64,000 nucleotides of DNA from Gammaproteobacteria bacterium (GTDB lineage: Bacteria > Pseudomonadota > Gammaproteobacteria > Steroidobacterales > Steroidobacteraceae). The notes below the pieces were generated by a model. The model worked only from the letters and a program-made list of their open reading frames with translations. It was not told the DNA's origin and made no database searches. The translations under genes were made by a program, and so were the position numbers. The stretch covers positions 1-64,000 of the forward strand of contig JAQGOG010000007.1 in NCBI GenBank assembly GCA_028293765.1, read 5' to 3'. Positions 1 through 64,000 of this stretch are shown here, piece after piece; positions within the stretch are counted from its first letter, which is position 1; each line of letters begins with the position of its first letter.

Positions 1-1
1 C

Positions 2-163
2 TGGCGCGTTGAAGCGGCCGAGGCGCAGATGCCGCGCGGCGCCAAGGCGGTGATGGCGCAGCTGCTCATGGGTGCGCGCACGACTCCCGAGAACGCATTC
101 AAGGTGCCCCTGGCCGAGCGCACGCTCACCGCGGTGCTAGCCGAAGCGAAGGGTGACGCGTGA
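2..163 (+). CDS. Molybdenum hydroxylase FAD-binding subunit (C-terminal end, partial)
   Basis: Only the last 53 codons are in the window. The reading frame starts WRVEAAEA and ends with NAFKVPLAERTLTAVL, which matches the usual C-terminus of the FAD-binding (medium, subunit M) chain of xanthine dehydrogenase-family enzymes. That chain passes electrons between the 2Fe-2S subunit and NAD or another acceptor. Its stop overlaps the GTG start of the next gene (GTGA at 160-163), so the two are translationally coupled, as expected for S-M-L or M-L molybdenum hydroxylase operons. The family call rests on a short tail and on the neighbour. Confidence 0.75.
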   Translation, partial: WRVEAAEAQMPRGAKAVMAQLLMGARTTPENAFKVPLAERTLTAVLAEAKGDA

Positions 164-2370
164 AGTTCGACGTTCCCGCGACCACCAATCCGATCGACCA
201 GCTCAAGGTGGTCGGCCAACCGATCGATCGGATCGACGGGCCGCGAAAAACGACCGGCACCGCCCCCTACGCCTATGAGTGGCACGACGTCGCGCCCAAC
301 CCGGCTTATGGGTACGTGATCGGCTCGGCCATCCCGAAGGGCCGGATCGCTTCCATCGATTTGACCGCCGCGAGGTCTGCGCCCGGCGTGCTGGTCATCG
401 TGACGGCGAGCAATGCCGGGCGGCTCGGCAGGGCCGAGCGCAACACCGCCAAACTGCTCGGGGGCCCCGAGATCCAGCACTACCACCAGGCGATCGCGCT
501 GGTGGTGGCCGAAACGTTCGAGCAGGCGCGCGCCGCGGCGCAGCTGGTCCGCGTCGACTACATCAAGGATCGAGGATCATTCGACCTCGCCGCGGCGAAA
601 GGCTCGGCGACCAAGCCCCCGGGCATCACCACCGGCGCCGCCGATACCGCGGTGGGTGAATTTGCCGGCGCGTTCGCCGCGGCGCCGGTCCAGCTCGATT
701 CCACCTATACGACGCCGGACCAAAGCCACTCGATGATGGAGCCGCACGCTTCGATCGCGGCCTGGAGCGGGGGCAAGGTCACAGTCTGGACCTCGAACCA
801 GATGCTCGACCAGAACCGGGGTGACCTCGCGCAGACGCTTGGCATCCCGAAGGAAAATGTCCGCCTGATCTCGCCGTACATCGGGGGCGGCTTCGGCAGC
901 AAGCTGTGGGTGCGTTCCGACGCGGTGCTCGCGGCACTCGGCGCCCGTGCGGCCGGGCGGCCGGTGAAGGTGGCCCTGACGCGGCCGTTGATACCCAACA
1001 ACACGACGCATCGACCCGCCACGATCCAGCGCATCCGCATCGGCGCCACACGCGACGGCGACATCACAGCCATCGGCCATGAGTGCTGGTCCGGCAACCT
1101 GCCGGGCGGCAAGGCCGACGGCGCGGTCAACCCGACCCGCCTGCTCTATGCTGGTGCGAACCGGATGACGGCCACGCGGCTCGCGGTTCTCGATCTCGCC
1201 GAAGGCAATTCCATGCGCGCGCCGGGCGAGGCGACCGGCCTGATGGCGCTGGAGATCGCGATCGACGAAATGGCCGGGAAGCTCGCCATGGATCCCGTCG
1301 CATTCCGGATCCGCAACGACACGCAGGTCGATCCCGAGAATCCCAAGCGCCCCTTCTCGCGGCGCGCCTTTGTCCAATGCCTGCGCGTCGGTGCGGACCG
1401 CTTCGGATGGAGCAGGCGCAATCCACGGCCCGCCGGCACGCGCGAAGGGCGCTGGCTGGTCGGCAGCGGTGTCGCCGCGGCGGTACGCGGCAGCGTGGTC
1501 GAAAAGTCGGCCGCACGCGTCCGGCTCGACAATCGCGGCGTCGTGACGGTCGAGACTGACATGACAGACATCGGCACGGGCAGCTACACGATCATCGCGC
1601 AGACCGCGGCGGAGATGATGGGCGTGCCGCTCGACAAGGTCGTGGTCCGCCTTGGTGATACCGCCTTCCCGGCGTCGTGCGGTTCCGGCGGGCAATTCGG
1701 CGCCACCAACTCCACTTCGGGCGTCTTCGCGGCTTGCGGCAAGCTGCGCGAAGCCGTGGCGCGGAAGCTCGGCTTCAACGCCGCCGATACAGTGTTCGCG
1801 GACGGCCAGGTCAGCTCGGGCGCTCGCAGCGTGCCCCTCGGCAAAGCCGCGGGGGAGGGCGGCCTCACCGCGGAGGATGCCATCGAATACGGCAACCTCG
1901 ACAAGACGTACTTGGAAACGACCTTCGGCGCGCATTTCGTCGAAGTCGGCGTCGATGCCCTGACGGCGGAGATTCGCGTGCGGCGCATGCTTGCCGTCTG
2001 CGCGGCGGGCCGCATCCTGAATCCGAAGACGGCGCGCAGCCAGGTGATCGGCGCGATGACCATGGGGGTTGGCGGGGCGCTCATGGAAGCGCTCGCGGTC
2101 GACAAGCGGCTGGGTTTCTTCGTCAATCACGATCTGGCCGGCTACGAAGTGCCCGTCCACGCCGACATTCCGCACCAAGAGGTGATCTTCCTCGACGAGA
2201 CCGATCCGGTGGCGAACCCGATGAAGGCCAAGGGAATCGGGGAGCTCGGGATATGCGGCGTGGCCGCGGCCGTCGCGAACGCGATCTACAACGCGACCGG
2301 CGTGCGGGTGCGCGACTATCCGGTTACGCTCGATAAGCTTCTCGCAAAGATGCCCGATCTGACGGGCTAG
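160..2370 (+). CDS. Xanthine dehydrogenase-family molybdopterin-binding subunit (aldehyde oxidoreductase type)
   Basis: The 736-residue protein has the size and motifs of the catalytic large subunit of molybdenum hydroxylases such as PaoC/YagR. These oxidise aldehydes or N-heterocycles with water as the oxygen source. Visible landmarks are the glycine-rich GGGFGSK near residue 245, the SMRAPGE stretch near residue 350 and, near the C-terminus, KGIGELG, whose Glu is the conserved active-site base. The GTG start overlaps the stop of the FAD subunit. No signal peptide is obvious from the first residues, although PaoABC-like enzymes are often exported through another subunit. The substrate cannot be told from sequence. 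Confidence 0.9.
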   Translation: MKFDVPATTNPIDQLKVVGQPIDRIDGPRKTTGTAPYAYEWHDVAPNPAYGYVIGSAIPKGRIASIDLTAARSAPGVLVIVTASNAGRLGRAERNTAKLLGGPEIQHYHQAIALVVAETFEQARAAAQLVRVDYIKDRGSFDLAAAKGSATKPPGITTGAADTAVGEFAGAFAAAPVQLDSTYTTPDQSHSMMEPHASIAAWSGGKVTVWTSNQMLDQNRGDLAQTLGIPKENVRLISPYIGGGFGSKLWVRSDAVLAALGARAAGRPVKVALTRPLIPNNTTHRPATIQRIRIGATRDGDITAIGHECWSGNLPGGKADGAVNPTRLLYAGANRMTATRLAVLDLAEGNSMRAPGEATGLMALEIAIDEMAGKLAMDPVAFRIRNDTQVDPENPKRPFSRRAFVQCLRVGADRFGWSRRNPRPAGTREGRWLVGSGVAAAVRGSVVEKSAARVRLDNRGVVTVETDMTDIGTGSYTIIAQTAAEMMGVPLDKVVVRLGDTAFPASCGSGGQFGATNSTSGVFAACGKLREAVARKLGFNAADTVFADGQVSSGARSVPLGKAAGEGGLTAEDAIEYGNLDKTYLETTFGAHFVEVGVDALTAEIRVRRMLAVCAAGRILNPKTARSQVIGAMTMGVGGALMEALAVDKRLGFFVNHDLAGYEVPVHADIPHQEVIFLDETDPVANPMKAKGIGELGICGVAAAVANAIYNATGVRVRDYPVTLDKLLAKMPDLTG

Positions 2371-2524
2371 CGGTCCGCAGGATGTGCGGCAGGATCCCGC
2401 CCCACGCAGCAGCCGGCGCGTCCGGAATGTACCGAATCCGATCGCGGGCGATAACCCGGCCGCGAACCCATTCCAACATCATCCGCACGTCACCTCCGAG
2501 AGGCTGAAGCATCTCGGTCTTGGA

Positions 2525-3433
2525 CTAGCGGCAGCACGCGCCGGACGGGTTCCGTTCCCGCGGCCATATTGCGAGGAATTCGCGATGCGGCCGCAGGGAT
2601 TCCTCGGCGGCGCCTGCGGCGAGTTGTGAGGCGCGGAAGCCCGAGTAAACCTCGATAACGCGTACGTCCCCTTCGGTAACGCTGAAACGTACGCGCCATT
2701 CTTTTACGGAGAGTTGCATCCACTCATCGACTCGGCGGATCCGGCGATAGGGATGGGGCGTGGGACCAAGTGCGAGGGTGGCTTGGATGCGCTCGCGGAT
2801 TGCGAGCCCCGTATGAGCCTCTATCCACACCGCCTGCTCCGCGGCTAGCGCCTCAAACTGCACGACGTACGCGCGCACAGGATCGGAAGGTTGCGCAGGC
2901 GTGCCCGAGGGCGCCGCATCTTTCAGCCAGCCGGCCCCGGCGGCCGGATGCGCATCGGTATAAGCGACATAGGGCTTGAGGTCGAGCACCGGCGTGCCGT
3001 CGAGCATATCGGCGTCGCGGATGTGCAGGATCAGCCCATCCACACGCTCCAGCCGCACGACAGACATGCCGATCGGGTTGGGCCGATGCGGCGAGCGGGT
3101 CGCGAATACCCCCTTGCGGCCGGTCGTGCTTCTGGGCGGAAGGACCTTCGGGCGCCATCCCGGGTTCAGGTGAAACCAGAAGATCACCCAGATCAACTCC
3201 CAGTGCGCGAGGTCCTCGAGCGCGTGCTCGAAGTTGCGACCGGGCAGCAGCTCGATTCGGGCTGGCGTGCCGGCCGCGGCCCGCGGCTGCCGCGCGGCCT
3301 GCACTTTGGTTGCCAAGGGGCTCCGGAGAAACCCAATTGGATCGAGTGTGAGGCTAGGAGGGAAGTCAGAGCGCCGGCGCTCACACGACTCTACGATGCT
3401 CGGTTGCGCGACCCCGACCCGGTACTTCCCCAT
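2525..3433 (-). CDS. trmO: tRNA (N6-threonylcarbamoyladenosine-37 N6)-methyltransferase TrmO
   Basis: The 302-residue protein carries the whole TrmO (TsaA/YaeB) signature: LDPIGFLRSPL near the start of the domain, WVIFWFHL, GWRPKVLPPR, and the diagnostic GVFATRSPHRPNPIGMS followed by DGTPVLDLKPY. TrmO uses S-adenosylmethionine to methylate t6A37 of tRNA-Thr. The protein is longer than the E. coli enzyme (about 235 residues). About 30 extra residues precede the core, and no better in-frame start is visible between the ATG and the domain. It is convergent with the molybdenum hydroxylase gene and stands alone. Confidence 0.92.
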   Translation of the reverse strand: MGKYRVGVAQPSIVESCERRRSDFPPSLTLDPIGFLRSPLATKVQAARQPRAAAGTPARIELLPGRNFEHALEDLAHWELIWVIFWFHLNPGWRPKVLPPRSTTGRKGVFATRSPHRPNPIGMSVVRLERVDGLILHIRDADMLDGTPVLDLKPYVAYTDAHPAAGAGWLKDAAPSGTPAQPSDPVRAYVVQFEALAAEQAVWIEAHTGLAIRERIQATLALGPTPHPYRRIRRVDEWMQLSVKEWRVRFSVTEGDVRVIEVYSGFRASQLAAGAAEESLRPHREFLAIWPRERNPSGACCR

Positions 3434-3689
3434 GTTCGCAATCCCGACTGTTCTCCGGTGGCCACCGGCGCCTCAGTATATCGCCGCAGCTGCACCGCTG
3501 CTGAGTGTGGTGCGGCGCATCAGGACACCCGCGCCAGTGCGTGACCTACGGCGCAAACTCTGCATGATTGCGTGATCTCAAGAGGAAATACGACCCGACG
3601 AATCTGTCTCGTCAGAACTCAAACATCAGACTCAGTTAGGCGACATGTACGACGGTCATCGGCGAGGGCGCACGTGTACGTCGCGCCGA

Positions 3690-5834
3690 TCAGTCGGTCG
3701 GCGCCTCGTCGATCAACATTGCCAGCACGGTCTCGTCCACCGGTTTGGTGAGGTGGTGGTCGAAGCCTGCCCTCTGCGCTTGGCGCTTGTCATCTTCCTG
3801 GCCGTAGCCCGTCACAGCGACGAGGAGTGTGTCGGCGAGCGCGGGGTCGGCGCGGATCTCCCGCGCGATGTCGTAACCGCACTTGCCCGGCAGGTTGATG
3901 TCGAGCAGCACGACCTGCGGCCGCAGGGCACGGGCTGTGGCGATGACGGCGACACCGTCGTGGACGGCCTGCACGTCGTGGCCCATTGCGTTGAGTAGGC
4001 TCGTCATGGCCGTCGCGAATGCCTTGTTGTCGTCCACGAGCAAGATACGGCGGCTGCGGGCGGGACCTCGCCCGCATCCTGCTGCTGGCGACAGGCGCTC
4101 GTGCCTGGGCCGCGCTAGTCCTTTTGATGACTTGGGCAACGCATCAACCAGTGGCAACCGCACCACGAACTCGCTGCCGCGGCCCGGTCCGTCGCTGAAG
4201 GCCTCCAGCGAGCCCTTGTGCATATCGACTAGCCGCCGTGACAGTGTGAGGCCAATGCCGAGGCCGCCCTCAGCGTGATCCCGCGAGCGCTCGATGCGGT
4301 TGAAGAGGTCGAAGATGCGCGGGAGGTCTGCGGGAGCGATGCCCATGCCACTGTCCAAGATCCGCACGACCGCCTGGCCTCCAGTCATCCCGGCAGTGAG
4401 ACGGATTGTTCCCGCTGTGGGGGTGTACTTGGCGGCATTGGCTAAAAGGTTCGAGAGAACCTGCACCAGGCGCACGGCATCGCCGCGGACCCGGACCGGT
4501 TTGCGCGGAAGGTCGAACTGCAGTCGGTGCTTGCGTTCTTCAAACAGCGGCCGGGTGGATTCGAGGGCGCGCTTGACGACTTTTCGCAGGTCGAGAGCCT
4601 CGTGACGCAGGACGACCCGTCCAGTCGTGATGCGAGACACGTCGAGCAGGTCGTCGACCAGCCGTGAGAGCTGTCCGACCTCATGCTCGATCAGATCGCG
4701 GGTCTGCTCCGATTCGAGCGCCGACGAGGCACGGCGGCGCAGCAGCCGCGACCCGGCCATGATGGAGGCGAGCGGATTGCGCAGCTCGTGCGCGAGCACC
4801 GCCAGGAACTCGTCCTTGCGTCGATCGGCCTCTTCCAGCGCCTTTTTCGCAAGTCGCAGCTCCTCCTGCGAGTGCGTCCGCTCGATCCAGTCGGTGGCCT
4901 GGCGTACCAGTACGTCAAGGAGGTGGAGGTCCCGGTCGGCGGGAACTCGCGGCGTGCGGTACTGGGTGGACAGTACGCCGAGCAACTGGCCGGAGTGGCT
5001 CACCAGGGGCGTGGCCTGCACAGCCAGAACGCCGGCGGTTAGCATCACGTCCAGTGTCGGCGTGCCCATCAAGACCGGACTCGTGGTGACGTCGCCGATC
5101 ACCACCCGCGCGCCGCTTTTCATGGCACGCCCGCAGGCGGTTCGACAGTCATGGACGGCGTTGAAGAACTCGAGGAAGGGGCTGTCGAACCCGCGGCTGG
5201 CCACGATTTTAAGCGCGCCCGAGCCGCGATCGAGCAGTTGGATGATGCCCATGTCGGCGCCGGTGATAGCAATCGCTGCGTCCACGATCTCCAGGAGAGG
5301 AGGATCTGCGGCGACATCCTGTACCAGCCGGGTGCTCACTTCCTGGAGACTCTTCATGAGGACCAGATCCGCGGCCAGCCGTTTCTCGCTCGCGATCAGC
5401 GCCTCCTCGGCCCGCTTGCGCTCGGTCACGTCGGAAAAAAATATCGAGATACCGTCGGCCGACGGGTAGATGCGGTTCTCATACCAGCGGTTCCGCGGCG
5501 GATAGAAGTAGTCGAACCGTACCGTTTCGCGTTGGGTGACGGCGCGCCGCAGTTCAGCCTCGAAGCGCGTGCCGATGGTGTCGGGATAGAGATCCCAGAT
5601 CCTCCGGCCCAGGATCTTGTTTCGGCGCATGCCCATGCTTTCACAAGCCTGGTTGTTGAGCGCCGTGTAGGCCCAGTCGCGGTCGAGCGCGATGAAGCCG
5701 TCACTGATACTTTCGAGCACGGTTGCGAGGCGCTGCTTCGCCGCGTTAGCGTCGGCCAGCAACGCCTGCTCACGGCGGGATGCGGCCTTGTTAGAGAGCG
5801 ATTTCACTCGTGAACGGATGGAGGCGGGGGTCAT
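3690..5834 (-). CDS. Hybrid sensor histidine kinase: PAS, GAF, HisKA, HATPase and receiver domains
   Basis: I chose the ATG that begins MTPASIRS because AAGGG lies just upstream. The frame stays open to 5921 and would allow a longer protein starting there. Domain order: a short N-terminal helix, a PAS domain (about residues 35-150, ending in FFSDVTERK), a GAF domain (about 170-315), a HisKA H-box with FLAVLAHELRNPLAS (His near 349), a HATPase_c domain with the N-box NLLANAAKYT and G-box GIGLTLSRR, and a C-terminal receiver with VDDNK, the acceptor Asp in LLDINLPG and the Lys in LTKP. No membrane segment is seen, so a cytosolic sensor is likely. No output partner or target operon lies next to it. 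Confidence 0.9.
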   Translation of the reverse strand: MTPASIRSRVKSLSNKAASRREQALLADANAAKQRLATVLESISDGFIALDRDWAYTALNNQACESMGMRRNKILGRRIWDLYPDTIGTRFEAELRRAVTQRETVRFDYFYPPRNRWYENRIYPSADGISIFFSDVTERKRAEEALIASEKRLAADLVLMKSLQEVSTRLVQDVAADPPLLEIVDAAIAITGADMGIIQLLDRGSGALKIVASRGFDSPFLEFFNAVHDCRTACGRAMKSGARVVIGDVTTSPVLMGTPTLDVMLTAGVLAVQATPLVSHSGQLLGVLSTQYRTPRVPADRDLHLLDVLVRQATDWIERTHSQEELRLAKKALEEADRRKDEFLAVLAHELRNPLASIMAGSRLLRRRASSALESEQTRDLIEHEVGQLSRLVDDLLDVSRITTGRVVLRHEALDLRKVVKRALESTRPLFEERKHRLQFDLPRKPVRVRGDAVRLVQVLSNLLANAAKYTPTAGTIRLTAGMTGGQAVVRILDSGMGIAPADLPRIFDLFNRIERSRDHAEGGLGIGLTLSRRLVDMHKGSLEAFSDGPGRGSEFVVRLPLVDALPKSSKGLARPRHERLSPAAGCGRGPARSRRILLVDDNKAFATAMTSLLNAMGHDVQAVHDGVAVIATARALRPQVVLLDINLPGKCGYDIAREIRADPALADTLLVAVTGYGQEDDKRQAQRAGFDHHLTKPVDETVLAMLIDEAPTD

Positions 5835-6160
5835 ACCACCCTTCTCTTTGTTGGGGTCGCCCATGTCTCGTTCGTCGCTTCTTCTACCTGTCTCTGTGCT
5901 CCGATCGATGGCACAGAGCAATCATTTCAGAGCTGTCATCTCCTTTGAGTCAAGAAGCCACGCATTAAAGAATGCGGTTGCGCCGTCAAATCCTTCCGCC
6001 CGATACACGGGGCGGGGTTTCTCTCATTGAGGCGCTGACACCATCAGTGCATGGCAGTATACGCTCAGCCGCCAAGATGTTCGGGACCGCCAAGCGTCGA
6101 CCGGCCGCGGGCAGGGGATTGCTGCTTCGCACAATGGCCGACGCAGGTGGGCCCCTCGCA

Positions 6161-6177
6161 CGGCAGTAGCGCTGCCG
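6161..6177 (-). terminator. Hairpin just downstream of serA
   Basis: A perfect 6-bp stem (CGGCAG/CTGCCG) with a 5-base loop lies 9 bases beyond the serA stop. No U-tract follows, so it may be a transcript 3'-end hairpin or may have no role. Confidence 0.25.
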
Positions 6178-6185
6178 CCCGCGCT

Positions 6186-7760
6186 CTAAAATCTAAGCAC
6201 CTTCACATAGCGCACCTGAGGCAATGCACGCAGCTTGTGCTGAATGGCCTCGGGCACGACCTGATCCACGCCAACGATGGCGATGGCATCCTGCCCTGCG
6301 GCCTGGCGGCCGAGGTTGAAGGTCGCGATATTGATGTTGGCTTCAGCCAGCATCGTGCCCAGTGCGCCGATGAAGCCGGGCTTGTCCGAGTTGTTGACGA
6401 ACAGCATGACCGGATGGAAGTCCGCCTCCAGCGCCATGCCTTTGACTTCGACGATCTTCGCGGCCCCGGCGTTGACCACGCCGGCCAGCGTCCGCCAGCG
6501 GCCCCCGGTGAGGACTCTGATCCGAATGAGCGATCCATAGATTGGGGAAGTGTCCCGTTTGGACTCGGTCAGCGGCGTGCCCTTCTGCTTGAGGACGGCG
6601 GGCGCGGACACCATGTTCACATCGGGCAGCAGCGGCCGCATGAGAGAGGCCAACGCCGTCGCTGTAAGCGGTTGCGTGTTGAGGTGCGCAACCTCTCCCT
6701 CGTATTCGATCTCGATGGCCTCGAGGCCCTCGTCCGCGATCTGGCCGGCGAAACTAGCCAGCTTGTCGATGAGCCTGCTGAAGGGCTTCAGGCGCGGCGC
6801 CTCTTCGGCACTGATCGAGGCCATGTTGAGCGCGTTGGTGACCGCGCCGGCCAACAGATAATCCGACATCTGCTCTGCCACCTGCAGCGCGACGTTTTCC
6901 TGCGCCTCGTTCGTGCTTGCGCCGAGGTGCGGGGTGGCAACGAAATTGGGCGCGCCGAACAGCGCGTTCTCCTTGGCAGGCTCAGTCACAAATACATCGA
7001 AGCCCGCGGCTGCGACGTGCCCGCTTTCGAGGGCGGCGCGCAGTGCAACCTCGTCGACGAGGCCCCCGCGCGCGGCGTTGACGATGATGACGCCTTTGCG
7101 GGTCTTTGCAATGGCATCGGCCGAGAGCACGTTGCGCGTCTTGTCGGTCAGCGGTGTATGGAGCGAGATGACCTCGGCGCGCGCCAGGAGATCCTCCAGC
7201 TCGACTTTTTCCACTCCGAGCTTGATCGCGCGCTCCGGAGACAGAAACGGATCGTATGCGATCACCTTCATTTTGAGCGCCAGCGCACGCTCCGCGACCA
7301 GAGCGCCGATGTTGCCGCAACCGATCAGGCCCAGCGTCTTGGCGTACAGCTCCACTCCCATGAAGCGGTTCTTCTCCCACTTTCCCGCCTGGGTGGACAC
7401 GTCTGCCGCGCCGATCTGGCGAGCCGCGGCGAACAACAGGGCGATGGCGTGCTCGGCAGTGGTGATCGAGTTTCCGAAAGGCGTATTCATGACGACGATG
7501 CCGCGCGCGGTAGCCGCCGGAATGTCGATGTTGTCGACGCCGATGCCGGCACGACCGATGACTTTGAGGTTTTTCGCGGCCGCAATGACGTCTTTGTCCG
7601 CTTTGGTGGCGGAACGCACCGCCAGGCCATCGTAGCCGGCGATGATCTTGATCAGGTCGGCCTTCTTGAGGCCGACGTTGATGTCCACCTCCACGCCTCG
7701 GCTGCGGAAGATATCGAGCGCTCGGGGACTCAACTCGTCGGCGATGAGAATTTTAGGCAT
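6186..7760 (-). CDS. serA: D-3-phosphoglycerate dehydrogenase
   Basis: The 524-residue protein is a long (type I) PGDH. It oxidises 3-phosphoglycerate to 3-phosphohydroxypyruvate in the first committed step of serine synthesis. The Rossmann motif is GLIGCGNIGALVAERA (about residues 146-161). The active-site Arg region is NAARGGLVDE, and the His lies in ATPHLGAST. An intervening (ASB) domain and a C-terminal ACT domain (about 450-524) are present, so serine feedback is plausible. It sits 9 bp after serC, in the order serC-serA, consistent with a serine operon. Confidence 0.96.
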   Translation of the reverse strand: MPKILIADELSPRALDIFRSRGVEVDINVGLKKADLIKIIAGYDGLAVRSATKADKDVIAAAKNLKVIGRAGIGVDNIDIPAATARGIVVMNTPFGNSITTAEHAIALLFAAARQIGAADVSTQAGKWEKNRFMGVELYAKTLGLIGCGNIGALVAERALALKMKVIAYDPFLSPERAIKLGVEKVELEDLLARAEVISLHTPLTDKTRNVLSADAIAKTRKGVIIVNAARGGLVDEVALRAALESGHVAAAGFDVFVTEPAKENALFGAPNFVATPHLGASTNEAQENVALQVAEQMSDYLLAGAVTNALNMASISAEEAPRLKPFSRLIDKLASFAGQIADEGLEAIEIEYEGEVAHLNTQPLTATALASLMRPLLPDVNMVSAPAVLKQKGTPLTESKRDTSPIYGSLIRIRVLTGGRWRTLAGVVNAGAAKIVEVKGMALEADFHPVMLFVNNSDKPGFIGALGTMLAEANINIATFNLGRQAAGQDAIAIVGVDQVVPEAIQHKLRALPQVRYVKVLRF

Positions 7761-7769
7761 GGTGGATTC

Positions 7770-8951
7770 TTATGCGGCGTTCTTGAGTTGCGCGACACAG
7801 TTGGCAAAGGCCCAGTCGAGCCACGGCGTCAGTGCTCGCAGATCGCCTGGCTCGATCGTGGCACCGCACCAGATGCGCAGACCGGGCGGCGCCGATCGAT
7901 ACGATGCCGCATCGAGAGCCACTCCTTCCTTTTCCAGGATCGCGGCGAGGTTTTTCGCGAACTCGGCCTGGCCGGCCTGGGGCAACGAAGTCACTCGCGT
8001 ATCGACCACCTGCAGGCAAACGCCGGTATTGCTCCGAGTCGCGGCATCGGGAGCCAGAAAGTCCACCCACGGCGTCCGTGTCACCCATTCGGTCAGCACT
8101 GCGGTATTGGTATTCGCACGCGCTTGCAGTGCCGCTAGTCCGCCAATGCTGTCCGCCCATTTGAGCGCGTCAAGATAGTCCTCGGTCGCGAGCAGCGAGG
8201 GCGTGTTGATGGTTGCACCCTCGAACAGCTCCTGATCGAGTTTGCCTTTTTTGGTCATGCGGAAAATCTTCGGCAACGGCCGCTCCGGCGTATAGCTCTC
8301 CAAACGAGCCACGGCGCGGGGGGAAAGAATCAACATGCCGTGGGCCGCTTCACCGCCCAGCACTTTCTGCCAGGAGAAGGTCACGACGTCGCACCTGGAC
8401 CACTCGATGGGCTGGGCGAATGCCCCGCTGGTGGCATCGTTGATCGTGATGCCCTCGCGGTCCGCGGGGATCCAGTCGAAGTTCGGGATCTTCGCGCCCG
8501 AGGTCGTGCCATTCTGCGTGAAAACGAGGTCCGCGGATTTGCGCGCCAGAGACAGGTCCGGTAGCGCTCCGTAAGGGCGGCCGACATGAATACGGCAATC
8601 TTCGAGCTTCAATTGCTCGACGGCATCGGTCACCCATTCCTCGCCAAAACTCTCCCAGGCGAAGACATCGACCGCGCGCGGTCCCAGCATGGACCACAGG
8701 ACCATTTCCACCGCGCCGGTATCGGACGCTGGCACGATCGCGATCTTGAAATCGGCGGGCACGCCCAGGAGTGCGCGCGTGCGGTCGATCGCTTCTTTGA
8801 GCTTGGCTTTCCCGGGTTTGGAACGGTGCGAGCGGCCGAGCAGGGCACCCTCGAGTGCCTGCAGAGTCCAGCCCGGACGTTTCCTGGTCGGACCCGATGA
8901 GAATCGGGCATCAGCCGGGCGGAGCGCCGGCATCGGTGTGCGTGTCGTCAA
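7770..8951 (-). CDS. serC: Phosphoserine aminotransferase
   Basis: The 393-residue class V aminotransferase converts 3-phosphohydroxypyruvate and glutamate to phosphoserine and 2-oxoglutarate. The PLP-binding Lys lies in VTFSWQKVLGGEAAHG (near residue 193). The N-terminal FSSGPTRKRPGW and GRSHRSKPGKAKL segments are typical of the alphaproteobacterial/archaeal SerC subtype rather than the E. coli type. It is the first gene of the serC-serA pair and is divergent from the IclR gene, with about 585 bp between the start codons. Confidence 0.95.
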   Translation of the reverse strand: MTTRTPMPALRPADARFSSGPTRKRPGWTLQALEGALLGRSHRSKPGKAKLKEAIDRTRALLGVPADFKIAIVPASDTGAVEMVLWSMLGPRAVDVFAWESFGEEWVTDAVEQLKLEDCRIHVGRPYGALPDLSLARKSADLVFTQNGTTSGAKIPNFDWIPADREGITINDATSGAFAQPIEWSRCDVVTFSWQKVLGGEAAHGMLILSPRAVARLESYTPERPLPKIFRMTKKGKLDQELFEGATINTPSLLATEDYLDALKWADSIGGLAALQARANTNTAVLTEWVTRTPWVDFLAPDAATRSNTGVCLQVVDTRVTSLPQAGQAEFAKNLAAILEKEGVALDAASYRSAPPGLRIWCGATIEPGDLRALTPWLDWAFANCVAQLKNAA

Positions 8952-9107
8952 GTTGTACTCCCATCCTTACAGATGAGCGTCCGCCGTTGGGAGCGGATGG
9001 CCCGCCGCGAAGGATAAAGATACTGCTCGATCTGTCAAGAGTCAGCTGCGCAGACTGCGAACAGTGCGCGGCGCGCACTTGATGCAACACCGGTGCGTAC
9101 TTGCCGC

Positions 9108-9175
9108 TTGACGCGCCGCGCTTGCAGTGCTTATCCTGGGTCCGCATATAGGAACATGGTTCCGTATAAGCGAAC
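9108..9175 (+). promoter_or_regulatory. Promoter and 37-bp double operator, copy A (upstream of the IclR gene)
   Basis: A sigma-70-like promoter, TTGACG (9108-9113), 17 bp and TTATCC (9131-9136), is followed at 9139-9175 by two 17-bp near-palindromes, GGTCCGCATATAGGAAC and GTTCCGTATAAGCGAAC, whose starts are 20 bp apart. The same architecture occurs three more times in the window. An operator lying over the start site suggests repression. The position implies autoregulation of the IclR gene, although the leader would be about 390 bases long. Confidence 0.75.
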
Positions 9176-9536
9176 TGCGTCCACCCGTTATACGCCACGG
9201 CCCTGCGTAACCAACATAACGACCTCCGGCTTTACCCATGTCACGCAGGAGCATCTGAGCGGCGCGGCGCCTACAGTCATCTCCAGGCCAACCGCGGACA
9301 TCTGGCTTGAAGCGGCGACGAAGTTCCAGGGCGTTCAACGGCGGGAGGGAGCTCTTCGAGGCGGGGATCCCGCATCTGGCGCTGGGAAATTTGTTACTAT
9401 TGCACCGGCGGTCCACAGCAGGACCGCTTGCGATTAACATCCGACGGCATCGGCTGTGCTTGCGCGCCGCACGCGAGCGCAGGGCAGATTGCCGCAATCA
9501 GCAGGCATTTTCCACATCCGGGAGACATTGGCCGAC
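9176..9536 (+). other. Long leader between operator A and the IclR gene
   Basis: I recognise no gene here. The open frames on either strand have Arg/Ala-rich shadow composition and no ribosome site. It may be a 5' leader, or a second promoter closer to the IclR gene may lie within it. Confidence 0.4.
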
Positions 9537-10334
9537 ATGGCGCGCCGAGCGAAACAGGCTGACGAGGGAGGAACCAGGCTTTCGTCCGTTGCGAATGCGA
9601 TCCTCCTGATGAAAACCTTCTCCGACGAACAGAGCGAGTTGGGGATCAGCGCGCTGGCGGAGCGTCTTGGATTGGCAAAGAGTACGGTGCATCGGCTCGC
9701 CTCGACGCTGGTCGAGGCCGGCATGCTCGAGCAGAACAAGGAGACCGGCAAGTACCGTCTGGGCCTGGCGGTCTTCGAGCTGGGCTCGCTGGTGCGCCGT
9801 AAGATCGATATTTCATTCGAAGCGAAGCCCTGGCTGATGACGCTGCGCGAGCAGACCGGGGAGACCGTTGACCTGTCGATCCTCGATCACGGTGGCGTGG
9901 TCTGCGTCAACTTTCTCGAGAGCAAGAAAGTCAACCGCATCAGCTCAGGGATAGGATTGCGCAAGCCGGTGCATTGTACGGCGGAGGGCAAGGTCCTGAT
10001 CGCGTTCCAGCCGGCGGCGGCCATCGAGCGGATCATCGGCGGCAAGTTGGAGCGGCGTACGCCGCGGACCACGATCGATACGGGGACGCTCAAAGAGGAA
10101 CTTGCAACCATCCGGGCGCGCGGCTATGCCACCGATGACGAAGAATACGAACTCGGCGTGCGCAGCATCGCGGCGCCCATCAGCGACGACAGCGGCAATT
10201 CGGTCGCGGCCGTCGGCGTCACTGGCCCAACCCAGCGTTTGACGAAGAATCGGCTGCTGGGCATTGCTCGCTATGTTACCGATGCGGCCAAAGCGATCTC
10301 GTTGCGCCTCGGCGACCGGCCCCGGGTGATTTGA
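9537..10334 (+). CDS. IclR-family transcriptional regulator, likely controller of the 10.8-31.5 kb regulon
   Basis: I chose the ATG reading MARRAKQ because GGGAG precedes it; the frame remains open 27 codons further upstream. The 265-residue protein has an N-terminal winged helix (about residues 15-75) with the HTH ISALAERLGLAKSTVHRLAS. A C-terminal IclR effector domain follows (VCVNFLESKK, GLRKPVHCTAEGKVL, and YELGVRSIAAPI near residues 205-220). IclR proteins are often local repressors or activators of aromatic-acid catabolism. Copy A of the shared operator lies upstream of it, and copies B, C and D precede the three downstream transcription units, so it is the obvious candidate ligand-responsive repressor. 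That link is inference from position. Confidence 0.92.
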   Translation: MARRAKQADEGGTRLSSVANAILLMKTFSDEQSELGISALAERLGLAKSTVHRLASTLVEAGMLEQNKETGKYRLGLAVFELGSLVRRKIDISFEAKPWLMTLREQTGETVDLSILDHGGVVCVNFLESKKVNRISSGIGLRKPVHCTAEGKVLIAFQPAAAIERIIGGKLERRTPRTTIDTGTLKEELATIRARGYATDDEEYELGVRSIAAPISDDSGNSVAAVGVTGPTQRLTKNRLLGIARYVTDAAKAISLRLGDRPRVI

Positions 10335-10658
10335 CGCAGAGCGGGTGGACCCCTCGTGAAGCGGCGCATGCCGGCGGCGCGGGCGAGTTTGATGGATTGC
10401 AGCCGGCGCAAGCACCAATACGTGTGATACGCCCGGTTTGAGCCGCGATGACGCGCGGGTTCCCTGCTCGAGGGCCGCAACCGAGCGGCGCTTTTCCCGC
10501 GATATCCCGTCCGGAAATATTCCTTCGCGGCTTCCCGGTGCGCAGCTGCGCCCTGCTGCAGCCGCGCTGAGTAGCGAATCCTCGCGCAGGCAAACCCAGC
10601 GCAAACAAACCTCTGCGAAACGATCGTCGCACCGCGCGCGCCGCCGGCCGTACCCTGA
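10335..10658 (+). other. Gene-free stretch between the IclR gene and operator B
   Basis: No frame on either strand has a recognisable protein or ribosome site. Codon-position GC patterns look like shadow frames. No clear terminator was seen after the IclR stop. Confidence 0.4.
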
Positions 10659-10727
10659 TTGACAAGCCTTTGCGTCACTGCTAAAACTATGTTCAACATA
10701 CAAGAAAGATGTTCTGTATAGAGGAAC
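10659..10727 (+). promoter_or_regulatory. Promoter and 37-bp double operator, copy B (oxygenase operon)
   Basis: TTGACA (10659-10664), exactly 17 bp, and TAAAAC (10682-10687) form a good promoter. The operator at 10691-10727 consists of GTTCAACATACAAGAAA and GTTCTGTATAGAGGAAC with starts 20 bp apart, the same layout as copies A, C and D. It covers the expected transcription start. The first gene starts about 80 bases further on, with TAAGGATG before its GTG. Confidence 0.85.
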
Positions 10728-10805
10728 ATCGATCGGCAGCAGGTCGGCGAATCGAGAGTCCGCCCGACTAAGGCGCAATGCTTCTGCAATCGTAAGGATG
10801 AAGAC

Positions 10806-11162
10806 GTGTCGGCCGAAGTTCAGATTACCGGGGGCCCGCTTGTTGCATTGTGTGCTGCTGCCGATGTCCAGCCCGATGCACCGGTCCGAGTCGTGCAGGA
10901 CACCGAGGCTTACGCTGTGTTCAGCCTTGATGGGCGGTTCTACGCCACTCAGGACCAGTGTACTCACGGCCCCGGATCGCTAGCCGAAGGTTTCGTCGTG
11001 GGAGCCGAGATTGAATGTCCGTTCCACCAGGGACGGTTCGACATCCGCACGGGCTACGCCACAGCCGCGCCCTGTACCCAGGCCCTGAGAACGTGGACCG
11101 TGCACCCCATTGACGGACAGCTCTTCATCGATCCAACCGAGCATCGCGGAGTAGAGCGGTGA
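10806..11162 (+). CDS. Rieske-type ferredoxin of a ring-hydroxylating oxygenase
   Basis: The 118-residue protein is almost entirely a Rieske domain: CTHG (about residues 57-60) and CPFHQGRFD (about 76-84) supply the two Cys and two His ligands of the 2Fe-2S cluster. Such small ferredoxins carry electrons from an FAD reductase to the terminal oxygenase. It starts with GTG after TAAGGATG and its stop overlaps the next gene. It is the first gene after operator B, and the partner reductase and oxygenase are in the same unit. Confidence 0.93.
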   Translation: MSAEVQITGGPLVALCAAADVQPDAPVRVVQDTEAYAVFSLDGRFYATQDQCTHGPGSLAEGFVVGAEIECPFHQGRFDIRTGYATAAPCTQALRTWTVHPIDGQLFIDPTEHRGVER

Positions 11163-12430
11163 CTGGCGACTCAAGCGGTCAGAGCCCGAAAGCAGCGCTG
11201 GCGATCATCGGTTCCGGCCAGGCCGGCGGCCGTGCCGCCGAGGCTTTGCGTCTGGGCGGCTATGCGGGCCCGATCACAGTGATCGGCGATGAACCCCATC
11301 CGCCCTATGAGCGGCCGGCGCTATCGAAAGGTTTCCTGAGCGACGCCCGAGTGGAGCAGATTGCCTGGGTGCGGCCTCTAGCCTGGTATGCAGAGGCAGG
11401 CATCACGCTGTTACACGGCAGAAAAGCCATGCGCATCGATCGGGTGCACGGCGTGGTCGAATTGGATGACGGCTCGCGGATTGCTTACCGGACTCTGATC
11501 CTGACTACCGGTACGCGTCCGCGGCCGCTTACCGTGGAGGGCGCCGACCACCCGCTGTTGAGTTATCTGCGCACCATCGAGGATAGCCAGCGGCTGCAGC
11601 GGCGCTTACTGCCGGGCGCACATATCGTGGTGATAGGCGCCGGCTTCATTGGGATGGAAGTGGCGGCGAGCGCGCTGTCGCGCGGCTGCACGGTCACGGT
11701 GCTGGAGTTGGCGGACCTGCCGATGGCGCGCGGCGTGCCGTCTCTGCTCGGGGCGTTCTACGCCGATCTGCATCGTCAAAAGGGCGTTGCTCTGCGGACT
11801 TCTACCAGCGTTCGCCGCATCACCGACGCGAACGGTCGCGCGCTCGTCCACCTCGACAACGGGGAGGCGCGGCCGGCGGACGCGGTGGTTATCGGCATCG
11901 GCGTCATTCCCAACAGCGAGCTGGCGCAGACGGCCGGACTCGAGATCGACGACGGGATCGTCGTCGACCAATACGGCAGTACCGCCGATCCGCGGATCTA
12001 CGCGGCCGGTGACGTCAGCAGCCATTTCAACCCATTGCTCGGCCGCCGCATCCGCCTCGAATCGTGGCAGAACGCCCAGAACCAGGCGATCGCCGTGGCG
12101 CGGAACATCCTCGGCGCGGCCAAGCCGTACGCCGAAGTGCCGTGGTTCTGGAGCGATCAGTTCGATTTGAATCTGCAGATCGCGGGCGTTCCCCAGCCTG
12201 GCGACGAACTCGTCCAGCGCGGCATCCTCGGCAGCGGTCCGGTCGTGTTTTTCCATCTGCGTGACGGCAAGCTCGTGGCCGCCATCGGTATCAACAGGGC
12301 CGCCGATGTCCGTTTCGGCAAAGAAATCATCGCCATGGGCGGCCACGTCAGCGCCGCCGAACTGGCCGATCCAGCTATCAGTCTGGCCAGTATCTGTGGC
12401 GCCCTCAAACGTGCAGCACAGGCTGCCTGA
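11159..12430 (+). CDS. FAD-dependent NAD(P)H:ferredoxin reductase
   Basis: The 423-residue protein matches class III oxygenase reductases (BphA4/RedA type). An N-terminal FAD-binding motif IIGSGQAGGRAAE (about residues 16-28) is followed by YERPALSKGFL, a second dinucleotide motif VVIGAGFIGMEVAASA (about 158-173) for NAD(P)H, and IYAAGDVSSHFN near residue 285 in the FAD domain. It should reduce the Rieske ferredoxin encoded immediately upstream; the GTG start overlaps that gene's stop as GTGA. This ferredoxin plus FAD-reductase pairing differs from classical phthalate dioxygenase, which uses a single FMN/2Fe-2S reductase. Confidence 0.93.
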   Translation: MTGDSSGQSPKAALAIIGSGQAGGRAAEALRLGGYAGPITVIGDEPHPPYERPALSKGFLSDARVEQIAWVRPLAWYAEAGITLLHGRKAMRIDRVHGVVELDDGSRIAYRTLILTTGTRPRPLTVEGADHPLLSYLRTIEDSQRLQRRLLPGAHIVVIGAGFIGMEVAASALSRGCTVTVLELADLPMARGVPSLLGAFYADLHRQKGVALRTSTSVRRITDANGRALVHLDNGEARPADAVVIGIGVIPNSELAQTAGLEIDDGIVVDQYGSTADPRIYAAGDVSSHFNPLLGRRIRLESWQNAQNQAIAVARNILGAAKPYAEVPWFWSDQFDLNLQIAGVPQPGDELVQRGILGSGPVVFFHLRDGKLVAAIGINRAADVRFGKEIIAMGGHVSAAELADPAISLASICGALKRAAQAA

Positions 12431-12447
12431 CACAGGAGCAGGTCATC

Positions 12448-13440
12448 TTGTCGAAGCTCAAGCTGTCCGTCGCGATGGGCAACTACGATCGGACCCGGCC
12501 GCTGGTGGACGGCGACGTGCAGATCGACGGTACGGATCCGATCTATCTGCTGCTCTCGCCGGAAGAGATGTTCTTCCGTGCCTTCCGCAACACGGCGTTC
12601 GATGTCAGCGAGCTGTCGCTCAGCAGTTTTGCCGTCAAGACCGCCGCCGGAACCAATCCCTACGTGGGCGTGCCGGTATTTCCCTCGCGCGCGTTCCGCC
12701 ATACCTCGATCTGCATCCGGACCGACCGCGGCATCCGCAATCCGGCCGACCTGAAGGGACGGCGCATTGGCGCGCCGGAATATCAGTTGACCGCCTGTGT
12801 TTGGGCGCGCGCGCTGCTGCAGGAAGAATACGGCGTCAGTCCGTCTGACATTACCTGGGTCCGCGGCGGCATGGAGCATCCGGGCCGCCCGGAGAAGATT
12901 TCGCTGCAGTTGCCGGCGGCTATCCGCGTCGAGACGGCACCGGAAGATGTCACGTTGTCGCAACTGCTCGAGCGGGGTGAGATCGATGGCATCATCGGCC
13001 CGCGCGCGCCTTCCTGTTTCGAGGCGGGAAACCCGCGGGTCGGCTGGCTTTTCCCCGATCCGGCGCGCGCGGCGGCCGATTATTTCCGCAGGACCGGGAT
13101 TTTCCCGATCATGCACGTCCTCGGTGTCCGTCGCGAGCTTGCGGATCAGCATCCGTGGCTGCCCATGGCTTTATACAAGGCGTTTGCCGCAGCCAAGAGC
13201 ATCGCGCTTGCGGGCCTCGTCGATACCTCAGCCACCAAGGTGACACTGCCCTTCGTCGAGGAGCAGTTGCGCGCCGCGCGCACCCTGATGGGTCCGGATT
13301 TCTGGTCCTACGGCTTTGTGTCGAACCGCAACGTTCTCGACAACTTTCTCCACCATCACCATGCGCAAGGTCTCTCCAAACGCCGGTTGCAGGTCGAGGA
13401 GTTGTTCCATCCGTCCACGCTTGAAGAGCACAAGATCTGA
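12448..13440 (+). CDS. 4,5-dihydroxyphthalate decarboxylase-like / periplasmic-binding-fold protein, copy 1
   Basis: The 330-residue protein resembles the Pht5-type 4,5-dihydroxyphthalate decarboxylase family, which shares the fold of NMT1/SsuA-like substrate-binding proteins. It has the family pattern AFDVSELSLSSF (about 50-61), VGVPVFPSRAFRH, and RGIRNPADLKGRRIGAPEY (about 95-113). It has no signal peptide and starts directly with SKLKLSVAMGNYD, so a cytosolic enzyme is more likely than a transport protein. The start is TTG after AGGAGC. A homologue lies three genes downstream. By pathway logic it would decarboxylate a dihydroxylated aromatic acid; this is unproven. Confidence 0.8.
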   Translation: MSKLKLSVAMGNYDRTRPLVDGDVQIDGTDPIYLLLSPEEMFFRAFRNTAFDVSELSLSSFAVKTAAGTNPYVGVPVFPSRAFRHTSICIRTDRGIRNPADLKGRRIGAPEYQLTACVWARALLQEEYGVSPSDITWVRGGMEHPGRPEKISLQLPAAIRVETAPEDVTLSQLLERGEIDGIIGPRAPSCFEAGNPRVGWLFPDPARAAADYFRRTGIFPIMHVLGVRRELADQHPWLPMALYKAFAAAKSIALAGLVDTSATKVTLPFVEEQLRAARTLMGPDFWSYGFVSNRNVLDNFLHHHHAQGLSKRRLQVEELFHPSTLEEHKI

Positions 13441-13460
13441 CGAACCGATTGGAGCGGCAA

Positions 13461-14747
13461 GTGCTTAGAAAAGAACAGAATGACCTGCTGACGCAAACCG
13501 GCCCGGAAACCGCGATGGGCGCCATGTTCCGCAGCTACTGGCTTCCGGCCCTGCTGTCGGAGGAGCTGCCGGAGAACGACTGCGCACCGGTGCGGGTGAA
13601 ACTGCTGGCGGAGAGTCTGATCGCGTTCCGCGATTCCGAGGGACGCTATGGCCTGATCAGCGAGTTCTGCGCCCACCGCGGCGTCTCGCTGTGGTTCGGG
13701 CGTAATGAGGAAGGGGGTATCCGCTGCGCCTATCATGGATGGAAATACGACGTCACCGGTCAGTGCATCGATGTGCCGTCCGAACCCTCGGAGAACGGCT
13801 TCTGCCAGCGCATCAAGCTGAAGAGCTATCCGCTGGTCGAGCAGGGCGGGGTGCTGTGGACCTATATGGGCGCTCGCGAGAAACAGCCGCCGCTGCCGGA
13901 ATTCGAGTTCTCCGTGGTGCCCGCCTCGCAGAGCTTCACCTCGAAGCGCCTGCAGGAATGCAACTGGCTGCAGGCCATGGAAGGCGGCATCGATTCGAGC
14001 CATGTGTCTTGGCTGCATCGCGGCAACCTCAACAGCGACCCGCTGTTCAAAGGAGCCAAGGGCAACCAATACAACCTGAACGATGTAAAGCCGGTGTTCG
14101 AAGTGGTGCCGTCCGATGGCGGCCTGCTCATCGGCGCGCGGCGCAATGCCGAGCAAGGCAACTACTACTGGCGCATAACGCCCTGGGTAATGCCGTGTTT
14201 CACCATGGTGCCGCCGCGCGGCGACCATCCGGTGCACGGCCATTTCTGGATTCCAATCGACGACGAGAGCTGCTGGGCCTGGAGTTTCGACTACCACCCT
14301 GTGCGCGCGCTCAGCGCGGAAGAGCTGCAGGCGATGCAGGCCGGAAAGGGCGTTCACGTCGCCACCATTGCGGGTACTTACCTGCCGCTCGCCAACAAGG
14401 GCAACAATTACCTGATGGATCGCGCCGCACAGAAAGCCGGGCGCGCCTACAGCGGCATCGACGGCATCGGTATGCAGGACGCTTCCCTGCAGGAGAGCAT
14501 GGGGTCGATCGCCGACCGGACCAGAGAGAACCTGAGCTCGACCGACAATGGCATCGTCATGGCGCGGATGCGCCTGCTAAAAGCGGCCAAGGCGCTGGCG
14601 GAGAAGGGCGAGACGCCCCCAGGCGTCGATCCCGCGCACCATCGCGTGCGTTCCGCTGCCGTGATCCTGGCGCCTGATCGGCCCTTCGCCCAAGCGGCCA
14701 AGGATGCGCTGACGGTCCGGCCCGGCCAGCCCCAGGCTTCGGTCTGA
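13461..14747 (+). CDS. Rieske aromatic oxygenase, large subunit, phthalate 4,5-dioxygenase type
   Basis: I start it at GTG 13461 (MLRKEQNDLLTQTGPETAMG), since family members begin MLxxEENxLLTxTGPGTPMG and GGAG lies 8 bases upstream; the frame is open a few codons more. The 428-residue protein has the Rieske ligands CAHRG (about 73-77) and CAYHGWKYD (about 92-100). The mononuclear-iron motif is EGGIDSSHVSWLHRG (about 175-189). No small beta subunit is encoded, as in the homomultimeric phthalate, vanillate and chlorobenzoate oxygenases. It should hydroxylate or demethylate an aromatic acid, fed by the ferredoxin and reductase of the same operon. Confidence 0.93.
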   Translation: MLRKEQNDLLTQTGPETAMGAMFRSYWLPALLSEELPENDCAPVRVKLLAESLIAFRDSEGRYGLISEFCAHRGVSLWFGRNEEGGIRCAYHGWKYDVTGQCIDVPSEPSENGFCQRIKLKSYPLVEQGGVLWTYMGAREKQPPLPEFEFSVVPASQSFTSKRLQECNWLQAMEGGIDSSHVSWLHRGNLNSDPLFKGAKGNQYNLNDVKPVFEVVPSDGGLLIGARRNAEQGNYYWRITPWVMPCFTMVPPRGDHPVHGHFWIPIDDESCWAWSFDYHPVRALSAEELQAMQAGKGVHVATIAGTYLPLANKGNNYLMDRAAQKAGRAYSGIDGIGMQDASLQESMGSIADRTRENLSSTDNGIVMARMRLLKAAKALAEKGETPPGVDPAHHRVRSAAVILAPDRPFAQAAKDALTVRPGQPQASV

Positions 14748-14780
14748 AAGCGCGGGTGAGGCTCGTGCCGCGCAACGGCA

Positions 14781-15080
14781 ATGTTGGGACTTCCGAAAAA
14801 AGGTGCGGATCACCTGCAGGCCGTCGAGCGAGTGGCCCAGCAAACGCGCGCGCGCTTCAGGCTCGGGCAGGAGTTGGTCGTGCTGGTGGCGGAGATCGCC
14901 TGTTCCGTGCCGGGCTGTCCGCCACTGGAGACGGTAGTGGTGTTCTGGACGGCAGCCGGCGTGCGCCACCGTTTCAAGATCTTCAAGGCGGTGAGCGGGA
15001 TCACCGCAGAGGATCTGCCATACGACTGGCTGATGCGCTCTCTGGCCGCGCCGGAAGGGTTCGACGCCGACTGTTGCTGA
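14781..15080 (+). CDS. Small conserved-looking protein with CC terminus, function unknown
   Basis: The 99-residue protein has no domain I recognise. It contains LVAEIACSVPGCPPLETVVVFW in the middle and ends in DADCC, so four of its Cys sit as CxxxxC and CC. The charged, regular sequence (HRFKIFKAV, EDLPYDWLMRSL) and the position inside the operon argue for a real protein. No strong ribosome site is seen. It could be a metal-binding helper for the oxygenase, but nothing in the sequence shows that. Its 3' end is 47 bases before the next gene. Confidence 0.75.
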   Translation: MLGLPKKGADHLQAVERVAQQTRARFRLGQELVVLVAEIACSVPGCPPLETVVVFWTAAGVRHRFKIFKAVSGITAEDLPYDWLMRSLAAPEGFDADCC

Positions 15081-15127
15081 GCGGGCCTGACATGTCGGGA
15101 GGCGCCGCGCCATGAAGGAATTTCGTG

Positions 15128-16075
15128 ATGACTGAACGCATATTGAAGACCGCGTTGCAGACACTGGGGCATACCCGGGCGCTCAAGGACGGCAGCGTGC
15201 GGCCGGCGGGTTTCGAGTTCGAGTTCGCAGAGGTGCCGGCCATCATCGAGGCGTTCCGGCGGATGGTGCGTGGACTCGAATTCGATGTCAGCGAGATGGC
15301 GCTCACCACCTATCTGTGCGCCCGCTCCCATCACAAGTCTTTCACGGCATTGCCGATCTTCCTGGTGCGCGGCTTTCATCATGGCGCCATCCTCTACAAC
15401 ACCAGGCTGGGCATCCGCAGTCCCAAGGACCTCGAAGGCAGGAAGGTCGGCGTGAACCGCGGCTACACGGTTACCACGGGCGTGTGGGCGCGCAGCATCC
15501 TGCAGCATGAGCATGGCGTCGATCTGCACAAGATCACCTGGGTGCTGTCGGGCGACGAACACGTCGCGGAGTTTCAGGCGCCGCCCAATGTCGTGTCCAA
15601 TGAAACAGGCACGACGTTGGAACAACTGTTGGCGGCCGGTGAAATCGCCGCCGCCATCGGCGTGCAGGTGGAACATCCGGATGTGGCGCACCTCATTCCT
15701 GACTCCGGGGACGTGGGTTTCCGCGAGCTGGCGCGCAGCGGCCACTACCCGATCAATCACGTATTGGTGGTCAAGGATGCCACGCTGGAATCCCATCCGG
15801 AGTTCGCCGTACGGATTTTCGAAGCCTTTGCCGAAGCGAAGCGGCCTTATCTGGAGCGCTTGCGTGCGGGCCAGATCGCCGCACCATCCAAGGTTGATCG
15901 CCTGTATCGCCGGGTGTTGGAAGTGACCGGTAGGGACCCCTTGCCCTATGGCATCGCGCCCAACCGCCAGATGCTGGAAGCACTCATCCGCTACGCCGGG
16001 GAGCAGCAGATCATTTCCCGGCCGTTCGCAGTCGAGGAACTATTTGCGTCGGGCACTGCAGGGTTGGCGGCGTGA
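15128..16075 (+). CDS. 4,5-dihydroxyphthalate decarboxylase-like / periplasmic-binding-fold protein, copy 2
   Basis: The 315-residue protein is a diverged paralogue of the protein at 12448-13440. It shares GLEFDVSEMALTTYL, the LPIFLVRGFHHG segment, RLGIRSPKDLEGRKVGVN (about 92-109) and the downstream GVWARSILQHEHGV. No signal peptide is visible. GTG at 15125 directly precedes the ATG I chose, with AAGGA at the right distance. Two such paralogues in one operon may act on successive carboxylates, may form a heteromeric enzyme, or one may be a binding protein; the sequence does not separate these. Confidence 0.8.
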   Translation: MTERILKTALQTLGHTRALKDGSVRPAGFEFEFAEVPAIIEAFRRMVRGLEFDVSEMALTTYLCARSHHKSFTALPIFLVRGFHHGAILYNTRLGIRSPKDLEGRKVGVNRGYTVTTGVWARSILQHEHGVDLHKITWVLSGDEHVAEFQAPPNVVSNETGTTLEQLLAAGEIAAAIGVQVEHPDVAHLIPDSGDVGFRELARSGHYPINHVLVVKDATLESHPEFAVRIFEAFAEAKRPYLERLRAGQIAAPSKVDRLYRRVLEVTGRDPLPYGIAPNRQMLEALIRYAGEQQIISRPFAVEELFASGTAGLAA

Positions 16076-16112
16076 TCCGCAGGCGCCCGGCGTCGCCCAA
16101 CAAGGAGAGCTC

Positions 16113-16955
16113 ATGAATCCGGAAAATGCCGCGCTCACCATTCCCGCGCTGAAGCTGATGAAGGCCGATGGCCGCAAGATCGTCGGCGTCGTCGTGTGGG
16201 ACTACCAACTCGCGCAGATCGTGGACCGCGCCGGAGTGGACATCGTCTCGGTCGGCGACACGGTGGGTGTCAACCTATGGGGCCAGGCCAGCCCACTGGA
16301 AGTCACTCTGGAAGAGATGCTGATCGTTTGCAAGGCCGTGCGGCGCGGAGTGAAGCGCGCGCTGCTGAGCTGCGACTTCCCGTATGGGCCGCTGCAAGAG
16401 GGTACTGATGCTGCTGTGCGGGCGGCCATCAAGCTGGTCAAAGAGGCGGGCGTCGACATGATCAAGCTCGACGGAGCCGCGGATTTCCCGGAGGCGGTAC
16501 GAGCGCTGGCCCGCGCTGGCATTCCGGTCTTTGCCCAATTCGGCATCACGCCGCAGACGGCGCTGCAGTACGGCATCCCTTATGCCGCAGCCTCCAGAGC
16601 GGGCGCGGTTGTGCCGGCAGAGATGACGGCGCGGCTGCTCGAGGAGGCGAGGCGACTGGAAAGCGCGGGCGCGTCCCTGCTCGACTTTACCAACTCGGGG
16701 CCGGTTGCCGGGCCAGCGGTTGCAAAAGCGGTCAGCATCCCGGTAATCGGCGGATTCGGCGGCGGTCCTTGGCTGGATGGCCGAATGCGGATGGCCCACG
16801 CCGCGATCGGCTATGCGGCTAGTTCGATCGATTCGCCGGTCGATGGCTACGCCAATGTGGCCCGCATCACGCTCGATGCGATTTCGGCCTACGCCTCCGA
16901 CGTGCGCGCCGCACGCCAGATCAAGGGCGCGGCGCCCATCAACCCGACCACCTAA
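16113..16955 (+). CDS. PanB-like protein (ketopantoate hydroxymethyltransferase family)
   Basis: I chose the ATG after CAAGGAGAG (MNPENAALTIPALKL). The 280-residue TIM-barrel protein follows the PanB layout: KIVGVVVWDYQLAQIVDRAGVD, the metal/substrate segment VSVGDTVGVNLWG (near residues 48-60), then VKEAGVDMIKLDG (Lys and Glu/Asp near 115) and QFGITPQTA in place of the GHxGLTPQ of true PanB. PanB adds a one-carbon unit from methylene-tetrahydrofolate to ketoisovalerate for pantothenate. The altered motif, and a place inside a catabolic operon with no panC, suggest a different aldol or retro-aldol reaction. Confidence 0.8.
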   Translation: MNPENAALTIPALKLMKADGRKIVGVVVWDYQLAQIVDRAGVDIVSVGDTVGVNLWGQASPLEVTLEEMLIVCKAVRRGVKRALLSCDFPYGPLQEGTDAAVRAAIKLVKEAGVDMIKLDGAADFPEAVRALARAGIPVFAQFGITPQTALQYGIPYAAASRAGAVVPAEMTARLLEEARRLESAGASLLDFTNSGPVAGPAVAKAVSIPVIGGFGGGPWLDGRMRMAHAAIGYAASSIDSPVDGYANVARITLDAISAYASDVRAARQIKGAAPINPTT

Positions 16956-16968
16956 AGCGCGGTCCGCC

Positions 16969-17847
16969 ATGCCAATCGCATCCATCGATGGTATCCCAAC
17001 ACGCTACGAGATTCTGGGCTCCGGCCCGCCGCTGTTGATGTTCTCACCGGGAGGATTCAACGCCACGCTTGAAACCTGGTCGTCGCTCGGCGCCTATGCA
17101 CGGACCAAGCCGCTCGAGCATTTGAGCCGCAGCTACACCTGTATCCGCTTCGACCGGCGCGAAACCGGACAATCCGGCGGTCGCATCGAGCGCATCGGCT
17201 GGGAGCACTACGTCGCCCAAGGCAAGGGGCTGCTCGACCATCTCAAGATCGAGCGGGCGCATCTCATGGGTGGCTGCATGGGGTGTTGCCCGGTCCTTGC
17301 TTTTGCCGTGGCCTACCCCGAAACCGTGCTCAGCATGATCCTCTACTGGCCGGTAGGCGGCGCGAAATTCCGGCTGGGCAACCACCAGCGCTTTGCGGAG
17401 CATCTTGCCTTCGTCCATCAACAGGGACTGGAAAAGGTGGTGGCACTGGCGATCGAGAGTGGCAAGGCGTTCGGCGCAGACCCGCGCGTCGGCCCGTGGG
17501 CTTCCGTGATCCGCAACGACCCCGCTTTCGCCAGGGCCTACGCCGCCCACAGCGTGGAGCGGTACAAGCTCATCCTGGCAGGTATGGAGCGTCAGCTGTT
17601 TGATCGCGACACCGCACCCGGTGCGGAGCCGGAGGACATGCTCGGCCTGGATATCCCGGCCTTGATCATTCCCGGCCAGGATGCCTCGCACGCAACCTCC
17701 GCCGCCCGATATCTCGAGGAGTGCCTGCCGCGCGGGGAGTATTGGGACGTTGCCGTGGCCGGGCAGACGGAAGAGCTGACCAACGCCCGCATGATGGAGT
17801 TTCTCGCCGTCACCACCTCTCGGTCAGCCCCTGCCGCGGCCAATTGA
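16969..17847 (+). CDS. Alpha/beta hydrolase with Cys at the nucleophile position and no obvious catalytic His
   Basis: The 292-residue protein has the alpha/beta hydrolase fold pattern: GSGPPLLMFSPGGF for the oxyanion region (about 14-27), FDRRETGQS (about 63-71) and a nucleophile elbow LMGGCMGCC (about 98-106). There the usual GxSxG reads GGCMG, so Cys replaces Ser, as in dienelactone hydrolases. The acid may be the Asp in IPGQDASH. The position where the family carries GH near the C-terminus reads VAGQTEEL, with Gln instead of His. The call of fold is firm and the chemistry is open. It is the last gene of unit 1; the start ATG follows 14 bp after the PanB-like gene. Confidence 0.82.
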   Translation: MPIASIDGIPTRYEILGSGPPLLMFSPGGFNATLETWSSLGAYARTKPLEHLSRSYTCIRFDRRETGQSGGRIERIGWEHYVAQGKGLLDHLKIERAHLMGGCMGCCPVLAFAVAYPETVLSMILYWPVGGAKFRLGNHQRFAEHLAFVHQQGLEKVVALAIESGKAFGADPRVGPWASVIRNDPAFARAYAAHSVERYKLILAGMERQLFDRDTAPGAEPEDMLGLDIPALIIPGQDASHATSAARYLEECLPRGEYWDVAVAGQTEELTNARMMEFLAVTTSRSAPAAAN

Positions 17848-17909
17848 CACTCCAGCGACGCCTTGTTAGTGTGTTCTGCATATCGGAAATATGTTCCATA
17901 TACAAGAAC
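17844..17909 (+). promoter_or_regulatory. Promoter and 37-bp double operator, copy C (EutA-CobW unit)
   Basis: TTGACA (17844-17849), 17 bp and TAGTGT (17867-17872) precede the operator at 17873-17909: GTTCTGCATATCGGAAA and GTTCCATATACAAGAAC, starts 20 bp apart. The -35 begins inside the last codons of the preceding hydrolase gene. The second 17-mer is almost a perfect palindrome around its central base. Confidence 0.85.
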
Positions 17910-18059
17910 ATAAAGAATCAAACCGGACTGCGCAGGGCGCCTTCAGCCCCACGGCGGGTGGTACGAGCCACGCGCGCTGCCAGTCAGCTAAGGAGGAGAC
18001 GACTACGTTGCCTTGCGAGAAGCCTGCGTCGTGTCCGGCATGGATGGCGGGATCCCGAA

Positions 18060-19811
18060 ATGGCCGGTGAGCCAGACCCGCCTGTCGGGCGCGCTCATGC
18101 GCTGCAAGACCATGCGCTCGGGCGGGAAGTCAGTCATACCCATGAATCGGGCGCCTCGTATGACCACGATCACGATGACTTCGATTCGCAGGGTCCGCTC
18201 GAAGAAAATCCGATCTGGGTACAGGACCATGTTTCCCTGACCAGCGTCGGCATCGACATCGGCTCTTCCGGGACCCAGGTCATTTTCTCACGGGTGAATC
18301 TGCGCAGGCGGGGTGAGGCTCTGTCCAGCCACTATTGCGTCGTGTCGCGCGAAACGCTGTTCCAGTCACCAGTGGCGTTGACGCCCTATGAGAGCGACGA
18401 GCGCATCGACCAGAGTGCCCTTGGCGCGATCATCGACGAGGCCTACGACCTCGCCGGCATGGAGCCGGAGAAAGTCGACACCGGCGCCGTGATCCTGACC
18501 GGCGAGGCGCTGAGAAGAGAAAACGCCGAGGCCATCGCCGGCATTGTGGCGGAGCGCGGCGGTGACTTCGTCTGCGCCACGGCCGGTCACCATATGGAAG
18601 CGATGCTTGCGGCGTTCGGCTCGGGCGCGGCACGTGTATCCGCCGACGAAAGCAAGCGGCTGCTCAACATCGATATCGGCGGCGGCACCACCAAGCTTGC
18701 CATCATCGACTCTGGCCGCGTCGTCGCCACCGCTGCATTTCATGTCGGCGGACGCCTGCAGGTGGTCGATGGGAGCGGGCGCATAATCCGTCTCGATCCG
18801 GCCGGGCGTCGCCTGGCGGCTGACGCGGGTTTCTCCTGGTCTTGCGGTGACACGATAGCCTCTGCCGCCCTCGATGTTCTGGCCGAGTCCATGGCGGCCG
18901 TGGTGATCGCCGCGGTGTGTGAACGCAATCCACCGGCCGCTATCCGGAATCTCTACCTGACCGACCGCCTGCCCGATGTTGGTCGTATCGATGGAGTCAT
19001 GTTCTCCGGCGGCGTCGCCGAATACATCTATGGCAGGGAGACGCGCGATTTCGGGGATCTCGGCCGACGCCTCGGCGCCGCCCTGCAGCGCAAACTCGAG
19101 ACCGGGGCACTGCCGTGGCCGCTGCTGCCGGCTGGGGAATGCATTCGCGCCACCGCGCTGGGTGCGTCCGAATACACCGTGCAGCTCACCGGCAGCACAC
19201 TCTATATTTCAAACAACGGCGCGTTGCTACCGCGGCGGAATCTGCAGGTGCTGAAGCCGCGCTATGAATTGCCGGAAGCGATCGATCCGGAAGAGCTGGC
19301 GCGGGCGATTCGGCAACACCTGATGCTCTTCAACGTGGTCGAGGAGGACAGGGAAGTCGCGCTTGCCTTCCAGTGGCGCGGCGACCCGTCCTACGAACGG
19401 GTTGTCGCGCTTGCCCGTGGCATCGTCGCCGGGCTGGCGCGCACCATCGCGCGGAAAGCGCCGCTCTACCTGATTCTGGACGGGGATCTGGCGCAGACTC
19501 TGGGCGGCGTACTGCGCGAGGATCTCGGCGTCGACTCGGAGTTACTGGTGATCGACGGCGTCGCACTCGTGGATTTCGACTACATCGACCTGGGGAAGAT
19601 CCGGCTTCCATCGCGCACCGTGCCGGTAACCATCAAGTCACTGGTCTTCAACGACACCCCGCAGATCCAGCCGGCCCCACATCAGCACTCCGTTCACGAC
19701 CACTCCGACCATCACCATCACGGCCATGAGCACGGCGACCGCCACGATCATCACGTGGAGCACGGTCCAAACCTTGGCCAGCGTAACGAGAAAATGAGGC
19801 AGATCAGATGA
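18060..19811 (+). CDS. EutA-like reactivating-factor ATPase with poly-His C-terminus
   Basis: The 583-residue protein has the actin-like ATPase motifs of EutA: VGIDIGSSGTQVIFS (about 62-76), LNIDIGGGTTKLAII (about 203-217) and GVMFSGGVAEYIYG (about 315-328). EutA reactivates adenosylcobalamin-dependent ethanolamine ammonia-lyase by exchanging damaged cofactor, but no EutB or EutC is encoded in this window. Two His-rich stretches stand out: SHTHESGASYDHDHDD near residue 40, and about 20 His between residues 535 and 573. The ATG is the only normal start in frame. A much better ribosome site (AAGGAGGAG at 17990-17998) lies 62 bases upstream, leaving the true N-terminus uncertain. Confidence 0.85.
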   Translation: MAGEPDPPVGRAHALQDHALGREVSHTHESGASYDHDHDDFDSQGPLEENPIWVQDHVSLTSVGIDIGSSGTQVIFSRVNLRRRGEALSSHYCVVSRETLFQSPVALTPYESDERIDQSALGAIIDEAYDLAGMEPEKVDTGAVILTGEALRRENAEAIAGIVAERGGDFVCATAGHHMEAMLAAFGSGAARVSADESKRLLNIDIGGGTTKLAIIDSGRVVATAAFHVGGRLQVVDGSGRIIRLDPAGRRLAADAGFSWSCGDTIASAALDVLAESMAAVVIAAVCERNPPAAIRNLYLTDRLPDVGRIDGVMFSGGVAEYIYGRETRDFGDLGRRLGAALQRKLETGALPWPLLPAGECIRATALGASEYTVQLTGSTLYISNNGALLPRRNLQVLKPRYELPEAIDPEELARAIRQHLMLFNVVEEDREVALAFQWRGDPSYERVVALARGIVAGLARTIARKAPLYLILDGDLAQTLGGVLREDLGVDSELLVIDGVALVDFDYIDLGKIRLPSRTVPVTIKSLVFNDTPQIQPAPHQHSVHDHSDHHHHGHEHGDRHDHHVEHGPNLGQRNEKMRQIR

Positions 19812-20932
19812 CCCAGGATGCGATCGTTTCAGAAGAAATGGCGAAGAAATTCGCTACGGAAAAGGAATCTCCGTATACGAACTGGGTACGTGGCGAAGGA
19901 CTCGACATCATCAGTGCTCACTACATTGCGAACTTGCACACCGTCGAGCTGAAGCAGTGGGCGCGTCGTGGCGGCCGGGGCGTATACATCAACCACGAGG
20001 CGTCGCGGACGTCGAACGACTGTTACGTCTGCGAAATCCCGGCCGGCGGCAAGCTCGCTCCGCAGCGTCAGCTGTTCGAGGAAATGATCTACGTGCTGGA
20101 CGGACGGGGCTCGACCGCCGTCTGGAACGACGCCGGCCACAAAATTACCTTTGAATGGAACAAGGGATCGCTATTCGCCATCCCACTCAATTGCCACCAC
20201 CAGCACTTCAACGGCCAGGGTCTGGCGCCGGCGCGCTTCGTCGCCGTCACCAACGGCCCCGCCATCATCAATCTCTATGAAGAGATTGACTTCGTATTCA
20301 ACACCCGGCACGACTTCACGAATCGTTTCGCCGGGGAAGCCCACTACTTCTCCAACAAGGGCGAGCAGAAGGGCCTGCTGCTCGAGACGAACTTCGTCGC
20401 GGACGCCATCAACCTGCCTCTGATCAGCGCGAGGGAGCGCGGCGCGGGAGGCGGCCATATCCGCTTCAGCATGGCGAAGGGCTCGATGAACAGCCACATT
20501 TCCCAGTTCCCGGTCGCCACCTACAAGAAGGCGCACTGTCACGGGCCGGGCGCGCACGTGATCGTGATGAGCGGCGAGGGCTACACGCTGATGTGGCCCG
20601 AGGGTGAGGAGCCGCGCCGCTATGAGTGGCGGGAAGGCACCATGATCGTCCCGCCCAACCTCTGGTTCCACCAGCACTTCAACACGGGCACTACGCCAGG
20701 CCGTTATCTTGCGTTCAAGCACGAAGTCGTCTCGATCCGCAACGCGCAGGGCGTGCCAAAGGCCTGGATCAGCCGGCGCATCGGCGGCGACCAGATCGAC
20801 TATGCCGATGAAAAGCCGGTGGTTCGCAAGCTCTTCTGCGAGGCGCTGGCCAAGCGCGACATGACGCCGCGGATGGAAGAGGCGTACAAGGCCGAGCTGG
20901 CCGACCTGCCGCCGCCACGCAACGCCGTGTGA
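19808..20932 (+). CDS. Bicupin protein, probable metal-dependent dioxygenase or isomerase
   Basis: The 374-residue protein contains two cupin domains. The first has RQLFEEMIYVLDGRG and then AIPLNCHHQHFNG (about 85-140). The second has HCHGPGAHVIVMSGEG and then VPPNLWFHQHFNTG (about 240-300). Each motif 2 reads HQHFN, supplying a His ligand and an extra His two residues later. The gentisate dioxygenase family is also bicupin, so ring cleavage is one possibility. Its start overlaps the EutA-like stop (ATGA), so the two are coupled. It shares the HQHF motif with the two single cupins of unit 3. Confidence 0.85.
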   Translation: MTQDAIVSEEMAKKFATEKESPYTNWVRGEGLDIISAHYIANLHTVELKQWARRGGRGVYINHEASRTSNDCYVCEIPAGGKLAPQRQLFEEMIYVLDGRGSTAVWNDAGHKITFEWNKGSLFAIPLNCHHQHFNGQGLAPARFVAVTNGPAIINLYEEIDFVFNTRHDFTNRFAGEAHYFSNKGEQKGLLLETNFVADAINLPLISARERGAGGGHIRFSMAKGSMNSHISQFPVATYKKAHCHGPGAHVIVMSGEGYTLMWPEGEEPRRYEWREGTMIVPPNLWFHQHFNTGTTPGRYLAFKHEVVSIRNAQGVPKAWISRRIGGDQIDYADEKPVVRKLFCEALAKRDMTPRMEEAYKAELADLPPPRNAV

Positions 20933-20945
20933 CCCAGGCGCTTCT

Positions 20946-21557
20946 ATGCCCATCAGCGATGACCTTATCGAGGCTAGCGCGCCGGCGGATGCCTTGGTGC
21001 AACCGACAGTCGGGCTGCTCCCGCTTCTGGTTACTTTCGTGCGCCTGGGGACGATGACCTTCGGCGGCAGCGTCCAGTCCTGGGTGCATCGGGAAGTCGT
21101 GGAACGGCTCGGCTGGATTGACAACAAGGCGTTCCTCTCGGGCCTGACCGTGGCGCAGGTCCTTCCGGGTGCAAATCCGGTCAACCTCGCGCTTTACGTT
21201 GGGTTGCGACTGCGCGGCGCCGCCGGCGCCGCCGTCGCGGTATTCGGGATGATCGTGCCGGCCTTCTGCGTCACGCTGTGCCTCGGTTACTTGTATCGCA
21301 GCTATGGCCATCTGGCGGCGGTGCATTTCGTTTTGGTTGGATTGGCGGCCGCAGGCGTCGGTGCGACGCTCACCATGGCTATCAAGGTCGCGCGACGTTT
21401 GCCGCGCGATCTCATGACGGCGCTGATCGCGACGGCGGTGTTTGTCGTCGTCGGCCTGCTGCGCTGGCCCATGGTGCCGGTGGTACTGGTGGCGGTTCCT
21501 CTCAGCATCGCGATGGCATTCGTTCAGGAGAAGAGGAACGCGAGCTATGACGGGTAG
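20946..21557 (+). CDS. Chromate transporter-family (CHR) protein, N-terminal half-type
   Basis: The 203-residue membrane protein matches one half of ChrA: FVRLGTMTFGGSVQSWVHREVV (about 31-52), FLSGLTVAQVLPGANPVNLALYVG (about 62-85), then several hydrophobic segments. Short-chain CHR proteins act as pairs. Its end overlaps the second half by 11 bp. ChrA proteins export chromate by proton coupling, but many CHR members in catabolic or metal operons have no tested substrate. Here it sits between a cupin and an aldolase. Confidence 0.88.
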   Translation: MPISDDLIEASAPADALVQPTVGLLPLLVTFVRLGTMTFGGSVQSWVHREVVERLGWIDNKAFLSGLTVAQVLPGANPVNLALYVGLRLRGAAGAAVAVFGMIVPAFCVTLCLGYLYRSYGHLAAVHFVLVGLAAAGVGATLTMAIKVARRLPRDLMTALIATAVFVVVGLLRWPMVPVVLVAVPLSIAMAFVQEKRNASYDG

Positions 21558-22092
21558 CCGCCTGTTCGCGCTGCTGGTCGTGTTTGCGCCCGTGTCCATC
21601 CTTTCGTTCGGCGGCGGCCAGTCGACAATCCCGGAAATCCAACATCAGACGGTGGCCGTCCACGGCTGGCTGACCAACGAGCAGTTCGCCGACCTGTTCG
21701 CCATTGCGCGCGCTGCGCCCGGGCCTAGCACGCTGATCGTGGCTCTGATCGGTTGGCAGGTCTGCGGCTTTTTCGGTGCGGCAGTGGCGACACTCGCTAT
21801 TTTTGTGCCCTCGTCGATCGTGATGTACGCAGTCAGCGCGTGGTGGCTGCGCAACGACCAATCGGTGATCCGCAAGGCGATCGAGCGGGGGCTGGCGCCG
21901 GTCGCCGTCGGTCTGATCTTCGCTGGCGCCGTGATAGTGCTCAACGCTGCGCACGCGGGGCTCCTCGCCCTGGCGACCACGGCAGCCGTCTGTGCGCTTC
22001 AGAGCATGAGCAGGATCAGCACGTACACGACGGTGGCCGCCGTTGCCGCGACCTATCTGGTGCTGTTCGCCGTGTTTCAGGTTCCGGCCTGA
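21547..22092 (+). CDS. Chromate transporter-family (CHR) protein, second half of the pair
   Basis: I start at the ATG that overlaps the upstream stop (21547). The 181-residue protein is the partner half, with SILSFGGGQSTIPEIQHQTV (about 17-36), the conserved FAIARAAPGPSTLIVALIGWQVCG and at least four membrane spans. The two halves probably form an antiparallel heterodimer, as known for paired short-chain CHR proteins. Transport of an oxyanion or organic anion is possible; the context does not tell. Confidence 0.88.
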   Translation: MTGSRLFALLVVFAPVSILSFGGGQSTIPEIQHQTVAVHGWLTNEQFADLFAIARAAPGPSTLIVALIGWQVCGFFGAAVATLAIFVPSSIVMYAVSAWWLRNDQSVIRKAIERGLAPVAVGLIFAGAVIVLNAAHAGLLALATTAAVCALQSMSRISTYTTVAAVAATYLVLFAVFQVPA

Positions 22093-22128
22093 CGGATCCG
22101 TCAGGAAGCGCCGCTCAAAGGAAAATGA

Positions 22129-22992
22129 ATGTCCAAGCCTGACCGTCTCAACGGCATCATCCGTGCGCTCGAATCCGGTCAGCACGCGTTCACGCTTTTT
22201 GCGCCCTGCGAGGTCGAGTTCGCAGTCGAGCTGCAACAGTCGTTCTACGACGGCGTCGTCTTCGAGGGCGAACACCGCGGCTGGGACATCAAGGCCTTGC
22301 GCGACAGTTTGCAATACCTGCTCAATCGCCGTCAGATTGCCAGCGCCGACTCGGTCGCGCCGACGATCACCCCAACAGCGCGGATTCCTGCCAACGGCGC
22401 GGAGAAGAACCAGTTCCTGGCCAAGCAGGCGCTGGACCTCGGTTGCTACGGCATCGTGTGGCCTCACATCAGCACCGTCGAGGAGGCCTGCAACGCCATC
22501 GCCGCCTGTCGCTATCAGCGGCTTCGGGACAAGCCACTCTATGAGCCGGCCGGCATGCGCGGCGACGGACCGATGCAGGCAGTGCGCTATTGGGGCGTCT
22601 CCCAACAGGAATACTACGAACGGGCGGACGTATGGCCGCTCGTTCCACATGGCGAGATATTCGTCGTCCTGCAGATCGAAGACACGCTGGGTATCCGCAA
22701 TCTCCCGGATATTCTCGACAACGTCCCGGGCATCGGCGCGATCCTGATCGGAGAGGGCGACTTGAGTCAGGAGCTCGGGTACCCGCGCCAGACGGAGCAC
22801 GAGGTCGTCCTCGATGCGATGGCCGAAGTTGTCGCGATCTGCAAGAAGCGGGGCGTCGTCGTCGGTCACCCGCACGTCACGCCTCAAAACGCGGAGCGTG
22901 TCGTCGCTGAGGGCTATCGCTATCTCATGTGCGCGGCGCCGCGCAGCTTCGCCAATCTACGCGAGGCGCGCAGTCTCGTCGGCCGGGAGTGA
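22129..22992 (+). CDS. HpcH/HpaI-family aldolase or citrate lyase-like protein
   Basis: The 287-residue protein belongs to the HpcH/HpaI fold: LFAPCEVEFAVELQQSFYDGVVFEGEH (about 24-50), a metal-ligand segment VVLQIEDTLGIRNL (about 181-194) and ILIGEGDLSQELG (about 205-217). The last motif corresponds to IGPNDLS in HpaI. These class II aldolases split 4-hydroxy-2-oxoacids into pyruvate and an aldehyde, usually as the last step of meta-cleavage pathways. It follows AAGGA with a short spacing to ATG. In this operon it would deliver central metabolites. Confidence 0.88.
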   Translation: MSKPDRLNGIIRALESGQHAFTLFAPCEVEFAVELQQSFYDGVVFEGEHRGWDIKALRDSLQYLLNRRQIASADSVAPTITPTARIPANGAEKNQFLAKQALDLGCYGIVWPHISTVEEACNAIAACRYQRLRDKPLYEPAGMRGDGPMQAVRYWGVSQQEYYERADVWPLVPHGEIFVVLQIEDTLGIRNLPDILDNVPGIGAILIGEGDLSQELGYPRQTEHEVVLDAMAEVVAICKKRGVVVGHPHVTPQNAERVVAEGYRYLMCAAPRSFANLREARSLVGRE

Positions 22993-23039
22993 GGGCGGCG
23001 CACCGTCCTTGGATCTCATCAAATTGCAGGAGTAAGCTC

Positions 23040-24146
23040 GTGGAAAAAGTACTTGCCTCGGTGAAGGTTGGTGCCGGCAAACTGGAGCTGCGCGATTTTC
23101 CAATGCCGCAGATCGATGCGGAGAGCGCGCTTCTGAAGATGGCGGTCGCCGGCATCTGCGGCACCGACGTCAAGATGTTCAAGCAGCCGTTGTCCGGCGG
23201 CCCGGTCATCATGGGCCATGAAAACATCGGCTATATCGCCAAGGCCGGCCGCAAGTTCACCGAGCGCAAGGGCGTCAACGAAGGCGATCTGGTCTTCATC
23301 GAACACTACGTGCCGTGTTTCAAGTGCGAGTGGTGCCATCGCGGCGAGTATCGTCACTGCGTCGCCACCGACTGGCGCTCCAATCCGGACGGCCGGCGCT
23401 ATGGCTATACAACGTCGGACAATCCCTACCACCTGTGGGGCGGCTTTGCGCAGTACGCCTACTTGCCCTGGAATGCAGTGGTCCACAAGGTGCCGGCCGG
23501 AGTTACGCCGGAGCTGGCCGGAATCGTGACGCCCCTGTCGAACGGCATCGAGTGGGCCCTGTTCGACTCGCAGGTCGGCTATGCCTCGAGAGTGCTCATC
23601 CAGGGCCCGGGCCAACAGGGCCTGTCGCAGATCGTGGCCTGCAAGCAGGCCGGCGCGGACCTGATCATCGTCACCGGCACCACAAAGGATGCCAAGCGCC
23701 TGGAGATCGCCAAGGTCCTCGGCGCGGACCATGTCATCGATGTGCAGAAGGAAGATCCGCTGGCCCGCATCGCGGCGATCACCGGCGGCGAAGGCGTCGA
23801 CGTGGCGCTCGACTGCACGGCGGGCGCCGGCACGGCGCCGGTCCTGTTGGGGGTCGAGGCCCTGAAACGCAAGGGCGGCACGCTTCTGATCCAGGGAGAA
23901 ATGACCGACTTCCCGAATTTCCCGATCGGCAAGGTGACGGTGAAATACATCACCATCAAGAGTGCCCGGGGCCACAGCTACCGCGCCTGCGAACTGGCGC
24001 TACAACAGCTCGCCTCGCAGCGCTTCCCGCTGGAACTCGTGACGACGCATACCTTCGGGCTCGCCGAAGCCGAATATGCGATCAAGTCGGTCGGCAACGA
24101 GGGGGCGAAGGACGTCATCCACGTTTCACTGCTGCCGTGGAAGTAA
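23040..24146 (+). CDS. Zinc-dependent alcohol dehydrogenase, MDR family
   Basis: I start at GTG 23040 (VEKVLASVKVGAGKL) after AGGAG; upstream codons in frame overlap the aldolase gene. The 368-residue protein has the catalytic zinc ligands in GICGTD and MGHENIGY (about 40-65). The four Cys of the structural zinc lie in CFKCEWCHRGEYRHC (about 94-108). The cofactor region reads VLIQGPGQQGLSQIVACK. It should be a cytosolic NAD(P)-dependent dehydrogenase, perhaps oxidising a cis-dihydrodiol or an alcohol from ring cleavage. Confidence 0.92.
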   Translation: MEKVLASVKVGAGKLELRDFPMPQIDAESALLKMAVAGICGTDVKMFKQPLSGGPVIMGHENIGYIAKAGRKFTERKGVNEGDLVFIEHYVPCFKCEWCHRGEYRHCVATDWRSNPDGRRYGYTTSDNPYHLWGGFAQYAYLPWNAVVHKVPAGVTPELAGIVTPLSNGIEWALFDSQVGYASRVLIQGPGQQGLSQIVACKQAGADLIIVTGTTKDAKRLEIAKVLGADHVIDVQKEDPLARIAAITGGEGVDVALDCTAGAGTAPVLLGVEALKRKGGTLLIQGEMTDFPNFPIGKVTVKYITIKSARGHSYRACELALQQLASQRFPLELVTTHTFGLAEAEYAIKSVGNEGAKDVIHVSLLPWK

Positions 24147-24168
24147 GGCATCCGCCAGGACGTCGTCC

Positions 24169-25176
24169 ATGAGCGAACGCATTCCCGTCATGGTCCTGAC
24201 CGGCTATCTGGGCGCCGGCAAGACCACGCTGCTCAATCGCATCCTGTCCGGCGATCACGGCCGGCGCTATGCGGTCATCGTCAACGAGTTCGGCGAGATC
24301 GGCGTCGACAACGAGCTGATCCTGAGCGCCGAGGAAGAGCTCTTTGAGATGAGCAACGGCTGCATCTGCTGCACGGTGCGTGGCGATCTGATCCGCACCC
24401 TGCATCAGCTGCTCTCGGGGTCCGGCACTTTCGATTGCATCGTGATCGAGACGACGGGCATCGCCGATCCGGGCCCGGTGGTGCAAACGTTCTTTGTCGA
24501 CCCTTTCCTGCAGGCCAGGACGTTCGTCGATTCGGTCACCACCGTGGTGGACGCTCGGCATATCGGTCTGTGCCTGGCGAGCAGCTCCGAGGCCATCGAG
24601 CAGATTGCCTTTGCCGACCAGATCGTCCTCAACAAGACGGAGCTGGTCACCGCCGAGGAGTTGCGGCTCATCGAAGCGCGGCTGAGAAAGCTGAGCCCGC
24701 TTGCGCCGATCCATCGCGCGCAGCGGGCCGATGTGGCCCTCGACAAGCTCCTGGGGCGCCGCAGCTTCGACATCCAACATATCCTCTCGCTGGAGCCGGA
24801 CTTCCTCGATCCGGCTCATGACGAGGCAGCACACGTGCACGACGAGCACTGTCTCGATCATGACCATGATCACGACAGCAGCATTTCGAGTGTGTCCCTG
24901 ATCTCGCATACTCCGGTCGATGGTGCGCGGCTCACCGTCTGGCTCAACGATCTGGTGGCCACGGGTGGGCGGGACATCCTGCGCGCCAAAGGAATTTTCG
25001 ACGTGAAGGACGAAGAGCGGCGCCTGGTCTTTCAGAGCGTCCATATGCTGCTGGAAGGTGACTTTCAGCGTCAGTGGCGCGCGGCTGAGCGCCGCTACAG
25101 CAGAGTCGTCTTCATTGGCAGAAAACTCGACAGGCAGGCGCTCCATTTGGGACTGGTGTGGTGTGAGGCGGCTTGA
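24169..25176 (+). CDS. CobW-family GTPase / metallochaperone with His-rich loop
   Basis: The 335-residue protein has the G3E GTPase motifs: Walker A GYLGAGKTT (about 10-18), the metal-binding CICC in SNGCICCTVRG (about 63-73), ETTGIADPGP (about 92-101) and NKTEL for base recognition. A linker around residues 220-240 carries HVHDEHCLDHDHDHD. A CobW C-terminal domain follows. CobW-type proteins hand cobalt, zinc or another metal to enzymes. With the NiCoT permease and two other His-tailed proteins of the regulon it suggests dedicated metal delivery. It is the last gene of unit 2. Confidence 0.92.
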   Translation: MSERIPVMVLTGYLGAGKTTLLNRILSGDHGRRYAVIVNEFGEIGVDNELILSAEEELFEMSNGCICCTVRGDLIRTLHQLLSGSGTFDCIVIETTGIADPGPVVQTFFVDPFLQARTFVDSVTTVVDARHIGLCLASSSEAIEQIAFADQIVLNKTELVTAEELRLIEARLRKLSPLAPIHRAQRADVALDKLLGRRSFDIQHILSLEPDFLDPAHDEAAHVHDEHCLDHDHDHDSSISSVSLISHTPVDGARLTVWLNDLVATGGRDILRAKGIFDVKDEERRLVFQSVHMLLEGDFQRQWRAAERRYSRVVFIGRKLDRQALHLGLVWCEAA

Positions 25177-25309
25177 TGAGCTTACATACGCTGGGCCCAC
25201 GATGAGTTCGCCCGTACCTCAGGCATACGATGATCGACAATCAGCACGGCACCTTATGCAACTTCGACTTCAGCGGCGCGGCGAGGTCTTCGCAGCCCGC
25301 CGTGCGCGC

Positions 25310-25377
25310 TTGACGTGCCGGAGCAACGTCGCTACAGTCTGTTCACTATACAGGAAATACGTTCCATATAAAAGAAC
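25310..25377 (+). promoter_or_regulatory. Promoter and 37-bp double operator, copy D (transporter-cupin unit)
   Basis: TTGACG (25310-25315), 17 bp and TACAGT (25333-25338) form the promoter. The operator at 25341-25377 is GTTCACTATACAGGAAA and GTTCCATATAAAAGAAC, starts 20 bp apart. It lies in the 317-bp gap between the CobW and TctA-type genes and confirms that the transporter and cupin genes are a separate, co-regulated unit. Confidence 0.87.
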
Positions 25378-25399
25378 AACAAGGAGAGTGTGGGGGCGC

Positions 25400-25492
25400 A
25401 TGATGGGGTCGGGGAACATGCAAACGCAGACGTACATCGCGAGCGCTCCGTTCGCGCTAACCGCTCTCCGACCCTCTGGCGCGGGCTTCTGA
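25400..25492 (+). CDS. Possible leader peptide before the TctA-type gene
   Basis: A 30-codon frame (MMGSGNMQTQTYIAS...) starts 12 bases after AAGGAG and stops one base before the GTG start of the TctA-type gene, which itself lacks a ribosome site. Translational coupling through this small frame would explain how the permease is translated. It may equally be chance; no homologue is known to me. Confidence 0.35.
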   Translation: MMGSGNMQTQTYIASAPFALTALRPSGAGF

Positions 25493-25493
25493 C

Positions 25494-27035
25494 GTGGACC
25501 CACACGTCATCTTCTCATCGTTGGTCGGCCTTCTCGTTACACCCAAGCTGCTTGGCCTGATGTTGCTGGCCGTTCCGCTCGGCATTTTCTTCGGATGCGT
25601 GCCGGGGCTGGGCGGGAAACTCGGCATCGTGCTGCTGATTCCGTTCGTGTATGGCATGGACCCATTGCCCGGGGCGGTGTTCCTGCTGTCCATGCACGCG
25701 ATCGTGCACACCGGCGGCATCGTGCCCAGCATTCTCTTCGGTGTTCCGACCAACGGCCCTGAGGCGCCGCTGCTCGCCGATGGTTATCCAATGGTCCGCA
25801 ACGGCCAGGCCGGACGCGCACTGGGAGCTGCCCTCAGTGCGGCCGGTGTCGGCGGCATCATCGGCGTCATCTGCCTGGCGCTGATTCTGCCGGTGGTCGA
25901 GCCCTTTGTGCTCTCCTTCAGTCCCATCGAATTCTTCTGGCTCGCGATCATCGGCATCACGCTGATTTCGGCGCTGGCCGGCAAAATGCTGGTGCAGGGT
26001 CTCATCGTCGGCTGCTTCGGATGGCTGATCGGCATGATCGGCCTCGATCCGCAGACCGGCGTGCAGCGCTTCACTTTCAACCAGTTGTTCCTGTGGGACG
26101 GCTTCGACGTCATCAGCGGCGTGCTTGCCTTGTATGCCCTGCCGGAAATGATGCAGCTGGGCAGGGGCAAGCGCGGGGATGCCGGTAACCCCGGCACGAA
26201 TGCCGAAGTCACCCAATACACCTTCGCCGAAGTCTGGGATGGTGTGAAGGATAACGTCCGACACTGGGGCCTTGCCATCACCACCGCCGTGATGGGGACC
26301 TTCATCGGGATGATCCCGGGACTGGGGGGCGAGGCGGCCGGCTGGATGTGCTACGCCTTCGCCGTGTCGCGCTCCAAGGACCCCGAGCGATTCGGCAAGG
26401 GCGCCGTCGAGGGGGTGATCGCGCCCTCAACCGGTATGAATGCGAAGGAAGGCGGCGGATTACTGCCTACGCTGTTCTTCGGCGTCCCCGCCGGCTCGGG
26501 CATGGCCATCATGCTGGGCGCGCTGATCATGCTCGGTATCAAGCCGGGACCGCTGATGATCGTGCACGATCTGCCGCTGGTGTGGTCCCTGATCTGGGCC
26601 ATCGCGATCTCCAACCTGCTGTGCACGGTTTTCCTGCTGATCGTCGGCAAGCACATGAGCTCGATCGCCCATATTCGAGCCGAGGTGCTGGTGCCGGTGG
26701 TCCTGGTCTTCGCTCTGCTCGGCACCTATCTGGCCAAGGACCACTGGGAGAGCCTGTTGGTATTCGCCGGGATGGGCGCGATCGGCTACGTGATGCGGCG
26801 TAACCGCTGGCCGCGGCCCTGTTTCATCATTGGACTGGTGCTCGGGCCGACCGCGGAACTGTCTTTCCACAAGGCGTTTGCGCTGCACGGCTTGACCTTC
26901 CTCGTACAGCCGACTTCGCTCGTAATGATGGCGATCATCGTCGTCACGCTCACACTCAATCTGCGCAAGACGTACCGCCGCAAGGCCGGTCCCGGCGGAG
27001 CCGGGCACCGGGCACCGACCACCGGGTCCATTTAA
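25494..27035 (+). CDS. Tripartite tricarboxylate transporter, large permease (TctA family)
   Basis: The 513-residue protein is a typical TctA with about 11-12 membrane spans. Family motifs include FGCVPGLGGKLGIVLLIPF (about 33-51), GGIVPSILFGVPTNGPEA (about 73-90) and a second repeat MIPGLGGEAAGWM with LLPTLFFGVPAGSGMAIML (about 320-340). TTT systems are sodium- or proton-driven and depend on a periplasmic binding protein; related ones import terephthalate and phthalate. The GTG start lies directly behind a small leader frame. TctB and TctC follow in the same unit. Confidence 0.93.
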   Translation: MDPHVIFSSLVGLLVTPKLLGLMLLAVPLGIFFGCVPGLGGKLGIVLLIPFVYGMDPLPGAVFLLSMHAIVHTGGIVPSILFGVPTNGPEAPLLADGYPMVRNGQAGRALGAALSAAGVGGIIGVICLALILPVVEPFVLSFSPIEFFWLAIIGITLISALAGKMLVQGLIVGCFGWLIGMIGLDPQTGVQRFTFNQLFLWDGFDVISGVLALYALPEMMQLGRGKRGDAGNPGTNAEVTQYTFAEVWDGVKDNVRHWGLAITTAVMGTFIGMIPGLGGEAAGWMCYAFAVSRSKDPERFGKGAVEGVIAPSTGMNAKEGGGLLPTLFFGVPAGSGMAIMLGALIMLGIKPGPLMIVHDLPLVWSLIWAIAISNLLCTVFLLIVGKHMSSIAHIRAEVLVPVVLVFALLGTYLAKDHWESLLVFAGMGAIGYVMRRNRWPRPCFIIGLVLGPTAELSFHKAFALHGLTFLVQPTSLVMMAIIVVTLTLNLRKTYRRKAGPGGAGHRAPTTGSI

Positions 27036-27051
27036 CGACAGGGGTCATCGA

Positions 27052-27561
27052 ATGAGCTCTCAGCCTCAGTCCCCGCCCGCCGGGCGTATCCGCTTCACCA
27101 GCACCGTCGCCCTTTCGCTGACATTCCTCGTGATCTTCTCCAGCGCCGCCATCGTGGCCTGGCTGAGCTACCCGCCCGAAGCCGCCTCGATGCCCCTGAT
27201 CATCGGCGGGGTCGGTGCGGTATTGAGCCTGCTGCAGCTCATCGTCGAATTGCGCGCCAGCCGTGGGGCCTATGAGGAGGAGATCGACCTCCGCAAGGAC
27301 GTCCCGATTTATCTCTGGGTCTGGTCCTTCGTCATCAGCGTCGTTGCGTTTGGCTTCGTTCTGGCGGCACCCGTCATGCTGTTCGCCTATCTGCGATTCC
27401 GCTCGCGCGAGCCCTGGTGGCTGAGCCTGCTCCTGCCCCTGGCCGTCCTGGCGTTGCTCCATGGCTTGTTCCAGCTCGCGTTGGGCGTGCCGCTGTTCGA
27501 GGGCCTGGTGACGCCCCTGATCAAGGATTGGCTGACGTCGGCCGGAGCCGCCAGTGGCTGA
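27052..27561 (+). CDS. Tripartite tricarboxylate transporter, small permease (TctB family)
   Basis: The 169-residue protein has four predicted membrane segments (VALSLTFLVIFSSAAIVAWL near residue 17, LIIGGVGAVLSLLQLIV, WVWSFVISVVAFGFVLAAPVM and LLPLAVLALLHGLF). It fits TctB in size and position directly after TctA. TctB is poorly conserved, so the call leans on context. Confidence 0.85.
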   Translation: MSSQPQSPPAGRIRFTSTVALSLTFLVIFSSAAIVAWLSYPPEAASMPLIIGGVGAVLSLLQLIVELRASRGAYEEEIDLRKDVPIYLWVWSFVISVVAFGFVLAAPVMLFAYLRFRSREPWWLSLLLPLAVLALLHGLFQLALGVPLFEGLVTPLIKDWLTSAGAASG

Positions 27562-27640
27562 CAACAAACATCGCGCTACTCCGCATCGATCTCGGCCGCT
27601 TACCGGCTTTCCCGCCGTATCGTCTTCAAGAGGACGCATC

Positions 27641-28642
27641 ATGTCCAGGATTGTCATGACAATCGCCACCGCCCTGTTGGTCGGCGCTCCGCTCGCGCGG
27701 GCAGCCGGGTCCGCGGAGGACTTCTACAAGGGCAAGACCATCACTTACATCGTGTCGACCGCGCCGGGCGGCGGCTACGACACCTACGGCCGCCTTCTGG
27801 CGCGCTACATGAACAAGTGCCTGCCTGATTCGAAGATCATCGTCAGGAACATTCCGGGTGCAGGCCACGTGGTCGGCGCCAACACCATCTACGCGGCCAA
27901 GCCCGACGGTCTCACCATAGGGACGTTCAACACCGGCCTGATCTACCTGCAGTTGCTGCGGGAAGCCGGCGTGCGCTTCGACCTGGCGAAAATGAGCTGG
28001 ATCGGCAAAGCGGCTTCGGACTCACGCGTGCTGGTGTTGAGCAAGAAGTCTGGTGTCAAGAGCGTCAAGGAGCTGCTGGATACCTCGAAGCCGCCCATCA
28101 AGCTGTTTGCCGCGGGTGTTGGATCGGCTGGCTACATCGATACGCGCCTGGCCATTTCCGCCATCCACCTCAACGTGCAGCTCATCCCCGGCTATAACGG
28201 CAGCGAAGGCACCATGAGCATGTTGCGCGGCGAGACGCAGGGCACCATCGGCTCGCAGTCGTCCTATGCGCAGTTCGTCGACGACGGCAACGGCTTCTAC
28301 GTCATGGAAGCCGGCGGCCCCGCCGGCAGCAAGATTCCACAAGCCGACCAGTTTGCCAAGGACGACAATGCCAGGCGGTTGCTGAAGATGATCGCGGCAG
28401 AGTCCGACGTCGCGCGCCTGACTGCTGGTCCGCCCGGCATTCCAGGCGATCGCCTGGAGCTGCTGCGCAGAGTCTTCATGAAGGCGCTCGCCGATCCGCA
28501 GCTGCTGGCGGACGCGAAGAAGATGGACGCGCCCATCGCGGCGGCCAACGGCGAGCACGTCCAGTCGGTCATTGCCGACGCGTTGCGGCAGACACCCCAG
28601 AATCTCCAGCTTCTGGCCCAGGCCGTAAAGGCGGGCCAGTGA
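27641..28642 (+). CDS. Tripartite tricarboxylate transporter substrate-binding protein (TctC family)
   Basis: I chose the ATG after AAGAGG. It gives a clear signal peptide, MSRIVMTIATALLVGAPLARA, cleaved near AAGSAEDF. The 333-residue protein carries the TctC pattern FYKGKTITYIVSTAPGGGYDTYGRLLARYM and NIPGAGHVVGANTIYAAKPDG (about 25-90), where the family binds a carboxylate. It is periplasmic and would set the specificity of the importer; TphC-like relatives bind aromatic dicarboxylates, which agrees with the phthalate-type oxygenase. Confidence 0.93.
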   Translation: MSRIVMTIATALLVGAPLARAAGSAEDFYKGKTITYIVSTAPGGGYDTYGRLLARYMNKCLPDSKIIVRNIPGAGHVVGANTIYAAKPDGLTIGTFNTGLIYLQLLREAGVRFDLAKMSWIGKAASDSRVLVLSKKSGVKSVKELLDTSKPPIKLFAAGVGSAGYIDTRLAISAIHLNVQLIPGYNGSEGTMSMLRGETQGTIGSQSSYAQFVDDGNGFYVMEAGGPAGSKIPQADQFAKDDNARRLLKMIAAESDVARLTAGPPGIPGDRLELLRRVFMKALADPQLLADAKKMDAPIAAANGEHVQSVIADALRQTPQNLQLLAQAVKAGQ

Positions 28643-28720
28643 ATGTCAAGGGTCCACGATGCGTCGGTACTCTAACCGTGCATTCCCCTAATTGAATCGC
28701 AAGATCACAGGAGGCTAGCA

Positions 28721-29305
28721 ATGGCTATCGAGGAGCCAGAAATCAAGGCAGCAGATCATGGCCAGGCGACCCCCGCCGAACCGGCGGAATGGGAACGCTG
28801 GACCAAGAAGCGCGTCTTTGTCCGGGCCCTGGAAGGCACCTACGGCCAGTTGAAAGATGAGCTTTTCAACCAGCCGCGCGTGTATCACACCAAGGACTGG
28901 AAGTGGAAAGGCGGCCCGCAGAATTTCGGCAAGAAGATCATCAACCCCCAGGCGGTCAAGGTCGCCCAGTCGATCGAATGCCACATCGACGTCTACGCGC
29001 CGGGCGGTTACGGCCAGAAGCACGGCCACATGAACAGCGCCGTGTTCTACGTGCTCAAGGGCAAGGGCCACGACGTGCACGACACCAAGCGCCACGACTG
29101 GGATGCGGGCGACGCGCTGATCGTCGAGAACGGTTGCGTCCACCAACACTTCAGCGATGACAAGGACGATGAATGCATCGTGCTCATCATGAAGGCGAAG
29201 CCGCTGTTCCTGTTCATGCACATGATCTTCCAGAAGGTCGTCAGTTATCCGCCGAAGGAACCGTCGCCGGGCCAGGAAAACTACGCCCCGCCGCCGGAAC
29301 TGTGA
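28721..29305 (+). CDS. Single-domain cupin protein 1
   Basis: The 194-residue protein starts after AGGAGG. Cupin motif 1 reads YGQKHGHMNSAVFYVLKGKGHD (about 97-118) and motif 2 DALIVENGCVHQHFSDD (about 130-146). Together they offer three or more His ligands for Fe, Ni, Co or Mn. A segment of about 70 residues precedes the barrel. The HQHF motif is shared with the next gene and with both halves of the bicupin in unit 2. It may be a ring-cleavage dioxygenase subunit or an isomerase. Confidence 0.85.
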   Translation: MAIEEPEIKAADHGQATPAEPAEWERWTKKRVFVRALEGTYGQLKDELFNQPRVYHTKDWKWKGGPQNFGKKIINPQAVKVAQSIECHIDVYAPGGYGQKHGHMNSAVFYVLKGKGHDVHDTKRHDWDAGDALIVENGCVHQHFSDDKDDECIVLIMKAKPLFLFMHMIFQKVVSYPPKEPSPGQENYAPPPEL

Positions 29306-29345
29306 CGCGCAACCTGCAAGTGAGAGCCAGTAAAGGGTGGACTTT

Positions 29346-29903
29346 ATGAATATCGAGCGGATCATCGACCCGCGAGAGCGCGAGCGCGCCCACGCCGAGG
29401 TCGACCATGTGAATTTCTACAGCGAGGCGGTGCAGCACTCCACTGCGTTCCGCAAGGAATACGAGGGCTACGTCAACGTCGTCAAGTCGGCGGACATGCC
29501 GCTGGAGCGCTCGCCAGACGGGCTCCTCAAGCACATCATTCACGAGAAGATGAAGACCAAGGAGATGTGCCTCGACATCTACATGCACTTCATCCCTCCC
29601 GGCAGGAAGAGCGGCAGGCACCGACATCTTTCCGAAGAAGTGTTTTATGTGGTCGAGGGCAGCGGCTACGACCTGCACTGGGACGTCAAGTTCGATTGCA
29701 AGGACACCATCGAATTCGAGTGGGAAGTCGAGCCGAAGAAGTTCGAGTGGACGCTCGGCGATTTCGTCTACATTCCGCCCTATTGCGCCCATCAGCATTT
29801 CAACACGGGTAGCGCGGAAGCGCGGCTCGTCGTGATGAACAGCCGGATCGTCAAAGCGATGGGATTCGACTGGTTTGAGCAGCTCGAGAACTGTGATTAC
29901 TGA
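29346..29903 (+). CDS. Single-domain cupin protein 2
   Basis: I start at the ATG giving MNIERIID, with AAAGGGTGG upstream; a GTG three codons earlier is possible. The 185-residue protein has cupin motif 1 GRKSGRHRHLSEEVFYVVEGSGYD (about 80-103) and motif 2 GDFVYIPPYCAHQHFNTG (about 136-153), with canonical His, His, Glu and His ligands. It lies 40 bp after the first cupin, so the pair may form a heteromer that mirrors the two halves of the bicupin in unit 2. Confidence 0.87.
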   Translation: MNIERIIDPRERERAHAEVDHVNFYSEAVQHSTAFRKEYEGYVNVVKSADMPLERSPDGLLKHIIHEKMKTKEMCLDIYMHFIPPGRKSGRHRHLSEEVFYVVEGSGYDLHWDVKFDCKDTIEFEWEVEPKKFEWTLGDFVYIPPYCAHQHFNTGSAEARLVVMNSRIVKAMGFDWFEQLENCDY

Positions 29904-29994
29904 TTGCCGCCACTGGCGTCCGGGCTGGCCTCGTCGGCCTGGATGGCAAGTGTGGTCGCGTTACCACAGCGGTTGAAACGCACTGGAGTGGACT

Positions 29995-30411
29995 ATGTGT
30001 GGCGATCTTGACGAAGAGGGCGGCGAGGCCGAGCGGCTTTACGCTGCTTTCCTGCATGCAGCGCATTCCGCACTTCATGAAGTGCTGGACCATCGCGGTG
30101 GTTCGCGCGGCCGCCTGGACGATCAGGGCAGCGCTGTTTCCGATGATGCGTTACATGGTTACATGGATGGTTTGTTCGGCGACATCCTCAATGCCTGCAT
30201 CAAGGACGGCCGGCGCGTCGGCGAATCCGATCGTTATCGTGTATTGGCTTCACAGGCGATCGTGCTGGCCCGTGCTGCCGGCTTCCTCGCCGGACAACTG
30301 GACCTGCGCGAGGATCCTCTGAGGAATTCGCTCGGAGCCCTGATGGCCGAGTATGACGCCCGGCATCCGGGCCATGGTCACGACGAGGCAGAAGGCCACG
30401 ATCACCACTAG
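29995..30411 (+). CDS. Small His-tailed protein of unknown function
   Basis: The 138-residue protein has no domain I recognise. It is helical and charged (AERLYAAFLHAAHSALHEVL, RYRVLASQAIVLARAAGFLAGQL) and ends in a run with seven His in its last 14 residues. It starts after GGAG and stops two bases before the NiCoT gene. The position next to a nickel/cobalt permease and the tail suggest metal binding or storage. CobW and the EutA-like protein of unit 2 carry similar His-rich stretches. Confidence 0.8.
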   Translation: MCGDLDEEGGEAERLYAAFLHAAHSALHEVLDHRGGSRGRLDDQGSAVSDDALHGYMDGLFGDILNACIKDGRRVGESDRYRVLASQAIVLARAAGFLAGQLDLREDPLRNSLGALMAEYDARHPGHGHDEAEGHDHH

Positions 30412-30413
30412 CA

Positions 30414-31520
30414 ATGAGCGTCCATCGACCAACTGCGCCCGAGTTCGCGCCCGCCCCGGCGCGGCGCCACCTGAGCTTCACCCGCGGCGAGTGGTGGCAT
30501 CTGGCCCGGCTCTATGGCGTGGTCGCCTTCCTGCACCTCCTGGGGCTGGGACTGTTCCTCCATCACGCTGCACGTTATCCCGCACTGGTCGGACTGGGAC
30601 TGGCAGCCTACATGTTCGGTCTGCGCCACGCCTTCGACGCCGACCATATCGCGGCGGTGGATGACACCGTGCGTTACCTGCTGCAGAAGCGGAAGAACGC
30701 TTTGGGCGCAGGCTTCTTTTTCTCGCTTGGTCATTCAACCGTCGTGCTGCTGCTGTCCGTCGCCATCGTCGTCGCGGCTGCGGCTGTCAAGCGCGACCTG
30801 CCCGAGCTGCGCAATCTGGGCGGCGTCATCGGCGCCGGTGTATCCGGCACTTTCCTGTGGATCATCGGTATCCTGAACTTGCTGGTGCTCCTGGATATCC
30901 TCGAGGTTTGGCGCAAGGCCAGGACCGGCAAGCACAGCCACGCGCACTGGGACGAATTGCTGGCGCAGCGCGGACTGATCAACAGGCTGTTCGGCGGGCG
31001 GCTGCAGAGAGTCATCAGCCACAGCTGGCAGCTGTATCCGCTGGGCCTGCTCTTCGGCTTAGGGTTCGACACCGCCTCCGAAGTCGGCCTGCTCGGCATG
31101 ACCGCCGGCGCTTCGGTCGGCAACCTGCCGGTTCCGGCGGCGCTGTCATTGCCGATCCTGTTCGCCGCCGGCATGTCGCTGCTGGACACCACCGACGGCG
31201 TGCTCATGGTCAAGGCCTATAACTGGGCCTTCGTCAATCCGCTGCGCAAGATCTTTTACAACCTGACCACCACGGCACTGTCGATCGCGGTGGCCCTGCT
31301 GATCGGCACTGTTGAATTGTTACAGGTGCTCATCCGCGTGCTGGGCCTCAAGGGCCCGCCGTTCGACTGGGTTGGCGGCGTGGACTTCGGCGTGCTGGGC
31401 TGTGTCATCGTCGGCCTCTTCCTGCTCGCCTGGGGCGTTTCCGTGGCTTGGTGGAAATTCGGCTCCATCGAGGAGCGCGCCGGCAAGGATCATTCCGGCC
31501 GACTGAGGAGAACCGCCTGA
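30414..31520 (+). CDS. Nickel/cobalt permease, NiCoT family
   Basis: The 368-residue membrane protein has the NiCoT signature RHAFDADHIAAVDDT (about 63-77, containing HX4DH) and the second signature LGFDTASEVGLLGM (about 215-228), plus about eight spans. Members such as HoxN and NixA import Ni2+ or Co2+ with high affinity for urease, hydrogenase or cobalamin. A short loop holds KHSHAHWDE. No such enzyme is nearby, so the client is probably one or more of the cupins or another metalloenzyme of the regulon. It is the last gene of unit 3. Confidence 0.95.
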   Translation: MSVHRPTAPEFAPAPARRHLSFTRGEWWHLARLYGVVAFLHLLGLGLFLHHAARYPALVGLGLAAYMFGLRHAFDADHIAAVDDTVRYLLQKRKNALGAGFFFSLGHSTVVLLLSVAIVVAAAAVKRDLPELRNLGGVIGAGVSGTFLWIIGILNLLVLLDILEVWRKARTGKHSHAHWDELLAQRGLINRLFGGRLQRVISHSWQLYPLGLLFGLGFDTASEVGLLGMTAGASVGNLPVPAALSLPILFAAGMSLLDTTDGVLMVKAYNWAFVNPLRKIFYNLTTTALSIAVALLIGTVELLQVLIRVLGLKGPPFDWVGGVDFGVLGCVIVGLFLLAWGVSVAWWKFGSIEERAGKDHSGRLRRTA

Positions 31521-31583
31521 AACCAACCAGGGACGCGGCGCCGTCCGTCGAACACCGGTCACAAGGGCAAATCACTTCAAGCA

Positions 31584-31610
31584 GGCGGGTTTGACCCCGT
31601 CCTGCGTCTT
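31584..31610 (+). promoter_or_regulatory. ECF-type promoter before the sigma factor gene
   Basis: GGCGGGTT (31584-31591), 12 bp and GCGTCTT (31604-31610). The identical blocks with identical spacing occur before the TonB receptor gene at 33612-33638. CGTC-containing -10 elements are usual for ECF sigma factors, so both are likely read by the sigma factor encoded here. Confidence 0.75.
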
Positions 31611-31616
31611 ACTACA

Positions 31617-32177
31617 TTGGGCAGCTCACCAACACGCGCAGATGGATCCCGCATCCCCCTGGGTGGTCCGGCCGACCAGGCGACCGCCGTTGCGGCCCTG
31701 TCGCGCCAGTTTCGGGCCCCTCTCGTGCGCTTTTTCGAAAAGCGCATCGGGCGACAGGCCGAAATCGAGGACCTGGTCCAAGAGGTGTTCCTGCGCCTTG
31801 CGAGCGGCCGGATCGAGTCGGTCAATCAACCGGAGGCATACCTTTTCAAGACGGCAGCGAACCTGCTGCATGATCGTCAGCGACGCCGCACAGCACGCGC
31901 GTCGCAGGCGCACGAGCCATATGACGAAGCCGTACACGGCAGCGCGGACATACTTGGCCCCGAGCGCGCGCTTCTCGGCGCGCAGGCCATCGAGCAGGTC
32001 GTCGCAGCACTGTACGAGTTGCCGGAGCGCACGCGAGCGGTGTGGGTTCTTTATCATCTCGAGGATCTATCGCACGCCGAAATAGCCCGACAGCTGGGGA
32101 TTGCCGTCAGTACGATCGAAAAGCACATGAGCCGCGCGAGTGCACATCTGTTGAGAAGGCGTGACCGTTCGATATGA
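31617..32177 (+). CDS. ECF RNA polymerase sigma factor, FecI-like
   Basis: The frame codes for up to 186 residues with region 2 (RAPLVRFFEKRIGRQAEIEDLVQEVFLRL, about 33-61) and region 4 (LPERTRAVWVLYHLEDLSHAEIARQLGIAVSTIEKHMSRA, about 134-173). It is followed by FecR and a TonB receptor with an STN domain, the classic cell-surface signalling trio. The TTG at 31617 would begin at the predicted transcription start, making a leaderless message; no in-frame ATG exists before region 2, so the exact start is uncertain. It overlaps FecR by 4 bp. Confidence 0.9.
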   Translation: MGSSPTRADGSRIPLGGPADQATAVAALSRQFRAPLVRFFEKRIGRQAEIEDLVQEVFLRLASGRIESVNQPEAYLFKTAANLLHDRQRRRTARASQAHEPYDEAVHGSADILGPERALLGAQAIEQVVAALYELPERTRAVWVLYHLEDLSHAEIARQLGIAVSTIEKHMSRASAHLLRRRDRSI

Positions 32178-33553
32178 CTATCCGGAGAGACAATGTGGAA
32201 CGGCGCATTTCCGAGCAGATCGCGGACGAAGCCGGGTTCTGGGACGCACGGCTGCGCGCACCGGATTGCACGGGGGCCGATCGCGCAGCATTCGCCACTT
32301 GGCGGGAAAAGGATCCGGCTCATCGGGCGGCGTTCGAACAGCTGCAGACCGTGGTCGCTGCCTTGCGCAACGAGGGGAGTCGCGCCGATGTGCGCGCACT
32401 CCGCGATGCCGCGCTACGCATAACAACACAGAGCCGCTCCCACAAGTTCACGTTCGCAGTAGCCGCGAGCCTGGCCACACTCGCCGTGGCAGCGACACTT
32501 TGGACGACACTTCCTGAGGGCGCACGCCGTGCTCCCCTGCGCGAGCTCGCTGCGATCACTGCAAGGATGACCGGGCTCGGATCAGGGCTGGCCAACACCT
32601 ACGAAACCGGAATCGGCCAAACGTCTACGATTACGCTGCAGGACGGCTCCTCGGTCGAGCTGAACGCCAAGTCACGCATCAAAGTGGCATTCAATGAGAG
32701 CCGCCGTTCTGTGGAATTGGTCGACGGGCAGGCGTTCTTTCACGTCGCCAGGAATCCGCAACGTCCCTTCATCGTACGCGCCGGCAATCGCGACATCGTC
32801 GCTATCGGCACAGCCTTCGACGTCCGCTTGGACGAGAAATCAGTGAAAGTCACCTTGATCGAAGGCAAGGTCAGAGTCTCCAGACAGTCGGTCCTCGCAT
32901 CAGCCGCCTCCGCGCAAGAGGCAGGGACAACGAATGAGAGTGCGCAAGGAAAGACAGCGGCGCCAATGCTTTCCGCATCACAGGAGAGGCAAGGCAAGGC
33001 ACCGCGCTCCTCTTCCCGTCTGCGCGCAGAGGGCCTCGTTGCATGCGACGAGCGGGTGGCCAAGGATGGACGCCCTGGAATTTTCGCAGAGCAAGCTTGC
33101 TCAGCCGAAGGCGGTGCTCGAAGCGGGGATGAGGCTCCTGAGGCGTTCTCTGGCAGCGGTGAAATTTTCCTCGCGCCCGGCCAGCAACTCGTAGCCCTTC
33201 TGCGTGCGGCAGGCGAAGGTGACCGAAGGCCGTATGAAGCCTCCTCGAGACAATCCCAGGCAGACACCACCGCTGAAACCGTTCTCGTCCGCAACATCGA
33301 TGTTGCGAAGGTCACGGGTTGGCGCGACGGTCGCGTATTTCTCGAAGATCTTACGCTTGCCGATGCCGTTGCCGAAATGAACCGCCACAGCCCGGTACAG
33401 ATCAGCGTAAATGATCCAAAGCTTGCAAACCTCCGCGTGAACGGAATGTTTCGCGCCGGCGAACAACAGGCCTTCGTCACCGCGCTTGCACAGTACTTTC
33501 CCATCACCGCCGAACATCACGGTGAAGCGCGGATCGTGCTGATCCCCCGCTGA
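32174..33553 (+). CDS. FecR-family anti-sigma regulator with an unusual insert
   Basis: The 459-residue protein has an N-terminal DUF4880-type cytosolic domain (WDARLRAPDCTGADRAAFATWREKDPAHRAAFEQL, about 24-58) and a single membrane span (AVAASLATLAVAATLW). A periplasmic FecR domain includes LQDGSSVELNAKSRI and VGTAFDVRL-like IGTAFDVRL (about 155-225). The domain is interrupted between VRVSRQSV and LAPGQQLVAL by about 87 low-complexity residues rich in Ser, Ala, Gly and Arg. A secretin/STN-like C-terminal segment (LADAVAEMNRHSPVQI) ends the protein. It should relay receptor occupancy to the ECF sigma factor. Confidence 0.92.
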   Translation: MTIRRDNVERRISEQIADEAGFWDARLRAPDCTGADRAAFATWREKDPAHRAAFEQLQTVVAALRNEGSRADVRALRDAALRITTQSRSHKFTFAVAASLATLAVAATLWTTLPEGARRAPLRELAAITARMTGLGSGLANTYETGIGQTSTITLQDGSSVELNAKSRIKVAFNESRRSVELVDGQAFFHVARNPQRPFIVRAGNRDIVAIGTAFDVRLDEKSVKVTLIEGKVRVSRQSVLASAASAQEAGTTNESAQGKTAAPMLSASQERQGKAPRSSSRLRAEGLVACDERVAKDGRPGIFAEQACSAEGGARSGDEAPEAFSGSGEIFLAPGQQLVALLRAAGEGDRRPYEASSRQSQADTTAETVLVRNIDVAKVTGWRDGRVFLEDLTLADAVAEMNRHSPVQISVNDPKLANLRVNGMFRAGEQQAFVTALAQYFPITAEHHGEARIVLIPR

Positions 33554-33611
33554 GCCTCGCAAGTTAAGCATTTTGTCGCACAGCCCCATCCAAAAATATC
33601 CCATTGCAACA

Positions 33612-33638
33612 GGCGGGTTGGCCTTCGCGTTGCGTCTT
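33612..33638 (+). promoter_or_regulatory. ECF-type promoter before the TonB receptor gene
   Basis: GGCGGGTT (33612-33619), 12 bp and GCGTCTT (33632-33638) repeat the elements found before the sigma gene. The receptor gene starts 50 bases downstream. The duplication suggests that sigma and receptor are switched on together. Confidence 0.75.
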
Positions 33639-33688
33639 TCCGTACAAGAGAGCCCGTTCACCATGTGATAGGGGCGCAACGAAGGGGG

Positions 33689-36600
33689 ATGTCCGTGACG
33701 AGCACAAAAGCAATTCCGAATTCCTGGCTCCGCGCTGCAGGAGAATATGTCCGTAGGGCGGCTGAAGATTCCGTCATCCGCAGCACAGGAGGCAGGACAG
33801 CGGCGCGGTTTCTCCTGGTAAGACACCTCCTCGTTGCAGTCGCCATTGCCCTCGGCCTCGGCGCTCGAGCCTTCGCCGCAGCGACCGACACTCCCAAAGT
33901 CTTCAACATCGAGCAGCAAACCCTCGCAACGGCGTTAGGCGAGTTCGCCCGCCAAAGCGATCGCCAGATTCTTTTCGCCACTGACGTGGTTGACGCCAAG
34001 CGCACGAGCGGAATCAAAGGCGCGCTGGAACCGGAAGCGGCGCTCAGACTTCTCTTGCAAGGGACCGACCTCACCTACCGCATCACCGCTGAGAACACGA
34101 TTCTCGTCGAAACGCCCCGCCCGGGTAACACCGCAAACGTTCCCGTTCCCCAGGGCTACCTGCGCGTCGCGCAAAGCTCCGGGATCCCCGACCTCGCCAG
34201 CGCGCAGGACGAGCCAGGCAACCCCAGACAGAATAACGATACTTCCCGTGAAAAGGCCCCACCGGAGCAGGCCGCGAATATTCAGGAAGTCACAGTGACC
34301 GGTACGCGCATCAAGGCACCAAACCTGACCAGCGAAAGCCCGGTAACGGTGGTGACCGATGTCGAAATCAAGGCTCAGGGCGCCACCAACATTGAAAATG
34401 TGCTGAATGAAATCCCGCAAGTCCATACCGCCCAGAGCAGCAGCACCGCGAATAACTCGACCGGGGTCGCCAACATCAATCTGCGCGGCCTGGGGCCGAC
34501 GCGCACCCTGGTCATGATCGACGGCCGCCGCCTGGGTCCCGGTGACCCGCAAGGTCCGCAGGGGGCCGCCGCCGACGTCAACTTCATTCCGACCGCTCTG
34601 ATAACCGGCGTGGATGTGTTGACCGGGGGTGCTTCGGCGGTTTACGGCTCCGATGCAATGGCGGGCGTCGTCAACTTCCGTCTGCTGAGGAATTTCGAAG
34701 GCGTGCAGGTCACACAGACCTTCAATGACGCGCAGCATACCCAGGGAGGACCGGCGAATTCGGTGCTGGCAAGCGCGAACTACCCGGTGAAGCCTGCCAT
34801 ACCCGGCAACCAATTCGGCGGCCTCGTCAGCGACACCACGCTCATCCTCGGAACAAACGTCGACGACAACAAGGGCAACATTACGATGTATGCCAGCTAC
34901 CGCTCCACGTCCGCGGTGCTGGATGGGTCGCGCAATTTTCAGGCCTGCGAAACCGGTCTCAACAAGGCCGGGACCGGGCTCGTGTGCGCCGGCAGCTCCA
35001 GCGGGGCTTATGGCAATTTCATTACGAACAGCGGCAAGGATCTGGCCCTGAATCCGAACGGTACCGCGACCTTCGTGCCCTTTACAAGCGCGCTGAAATA
35101 CAACACCGCGCCGACTAACGATTTGCAGCGCCCCGATGAACGTAAGACTTTGGGCGCCATCGGTCATGTACAGCTCGCCCCGTGGCTCGACGTCTATGCC
35201 GAAACCATGTTCATGAGCGATCACACTACGGCGCAGGTGGCTCCGGGCGGTCTGCTCCTGGGTCGCGGGCCAACCGGTTTCCTGCAGATTCCCTGCAACA
35301 ACCAGTTTCTCTCCGCCGCTCAGGAGCCTTCCATCTGTCAGGACTCCACGGGCAAACCGCTGCCGGTCTATCAGGCCAACGGTCAGCCCAATGTGGCCAC
35401 TATCCTGATGCCGGCGCTGCGGATGGCCAATTATCCGCGCGCGGACGATCTGCGCCATGATGATTATCGTGTGGTCGTGGGCGGGCGCGGCGCGATCGAC
35501 AACAACTGGAGCTATGATCTGTCGGGAACCTATTGGAATTCGCTACTGTCGGAACATTATCTCAACGACATTTCCTTCGCCAAAGTGCAGAATTCCCTGA
35601 ATGGATGCACCGCACCGGGAAATGCGGGTTGCGTGCCGCTGAACATCTTTCAGTACGGCGGGGTGACACCAGAGGCCTTCAACTACATCACGACACCCGG
35701 AGAAAAGTCCGGCAGCTCGATCGAGACGACCGTGGATGCCAACATATCCGGCGATTTCGGTCCCTACGGCGGCACCAGCCCGTGGGCCAGGAATCCGGTG
35801 GCGACCTCGTTCGGATTTACTTACCGCCGCGATCAGTTGAATTTTCTGCCGGACTCTGAGTTGCAGACTAACGAACTGATCGGTCAGGGCGCCTTTTACC
35901 CGCCGGTGAGAGGCGGTGAAATCGTGAAGGAAGAGTATTTCGAGATACATATTCCCGTGGTCGAGAACAAGGCGTTCATGGAAGCGATCGATCTGGACCT
36001 CGCGGGGCGCCATTCTGATTACAGCATCGACAATTCCAGTAACGGCTTTTCGACCAATACTTTCAAGATCGCGGCGGATTACGCGCCGAGCGGTGATATT
36101 CGCTTCCGTGCAAGCTATAACCGGGCGGCACGTGCGCCGAATCTGTATGAGCTGTTCCTGGGGCAGAGACTCAACAACGATGCCGGCTACGACGATCCGT
36201 GTTCCGGCGCCACGCCGCGGGCCAGCCTCGCGGCGTGCGCCAGGACCGGCGTGACCGCCGCGCAATACGGCAACATCCCAGGATGCCCGTCCACCAATTG
36301 CGACGCGCTCACGGGCGGAAATCTCGCCTTGCGGCCCGAAGAGGCCGATACCTATTCCTACGGCTTCAATTTCACGCCGGGCTTCCTGCCCGGTTTCAAT
36401 CTTTCGGTTGATTATTGGGCTGTGCGGGTCAATAACTACATCACCAACCTGTCCGGGCAGCTAATCGTCAATGGCTGTCTGTTGCAGGGCGAGGACTCTC
36501 TGTGCAGCCTGTTCCATCGCGGCCCCGGCATCGGCAATATCTTCGGCACCTCGGGCTGGGTGGTGGAAAGCAATCAAAACATCGGCTTCCTGCGTAATCG

Positions 36601-37141
36601 CGGCATCGATGTCGAACTCAATTATCGCAAGAACTTCGACAGCCTGGGCACGCTGGTCCTCAGGATGAGCGGCACCGATCTGCTCGAGCAGACGGTCTCC
36701 AGTCCCAACACCTACGATTGCGCCGGCTTGTACGGCTCGACGTGCAGCGCGGGTGGTGACAACGGACCGAATTTCCGCTGGCGGCATACTGCTCGTCTGA
36801 CGTGGCTCACGCCGTGGGGCCCCGATCTGTCGGTCAATTGGCGTTATATGTCCGCTGTCAAACTCGACACCAATAGTTCGCAGGCAGCCCTCAATAACGG
36901 CAGCTATGATGCATACGATGCGAAGATCCCGGCTTACAACTACTTGGATCTGTCCACCACATGGAGCTTCGCGAAACACTATACGGTGAGTGCGGGCGTC
37001 AACAACGCGCTCGATAAGGATCCGCCGTACTTGAACCACTCCGTCGTCTATTTCGTCAATGGCGGCGGCAATGGGAATACCTATGGCGCCTACGACACGC
37101 TGGGCCGGATCTTCTTCCTCAGCGTCAGCGCGAAGTTCTAG
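33689..37141 (+). CDS. TonB-dependent outer membrane receptor with N-terminal STN signalling domain
   Basis: I start at the ATG with GAAGGGGG upstream. The 1150-residue precursor has a signal segment LLVAVAIALGLGARAFA, an STN domain (FNIEQQTLATALGEFARQSDRQ... to about residue 140), a linker, a TonB-box region IQEVTVTGTRI (about 205-215), a plug (VVTDVEIKAQGATNIENVLNEIP, LRGLGPTRTLVMIDGRR) and a 22-strand barrel ending in FFLSVSAKF with the terminal aromatic. The STN domain contacts FecR, so the receptor both imports and senses its ligand. The substrate is not readable; long receptors of this type often take oligosaccharides or other bulky organics. Confidence 0.95.
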   Translation: MSVTSTKAIPNSWLRAAGEYVRRAAEDSVIRSTGGRTAARFLLVRHLLVAVAIALGLGARAFAAATDTPKVFNIEQQTLATALGEFARQSDRQILFATDVVDAKRTSGIKGALEPEAALRLLLQGTDLTYRITAENTILVETPRPGNTANVPVPQGYLRVAQSSGIPDLASAQDEPGNPRQNNDTSREKAPPEQAANIQEVTVTGTRIKAPNLTSESPVTVVTDVEIKAQGATNIENVLNEIPQVHTAQSSSTANNSTGVANINLRGLGPTRTLVMIDGRRLGPGDPQGPQGAAADVNFIPTALITGVDVLTGGASAVYGSDAMAGVVNFRLLRNFEGVQVTQTFNDAQHTQGGPANSVLASANYPVKPAIPGNQFGGLVSDTTLILGTNVDDNKGNITMYASYRSTSAVLDGSRNFQACETGLNKAGTGLVCAGSSSGAYGNFITNSGKDLALNPNGTATFVPFTSALKYNTAPTNDLQRPDERKTLGAIGHVQLAPWLDVYAETMFMSDHTTAQVAPGGLLLGRGPTGFLQIPCNNQFLSAAQEPSICQDSTGKPLPVYQANGQPNVATILMPALRMANYPRADDLRHDDYRVVVGGRGAIDNNWSYDLSGTYWNSLLSEHYLNDISFAKVQNSLNGCTAPGNAGCVPLNIFQYGGVTPEAFNYITTPGEKSGSSIETTVDANISGDFGPYGGTSPWARNPVATSFGFTYRRDQLNFLPDSELQTNELIGQGAFYPPVRGGEIVKEEYFEIHIPVVENKAFMEAIDLDLAGRHSDYSIDNSSNGFSTNTFKIAADYAPSGDIRFRASYNRAARAPNLYELFLGQRLNNDAGYDDPCSGATPRASLAACARTGVTAAQYGNIPGCPSTNCDALTGGNLALRPEEADTYSYGFNFTPGFLPGFNLSVDYWAVRVNNYITNLSGQLIVNGCLLQGEDSLCSLFHRGPGIGNIFGTSGWVVESNQNIGFLRNRGIDVELNYRKNFDSLGTLVLRMSGTDLLEQTVSSPNTYDCAGLYGSTCSAGGDNGPNFRWRHTARLTWLTPWGPDLSVNWRYMSAVKLDTNSSQAALNNGSYDAYDAKIPAYNYLDLSTTWSFAKHYTVSAGVNNALDKDPPYLNHSVVYFVNGGGNGNTYGAYDTLGRIFFLSVSAKF

Positions 37142-37249
37142 GCCGGCTGATCAATGAATTCACGGTGGTTCGACTGCTCTGCCAGCCAGTTTCGTAAATC
37201 GGCTCTCGTGTTGCGGCAGCCGGGGCATTTTTTCGAACAGGAGCCAACA

Positions 37250-37906
37250 ATGGAAAAAGCGCAGCGGTCTGTGTGGTGGATGACGCGTGTTGCCGCAATC
37301 CTGGCGGCGCTCGCCGGCTTGGGAACCCCGGTGGCGCAGGCCGGAAGCGTCATTGATGAGTGGGCTGGGGTCAAGGCGCCGCCGCCTCCGGAATTGAAGC
37401 CGGTCAGCATCGATGCCGCTTCGACCGCACTGATCGTGATGGATATCAGCACCCAGTCCTGCACCGCCGACCGGCGGCCACGATGCGTTGCGATGCTCCC
37501 TGCCGTTCAGAAGCTGATTGCCGAGGCACGCGCCAAGGGGGTGTTTGTCCTGTATACCCTCGCCGGGACCAGCAAGCGGGCAGACATCATCAAGGAGGTC
37601 GCTCCGCTGGAAGCGGAACAGGCCTTGGCGGGTGCGGGGCCCGACAAATTCGTCGGGAGCGATCTGGAGGCGATTCTCAAGGCCAAGAACATCAAAACGC
37701 TGATTACGGTGGGAACCGCAGCAGAGGGGGCGGTACTGCATACGGCCGCCGGCGCTGCCTTCCGGGCGTTCTCCGTGGTGGTGCCGGTCGACGGCATGTC
37801 GTCGACGAACGTCTATGCCGAGCAATACACCGCCTGGCATTTAGTCAACGCGCCACGCCTCGCCGATCGTGTCAAATTGACGCAAGTCGACATGATCAAA
37901 TTTTAG
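37250..37906 (+). CDS. Secreted isochorismatase-fold protein lacking the catalytic Cys
   Basis: I chose the ATG after AGGAG, which gives a signal peptide (VAAILAALAGLGTPVAQA). The 218-residue protein has the cysteine-hydrolase fold: catalytic Asp in ALIVMDISTQS, Lys in GPDKFVGSDLEAIL, and the segment VGTAAEGAVLHTAAGAAF where the family reads GxxTxxCVxxTA. The Cys position is Ala here. So it may be a non-hydrolytic binding protein or use other chemistry. It lies between the TonB receptor and the propeller gene and is probably part of the same surface system. Confidence 0.85.
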   Translation: MEKAQRSVWWMTRVAAILAALAGLGTPVAQAGSVIDEWAGVKAPPPPELKPVSIDAASTALIVMDISTQSCTADRRPRCVAMLPAVQKLIAEARAKGVFVLYTLAGTSKRADIIKEVAPLEAEQALAGAGPDKFVGSDLEAILKAKNIKTLITVGTAAEGAVLHTAAGAAFRAFSVVVPVDGMSSTNVYAEQYTAWHLVNAPRLADRVKLTQVDMIKF

Positions 37907-37979
37907 GCGAGTCGCGTGCACCTGACCGCCCATGGGACCGGTTTCAGACGGGTTGCATGGATTTGAGGGGGGTAGTTAG

Positions 37980-39665
37980 ATGAGACAACGATGGTTATTG
38001 GTAGCGGTTGCGCAGGCTGCATTGCTTTTTCAGACAGGGTCTCTACAGGCGGCGCAGGCCGACACGCCTGCTGCGTTGTCCGGGCAGATCAGTTCGGCAA
38101 AAGAAGGCCCGATGGAAGGGGTAGTGGTCAGCGCCAAGCGGGCCGGTGCGACGATCACGATCAGCGTCGTCAGCGACGCGAAGGGACATTACAGCTTCCC
38201 CGCATCGAAAATCGGGCCCGGCGACTACGACCTCAAGATCCGGGCCATCGGCTATGACCTCGAGGGTCCGAACAAGGTGGTCGTGCGTCAGTCGAAAGCG
38301 ACTACCACCGATCTCAAGCTCCGCTCAATCGATGACATCACGGACCAGATGACTCCGGCCGAATGGATCGCCAGCGTTCCCGGCACCGAAGATCAGAAAA
38401 AATTCCTTTATAACTGCTCGACGTGCCACAACCCGGAACGGATCGTGAAGTCGGCTCACGACGCGGATGACTTCAGCAGGAATGTCCTGGAACGCATGCG
38501 CATCTATGCGAACTCCGCCTGGGACCGGCACCCGCAGGTGAGGCGGATCCCCCGTGGGCTCGAGCGCAGCTTCGGTCCGGACGCTCCCAAAATCGCCGCC
38601 TATCTGGCCAGCATCAACTTGAGTGCAACCGGCAAATGGAACTACGAGCTCAAGAGACTGCCGCGCCCGACCGGTCGGGCAACCCACGTCATCTATACAG
38701 AATATGACGTTCCGCGCGCAATGACTCAACCCCATGACGTGGTTGTCGACGCGTCAGGAATGATATGGTTTACCGAATTCGGCGAACAGTATCTCGCGCG
38801 CATGGATCCGAAAACGGGCAAGGTCAAGGAGTACGAAGTGCCGACCTTGCGCCCGAACGAGCCGACCGGCAGCCTCGATCTGGAAACGGATGAAGCGGGA
38901 AACTTCTGGATTTCGCTGCAAAATCAGGGCGGCGTTGCCAAATTCGACCGGCAGTCCGGCAAATTCACGATGTATGCGGTTCCCCACGAGTACCTCACCG
39001 ATGAGACGCAGCAATCCATGGTGGGGCCGCAGCATGTCGAGGTGGACAATAAATTATGGTTGAACGATACCTCCATTCCTGGTTTGTATCGGATCGATCT
39101 GAAGACGGGAAAATGGGAGAAGTGGGCGCCGTATAAGCACAGCGGCGGTGGCGATGAGCTCGCCATGACCCAGCCGCACTCCGTCTACGGTATTTACGCC
39201 GACCAGCAGAACAATATCTTCTTCTGTGATTTCGGCGGTGAAAACATCGGCAAGATCGAGGCCACGAGCGGCAAGGTCACTTTGTTCCCAACACCAACGC
39301 GGAAATCCAGGCCGCGCCGCGGGCGGATGGATGACCAGGGGCGCCTGTGGTTCGCTGAATGGCGTGGCGACAAGCTGGCCATGTTCGATACCAAGACTGA
39401 GAAGTTCCAGGAATGGCCCGTTCCTACGCCCTACATGGCACCTTATGACGTCGTTCTCGACAAGAATGGCGAGCTTTGGAGCGGCGGCATGAACACCGAT
39501 CGGGTCCTGAGGACGAATTTCGCGGCGGGCGAAAATATTGAATACCTTCTGCCCAATTCAACCAATATCCGCCGCGTGTTCGTCGATAATACAACGCCCC
39601 GGCCCACCTTCTGGGTCGGCAATAACCATGGCGCCTCGATCGTCAAGCTGGAGCCGCTGGACTGA
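37980..39665 (+). CDS. Secreted protein: carboxypeptidase-regulatory domain, one c-type heme site and a Vgb-like beta-propeller
   Basis: The 561-residue protein has a signal peptide ending near SLQAAQA and a CarboxypepD_reg-like beta-sandwich (AALSGQISSAKEGPMEGVVVSAK to about residue 120). A segment with CSTCH (near 142), a c-type heme attachment site, follows. From about 230 there are six propeller-like repeats of the virginiamycin B lyase/SMP-30 kind (QPHDVVVDASGMIWFTEFG, LDLETDEAGNFWIS, GRMDDQGRLWFAEW). It should be periplasmic or surface-exposed, perhaps an oxidoreductase or lyase acting on the substrate of the upstream TonB receptor. The activity is not assignable. Confidence 0.88.
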   Translation: MRQRWLLVAVAQAALLFQTGSLQAAQADTPAALSGQISSAKEGPMEGVVVSAKRAGATITISVVSDAKGHYSFPASKIGPGDYDLKIRAIGYDLEGPNKVVVRQSKATTTDLKLRSIDDITDQMTPAEWIASVPGTEDQKKFLYNCSTCHNPERIVKSAHDADDFSRNVLERMRIYANSAWDRHPQVRRIPRGLERSFGPDAPKIAAYLASINLSATGKWNYELKRLPRPTGRATHVIYTEYDVPRAMTQPHDVVVDASGMIWFTEFGEQYLARMDPKTGKVKEYEVPTLRPNEPTGSLDLETDEAGNFWISLQNQGGVAKFDRQSGKFTMYAVPHEYLTDETQQSMVGPQHVEVDNKLWLNDTSIPGLYRIDLKTGKWEKWAPYKHSGGGDELAMTQPHSVYGIYADQQNNIFFCDFGGENIGKIEATSGKVTLFPTPTRKSRPRRGRMDDQGRLWFAEWRGDKLAMFDTKTEKFQEWPVPTPYMAPYDVVLDKNGELWSGGMNTDRVLRTNFAAGENIEYLLPNSTNIRRVFVDNTTPRPTFWVGNNHGASIVKLEPLD

Positions 39666-39840
39666 CCGCGGCGAGGCATTGAGTGTGGGCCAGGCGGCCG
39701 ACGATCTCGGCGCCACTGGTTCGACTCTCCAGAAGGGGTGGCCCTCAACCTGTCGTGGTGATGGTCTGATCATCCGCATGATGGTTGCCGTGTTAGCGAG
39801 ACCCGCCGGCGCGAGCACTCGTCCGCGCCGCTGCGCAGTG

Positions 39841-40101
39841 TCATTTACCCGATGCACTTGTCTTTACCGCGCCCGGCGCTGGAGCGCGCGTGGCCTTGTC
39901 CTTTGCCGTCGGGGATGCGTTGACCCAGACGGGACCTGCGGGGTGCAGGACGATGAATGTATTGGGATCGATCGCGCGGCTACTCCAGGTCCGCGCGACA
40001 AGCACGGCCGGATGCTCACCCAGGGGTTCCGCGATCACGGTGTGTGCTAGCGGAGTGACCACTAAAGCTGCAGTTAGCGAGGGTAGGATTTTGGCGTTCA
40101 T
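39841..40101 (-). CDS. Small secreted protein of unknown function
   Basis: The 86-residue protein starts after CAAGGAGTC and has a signal peptide (MNAKILPSLTAALVVTPLAHTVIA) cleaved before EPLGEHPA. The mature part (about 62 residues) has no Cys and no domain I know. It is divergent from the LysR gene, with 105 bases between the starts, so it may be a target of that regulator. Confidence 0.6.
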   Translation of the reverse strand: MNAKILPSLTAALVVTPLAHTVIAEPLGEHPAVLVARTWSSRAIDPNTFIVLHPAGPVWVNASPTAKDKATRAPAPGAVKTSASGK

Positions 40102-40206
40102 TGCATGACTCCTTGAAGCGTTAATCGATCGGTGGCTGCAGTATCATTGGCCGCAGGGCAGGGATAAACCGGCAGAAAGCGGAGTCACTGTCCGGGAGGG
40201 CGGACA

Positions 40207-41118
40207 ATGGACCGAATGCTGGCAATGCAGGCTTTCGCCCGCGTCGTCGAAGTGGGCGGATTCACGAAAGCGGGAGATTCCCTCCAGTTGTCGAAGACGA
40301 CTGTGAGCGACCTGGTGCAGAGCCTCGAGAAGCACCTTGGGGTGCGATTGCTCCAGCGCACCACGCGACGGGTGACCGTCACTCCGGACGGCGCCGCGTT
40401 CTACCAGCGCTGCGCGCTCATCCTTTCGGATCTCGACGAGGCAGAGGCGTCAGTCATGCAAGCGCGCGTCGCGCCGAAGGGGAGACTTCGCGTTGATATG
40501 CCCGGTGCGCTCGCGAGGCTTTTCGTCATTCCACAACTGCCGCCGTTCCTCGCTCGCTATCCCGATCTGCGCTTGGAGTTGGGGATGGGGCTTCGACCGG
40601 TGCATCTGCTGGAGGAGGGCATTGATTGCGTGGTGCGCCTCGGTATGCAGTCGGACTCGAGCCTGGTCTCACGACGAATCGGTACGATGAGCTTCGTGTG
40701 CTGTGCGAGCCCTGCGTACTTGCGGGAGCATGGAACCCCGCGCCGCCCCGAGGACCTGCCCGCACACCGATGCGTCAACTACGTTTCGAATCGCACCGGG
40801 CGAGTCATGGACTGGGAATTCGCGCGCGGCGGGCAGAAGGTCCAGCTCACACTCGATGGCGTCCTGGCGGTGAACGATCATGACGCCTATGTCGTAGCGG
40901 CTCTCATGAATTTTGGAATCGTGAAGGTTGCGAACTACGTGGCGCAACCATACCTGGAGTCGGGACAGCTCACCGAGGTGCTGGCTGACTGGACGGCGGA
41001 ACAGTTACCCATAGCGGTGCTGTATCCGCAAAGCCGTCATCTCTCGGCAAAGGTGCGCGTCTTCGTCGATTGGGTGAGCGAGCTGCTACAGCAAGATCCA
41101 GTCTTCCAGACGCGCTAG
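40207..41118 (+). CDS. LysR-family transcriptional regulator
   Basis: The 303-residue protein has the N-terminal winged helix (MLAMQAFARVVEVGGFTKAGDSLQLSKTTVSDLVQSLE, about 4-41) and a periplasmic-binding-like effector domain (CRP-type LysR subgroup, with IDCVVRLGMQSDSSLVSRRIG around 140). It starts after GGGAGGGC. It is divergent from the small secreted protein and upstream of the copper genes, but nothing shows which it controls. Confidence 0.93.
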   Translation: MDRMLAMQAFARVVEVGGFTKAGDSLQLSKTTVSDLVQSLEKHLGVRLLQRTTRRVTVTPDGAAFYQRCALILSDLDEAEASVMQARVAPKGRLRVDMPGALARLFVIPQLPPFLARYPDLRLELGMGLRPVHLLEEGIDCVVRLGMQSDSSLVSRRIGTMSFVCCASPAYLREHGTPRRPEDLPAHRCVNYVSNRTGRVMDWEFARGGQKVQLTLDGVLAVNDHDAYVVAALMNFGIVKVANYVAQPYLESGQLTEVLADWTAEQLPIAVLYPQSRHLSAKVRVFVDWVSELLQQDPVFQTR

Positions 41119-41228
41119 AGTCGTCCACATTCACTGCCGCCAGCGGAAAATCTGGTGCCGCGGCGCGGTCAACCGGCGAACGCTGCTCAAGCGGACCAGT
41201 TGCATGACGGCACTCCCTGCGACCACTG

Positions 41229-41276
41229 TACGAGTTCCTCGCGCTCATGGGCCCGTCCGGCTCCGGCAAAACAACT
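41229..41276 (+). pseudogene. Walker A scrap of an ABC transporter ATPase
   Basis: The sequence reads YEFLALMGPSGSGKTT, which is the P-loop region of LolD/MacB-type ATPases (usually GEFLALMGPSGSGKTT). The reading frame then runs into copL sequence without any further ATPase motif, and nothing upstream matches. It looks like the trace of a rearrangement that placed foreign DNA beside the copper operon. Confidence 0.5.
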
Positions 41277-41339
41277 TGCGAGATGGCCTGCGATCGCGGC
41301 CCCTTCTCGGATAGCGGCGAGGGGTGTACGCTGCGGATC

Positions 41340-41744
41340 GTGCGTAACAGACCTGCAAACTGGGTGATTGCAACGCTGCTGATGGTTCAGCTCGCCATCG
41401 GTTTGCAATGGCAGGTGGCGCAGGCTGTCGTGACCCCGCCGGAACGGCAGATGAACGGCACGGAAGCGGGACACTGTCCTACGCATTCGACCAAGGACTC
41501 GAGGACCGGCCGGGAACACGGCGCGGGAGCCTCGACGAGTGCGCCGTCGTCGCATTATGACCCGGCACAAAAACACGACTGCTGTCGTTCGCTGGGTTGC
41601 CAGTGCCATTGCGCGCAAGGCCCAGGTGCGCTCGCCCTGTCACTGGCGAGTGCTGCTCCCACCGCGTCGCTTCTGCTGCCTGCCTTCGACGCGCGCGCGC
41701 CTATTGGGCGCACAACTGAGTTGTTTCGACCTCCCATCAATTGA
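41340..41744 (+). CDS. copL: CopL-like metal-binding protein
   Basis: I start at GTG (MRNRPANWVIATLLMVQLAIGLQ), where a signal or membrane segment begins; the frame is open further upstream. The 134-residue protein has a Cys/His block HDCCRSLGCQCHC (about 84-96) and a hydrophobic end. CopL-family proteins lie before copAB in xanthomonads and sphingomonads and are required for copper-induced expression. The order copL-copA-copB here is the same. Confidence 0.75.
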   Translation: MRNRPANWVIATLLMVQLAIGLQWQVAQAVVTPPERQMNGTEAGHCPTHSTKDSRTGREHGAGASTSAPSSHYDPAQKHDCCRSLGCQCHCAQGPGALALSLASAAPTASLLLPAFDARAPIGRTTELFRPPIN

Positions 41745-41960
41745 GTCTCGGGCGCGATCGACGCGCTTCCGCGCTGTGCGAGCATAGACGTTCGTAAGGT
41801 GACTTCTTCCGCCTACGAAGCTCATTAGCCCCCGTCGATTCGAGCAGCTCGGTCGCGCGCCTCACGGCGGCCGCTCACACGCATCCGTCCGCTCGTCGCA
41901 GCGCTTTGCTTCGACCGTTGAGTGTCGGATCACGTTGGATTGATGATTCGAGGAATTAGC

Positions 41961-43880
41961 ATGGATCGTTCTCGTTTACCGTCGGCGGCGTTGGGTCCCT
42001 CGAGACGGCGCTTCGTCCAGGGGCTCGCAAGCGGTGCGCTGGCGATAGCCAGCACGCGTCACTTTCGCTGGGCCGCGGCCGCCGATTCGGCAGCCGGCGA
42101 CGCAGGTGCCATCCTGTCTGGGACTGAATTCAATTTGGAGATTGGCGCACTGCCTGTGAATTTTACCGGTCAGCCGGGAATCGCCACGACTGTAAACGGA
42201 CGACTCCCTGCGCCACTGTTGCGGTGGCGCGAGGGGGACACCATCACGCTGCGAGTGTCCAACCGGTTGTCTGCACCGACCTCCATTCATTGGCATGGCC
42301 TCATCGTCCCCGCCGATATGGATGGCGTGCCAGGGTTGAGCTTCAACGGCATCGGACCGGGCGAGACGTACGTCTACCGCTTCAAAGTCAACCAATCGGG
42401 GACCTACTGGTACCACAGTCATTCGCGGTTCCAGGAACAAACGGGGCTCTATGGCCCCCTCGTGATCGCGCCTCGGCACGGCGAGCGACACCGCGCAGAT
42501 CGAGAACACGTCGTGTTGCTGTCCGAATGGACGGATCTGGACCCCGAGCACATTTACCGAACGCTCAAGCACCAAAGTAGCTACTTCAACTTTCACCAGC
42601 GTACGGTGGGCGATTTCGTCAGCGATGTGCGCAAGCAAGGCTGGAAACCCACACTCGCCAATCGGCGCATGTGGGGACAAATGCGCATGGACCCCACCGA
42701 TCTGGCGGATGTATCCGGTTACGCCTACACGTATCTCATGAACGGCGCCTCCCCGGTTGGCAACTGGACAGGACTGTTTCGGCGCGGCGAGAGGGTGCGG
42801 CTGCGCTTCATCAACGGATCTTCGATGACCTTCTTCGATGTGCGCATTCCGGGGCTGAAGCTGACTGTCGTGGCCGCCGACGGACAGGACGTCGAGCCGG
42901 TCACCGTCGACGAGTTTCGTATTGGGATAGCGGAAGTGTGCGATGTGATCGTGGAGCCTAAGGATGATCGCGCCTACACGATCTTCGCGCAGTCACTCGA
43001 CCGCTCGGGCTATGCACGCGGCACGCTGTCGCCCCAACCTGGCATGCAGGCGGAGGTGCCGCCGCTCGATCCCCGGCCGCTGCTCACCATGATGGATATG
43101 GGTATGGGCATGGCCGGCATGGACATGGGTGGAATGGATATGAGCGGCACGAAGGGCATGGATCACGAGTCGATGCGGGGCATGGGCCAGGGCGGGGGCC
43201 ACATGAAAGGAGCGGAGCAGGGCGGCAGCTCTGCCACGAACTCGGGCTCGAGGCGGGATAAGGATCATCACGACATGGGCAACATGCAGGGCATGGATCA
43301 CGGTGCCATGGCCAAGGGTGATGTCATGAGCGCGGCGCCGCATCACGCGCCCGCCGAGTATGGTCCCAATGTGGACTCACTGGCCATGCAACCGCGGAGC
43401 CGGCTGGACGATCCGGGCGTGGGCCTGCGGAACAACGGCCGTCGCGTGCTGACGTACGCGGACCTGCACACGCTCGGTGGCCCGATCGATCACCGCCAGG
43501 CGGGCCGCGATATCGAGTTGCATCTCACCGGCCACATGGAGCGCTACGTGTGGTCATTCAGCGGCCAGAAGTTCTCGGAGGCGCAGCCCCTGCGCTTCAA
43601 CTATGGCGAGCGTCTGCGCCTGGTACTCGTGAACGACAGCATGATGAATCACCCCATTCACCTCCATGGCATGTGGGGCGAAGTGGAGTCGGAGAAGGGA
43701 GAGTTCCTGGTCCGCAAGCACACCATTACCGTGCAGCCGGGGCAGCGTCTCGCCTATGGGGTCACCGCCGATGCGCTCGGCCGTTGGGCGTATCACTGCC
43801 ATCTCCTGTATCACATGGAGGCGGGCATGTTTCGGGAGGTGCATGTCGAGCGCTCTTCAAAAGAAGGAGCAGGGTCGTGA
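41961..43880 (+). CDS. copA: Copper-resistance multicopper oxidase CopA
   Basis: I chose the ATG after GAGGAATTAGC. The 639-residue precursor has a twin-arginine signal (SRRRFVQGLASGALAIAS) and all four copper motifs: SIHWHGLIVP (about 107-116), YWYHSHSRFQEQTG (about 147-160), HPIHLHGMW (about 570-578) and WAYHCHLLYHMEAGMF (about 612-627). A Met/His-rich segment between about 375 and 455 with repeated MDMG and MDH units is typical of CopA and binds Cu(I). It is a periplasmic oxidase of Cu(I). It overlaps copB (TGATG). Confidence 0.96.
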   Translation: MDRSRLPSAALGPSRRRFVQGLASGALAIASTRHFRWAAAADSAAGDAGAILSGTEFNLEIGALPVNFTGQPGIATTVNGRLPAPLLRWREGDTITLRVSNRLSAPTSIHWHGLIVPADMDGVPGLSFNGIGPGETYVYRFKVNQSGTYWYHSHSRFQEQTGLYGPLVIAPRHGERHRADREHVVLLSEWTDLDPEHIYRTLKHQSSYFNFHQRTVGDFVSDVRKQGWKPTLANRRMWGQMRMDPTDLADVSGYAYTYLMNGASPVGNWTGLFRRGERVRLRFINGSSMTFFDVRIPGLKLTVVAADGQDVEPVTVDEFRIGIAEVCDVIVEPKDDRAYTIFAQSLDRSGYARGTLSPQPGMQAEVPPLDPRPLLTMMDMGMGMAGMDMGGMDMSGTKGMDHESMRGMGQGGGHMKGAEQGGSSATNSGSRRDKDHHDMGNMQGMDHGAMAKGDVMSAAPHHAPAEYGPNVDSLAMQPRSRLDDPGVGLRNNGRRVLTYADLHTLGGPIDHRQAGRDIELHLTGHMERYVWSFSGQKFSEAQPLRFNYGERLRLVLVNDSMMNHPIHLHGMWGEVESEKGEFLVRKHTITVQPGQRLAYGVTADALGRWAYHCHLLYHMEAGMFREVHVERSSKEGAGS

Positions 43881-44773
43881 TGCCCCGCGTGAAGCTCGCC
43901 GTGCTATACGGCGCGTTGGGGCTCTCGGCCGGCTCATTCGCTTTGGGCGATGAGCCTCAACAATCGGCCTCTCACCCGCAACATGATCCATCGCAAAGCT
44001 CCGCACCGCAACCGCCCGCCGGGCCGATGCCCAACGACCAGGACAATTCGAGCGAAGCGGCTCACGTGCCACCTGATCCGCCGCAACATCCGATGGGCAA
44101 TATGACCTACCCACAGATGGCGGCGCTGATGCAAATGAATGACAGACAGCGCACGGGCATGGTGCTCTTTGATCAGCTCGAGTGGCGCAACACCGCCGCA
44201 GGCGATGCCGCAGCCTGGGATGCCGAAGGCTGGTATGGCGGGGATTACAACAAGGTCTGGCTGAGATCAGAAGGCGAACGCGTCGGCGGCAGCACGCAGA
44301 ACGCCCGCGCCGATCTGTTGTGGGACCATGTCTTCGCGCGCTGGTGGAGCGTGCAGGCTGGGGGACGCCAGGATTTCGGCGCAGGCCCGGGGCGCACTTG
44401 GGCAGCGATCGGCGTTCAGGGACTTGCGCCCTATTGGTTCAACACCGAGGCGACGTTCTATGTCGGTGAGCAAGGGCGCACGGCCGTGAGGCTCAAGACC
44501 GAATATGAATTGCTCTGCACACAGCGGCTGATTCTGCAACCGGAAGGCGAGGCCAATTTGTACGGCAAAGCCGATCCCGCGCGTCAACTGGGCTCTGGCT
44601 TGTCCGATCTCGAGATCGGCTTGCGTCTTCGTTACGAGGTGCGGCGGGAGTTCGCACCCTACATTGGCGTCGTTTGGTCACGCCAATTCGGGGGAACCGC
44701 AGATCGCGTACGACAGTCCGGCGGGGACCCGAGTGATGTGCAGTTCGTCGTGGGCCTGCGTGCGTGGTTTTAG
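43880..44773 (+). CDS. copB: Copper-resistance outer membrane protein CopB
   Basis: I start at the ATG that overlaps the copA stop. The 297-residue precursor has a signal peptide ending near SFALGDEP, a short Pro/His/Gln-rich segment and the CopB beta-barrel (VLFDQLEWRNTAAGDAAAWDAEGWYGGDYNKVWL near 95-130, ending in VVGLRAWF with a terminal Phe). CopB is an outer-membrane copper-binding porin that works with CopA. Confidence 0.95.
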   Translation: MPRVKLAVLYGALGLSAGSFALGDEPQQSASHPQHDPSQSSAPQPPAGPMPNDQDNSSEAAHVPPDPPQHPMGNMTYPQMAALMQMNDRQRTGMVLFDQLEWRNTAAGDAAAWDAEGWYGGDYNKVWLRSEGERVGGSTQNARADLLWDHVFARWWSVQAGGRQDFGAGPGRTWAAIGVQGLAPYWFNTEATFYVGEQGRTAVRLKTEYELLCTQRLILQPEGEANLYGKADPARQLGSGLSDLEIGLRLRYEVRREFAPYIGVVWSRQFGGTADRVRQSGGDPSDVQFVVGLRAWF

Positions 44774-44970
44774 CGGAGCAAGAACTTGCCCGGCGCTGGG
44801 TCGAACTGCGAGGCACGCGCCCCGGGGCCGACGTTCACCGTATCCGCCGAGCATTCAAGACGAAAGCCTCGTGCCTCTCAATGTGTGAAAGGCTGCAACT
44901 ACACGTTCGCGGATTCGCGCGGGGCCACGGCCAGGAGCTACCTGCGCCCGGCTGCGCTAAGCTCATTGGC

Positions 44971-46677
44971 ATGAACCATATGAGAGCTCCTCGATCGCTG
45001 GCCTGTGCGCGCCTCCTTTTTGCCGTTTTTGTATTGCCCTTTGTGCAGGCCGGTGCCCAGAGTCCGTCCACTCCCGCTGGCGACCCGACTGTCGCGGAAG
45101 TCGCGGATGGAAAGCTGCGCGGTGTTCAGTATGGGGCGGGCGTAGTCTTCAAAGGCATTCCCTTTGCCCGCCCACCGGTGGGTGAGCTTCGATGGCGGGA
45201 ACCGCAGCCCGTCGTACCATGGTCCGGTGTGCGGGACGCGACCCAACCGGGCAGTGCGTGCACTCAGGTCAGCACCGGTCTCAATGGATTCGTGGCGCCC
45301 CTGGCGCAAGCCTACGGCGCACCCTATCAGGGGGAGTCAGTGCAGTCGTCTGAGGACTGTCTATACCTCAACGTCTGGGTGCCGGCCTGGCCCACGCAAA
45401 GTGCTTTGCCAGTCATGGTCTGGCTACATGGCGGCGCAAATATGGCTGGCAGCGGATCCCAGTCTACCTATGATGGGCAAGCGCTGGTGTCGCACGGTGT
45501 CGTGCTCGTCACGATCAACTACCGCCTGGGAGTGTTCGGATTTTTCAGCCACCCCGAGCTGAGCGCGGAATCAGTCCATCACAGCTCCGGCAACTATGGG
45601 TTGCTCGACCAACTCGCCGCGCTGGAGTGGGTGCGGAAGAATATCAGCCGTTTTGGTGGCGACCCCCAAAATGTCACGCTGTTTGGCGAGTCGGCAGGCG
45701 CCATCGACGCGGGTTTGCTGATCACTTCACCGCTCTCCTCGGGACTCTTCAGACGTGTGATCTCCGAGAGTGGCCCTACATTCGGAGTGGGCTCAGCGCG
45801 CACTCTCGCGGAAGCTGAATCCATCGGAGCGGCGATCGGCCGGGCCGCACCGGGCCACTTCAGTTCGACGTTGCAGAACCTTCGCGGACTGCCGGCTGCG
45901 CAGATGGCGGAGCTCGCCGACCAGGTGTTGAAGGCTCACTTCCAGGACGTTGGCTCGGCGCCCCTTGTCGTAGACGGGTGGGTCCTGCCACGATCGCCAC
46001 AAGCGGCCTTGGCCAAGGGTGCGATCTCGAGAGTCGACCTTCTCGTGGGGCTGAACGGACGCGAATTGAGCGCGTTCCGCGTTGGCGCTGCGGCAAGGCA
46101 AACCCCGAAGACAGACAACGGCGGCGGCGCTCGTCAAGCGATTGGCAGACTGGCAGACGCGGCGGCGCCACTCTATGGAGCTTGGACCGATCCAGCGATC
46201 GCCTGGTATCTAACCAAGGCGCTCATTCATCGAGACGCGGCGATCGACCAGGCGAGTAATGACATGCTGGTAGCGTGCCCGTTGGGCGCCATGGCGACTC
46301 TGCTGCTCGCGTCAGGGCAGAAGGCGTTCGTCTACCGCTTTGACCGCACGATTCCGGGCAAGGGAGCAGCCACTCTCGGGGCCTTCCATAGCCTGGAAAT
46401 CCCCTACGTTTTTCGTGCGTTCGAGGATCCGAGTTGGCGCTGGCTGCCGTTCACGAGCGCAGACTCGCAACTGTCCGCTGCGATCCAGGCTTACTGGACC
46501 CAGTTTGCCAAGACCGGCAATCCCAATTCGGCCGGCTTGCCGAACTGGCCTGCCTGGAACAATGACGCTGAGCCATTCCTCGAGATGGGCACCGGCGCCG
46601 ACCTGGCAGCTCAACGCGGCTTTTCGCCCACGTTCTGCCACCTTTCACCGGATCGCTTGAGGGAGCGACTTGAGTAG
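44971..46677 (+). CDS. Secreted type-B carboxylesterase
   Basis: I chose the ATG that gives a signal peptide (LLFAVFVLPFVQAGAQS). The 568-residue protein has the type-B carboxylesterase features: FKGIPFARPPVGELRW (about 52-67), SEDCLYLNVWVP with its disulfide Cys, LHGGANMAGS oxyanion region and nucleophile GESAGAID (Ser near 235). The His appears in GAFHSLEIPYVF. It should hydrolyse carboxyl esters in the periplasm or outside. It follows the copper genes by about 200 bp and belongs functionally with the esterases further right. Confidence 0.93.
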   Translation: MNHMRAPRSLACARLLFAVFVLPFVQAGAQSPSTPAGDPTVAEVADGKLRGVQYGAGVVFKGIPFARPPVGELRWREPQPVVPWSGVRDATQPGSACTQVSTGLNGFVAPLAQAYGAPYQGESVQSSEDCLYLNVWVPAWPTQSALPVMVWLHGGANMAGSGSQSTYDGQALVSHGVVLVTINYRLGVFGFFSHPELSAESVHHSSGNYGLLDQLAALEWVRKNISRFGGDPQNVTLFGESAGAIDAGLLITSPLSSGLFRRVISESGPTFGVGSARTLAEAESIGAAIGRAAPGHFSSTLQNLRGLPAAQMAELADQVLKAHFQDVGSAPLVVDGWVLPRSPQAALAKGAISRVDLLVGLNGRELSAFRVGAAARQTPKTDNGGGARQAIGRLADAAAPLYGAWTDPAIAWYLTKALIHRDAAIDQASNDMLVACPLGAMATLLLASGQKAFVYRFDRTIPGKGAATLGAFHSLEIPYVFRAFEDPSWRWLPFTSADSQLSAAIQAYWTQFAKTGNPNSAGLPNWPAWNNDAEPFLEMGTGADLAAQRGFSPTFCHLSPDRLRERLE

Positions 46678-46906
46678 CATTTGGGAGTGCGCTACCACTG
46701 CCATGATCCTTCCCCCGGATGACGCTTCAAGCACGCTCGGAAGTCCTCGCCGTGTCATGCAGGTAGCTGATTAGATTAAATTTTGTCACTATCCCGCGAA
46801 CACCTGCACCGGGGTGGTGGTGCGGATGCCCTGCATGGGATGACTTGTCCGACTGAGAGTACAATGGGCGCAGATTGCGGACGGACCTGAACGTTGAAGG
46901 GGGAGC

Positions 46907-47710
46907 ATGGGGCGAGGCTCGACCAGGAAATCCGGCGACCGAAAACGTGCGGTGGAAAGTACCGCATTTGAGCCGGACTATCGGGCGCTCGTCGCAGCGG
47001 CCGGTGATGTGATTTATACACTGGATCTCCAAGGCCGCTTCACGTCAGTGAATCCGGCGGCGTTGCGTGTGTTCGAGTGCGAACCACAGGAAATGATCGG
47101 ACGCGACTTCGTGGAGATCCTCACGCCAGAGAGCGCCGAAAATGCGCGCCGGCATTTTCAACAAGGCTTGCTCGGGACCGAGAACACTCCGTTTTTTGAC
47201 GTCGAGGCACGCGCGAAATCCGGCCGTGTCATCCATCTCGAAGTGCGGGCCGGCAACCTGTATCAGAACGGGGCGTGCATCGGCCGACAAGGCATCGCGC
47301 GCGACATCAGCGAGTTGAAAGCGCTACAAGCGCAAGTCGCCGAAAAATCGGCGCGCATCGCGTTGCTCGAGGAGCGCACTCGGATTGCGTTGGGGCTGTA
47401 CTCGCGAATCGCTGGGCTGGCTCGCCACGATGCGAGCGACGGCGCGTCGCCAGAGGCGTCGTTGCGACACGTGCAAGTCGCCATGCTGCATGCGAGCGGC
47501 GAAAAAATAGGCTTGACGTCTCTCGACCTGCATGTGCTGGAGCTGCTGTCGAAGGGGCGCTCCAGCCGCGAGATTGCGCTACACGTGCACCGCAGTCCGC
47601 ACACCGTCAAGGATCACGTCAAGAAAATCATGCAGCGACTCGGCGCCACGCGGCGTGCCGAGCTGGTGGCAACCGCGCTCGGTCTCGGCCTGATTCCGGG
47701 CGAAAGTTGA
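46907..47710 (+). CDS. PAS-LuxR transcriptional regulator
   Basis: The 267-residue protein has an N-terminal PAS domain (ALVAAAGDVIYTLDLQGRFTSVNPAALRVFECE, about 27-60) ending in GIARDISELKALQ. A short coiled coil and a C-terminal LuxR-type HTH (LTSLDLHVLELLSKGRSSREIALHVHRSPHTVKDHVKKIM, about 200-240) follow. No receiver domain is present, so the PAS domain is the likely input. It starts after AAGGGGGAGC and lies upstream of the second TonB receptor gene, a plausible target. Confidence 0.92.
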   Translation: MGRGSTRKSGDRKRAVESTAFEPDYRALVAAAGDVIYTLDLQGRFTSVNPAALRVFECEPQEMIGRDFVEILTPESAENARRHFQQGLLGTENTPFFDVEARAKSGRVIHLEVRAGNLYQNGACIGRQGIARDISELKALQAQVAEKSARIALLEERTRIALGLYSRIAGLARHDASDGASPEASLRHVQVAMLHASGEKIGLTSLDLHVLELLSKGRSSREIALHVHRSPHTVKDHVKKIMQRLGATRRAELVATALGLGLIPGES

Positions 47711-48093
47711 ACGATTTCGAAAACAAGCGTCGATCGGCAACGATCCCGATACGCACGCATTCCTGACCGCGCGGAATTCTCCGCCCCCCCCAGTCGGGGG
47801 TGAAATGCCTCCTTTCTAGTGATTGCCCGAGCCCTTAGCCGAAGCGGACACTACCTTCCAGTAGAACCCGGCGCCGCGCCAGAGACGGCAGCAGACCGGA
47901 TCGACCGCAACACAGGCTCGACGAGGGGGAATTCCAGGCGCACTGCACGACCACCGGCCTGGGTCCGGTTTGGCGAATGTTTGCGCCCATTCGCTTGCGC
48001 GCAATCTCACGTAACACCGGCATGCGGCTTGCCGAAGCCTTCGTCGTGCGCACACGCTTTATAGACAGAACTGAATTGGTTGGGGGGGATGCG
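47711..48093 (+). other. Upstream region of the second TonB receptor gene
   Basis: No gene seen. The stretch holds a run of eight C at 47784-47791 followed by AGTC and five G, a small GC hairpin. Frames open into the receptor gene from 47977, but a signal peptide and GGGGGG ribosome-like site place the start at 48094. Confidence 0.4.
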
Positions 48094-50862
48094 ATGAAGA
48101 GAATGGTCCTGCATACGGTCCTGTTCACGATGCTGTTGTCGAGGCACGCGATTGCGCAGGAGGCGACCTCAGTCGAGGAAATAGTCGTCACCGGTTCGCG
48201 CATCGTGCACGATGGCTCGCAGGCGCCCACTCCGGTCACCGTGGTTTCCGCCGACCAGCTGCAACTCGCCTCGCCGGGACCGATCGGAGTAGCCCTGAAT
48301 CAGCTCCCGGAATTTCGCGGTTCGACGGGACCCCAGACGGGTGGCGTCTCTTCCACAGGGCCGAACTCGGGCAGCTTCCTCAATCTGCGCGGGCTGGGTA
48401 TTCAGCGCACCCTGGTGCTGCTCGATGACCGCCGCGCCGCACCTTCTGCCCTGCTCGGTGTGACGGACACCAACCTGTTACCCCAGGAGTTGATCAAGCG
48501 CGTCGACATCGTGACCGGCGGCGCGTCGGCCGCTTATGGTTCGGATGCCGTGTCGGGCGTCGTCAACTTCGTACTGGACACGGATTTCCAGGGACTCAAG
48601 GGCAGCCTCCAGGGCGGTACTTCGACGCACGGCGATGCGGATTCCGGCAAGCTCACTCTGACCGGTGGCAGCAGCTTTGCCGGTGGCAAGGGCAATGTCG
48701 TATTCAGCGGCTCCTATTACGACAGCTCCGGCATTGACGCGACCGATCGGGGCTGGTCGAACCGGCAATGGGGTCTGCTTGCGAGCCCGACCAATCCAGC
48801 GCTGTTGCAGCACCAGTCCAACGTGGTCATCGGCAGCGCGACGGGCGGCGGCGTGATCGTCAGTCCGCCGTTCGCAGGCACTCAGTTCGGTCCTGGTGGG
48901 GTGCCGATGCCTTACAACCGCGGTACGAACAACACCTTCCTGAATCAGGTCGGTGGCGATGGCGCCTGGCCCTATACCAACCTCCTGGCCGACGTCACCA
49001 CCAAGAGCCTGTTTGCTCACGTGAAATACGATCTGACGTCATCGCTCCAGGTGTTCGGCGAAGCCGCGTTTGGTGAAGCGCACAACCGGTACCGGCAGGT
49101 CCAGCAATACCAGATAGTGGGGCTGAACGGCCTGACGATTTTGAGCGGCAATCCATTCATACCCGCGGCCATCCAGCAGCAGATGACGGCCCTCCACGTT
49201 CCGGGCTTCCTGATGGGGCGCCTGGATACCGATCTCGGTAGCCCTTCAACCGCCGATGCGCTCAACGACACATACAACGTCGTGGCAGGCCTCAAGTTCG
49301 ATGTCGGCGGTGGGTGGACTATCGATGGCTACTACGAGCACGGCCAGAACCGACAACGCATCGATACTGAAAACAACCTCAACTACGAACATCTGTACGC
49401 GGCGGCCGACGCGGTCGTCAGTCCGGCCGACGGCGCCACCGTCTGCCGCGTCACCCTGACCAATCCTGGCCTCTATCCGGGCTGCGTGCCCATCAACCTG
49501 TTCGGTCAAGGCTCGCCCTCGAAGGCCGCCAGCGCGTACGTGCTCGGCACGTCGTCCTACGTCACGAGGCTCAAGCAGGACGTCGTCTCAGCCAGCGTGC
49601 GCGGCGAGCCGTTCTCGACCTGGGCGGGGCCAGTGGCGGTTGGTGGCGGCGCCGAATATCGCCGCGAGCAGGTCGATCAGACCTCGGACCCGATTTCCCA
49701 GCAGATCAACACCGCCACCGGTATTCGCGGTTTTCCCGCCACGCTGGCTGGCGGTCTGGGGGGTTGGGAGCTGACCAACGCGCAGCCCGTCAGTGGTAGT
49801 TACTACATCAAGGAAGCCTTCTTCGAAACGCTCGTACCGTTGGCCCACGATCTGCCGGGCGCCCGCGCGTTGGACCTGAATGCCGGCGTGCGGTACGCCG
49901 ACTACAGCACCAGCGGCGGCGTGACGAGCTGGAAGGTCGGCCTGACCTGGAAACCAGTTGACGACGTACGGCTGCGTGCAACGCGCTCGCGCGACATCCG
50001 CGCGCCGAACATCGCCGAGCTGTTTGCGGGGTCGATGGAGGGACAGACCGCGGTACTCGATCGTCAGAACAACAATGCCAGCACGCCAATCATCACCAAC
50101 GCGATCGGCAACTCCCGTCTGAAACCTGAGATAGCGGACACGTTCACCGGCGGGCTCGTCTACCAGCCGGCATGGCTGCCTGGATTCTCGGCCTCAGCGG
50201 ACTATTACAGAATCGATCTGAAGGGCGCCATCGCCACCTTGACCGCGCAGCAGACCGTCGACGAATGCGCGGCCGGCGCCAGCGGCGCCTGTGCCGACAT
50301 CCAGCGCAACAGTGCCGGCGCAATCAGCCGAGTCGATCTGCCGAATTTGAATCTCGACGGCTTGCAGACCAGCGGCGTCGATTTCGAGCTCGGCTACCGA
50401 GCGCCCGTGTCGCTGGGCGATCTGCGGCTGCGGGCGATCGCAAGCTACCTGCAGAGATTTGCAACGCAGGTGCCGGGGGCGCCCACGATCGACCGCGCCG
50501 GAGAAGTCGGTCTGTCGGCAAATCCCCGCTGGTCCGGTAACATCAACGCGACCTATGCGGTGGGTTCCTTCCGCGCCTTCGTGCAGGAGCGGGTCATCGG
50601 GTCGGGTACGTACGACGCCACAAAAGTCACCGGCGTCACCATCGACAACAACCGCATTGGCGCCGTCTTCTATACCGACATGACGCTCGGCTATGTCATG
50701 GACGAGAAGGCGAAATACCAGGTGTTCCTGACCGTCAACAACCTCTTGAATCGCGATCCACCCGCCATTCCGACGGGTGCTCTCATCTTTTTTCCGACCA
50801 ACACCTCGCTCTACGACGTGGTCGGCCGATATTTCACGCTCGGTGTCAAAGCTAGATTCTAA
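48094..50862 (+). CDS. TonB-dependent outer membrane receptor (no STN domain)
   Basis: I start at the ATG giving the signal peptide MVLHTVLFTMLLSRHAIAQ. The 922-residue precursor has a TonB-box region SVEEIVVTGSRI just after cleavage, a plug (TPVTVVSADQLQ, LRGLGIQRTLVLLDDRR, VTGGASAAYGSDAVSGVVNF, about 35-160) and a barrel ending in YFTLGVKARF. It belongs to the same broad class as the receptor at 33689 but has no STN domain, so it is not coupled to a FecR. Neighbouring exported hydrolases and acyl-CoA ligases suggest import of an ester, peptide or lipid breakdown product. Confidence 0.95.
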   Translation: MKRMVLHTVLFTMLLSRHAIAQEATSVEEIVVTGSRIVHDGSQAPTPVTVVSADQLQLASPGPIGVALNQLPEFRGSTGPQTGGVSSTGPNSGSFLNLRGLGIQRTLVLLDDRRAAPSALLGVTDTNLLPQELIKRVDIVTGGASAAYGSDAVSGVVNFVLDTDFQGLKGSLQGGTSTHGDADSGKLTLTGGSSFAGGKGNVVFSGSYYDSSGIDATDRGWSNRQWGLLASPTNPALLQHQSNVVIGSATGGGVIVSPPFAGTQFGPGGVPMPYNRGTNNTFLNQVGGDGAWPYTNLLADVTTKSLFAHVKYDLTSSLQVFGEAAFGEAHNRYRQVQQYQIVGLNGLTILSGNPFIPAAIQQQMTALHVPGFLMGRLDTDLGSPSTADALNDTYNVVAGLKFDVGGGWTIDGYYEHGQNRQRIDTENNLNYEHLYAAADAVVSPADGATVCRVTLTNPGLYPGCVPINLFGQGSPSKAASAYVLGTSSYVTRLKQDVVSASVRGEPFSTWAGPVAVGGGAEYRREQVDQTSDPISQQINTATGIRGFPATLAGGLGGWELTNAQPVSGSYYIKEAFFETLVPLAHDLPGARALDLNAGVRYADYSTSGGVTSWKVGLTWKPVDDVRLRATRSRDIRAPNIAELFAGSMEGQTAVLDRQNNNASTPIITNAIGNSRLKPEIADTFTGGLVYQPAWLPGFSASADYYRIDLKGAIATLTAQQTVDECAAGASGACADIQRNSAGAISRVDLPNLNLDGLQTSGVDFELGYRAPVSLGDLRLRAIASYLQRFATQVPGAPTIDRAGEVGLSANPRWSGNINATYAVGSFRAFVQERVIGSGTYDATKVTGVTIDNNRIGAVFYTDMTLGYVMDEKAKYQVFLTVNNLLNRDPPAIPTGALIFFPTNTSLYDVVGRYFTLGVKARF

Positions 50863-50912
50863 AGGAGCGGGCTCTTGCCGCGCCTGCGCATCCATACAGG
50901 AAACCCGGTCCC

Positions 50913-52529
50913 ATGCAAGGATTGATGCAACCCTGGCCGTTGACGGTCGATCGCATTCTCGATCACGCGTGCCGCTGGCACGGCGAGCGTGAAATTGTCA
51001 CGCGGTCGGTTGCGGGACCCATCGTGCGCACCAGCTACGCGCGTTTGCATGACCGCGCGCAGCGATTGTCGAATGCGCTGTTAGGGTGGGGCGTGCAGCG
51101 CGGCGATCGCGTTGGGACGCTCGCCTGGAATACGGCACGACACATGGAGGTGTGGTACGCAAGCATGGGCATCGGCGCCGTCTGCCATACCTTGAATCCA
51201 CGCCTGCATCCCCAGCAGCTCGCTTACATCATCAACCATGCCGAAGACCGGATCATCTTCGCCGACGCCACCTTTGTGCCGTTGCTGGAAGCTTTGCTCG
51301 CCGCCTGCCCGAAAGTCGAGCACGTGGTGTGGATGGGCGACGGCGCCGAGCCGCCGGCGACACGGATTGCGGGACTCAGCGCGTACGAACCGCTGCTCGC
51401 CGCACATGCGCCCGCCAGCTGGGGCGGCTTCGATGAGAACACAGCTGCTGGACTTTGCTACACCAGCGGCACCACCGGTGAGCCGAAGGGCGTGCTGTAT
51501 TCGCATCGCTCGAATTTCATCCACACATTTCTGACCTTGCAGCACGACATCATCGGCCTGTCGGCGCGTGACGTCGTGCTGCCCATCGTGCCGATGTTTC
51601 ACGCCAACGCTTGGGGTCTTGCATTCTCCGCGCCAGCGGCCGGCGCCAAGCTGGTGATGCCTGGTGCCCGGATGGACGGCGCAGCGATTCACGAACTGAT
51701 CGAGACCGAAGGTGTGACGTTCTCGGCGGCGGTGCCGACGGTTTGGCAGATGTTACTGCAACATCTGCTCGCAACGGGTGGCAAGCTGACGACGCTCAAG
51801 CGCGTGGTGATCGGTGGCGCCGCCTGTCCGGAAAATCTGATTCGCGGTTTTCACGAACATTTTGGCGTGGAAGTCGTGCATGGCTGGGGCATGACCGAGA
51901 TGTCGCCGCTCGGTACGGTTGGCGCGCCGACTGCCGAACTTGCGCAACTGCCTTTCGAGGCTCAACTGCCGCAGCGTCTCAAGCAGGGCCGGGTGCCGCT
52001 GGGCGTCGATTTGAAGCTCGTCGACGATGCCGGGCAACCGGTGGCGCATGATGGCGCGGCCTACGGGCACCTTTTGGCGCGGGGCGCTGCAGTGGCTGCG
52101 GCGTATTTCAGACGCGACGATGCAATCCTGGACGCCGATGGCTGGTTCGACACCGGTGATATCGCGACGATCGATGCTCATGGCTACATGCAGATCACGG
52201 ACCGTGCCAAGGACTTGATCAAGTCCGGCGGCGAGTGGATCAGCTCGATCGAAATTGAGAATATCGCCGCGGGTCACCCGAAGGCTGCCTTGGCCGCCGT
52301 CATCGGCCGCCCGGATCCGAAATGGGGCGAGCGCCCCTTGCTGCTCGTGCAGCTGAAGGAGGGCGAGATGGCCACGGCGGACGAGATGCTCGCCTTTCTC
52401 GAGAATCGTATTGCCAAGTGGTGGACTCCCGACGAGGTGTTGTTCGTCACACACATACCGCTGGGCCCGACTGGCAAGATCGACAAAAAGGCGCTACGTG
52501 TCGCGTATGGCGCCGTCGCTCCGGCGTAG
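50913..52529 (+). CDS. Fatty-acid/medium-chain acyl-CoA ligase (AMP-binding)
   Basis: The 538-residue protein is an ANL-superfamily ligase: P-loop CYTSGTTGEPKGVLYSHRSN (about 182-201), GWGMTEMSPLGT (about 322-333), WFDTGDIATIDAHGYMQITDRAKDLIKSGGE (about 410-440) and the C-terminal catalytic Lys in GPTGKIDKKALR. It resembles AlkK-like medium/long-chain ligases. It should activate a carboxylic acid as its CoA thioester in the cytosol. It starts after AGGAAA, 50 bp behind the TonB receptor. Confidence 0.93.
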   Translation: MQGLMQPWPLTVDRILDHACRWHGEREIVTRSVAGPIVRTSYARLHDRAQRLSNALLGWGVQRGDRVGTLAWNTARHMEVWYASMGIGAVCHTLNPRLHPQQLAYIINHAEDRIIFADATFVPLLEALLAACPKVEHVVWMGDGAEPPATRIAGLSAYEPLLAAHAPASWGGFDENTAAGLCYTSGTTGEPKGVLYSHRSNFIHTFLTLQHDIIGLSARDVVLPIVPMFHANAWGLAFSAPAAGAKLVMPGARMDGAAIHELIETEGVTFSAAVPTVWQMLLQHLLATGGKLTTLKRVVIGGAACPENLIRGFHEHFGVEVVHGWGMTEMSPLGTVGAPTAELAQLPFEAQLPQRLKQGRVPLGVDLKLVDDAGQPVAHDGAAYGHLLARGAAVAAAYFRRDDAILDADGWFDTGDIATIDAHGYMQITDRAKDLIKSGGEWISSIEIENIAAGHPKAALAAVIGRPDPKWGERPLLLVQLKEGEMATADEMLAFLENRIAKWWTPDEVLFVTHIPLGPTGKIDKKALRVAYGAVAPA

Positions 52530-52544
52530 GCGCCTGGCCCGGAT

Positions 52545-54140
52545 ATGCATCTCAAACGCAGGAAGATGCTGGGCGGCATGCTCGCCGCGAGCGCGCTTGC
52601 CGCCGTCGGTGGCACGCGCGGGAAGGGTGGAGCGGCGGTGCCATCGGGGGGTGGTGCGGTGGTGCCGTTCGAGCCGGCAGGACTGGCTTCGCGCGAACAA
52701 GTGTGGGCCTGGGTCGAAGCGCTGAACGGTTTTGGCCCGCGTCTGACCGGAAGCGACGCGCACCGCCGCTCGATCGCTTACCTCGCGACCGAACTGCAGG
52801 CGGCGGGATTGACCGTGCAGCGGGACACTCGCCATTTTCGTCTTTGGCAGCCACAGCGCTGGAGCCTGGAACTGGTGTCGGCCGGTGGCGCAACGACGGC
52901 TGTGCCGGTTGCCTTCTATTTCCCCTATTCCGGCGAGACCCCCGCGCAGGGTGTGCGCGGCGAGCTCGTCTATTTCGACGCGCCTCCGCGCTCGTTCGCT
53001 GCCGCGACCGGCAAGATCGCCCTCATCGATGTGACAACTCCCGCCCTGTCATGGCTGTTCCAATACTTGATGTTCACGCGCAAGTTCGGATACCCGGATG
53101 CGAGCGCCGATTTCAACGGCAGCATGAGCACGCCGCTGCTCGGGGGTACGCTGAAAGCAGGTGGCGTGAACCTCAAGGCCGCGGCGGAGGCCGGAGTGCT
53201 CGGCGTCATCTGTGTATGGCGCGGATGTTCTGAAGAAAACGCACGCAATCAGTATTTGCCGTTTACGACGCCTTACCAGGGGTGTCCGGCATTGTGGGTG
53301 GGATCGGGGGCGGGTAAAGCGCTGCTGGCAGCAGCGGAAAAGGGCGCTCAGGCGCGACTGACACTCGAAGCGCAGATCACCGAGCAAGCATCGACCGACA
53401 CGTTGTTCGCGGTGCTGCCGGGGACGAGCGCCGCTGAAACCATCATCATCAACACACATACGGATGGTCCTAACGCATGTGAAGAGAATGGCGGTGCAGG
53501 GGTAGTGGCACTGGCGCGCTATTTTTCCGGCAGGCCGGCAAAGACCCGCCGCACGCTGATCTTCGTACTCGCCACCGGACATTTCCAATTGCCGCAGCTC
53601 GGCGGGGGAGGGCAGGCAACCACGGCGTGGCTACGGGCGCATCCCGAACTCTGGGACGGTAAGCGCGGCCATGCGCGAGCGGTCGCCGGTCTGACGCTGG
53701 AGCATCTCGGTTGCACCGAATGGAAAGATGATGCGGATGTGGCGCACTTCAAGCCGACCGGCCGGCTGGAACGCGAGCTTGTTTACACGACCAACGCGTC
53801 GATGGATCGTATTTGGCGCGACGCCCTTGTCGGGCGTCGCAAGCTTCGCACGCTGACGTTGACGCCCCGCAACGGTGTTTTCTTCGGTGAAGGCGAGCCT
53901 CTGTTCCGAGTCGGCATTCCAGGGGTCGCGCTGTGCCCGATTCCGGACTATCTCTGCAGCGTGCCCTCTGACGGCGGCCTCGGCAAACTAGACGCCCAGT
54001 TCATGCACGAGCAGATCGCAAGCTTCGCGAAGGCGTTGCTGCGTATCGATGCGCTGACGGCGGCGGAGCTGGGACCGACCGATCCGCAGACCACGAATTT
54101 CGGCGGCTTCGTACTGAAGCAGCTCAGGGGACAGGGCTGA
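52545..54140 (+). CDS. Exported M28-type metallopeptidase-like protein 1
   Basis: The 531-residue protein has a Tat-like signal (KRRKMLGGMLAASALAAVG), a PA-type insert (about 110-270) and an M28-like core with INTHTDGPNACEENGGAG (about 303-320), which keeps the zinc-ligand pattern HxD and EENGG. LEHLGCTEW and a C-terminal PSDGGLGKLDAQFMHEQI follow. The usual final zinc-ligand His is not obvious, so activity is uncertain. It is a homologue of the next gene and starts 15 bp behind the acyl-CoA ligase. Confidence 0.8.
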   Translation: MHLKRRKMLGGMLAASALAAVGGTRGKGGAAVPSGGGAVVPFEPAGLASREQVWAWVEALNGFGPRLTGSDAHRRSIAYLATELQAAGLTVQRDTRHFRLWQPQRWSLELVSAGGATTAVPVAFYFPYSGETPAQGVRGELVYFDAPPRSFAAATGKIALIDVTTPALSWLFQYLMFTRKFGYPDASADFNGSMSTPLLGGTLKAGGVNLKAAAEAGVLGVICVWRGCSEENARNQYLPFTTPYQGCPALWVGSGAGKALLAAAEKGAQARLTLEAQITEQASTDTLFAVLPGTSAAETIIINTHTDGPNACEENGGAGVVALARYFSGRPAKTRRTLIFVLATGHFQLPQLGGGGQATTAWLRAHPELWDGKRGHARAVAGLTLEHLGCTEWKDDADVAHFKPTGRLERELVYTTNASMDRIWRDALVGRRKLRTLTLTPRNGVFFGEGEPLFRVGIPGVALCPIPDYLCSVPSDGGLGKLDAQFMHEQIASFAKALLRIDALTAAELGPTDPQTTNFGGFVLKQLRGQG

Positions 54141-54214
54141 GCGCGCGCCGCGCGCCCCTACGAGTAGTCATGACATCGCGGCAGACGGCGACGAATCTGA
54201 CAGGAGCACGCATC

Positions 54215-55720
54215 TTGACGAAGCCTTCCACGCTATTTGGGATACTCCTCTCGGGCTTGTTGCTCGCGCAATTTGCCGGCGCGGCGCCTGCCGGCTGGCC
54301 GTCCGGGCGACTGCGGCCGGCTGACGCCCAGCAGGTCGATGCGAAGCAGTTCCTGCCCGCTAGCCAGCTGCGTGACTGGCAAGTTGATCTTGACCGCCGC
54401 GGGCTACGGGCCACCGGCAGTCCCGCGCACGAAGGCTATGTCGACGAACTGGCACGGCTGCTGCGTGTCGCGGGCGTCAAGGACGTGCGCTACGAAGCGT
54501 TGCCGATGCGACGCTGGACTGCGCAACGCTGGTCGCTTGATATCCTCGACGGCGCGTCCGCTGGTGCTGTTCCGGCTGCGGCTTACGTCCCGTATTCGGG
54601 CACAACTTCGGCTGACGGGGTCACCGCACCCCTCGTCGCTCTGCCTGACAAGGCTCAGGACAGTGCACTTGCCGGCAAGATCGTGATCTTCGACCTGCCG
54701 AGAGTAAAACTCACCCTCGGTTATTTCGCCAAACAGGCGTTGTATACCTACGATCCCCAGAAGACGCTGAGTGCGCAGACGCCGTACGAACGACCGCACA
54801 ACGAAATCGGCTTGATCGACGCCTTGCGCAAGCGCGTGGAGGCCGCTGGCGCGACCGGTGCCATCGCTGTGCTGGACGCATCCCCCGAAGAGGCACGCGG
54901 CGCTTACTACCCGTATGACGCGGTATTGCACAATGTGCCGACATTATTTGTGGACCGCGAAGCCGGTGCACGACTGAAGGCTCTGGCCAACAGCGGTACG
55001 AACGTGCGGCTGGTTCTCAGCGCCGAAGTCAAGGATGTCGAGACGCGCAATATCATCGGCGTCATTCCAGGTGTCAGCGACGAGCTGACAGTCATCAACA
55101 GTCACACCGACGGCACCAATGGCGTGGAAGACAACGGCCCCAACGCCATCGTCGCGATCGCACAGTACCTGGCGCGCCTGCCGAAGCAGTCGTTGCCCCG
55201 CACGATCATGGTGCTGCTGACCAGCGGCCACTTCGCCGGCGGCAACGGCGCCGTCGATTTCCTGAACCGTCACCGAAATGACGGCTCGCTTGGCCGCATC
55301 GCCGCCGCGGTAACGATCGAACATCTCGGCGCGCAGGAGTGGCTGGTCGACGCGCAGGGTCGACTCGCATCCACCGGTCAGGCTGAGATGAGCGCAATCT
55401 TTACGCCGAAAGTCGCTGCGCTCATTGACGCTTCGTCCGCCATGCTGCGCCGAGCCGACGCCAGGCGCAGTTTCGTGCTGCCGCCGCAGAATCCCGAGAA
55501 CAAGGGTACCCGCGGCGTCGTGTGGCCCGGCGAAGGCCAGTACTTCTGGGGTCAGGGGGACGTTCCCACCGTCAATTACATTTCGGGGCCCTCCTACTTG
55601 CTGCACTGGGGCGTGAGCACCGCGGACAAGGTCGACTACGAGCGCATGCGCCGCGAATCGATTTCCTTCACGCAAATGCTGCTCGATCTCTCGCGCGTAC
55701 CGGCTAACGAGCTGCGCTGA
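54215..55720 (+). CDS. Exported M28-type metallopeptidase-like protein 2
   Basis: I prefer TTG 54215 because AGGAGC lies 8 bases upstream and a clean signal peptide follows (PSTLFGILLSGLLLAQFAGA); an in-frame ATG lies at 54170. The 501-residue protein parallels the preceding one: PA-type insert, NSHTDGTNGVEDNGPNAIVAIA (about 290-311), TIEHLGAQEW and YLLHWGVSTADKVDYERM near the end. The pair probably arose by tandem duplication and has diverged widely. Substrate unknown; a peptide, amide or ester released by neighbouring hydrolases is possible. Confidence 0.8.
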   Translation: MTKPSTLFGILLSGLLLAQFAGAAPAGWPSGRLRPADAQQVDAKQFLPASQLRDWQVDLDRRGLRATGSPAHEGYVDELARLLRVAGVKDVRYEALPMRRWTAQRWSLDILDGASAGAVPAAAYVPYSGTTSADGVTAPLVALPDKAQDSALAGKIVIFDLPRVKLTLGYFAKQALYTYDPQKTLSAQTPYERPHNEIGLIDALRKRVEAAGATGAIAVLDASPEEARGAYYPYDAVLHNVPTLFVDREAGARLKALANSGTNVRLVLSAEVKDVETRNIIGVIPGVSDELTVINSHTDGTNGVEDNGPNAIVAIAQYLARLPKQSLPRTIMVLLTSGHFAGGNGAVDFLNRHRNDGSLGRIAAAVTIEHLGAQEWLVDAQGRLASTGQAEMSAIFTPKVAALIDASSAMLRRADARRSFVLPPQNPENKGTRGVVWPGEGQYFWGQGDVPTVNYISGPSYLLHWGVSTADKVDYERMRRESISFTQMLLDLSRVPANELR

Positions 55721-55721
55721 G

Positions 55722-56678
55722 GTGATTGCGCGTTTGAGAAGACATAGCGCGACACTCGCTTTAGCGGGCTTGATCATCGGGTGGTTGGGCAGTGAGTACG
55801 CCTGCGCCGCCTCGTTCGCGGCACCCTTGGCGGTACCCCTCTACGAGAGTCGAGCTCCGGGAGCGGTTGTCCCGGGATCGAAGGCGGTAAGGCCGGAAAT
55901 CGATGAGCAGTTTGGTGGAAGTCACGTATTGCGCAACGTCACCGAACCCAACCTGACCGTGTACTTGCCCGACCCGGCAAGAACCACCGGGACTGGCGTG
56001 ATCATCGCTCCCGGGGGCGCCTTCATGATGTTGTCAATTGATTACGAGGGCCATGATGTGGCGCGCTGGCTCGCCGCCCGCGGTGTTGCCGCCTTCGTGC
56101 TCAAGTATCGCCTGGAGGAGGCGCCCGCCAATGATGTTCTGTACGCGGTGGCGCTCGCCAGAAGATTGTATAGCGTGCAACACCGAACTGGTGTGGATCT
56201 GCCACAGTTCCCTGGGGAGAGTCTTGGTGTCGCGGATGGCCTTCAGGCGCTGCGATTGGTAAGACAACACGCTGTACAGTGGCGGCTCGATCCGAAGCGC
56301 GTCGGGCTTCTGGGTTTCTCGGCCGGTGCGGTTATTGCCCTGCATCTGGCGGGCGACTATGACGCGGCGACGCGACCGGCCTTTGTGGCGTCAATCTACG
56401 GTCTGAGGACGTTCGAGCACCCCATCCGAACCGATGCACCGCCGCTGTTCATCGCCATCGCGAGTGATGACCCGTTCTTTCCCACGGGCGCAGCCGAGCT
56501 GTACGGCGCGTGGCGCAAGGCTGGTATTGCGGCCGAGCTGCACGTGTACGACCAGGGCGGTCACGGCTTCGGCCTGAAGCCCGGGAATTCCACGAGCAGC
56601 CACTGGATCGAGGAGTTTGCCTGGTGGCTGCAGGGGCAAAAACTACTGACACCGGGCGGCAGCGGGGATGGAGCGTGA
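55722..56678 (+). CDS. Secreted alpha/beta-hydrolase esterase
   Basis: The 318-residue precursor starts with GTG next to the previous stop and has a signal segment (LALAGLIIGWLGSEYACAA). The mature enzyme shows IIAPGGAFMMLSIDYEGHDVARWLAARG (oxyanion region, about 95-122), a nucleophile elbow LGFSAGAV (about 200-207), Asp in ASDDPFFP and His in GGHGFGL. It resembles acetyl-xylan or endo-xylanase-associated esterases of the BD-FAE type. Immediately behind it lies the stump of a rhamnosidase gene, so it may have belonged to a plant-glycan locus. Confidence 0.9.
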   Translation: MIARLRRHSATLALAGLIIGWLGSEYACAASFAAPLAVPLYESRAPGAVVPGSKAVRPEIDEQFGGSHVLRNVTEPNLTVYLPDPARTTGTGVIIAPGGAFMMLSIDYEGHDVARWLAARGVAAFVLKYRLEEAPANDVLYAVALARRLYSVQHRTGVDLPQFPGESLGVADGLQALRLVRQHAVQWRLDPKRVGLLGFSAGAVIALHLAGDYDAATRPAFVASIYGLRTFEHPIRTDAPPLFIAIASDDPFFPTGAAELYGAWRKAGIAAELHVYDQGGHGFGLKPGNSTSSHWIEEFAWWLQGQKLLTPGGSGDGA

Positions 56679-56686
56679 ATGGCTGA

Positions 56687-57187
56687 GCGACCACCATCTG
56701 GGAGCGCTGGGATGGGCGCAAGCCCGACGGCACGTTTCAGAACCAGGAAATGAACTCGTTCAATCACTACGCCTATGGCGCGGTCGGCGATTGGATGTAC
56801 GAGGTGCTCGGTGGCATCAATATCGATCCGGCCTTTCCGGGCTACAAGCACATCCTGATCCAGCCACAGCCGGGCGGCGGCTTCGCACACGTCAGCACGA
56901 GCCATATGACGCCCTACGGCCGTGTCAGCTCGGATTGGAAGGTCAGTGGTGGCAAGCTCCAGTTCGTCGTCGTCGTTCCGCCCAACACGACCGCCACGAT
57001 ACGGCTGCCCGACTCGCAGATTACAGCTGTCTCGGAAAGCGACCGGCCGCTGGCCACCGGGACCGGCATAACCGGTGTGCGTCAGGACGGCGCGAGCACG
57101 GTTGTGGAAACCGGTTCTGGCCGCTACGCATTCAGCTATCCCTACAATATGCGGGCTGGGGAACGGTCGCACGGTGCCGGCACGTGA
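56687..57187 (+). pseudogene. C-terminal remnant of a GH78 alpha-L-rhamnosidase
   Basis: The frame reads TIWERWDGRKPDGTFQNQ, MNSFNHYAYGAVGDWMYEVLGG and IQPQPGGGFAHVSTSHMTPYG, the unmistakable C-terminal catalytic edge and tail domain of bacterial GH78 enzymes. Full proteins have about 900 residues; only the last 160 or so remain, and a stop codon 3 bases upstream of the first matching residue closes the frame. No start with a ribosome site exists for the piece. It is a deletion remnant. Confidence 0.88.
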
Positions 57188-57367
57188 GGGACCGGAGCGT
57201 TGGGACAGGCGGGTGCGCTAACTCCGCCAGCCCCGCCTTGCAGGCCTTCCGCACGTGAAGCAGACTCCCTTGTGCAACGCGACCGAGGTCGACCGCACCG
57301 ACGAGATACGCAGCCTGCGCGACTGCCGAACCGAGTGGCGCGAGATGGTCAACAGGGGGACTTGCCA

Positions 57368-59053
57368 ATGACACCGAGCTTCGTGCATGGCCGCGACGCG
57401 GCACCGCTGCGATATGAGACCATCGGCCAGGCATTCGACGCTACCGCGGCAGCCTGGGGAATGCGCGACGCGCTGATCGTGCGGCACCAGAATGTGCGGT
57501 GGACCTACGGGGAGCTCAAGCAACGCGTAGATCGCCTCGCGGCGGGCCTGCTCGCCCTGGGTCTGAAGCCGGGCGACCGCATCGGGATCTGGGCTCCCAA
57601 CTGCTCCGAGTGGACGCTCACGCAGTTCGCCAGCGCCAAGGCGGGGCTCATCCTGGTCAACATGAATCCCGCGTACCGGCTGAGCGAGCTCGAGTTCTCG
57701 CTCAACAAGGTGGGCTGCCGGGCGTTGGTCCTTGCGGAACGCTTCAAGGACAACGAATTCCTCGGCGCGCTGCGAGCGCTTGCGCCCGAGCTCGATAGCT
57801 GTGCGCCAAACGCACTGCGGGCGGCAAGGCTGCCCCACCTGCAAAGCGTGATCCGACTTGGGTCCCATGACACGCCCGGATGTCTCAATTTCGATGCCGT
57901 AATGCAACTCGGGCGTCCCGAAGACCATGCGCGCCTGGAAGCCCTCTCAAACGAATTGCAGCCGGACGATGCTATCAACATCCAGTTCACCAGCGGCACG
58001 ACGGGATTACCCAAAGGCGCGACGCTCAGCCATTTCAACATTCTCAACAACGGATATTTCGTTGCTCGCGCACTGCGACTCCACGAGCGCGACCGTATGT
58101 GCATCCCTGTGCCGCTCTATCACTGCTTAGGGATGGTCATGGGCAACCTGGGTTGCATGACCCACGGCGCGGCGATGGTCTACCCGGCGGAGTGGTTCGA
58201 CGCGAGACTCACTCTCGAAGCGGTTGCAGCCGAGCGCTGCTCGGTGCTGTACGGTGTGCCCACGATGTTCATCGCAGAGCTCGAGCATCCGGAATTCTCC
58301 AGCTATGACCTGACGAGCCTGCGTACCGGCATCATGGCCGGCGCGCCGTGCCCGATCGAAGTCATGAAGCGGGTGATCCGCGACATGCACATGGAGCAGG
58401 TGACGATTGCTTACGGCATGACGGAGACCAGTCCCGTAAGCTTCCAGAGCAGCACGGACGATTCGATCGAGCGGCGCGTGTCGACTGTCGGCCGAATCCA
58501 TCCGCACCTGCAGGTCAAAGTCGTGGACCCGCAGGGGCGCGTCGTCGCTCGCGGCTCACAGGGCGAACTGTTGACGCGCGGTTACTCCGTGATGAAAGGC
58601 TACTGGCAAGATCCCGAGCGAACCCGGGAAGCCGTCGACGAAGCCGGTTGGATGCACACGGGGGACCTCGCCACTCTCGATGAGGAAGGCTACTGCAACA
58701 TCACGGGCCGGCTGAAAGACATGCTCATCCGCGGTGGCGAGAATGTCTTTCCCCGCGAGATCGAGGAGTTCCTGTATCGCCATCCGAAGGTGCAGGCCGT
58801 GCAGGTGTTCGGGGTACCGGATCAGAAATACGGCGAGGAAGTGTGCGCCTGGATGCAGTTGAAGCCGGGGACGACGGTGACCGAGGACGAGATCCGGGAG
58901 TTCTGCCGCGGGCAGATCGCACACTACAAGATTCCCCGCTACGTGCGCTTCGTGAGCGAGTTTCCGATGACCGTCACCGGCAAGGTGCAGAAGTTCGTCA
59001 TGCGCGAGCAGATGTGCCAGGAGCTCGCGGTGAGCGCAGATCGAACCGCGTGA
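57368..59053 (+). CDS. Acyl-CoA synthetase (AMP-binding), AtoE/FadD3-like
   Basis: I chose the ATG giving [21 protein letters not shown], with CAGGGGGAC upstream. The 561-residue ANL ligase has the P-loop [20 protein letters not shown] (about 200-219), [13 protein letters not shown] (about 348-360), [39 protein letters not shown] (about 427-465) and the catalytic Lys in [13 protein letters not shown]. It is a second, clearly different acyl-CoA ligase in the region. It should activate a fatty or aromatic acid in the cytosol. Confidence 0.93.
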
Positions 59054-59159
59054 GCGTCATCCGCCCACGTAGCTCGGCAGACCTGTACTGCGAATCACGG
59101 CGCCGTGCGCAATGAGCGCCTTTGTCTTGAAGGGGGTCGAGGCATCGCCGGTTCCCTTG

Positions 59160-59306
59160 TCAGCGCCGGGTCGGCGCGTGCTCGCGCGGAGCGGGCGTTT
59201 TGTTCGCACGAATCGCTAGCGTGACGACATAAGCGTTCAGGGCCACGACGGCAAGAAGAAAAACCGCGGAAATCGCTTCAGAAATATCAACCACCACGCG
59301 AAGCAT
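59160..59306 (-). CDS. Small single-span membrane protein (48 residues)
   Basis: The frame starts after AGGAGACGTAA and codes for MLRVVVDISEAISAVFLLAVVALNAYVVTLAIRAN followed by a basic Pro/Arg tail. One membrane helix (about residues 11-32) is clear. The ribosome site and coherent composition support a real gene, although no homologue is known to me. Confidence 0.55.
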   Translation of the reverse strand: MLRVVVDISEAISAVFLLAVVALNAYVVTLAIRANKTPAPREHAPTRR

Positions 59307-59761
59307 TTACGTCTCCTGCAAGACACCGCGAAATCGGCGCGAGTGGACTCGCTGTGTGACCCCGGATCAGCACTGTATTCTTCCGCTGCGGGATCCAACA
59401 ATCCGATATTTGTTGATGCGGCGTTTCACGATAGTTAACGTCACCAGCGAGGCTGTGCCAAGAACGCGGAATGGCCACGGCCTGGTATGCCTTAAGCTCA
59501 TTTGTAGTGGGTCGCCCGCGAGGCGCCGGCATATCCACAAAGGGGGATGGATCGGCCCGGGGGGGATAAGTAAAGTGCCACACGTCAGCCAATTCGCGCA
59601 CTCCCTCTGGCGATCGTCATCGAGGCGAGGGTTTGGCAGCGCGATTGCTCACGGCGAGTTTTTGCCGAAGTTCAACGCGACAACGGCGACGAGCTCGTAC
59701 ATCGGACGCGCACCCCGCCGCGTGATGATGCTGCACATTGGTCGGAAGAAGGAGCGCGCGC
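59307..59761 (+). other. Gene-free stretch
   Basis: No convincing gene on either strand. Frames of about 100 codons exist but have no ribosome site or recognisable features. The stretch has lower GC in places (59380-59450) than its surroundings and may hold promoters for the flanking small genes. Confidence 0.4.
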
Positions 59762-60031
59762 TTGGATACTGATGTGCAGGACAGCACTGGAAATTCTGAA
59801 CGGGGCGACTGGCAGATTCCCGCTTACCAGGAACCCGTACGGACCTGGGCCGGGAGTGGCACTGGCGCTGTGTGCAGCTTTTGCGCCCGCTCCATCAAAG
59901 CGCACGAGATCGAATACGAGGTCGAGCTTCCGCCGCCGGCAACCGGGCGGAGCTTACAGTTTCATTTCCATTGCCACCGCGCTTGGGAAGCACAGGACAG
60001 ACACAGCGGTCAGCCGGCGCACGGGGCCTAG
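59762..60031 (+). CDS. Small protein with CxxC and HxHCH motifs, function unknown
   Basis: I start at TTG with GAAGGAG 8 bases upstream. The 89-residue protein carries VCSFCARSIKAHEIEYEVELP (about 40-60) and, after a spacer, LQFHFHCHRAWE (about 65-76). The arrangement CxxC then HxHCH is a likely zinc site. Similar small proteins occur as unannotated genes in proteobacteria, but the role is unknown to me. Confidence 0.65.
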   Translation: MDTDVQDSTGNSERGDWQIPAYQEPVRTWAGSGTGAVCSFCARSIKAHEIEYEVELPPPATGRSLQFHFHCHRAWEAQDRHSGQPAHGA

Positions 60032-60164
60032 CATGGCCGCGCTTCGAAGCGCGGTCACCAGACGAATCATGCCTCGACTGTGAGCTGTCACGACGGCCGA
60101 TCGCTGCGGTGGCCGCCGGATCGCGCTGACGCAGCCGCGCGCAGAGTACCCACTGCCGCTTGCC

Positions 60165-60350
60165 GGCCCAATTGAGCGCTGTGCGAGCCCCGCCTCGATT
60201 GCAGCAACGATGACTGGATCGTCCGGTGGCGTCTCCGGGGAAAAAACGCTCGCCGGCGAAGCCTTGCCGGTCCACCAGAAATTTCTCAAAATTCCACAGC
60301 ACGTCGCTGTCGTGAGACAGTTTGCCAGATGATCCTTCCGCGGTAAGTTT
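60165..60350 (-). pseudogene. Frameshifted C-terminal remnant of glutathione peroxidase (GPx/BtuE)
   Basis: One minus-strand frame reads DVLWNFEKFLVDRQGFAGERFF, matching the WNFEKFLVD(R) block of bacterial glutathione peroxidase. It then continues in another frame as FSPETPPDDPVIVAAIEAGLAQ, the end of the same family. The frame changes at a run of six A at 60241-60246; one base fewer would restore the reading. Only about 55 codons remain; the catalytic Cys/Gln/Trp part is missing. Confidence 0.8.
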
Positions 60351-60625
60351 ATTTATCCGCCCCTTGCTGACAATCCCCCTTTGTGGAGAGGGTACGTTTC
60401 AGGACAGTAACAAAAGCGGACGTCGTCGTGTGACGCAGACTTTCCCGGCGAACGAACATTGACTGTCGTGAAACGCTGCGTCAACGAAACGCGAATTGTT
60501 CACCACACCGGCTGGGAGTACGGTGTCCATCGAGGATCAGACAGGTTGAGTGCGCCTCTTGCGGGTGTGCAATCGAAAGTGCGACGCAAACCGACAGGAT
60601 GTGTGACGCTGGGAAGGAGATTCAC

Positions 60626-60790
60626 ATGCGGACCCTGGTGCAAGTTCTCTTTGCTTTCGTGATCGCCCTGGCCCTGTTGATCGGATTGGTCATGGCCCTG
60701 CCGATCCAGCTGATCAAAATGCTCGCTGGCAACCAGGGCCAAGCTGCCGACCACGACGCGCGCAGAAAGGCTGAACCGGTCCAACACTGA
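60626..60790 (+). CDS. Small hydrophobic membrane protein (54 residues)
   Basis: The ATG follows GGGAAGGAGATTCAC, an excellent ribosome site. The protein starts MRTLVQVLFAFVIALALLIG and has one long or two short membrane helices (about residues 4-31), then a hydrophilic tail AADHDARRKAEPVQH. Function unknown. It lies 75 bp upstream of a LysR gene on the same strand. Confidence 0.65.
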   Translation: MRTLVQVLFAFVIALALLIGLVMALPIQLIKMLAGNQGQAADHDARRKAEPVQH

Positions 60791-60865
60791 GCGAGGCTCG
60801 TGGGGACTTCCCGTATGGCGCGAACCCATCGCGCGGGGACCAACGTTCAAGCGTTGGAGTAGACT

Positions 60866-61786
60866 ATGTCCGCGATGGACACTCTGCTGAGCATGAAGGT
60901 CTTCCGACAGGTCGTCGAATCGGGCAGTTTCGTGGGAGCTGCGGAGCGGTTGAGTCTTTCCACGGCGATGACCAGCAAGCATCTCATGCACCTCGAGAAA
61001 CATCTGGCAACCCGCCTGCTCAATCGCAGCAGCCGCAGCTTGAGTCTCACCGAGTCCGGCAAGCTCTTTTTTGAGCGCAGTAAGGTCATCCTCGAAGAGG
61101 TTGAAGAGGCGGAACTGGCGATCGGGTCCGTGAGCGGCGTGCCGCGTGGCACGCTGCGCGTGACCGCTCCATCCTGGAGCGCAAGTCGACTGCTGGTGGA
61201 CCTGGTCGCGGATTATCGGCAGCGCTGTCCGGAAGTCGTGCTGGACATTTCGTTCGAAGATCGATTCGTCGACCTCGTCGAGGAAGGTTACGATCTTGCG
61301 ATACGCGCCACGGCCGACCAACTTCCGGCCGGTCTGATTGCGCGTCCCCTCCGACCCATGCCATTCGTCATAGTGGCCTCAAAGGAATACGTGAGGCGTT
61401 GTGGAGCGCCACAATCTCCGGGGGATCTCGCCCAACACGACTGTGTCATGATTGGCAATGGGCAGTCCTGGTACGTTACCGGTCCGAGCGGCAACATCGA
61501 AGTTCCGGCACGGGTGGTCCTTCGCTTCGGCTCGATGACGGTCGCGGTCGCGCACGCGGTCAGCGCCGGGGTTGGTCTCGCCGCGCTCCCGCGCATGATG
61601 CTTGAAGACCCTATGTTCAAAGACGCGCTGTGCCCCGTCCTCACCAGGCATCCGCTCAGGCATCTCCAGCTCTACGTGCTTTACGTCAGTCGTCAGCACC
61701 TGCCGCTCAAGATACGCACCTTCGTCGATCACTTGATCGAATCTACCCACACACCGCCTCCATGGGACGTCGCCGAGAGAGCCTGA
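60866..61786 (+). CDS. LysR-family transcriptional regulator
   Basis: The 306-residue protein has the N-terminal winged helix (MKVFRQVVESGSFVGAAERLSLSTAMTSKHLMHLE, about 10-44) and a CrgA/AaeR-like effector domain (DLAIRATADQLPAGLIARPL around 145). It starts after TTGGAGTAGACT. It converges on the aldo/keto reductase gene, and no divergent target is present. Confidence 0.93.
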   Translation: MSAMDTLLSMKVFRQVVESGSFVGAAERLSLSTAMTSKHLMHLEKHLATRLLNRSSRSLSLTESGKLFFERSKVILEEVEEAELAIGSVSGVPRGTLRVTAPSWSASRLLVDLVADYRQRCPEVVLDISFEDRFVDLVEEGYDLAIRATADQLPAGLIARPLRPMPFVIVASKEYVRRCGAPQSPGDLAQHDCVMIGNGQSWYVTGPSGNIEVPARVVLRFGSMTVAVAHAVSAGVGLAALPRMMLEDPMFKDALCPVLTRHPLRHLQLYVLYVSRQHLPLKIRTFVDHLIESTHTPPPWDVAERA

Positions 61787-61945
61787 GGCAGATTGGTGCG
61801 CGCCCGCACTCTCACGACCTGGTTCCGCAAGGCGAGTTCCAGATCCCTCTCCCGACCGGCGGTTCGCGCGCGACCAGGCGGAACAGTCCTTCCGCTTCGC
61901 GCGGACCGTTGGCCGGACCTCGTGCCGGCAGCTGACCCGGGTCGG

Positions 61946-62986
61946 TTAATCGGCACTGCCGAGGGTGGACGAAACCTTCCACAGGTCGATGCCGCCCTCC
62001 GTGGCGTACTGATCGATCCGGGCGATCTCATCCGCGCTGAAGTTCAGCAGTCGCAACGCGTCGAGGGACTCGTCGAGCTGTGCTACGGTGCGGGCTCCGA
62101 TCAGCGCCGCGGTGACGCGCCGATCGCGCAGGACCCAGCTGATCGCCATCTGCGCGAGGGTCTGGCCCCGCTCCTTCGCGATTTTATCGAGTGCGTTGAT
62201 GCGCCCGATGTTTTCCGCGGTGAGCAGGCTCCGCGACAGGGAGGTGTTCCTGGCAGCGCGCCCGTCATCCGGCACGCCTTGCAGGTATTTGTTCGTCAAC
62301 ATGCCCTGCGCGAGCGGCGAGAAGGCAATGCAACCCACACCGAGCTCGGCCAATGTCCCGAGTAACTGTGCCTCGATCCAGCGGTTGAGCATCGAATAGC
62401 TGGGCTGGTGAATCAGCAACGGCACCCCCTCCGCCTTCAGGATCGCGTGCGCCCGGCGAGTCAGGGCCGGCGAATAGGAGGAGATACCAACGTAGAGCGC
62501 CTTGCCCTGGCGGTGGAGGTGTGCCAGCGCGCCCATCGTTTCCTCGAGGGGCGTCGCCGGATCGACCCGGTGCGAGTAGAAGATATCGACATACTCCAGC
62601 CCCAGGCGCTTCAGGCTCTGATCGCAACTGGCGAGCAGGTGCTTGCGGCTGCCGCTCGGGCCTCCATAGGGTCCCGGCCACATGTCCCAACCCGCCTTGG
62701 TGGAGATGATCAGTTCGTCGCGGTGGGCGGCAAAATCGGCGCTCAGCACGCGCCCGAAATTCTCCTCGGCGGAGCCGTAGGGCGGCCCATAGTTGTTCGC
62801 GAGGTCGAAGTGGGTTACGCCGCGGTCGAATGCACGGCGTAATATTGCGCGGCCGGTCTCGAACACGTCCGCGCCGCCGAAATTCTGCCAAAGTCCCAGC
62901 GAGATTGCGGGCAGGTCGAGTCCGCTCCGCCCGGCCCGGCGGTAGGTCATGGTTTCGTAGCGGTCGGTGCGGGGAATGTAGGGCAT
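61946..62986 (-). CDS. Aldo/keto reductase, YghZ/Gpr-like
   Basis: The 346-residue protein is a (beta/alpha)8 aldo/keto reductase close to E. coli YghZ (L-glyceraldehyde 3-phosphate reductase). It has catalytic Asp and Tyr in HFDLANNYGPPYGSAEENFG (about 59-78), Lys in ISTKAGWDMWPGPYG, and His in VDIFYSHRVDP. The C-terminal ALIGARTVAQLDESLDAL binds the NADPH phosphate. It should reduce aldehydes such as methylglyoxal in the cytosol. Confidence 0.93.
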   Translation of the reverse strand: MPYIPRTDRYETMTYRRAGRSGLDLPAISLGLWQNFGGADVFETGRAILRRAFDRGVTHFDLANNYGPPYGSAEENFGRVLSADFAAHRDELIISTKAGWDMWPGPYGGPSGSRKHLLASCDQSLKRLGLEYVDIFYSHRVDPATPLEETMGALAHLHRQGKALYVGISSYSPALTRRAHAILKAEGVPLLIHQPSYSMLNRWIEAQLLGTLAELGVGCIAFSPLAQGMLTNKYLQGVPDDGRAARNTSLSRSLLTAENIGRINALDKIAKERGQTLAQMAISWVLRDRRVTAALIGARTVAQLDESLDALRLLNFSADEIARIDQYATEGGIDLWKVSSTLGSAD

Positions 62987-63588
62987 ATTTCGTAGTGGCA
63001 GTGGAAGTTGAGCGCGGCGAACGCGTCAGGCGATCGCCTCACGAGGCATGAGAACCGATCGGCGTGACTTGTTCAAGCGCCACTGCGCACCGAGGAAAAC
63101 CATAGAATCCCGCCCAACGCCGGCCGGCGCGGCTCCAAAAGTCCCTATATACAAACGGCCGTCGGGTCCGAACGCCATGCCGCTGGGGCACGGTTAGTCC
63201 AGGTGTCATTGCCTTCTTCCCATAGGGGTTGCTTGCAATCCGATCGGCTGGCGGCGGCCCCGCCGCCGTGGCTCGGACTTCAGCTACGCCGTGCCGTGGA
63301 GCGCTCGGCGCGGCAGCGGCGTTCCCCGTGTCAGCCGAGCGTTGTTTCCGAATTGACGCTGCGAAATCCGCGCGAGTAGCATCAACAGGCATTGCTGCAG
63401 GTGGAGAAGCAAAGCCTTCCACCGCCGGCAAAAAAAGAAACGTCGCAGGGAGAATTTCTTGGAGCGTTACGCGCCGGCCCAACGCGGGTTCGCGTTGCGG
63501 TGCCTCATTGGCAGCCGTCGTTGGGCGGCATCCGCCGTTGGAACAATCTTCCTGCCACTTCCCCGCAACATTCTTTAGGAGGATCGCT
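62987..63588 (-). other. Intergenic region with a decayed beta-propeller fragment
   Basis: On the minus strand about 63100-63195 reads GMAFGPDGRLYIGTFGAAPAGVG, a typical propeller blade of the SMP-30/NHL or ScyD-ScyE kind; the upstream part (GLTVPQ) is in another frame. No complete gene is present. The remainder shows nothing I recognise, apart from the AGGAGG ribosome site of the amidase at its right end. Confidence 0.5.
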
Positions 63589-64000
63589 ATGACATCCCGA
63601 ATGACAGGACGGATTCTGGCGGCTGCGTTAGCGCTGTTGCCACTGACGGCCGGCGCCGAGCCGCCCAATAACGACTCGCATCACGAGTTCCGGTTCGCCT
63701 ACAGTGAGGCGACAGTGGCGCAGCTTCAGGCCGAGATGGCCGCCGGCCGTCTCACGTCGGAGCGGTTGACCAGTGAATACATCGCGCGCATTTTGAAGCT
63801 CGATCAGGATGGGCCGGGCGTCAACGCGATCATCGAGCTGAACCCGGATGCGATCGCGATGGCACGCCAGGCGGATGCGTTGCGCAGACAGGGCCGCGTG
63901 CTGGGGCCCCTGCACGGCATTCCGGTTCTTCTGAAGGCCAACATCGATACCGGCGACAGGATGCAGACGACAGCCGGCTCGCTGGCACTGGCCGGTGCTC
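63589..64000 (+). CDS. Exported amidase (amidase-signature family), N-terminal part
   Basis: The gene begins after TAGGAGGATCGCT and runs off the window; 137 codons are visible. A signal peptide (GRILAAALALLPLTAGA) is followed by FAYSEATVAQLQAEMAAGRLTSERLTSEYIARI and LGPLHGIPVLLKANIDT. This is the N-terminal part of the amidase signature fold, including the catalytic Lys of the Ser-cisSer-Lys triad in LLKANID. The Ser residues lie beyond the edge. It should hydrolyse amides in the periplasm. Confidence 0.92.
   Translation, partial: MTSRMTGRILAAALALLPLTAGAEPPNNDSHHEFRFAYSEATVAQLQAEMAAGRLTSERLTSEYIARILKLDQDGPGVNAIIELNPDAIAMARQADALRRQGRVLGPLHGIPVLLKANIDTGDRMQTTAGSLALAGA

Follow-up and report, generated by a model that had tools for sequence, protein, structure and literature searches.

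Gene content of the locus

The window, which is the whole stretch of 64,000 nucleotides that was analysed, contains a gene for a regulator of the IclR family, four tandem operators and three putative transcription units, all of them on the plus strand. The iclR gene is located at 9537-10334. The listed open reading frame starts at 9456, and the ATG at 9537, where the alignment with the related locus L007 begins, is the likely start codon. The gene product matches PF09339 with 57.8 bits (cut-off 22) and PF01614 with 158.5 bits (cut-off 24). All nine NCBIfam matches to named equivalogs (BhcR, KdgR, PcaR/PcaU/PobR, IclR, AllR) are below their cut-offs, the best being BhcR with 188.3 versus 350 bits. 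Judged by these profiles, the protein is an IclR family member without a curated name.

Putative unit 1 (10806-17847) encodes a Rieske ferredoxin (10806-11162), a ferredoxin reductase (11159-12430), a 4,5-dihydroxyphthalate-decarboxylase-like protein (12448-13440), an isophthalate-dioxygenase-like oxygenase (13449-14747), a second decarboxylase-like ORF (15125-16075), a PanB-like ORF (ending at 16955), and an alpha/beta hydrolase (ending at 17847). Putative unit 2 (17958-25176) comprises genes for an EutA-like protein, the start of which is uncertain (17958 or 18060, end 19811), a cupin (19808-20932), two half-size CHR transporters (20946-22092), an HpaI-type aldolase (22129-22992), a zinc alcohol dehydrogenase (ending at 24146), and a CobW GTPase (ending at 25176). 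Putative unit 3 (25494-28642) encodes the tripartite tricarboxylate transporter TctABC, with TctA at 25494-27035, TctB at 27052-27561, and TctC at 27554-28642. It might extend over 28721-31520, and the candidate members are two cupins (28721-29305 and 29337-29903), an unknown ORF (29995-30411), and a NicO nickel transporter (30414-31520). A NicO relative is also present in the Phyllobacterium cluster. The gene cluster is probably involved in the breakdown of an aromatic acid. A preliminary description had placed the operators in front of iclR and of three catabolic units; the placement holds, but "catabolic" is a loose term, because unit 3 opens with a transporter.

Four tandem operators and their promoters

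The four operators are located at 9139-9175, 10691-10727, 17873-17909, and 25341-25377. Each consists of two 17-mers, exemplified by GGTCCGCATATAGGAAC and GTTCCGTATAAGCGAAC of operator 1, the starts of which are exactly 20 bp apart in all four cases, as had been claimed. They were located by pattern searches, as an inverted-repeat search of the four regions found none, probably because the arms comprise just 4-5 bp. All eight 17-mers are present where the preliminary description had put them, and seven have the exact form GTTC-N3-ATA-N3-GAA(A/C) that it had assigned to every copy, while the one at 9139-9155 has one mismatch and starts with GGTC. An A/T centre is common to all eight; five end with GAAC and three with GAAA. 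A second register, the inner palindrome GGAA-N3-TTCC, was also considered; both registers are present in the operators, and the second resembles the E. coli IclR box (Table 1, PMC8222616). The identical layout and orientation of the four operators might indicate non-regulatory repeats that arose by duplication of one segment, but the filler letters differ and only the motif letters are common.

A -35 element TTGAC(A/G) precedes each operator. Promoter P1 (9108-9137) has TTGACG at 9108-9113 and TATCCT at 9132-9137 as its best -10 hexamer, with an 18-bp spacer, so that the 17-bp spacer formerly assumed for all four promoters does not apply to the better version of P1. The other three have 17-bp spacers: P2 (10659-10687) with TTGACA and TAAAAC, P3 (17844-17872) with TTGACA and TAGTGT, which overlaps the end of the hydrolase ORF, and P4 (25310-25338) with TTGACG and TACAGT. 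The 17-bp-spaced -10 hexamers end 2, 3, 0, and 2 bp before operators 1 to 4, respectively. A sigma-70 consensus scan of 8900-28800 retrieved four sites versus 3.6 expected; it included P1 and P4 and missed P2 and P3, which have weaker -10 hexamers. Judged by sigma-70 similarity alone, the promoters are nothing unusual, and such a plain scan is uninformative; what is unusual is their position relative to the operators. TTGAC(A/G) occurs 25 times on the plus strand of the window, P1 to P4 included, and the chance of finding it in a given 4-position slot is about 0.0016 per operator.

Uniqueness in the genome

The genome scan that had been proposed was run as a pattern search over 6,639,219 bases in 211 contigs. 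With up to three mismatches the 37-bp pattern matched the four operators, all on the plus strand, and no double operator beyond these four, and the reversed control had no match in the same 6.64 Mb. The single 17-mer has nine exact matches in the genome, seven of them within the four operators (control: one). Loosely matching single 17-mers are only about twice as frequent as expected by chance, because at up to two mismatches the window contains 23 versus 11.0 +/- 3.2 in shuffled versions. A double-operator match with three mismatches in the genome of a relative (G010) is regarded as a chance match, as the reversed control yields two across the same 196 genomes.

Co-occurrence of site and regulator

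All 13 loci with an IclR relative of 47.8-87% identity carry at least one exact GTTC-N3-ATA-N3-GAAC, as opposed to none of 39 loci whose IclR proteins show 41% identity or less, although these relatives are not phylogenetically independent. Five of the 13 loci have their sites in the surroundings of iclR, but more than 2 kb away from the gene. The recognition stretch (A/S)KST(V/A)HRL is common to the window protein and all 13 site-bearing relatives, and is found in none of the six other IclR family proteins of the same genome. The exact site occurs 21 times in ten plasmid records (10.0 Mb), compared to three times for the reversed control, and 18 of the 21 are located within the examined IclR neighbourhoods. 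The plasmid sample covers 15 of 26 records; a left-out record (H10) has an IclR protein of 50% identity. No IclR relative was retrieved at E 1e-60 from 195 other relatives, a strict limit at which an orthologue of about 48% identity might be missed, and none at E 1e-68 from 397 other genomes of the phylum, where such an orthologue is more easily missed.

The sites adjoin orthologous catabolic genes on Caballeronia and rhizobial plasmids. On two annotated Neorhizobium plasmids iclR belongs to a different gene cluster, and yet the site is found just upstream of iclR, between this gene and a divergent MFS gene; therefore, the site follows the regulator and not the pathway. It could be argued that the sites are recognised by another regulator, either one of the six IclR paralogues or a protein encoded at a distant locus, but no observation in favour of this was made. 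The recognition helices of the paralogues differ, the exact 17-mer is absent from the 1.3-1.5 kb examined around each of the six genes, and across genomes the site tracks the IclR protein of the window, which makes this explanation very improbable. The co-occurrence across distant bacteria, the recognition helix, and the uniqueness in the genome support the earlier assignment to the local regulator, and by sequence comparison it is very likely that the four operators belong to the neighbouring IclR gene.

In the comparison with L007, the -10/operator 2 stretch of the window (10678-10727) aligns with 3123-3172 (78% over 50 nt), and at E <1e-5 it is the only stretch that aligns besides iclR, the alignment of which includes about 59 nt in front of the ATG. 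The remaining intergenic DNA does not align, and the copies precede orthologous genes in other proteobacterial classes. Both observations speak against duplicated non-regulatory repeats, which we regard as the least credible of the alternatives. The centres of the L007 tandem are also 20 nt apart. L007 lacks an operator between iclR and its upstream gene. It also has a porin-like gene upstream of iclR, for which the window contains no counterpart (best in-frame match E 3.7). In 21 of 25 sites of relatives TTGAC is located 42-52 nt before the downstream 17-mer (orientation chosen by eye); in the remaining four it is absent upstream (two sites) or at 57 nt (two sites).

Comparison with characterized IclR systems

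Suvorova and Gelfand (2021, PMC8222616) described the GTT-11-AAC subgroup of IclR group 1 with the 17-bp near-palindrome GTTYCRYW3RYGRAAC. At 12-15 of 17 positions the eight 17-mers of the window agree with it, and they can thus be assigned to group 1; for the downstream 17-mers of 14 sites from relatives, the agreement is 13-17 positions. Tandem sites 18-22 nt apart have been published for 94 IclR groups and have been related to IclR family tetramers (PMC8222616); the 20 nt between the window centres are within this range. Many aromatic-metabolism COGs are underrepresented in the GTT-11-AAC subgroup (PMC8222616), whereas the window regulon looks aromatic.

IphR of Comamonas sp. E6 is an IclR family regulator of an isophthalate operon (Table 1, PMC8222616), and the window encodes an isophthalate-dioxygenase-like oxygenase. 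However, the published IphR site GTCTCATCAGAC and the half-site ATGGAC (Table 1, PMC8222616) represent a different motif, which the window operators do not share (site letters compared by eye). TtgV of Pseudomonas putida, which is a sequence relative of the window IclR (2xrn/2xro), has been solved with operator DNA (2xro) and is cited for tetramer binding (PMC8222616). TtgV controls efflux pumps, unlike the window regulon, and for the window IclR the binding mode is a prediction. PheR of Sphingobium has been described as an IclR family repressor that has a 44-bp footprint from +23 to -21 and undergoes derepression by the pathway substrate; it differs by its recognition motif GCAACG and its pathway (PMC13273656). 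A search of a limited literature collection for the motif letters or the gene combination retrieved nothing relevant, which does not prove that they are unpublished. The window regulon adds a clear new case to a known type of gene control.

Proposed mechanism

At the level of sequence, the comparison establishes that the sites exist, that they are unique in the genome, and that they are linked to the local IclR gene; tetramer formation, repression, ligand release, and autoregulation are inferred for its product. The local IclR would bind all four tandem operators. With 20 bp between the centres of the two sites, it would probably do so as a tetramer, in which a pair of dimers occupies the same face of the helix. 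Every operator begins 0-3 bp after a -10 hexamer and would thus cover the predicted transcription start, so that bound IclR should block RNA polymerase; it is this position that points to repression. By analogy to the IclR family, a pathway substrate or intermediate, most likely an aromatic carboxylic acid, would release the protein, and the oxygenase, EutA/cupin/aldolase, and TctABC units would be switched on together, possibly including iclR. We assign a probability of roughly 0.88 to this combination of binding, repression over the start site, and release. Its least secure part is autoregulation through operator 1, because 361 nt separate this operator from the likely start codon of iclR, and because it contains the only mismatched 17-mer and has no counterpart between iclR and its upstream gene in L007.

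Some members of the IclR family are activators, among them regulators of aromatic catabolism such as PcaU and PobR. The same IclR might therefore activate from the same sites or have a dual role, in which case the ligand would turn on the bound protein, and PbaR is termed an activator among the references of PMC8222616. However, each of the four promoters in the window has its operator downstream of the -10 hexamer, a position suited to repression, and an activating role is thus improbable. The system is a clean small regulon with a single regulator and four operators that are nearly identical, and its natural relatives have a degenerate outer half-site, which makes it a good test bed for half-site use by IclR tetramers. 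In addition, the three units (oxygenase; EutA-like/cupin/aldolase; tripartite transporter) are joined in a single probable pathway, so that fewer substrates need to be considered, and the regulon offers a possible sensor for aromatic polycarboxylates.

Half-site usage and the putative substrate

The inner pair of the four operators matches the three-box (group 2) pattern TGRAACAN1-2TGTTYCA at 10-13 of 15-16 letters, with scores of 0.63-0.81 (95th and 99th percentiles of random stretches: 0.62 and 0.69). Among the 25 relative sites, with each tandem counted once via its downstream 17-mer, the 17-mer is the most conserved unit, but this result is biased, because the 17-mer had served to find the sites. 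The selection made no use of boxes 1 and 2, of which box 2 (4.8 bits) is better kept than box 1 (1.5 bits). A lone 17-mer without tandem partner or promoter (L052, 19447) had been left out before counting. The counted sites include near-duplicates (three Sinorhizobium, five Neorhizobium, and two Caballeronia rows), and the profile was repeated on 14 non-redundant sites.

When TTGAC is 49-52 nt before the downstream 17-mer (the window, Nevskia, and four Caballeronia sites), eight of nine sites have an exact GTTC as box 1. When this distance is 42-46 nt, as in rhizobia, box 1 falls on the -10 hexamer and GTTC is found in 0 of 17. Within this regulator group, box 1 may thus have been given up where it collides with the -10 hexamer. 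The collision does not explain four Caballeronia sites that have lost box 1, because their TTGAC is at 57 nt or absent, and two Caballeronia sites with an intact box 1 and a weak box 2 (ATAC, ACAC) speak against a decayed tandem. As a tentative and rather doubtful combination, three-box sites might be two-dimer tandems minus box 1, and the regulon might serve an aromatic tricarboxylate, e.g., trimellitate. If the former is true, a second mode of dimerisation would not be needed for three-box IclR sites. The tricarboxylate is suggested by the isophthalate-type oxygenase, in which both carboxylate-binding residues are retained and an additional arginine occupies the position of a Phe in isophthalate dioxygenase. 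This arginine and the relation between box 1 and its distance from the -35 element may be new.

The four double operators and the local IclR protein

The four 37-bp double operators were located exactly where the preliminary description had placed them, namely before iclR (operator 1, 9139-9175), before the oxygenase unit (operator 2, 10691-10727), before the EutA-like/cupin/aldolase unit (operator 3, 17873-17909), and before the TctABC transporter unit (operator 4, 25341-25377). In all four the starts of the two 17-mers are 20 bp apart, seven of the eight 17-mers match GTTC-N3-ATA-N3-GAA(A/C) exactly, and the operator can be written as half-sites, GTTC-N9-GAAC-N3-GTTC-N9-GAAC (boxes 1 to 4, box 1 being the outermost on the promoter side). 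Many hits elsewhere had been named as an argument against a common regulon. A scan of the own genome (6,639,219 bases, 211 contigs) with up to three mismatches confined the 37-bp pattern to these four places, and the reversed control gave no hit. On this point the proposed regulon is not refuted. The exact single 17-mer occurs nine times, seven of them inside the four operators (control: one).

The sites are adjoined by an IclR-family gene (9537-10334) with matches to PF01614 and PF09339 above the cut-off. The genome contains seven IclR_C matches, and the recognition helices of the other six proteins are unrelated to that of the local IclR. Relatives of the latter were sought in 84,980 species genomes, which gave 34 loci, and in 72,556 plasmids, which gave 26 records (15 of these retrieved); 52 loci, including three taken for their oxygenase, were scanned for the site. 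Exact GTTC-N3-ATA-N3-GAAC was present in all 13 loci with an IclR identity of at least 47.8%, in contrast to none of the 39 loci with an identity of at most 41%. The recognition-helix stretch (A/S)KST(V/A)HRL is common to the window protein and all 13 site-bearing relatives, and was found in none of the 36 site-less loci with an alignment (alignments were available for 49 of the 52 loci). This co-occurrence supports the earlier proposal of one regulon with the local IclR as its regulator, and the predicted regulon is most likely controlled by this one protein, acting as a repressor.

PMC8222616 gives GTTYCRYW3RYGRAAC as the consensus of a group 1 subgroup, and reports for 94 orthologous groups tandem sites spaced by 18-22 nt. 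Of the 17 letters of this consensus, 12-15 are matched by the 17-mers of the window, and 13-17 by the downstream ones in 14 relative sites. The kind of operator is thus already known, and the window regulon is a further example.

Promoters and conservation of the layout

A -35 element TTGAC(A/G) precedes each operator (9108, 10659, 17844 and 25310 for P1 to P4), as had been described. With the proposed 17-bp spacing the -10 hexamers end 2, 3, 0, and 2 bp before operators 1-4; for P1, however, a spacer of 18 bp, with TATCCT as the -10, fits better. A promoter consensus scan of 8900-28800 showed no excess (4 found versus 3.6 expected); it detected P1 and P4, and did not pick up P2 and P3. The chance of TTGAC(A/G) in a given four-position slot is about 0.0016, and the promoter/operator layout is retained in relatives. 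Together with the position of the -10 hexamers 0-3 bp before the operators, this argues that the operators cover the predicted transcription start sites.

The IclR encoded on a 3.3-kb contig of a Nevskia MAG (L007) is 87% identical to that of the window. The iclR alignment corresponds to window positions 9478-10318, and so takes in some 59 nt preceding the ATG; beyond it, only the stretch with the -10 and operator 2 aligns with E <1e-5 (78% across 50 nt). A perfect double operator lies 3' of the L007 iclR behind TTGACA, and the gene following it is truncated by the contig end. Between iclR and its upstream gene L007 has no operator, which shows that operator 1 of the window is not a fixed feature.

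Plasmids of Caballeronia, Sinorhizobium, Rhizobium, and Phyllobacterium carry the sites amid orthologues of window genes. The oxygenase is 72.7-75.5% identical in all seven of these loci, and in the five that were mapped a dehydrogenase (44-71%, five loci), the EutA-like protein (41%, two loci), and TctA (38-47%, four loci) were found. Ten whole plasmid records (10.0 Mb) contain 21 exact 17-mers, 18 of them within IclR neighbourhoods; the control yielded three, the same number as the strays outside. Two annotated Neorhizobium plasmids have the orthologous IclR in another gene cluster; there the site is still just upstream of iclR, and its TTGAC is directed toward a divergent MFS gene.

Four boxes versus three boxes

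The information content of boxes 1 and 2 is 4.6 and 4.6 bits in the five sites of the window and L007, versus 1.5 and 4.8 bits in 25 relative sites. When the set is reduced to 14 non-redundant sites, box 2 matches GAAC with a score of 3.36 of 4 (background 1.04), while GTTC at box 1 reaches 2.07 (background 0.96), barely over the largest background value of 1.86. Box 1 is exactly GTTC in eight of nine sites whose TTGAC precedes the downstream 17-mer by 49-52 nt (the five from the window and L007 plus four from Caballeronia), in none of 17 sites at 42-46 nt (all rhizobia), where box 1 coincides with the -10, and in none of four with TTGAC at 57 nt or absent (Caballeronia). The pattern has exceptions: a collision with the -10 does not account for these last four sites, and two Caballeronia sites combine an intact box 1 with a weak box 2 (ATAC, ACAC). 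Three-box sites have been published for 32 IclR groups, where they were taken as possibly reflecting alternative dimerisation (PMC8222616). The present sites, which are not independent of each other, suggest a simpler route, in which a three-box site would be a tandem site that gave up an outer box.

Putative pathway and origin of the cluster

The oxygenase (13449-14747) is 53% identical (212/402) to the isophthalate dioxygenase of C. testosteroni KF1 (9ina). With a residue-numbering offset of 23, deduced from ten residues that all agree in letter with PMC12445078, the carboxylate-binding R234 and H257 are both kept, whereas the pocket residue F249 is replaced by Arg (R257). Among ten relatives compared, this Arg tracks with the IclR operator clusters: it is present in all seven operator-linked relatives, and Phe in the three without this IclR (L056-L058). 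According to the same paper, F249H and V178A together let the enzyme accept other phthalate isomers (PMC12445078). The ORF 12448-13440 matches 4,5-dihydroxyphthalate decarboxylase (9jp7, E 1.7e-143), and the relationship of ORF 15125-16075 is weaker (E 2.1e-36). Together with the tricarboxylate-type transporter, the oxygenase and decarboxylase matches suggest that the substrate may be an aromatic di- or tricarboxylate. The NicO-type nickel transporter near the cluster end (30414-31520) and the nikR and nickel transporter genes of the Phyllobacterium cluster hint at a nickel-dependent step. The aromatic-type cluster also encodes an EutA-like protein of the ethanolamine ammonia-lyase reactivase family (17958-19811), whose Phyllobacterium counterpart likewise adjoins a cupin, a CobW protein, and two consecutive half-size chromate-transporter (CHR) proteins (20946-22092), a pair also present in the Phyllobacterium cluster.

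Searches of 195 further genomes from its own genus, family, and order (E 1e-60) and of 397 others from the phylum (E 1e-68) gave no close IclR orthologue, and this absence from the sampled genomes under strict limits suggests that the cluster was probably acquired. The bordering SerC of the TIGR01365 type (7770-8951, minus strand) was found at E 1e-80 in one of 12 other relatives, and in none of the eight same-genus genomes among them; because of this rarity, it may also have been acquired. The cluster is followed by genes for an ECF sigma factor, a FecR-like protein, and a 1158-aa TonB-dependent receptor (31617-37141), possibly an uptake system, and further on by a LysR regulator (40207-41118) and a multicopper oxidase (41922-43880).
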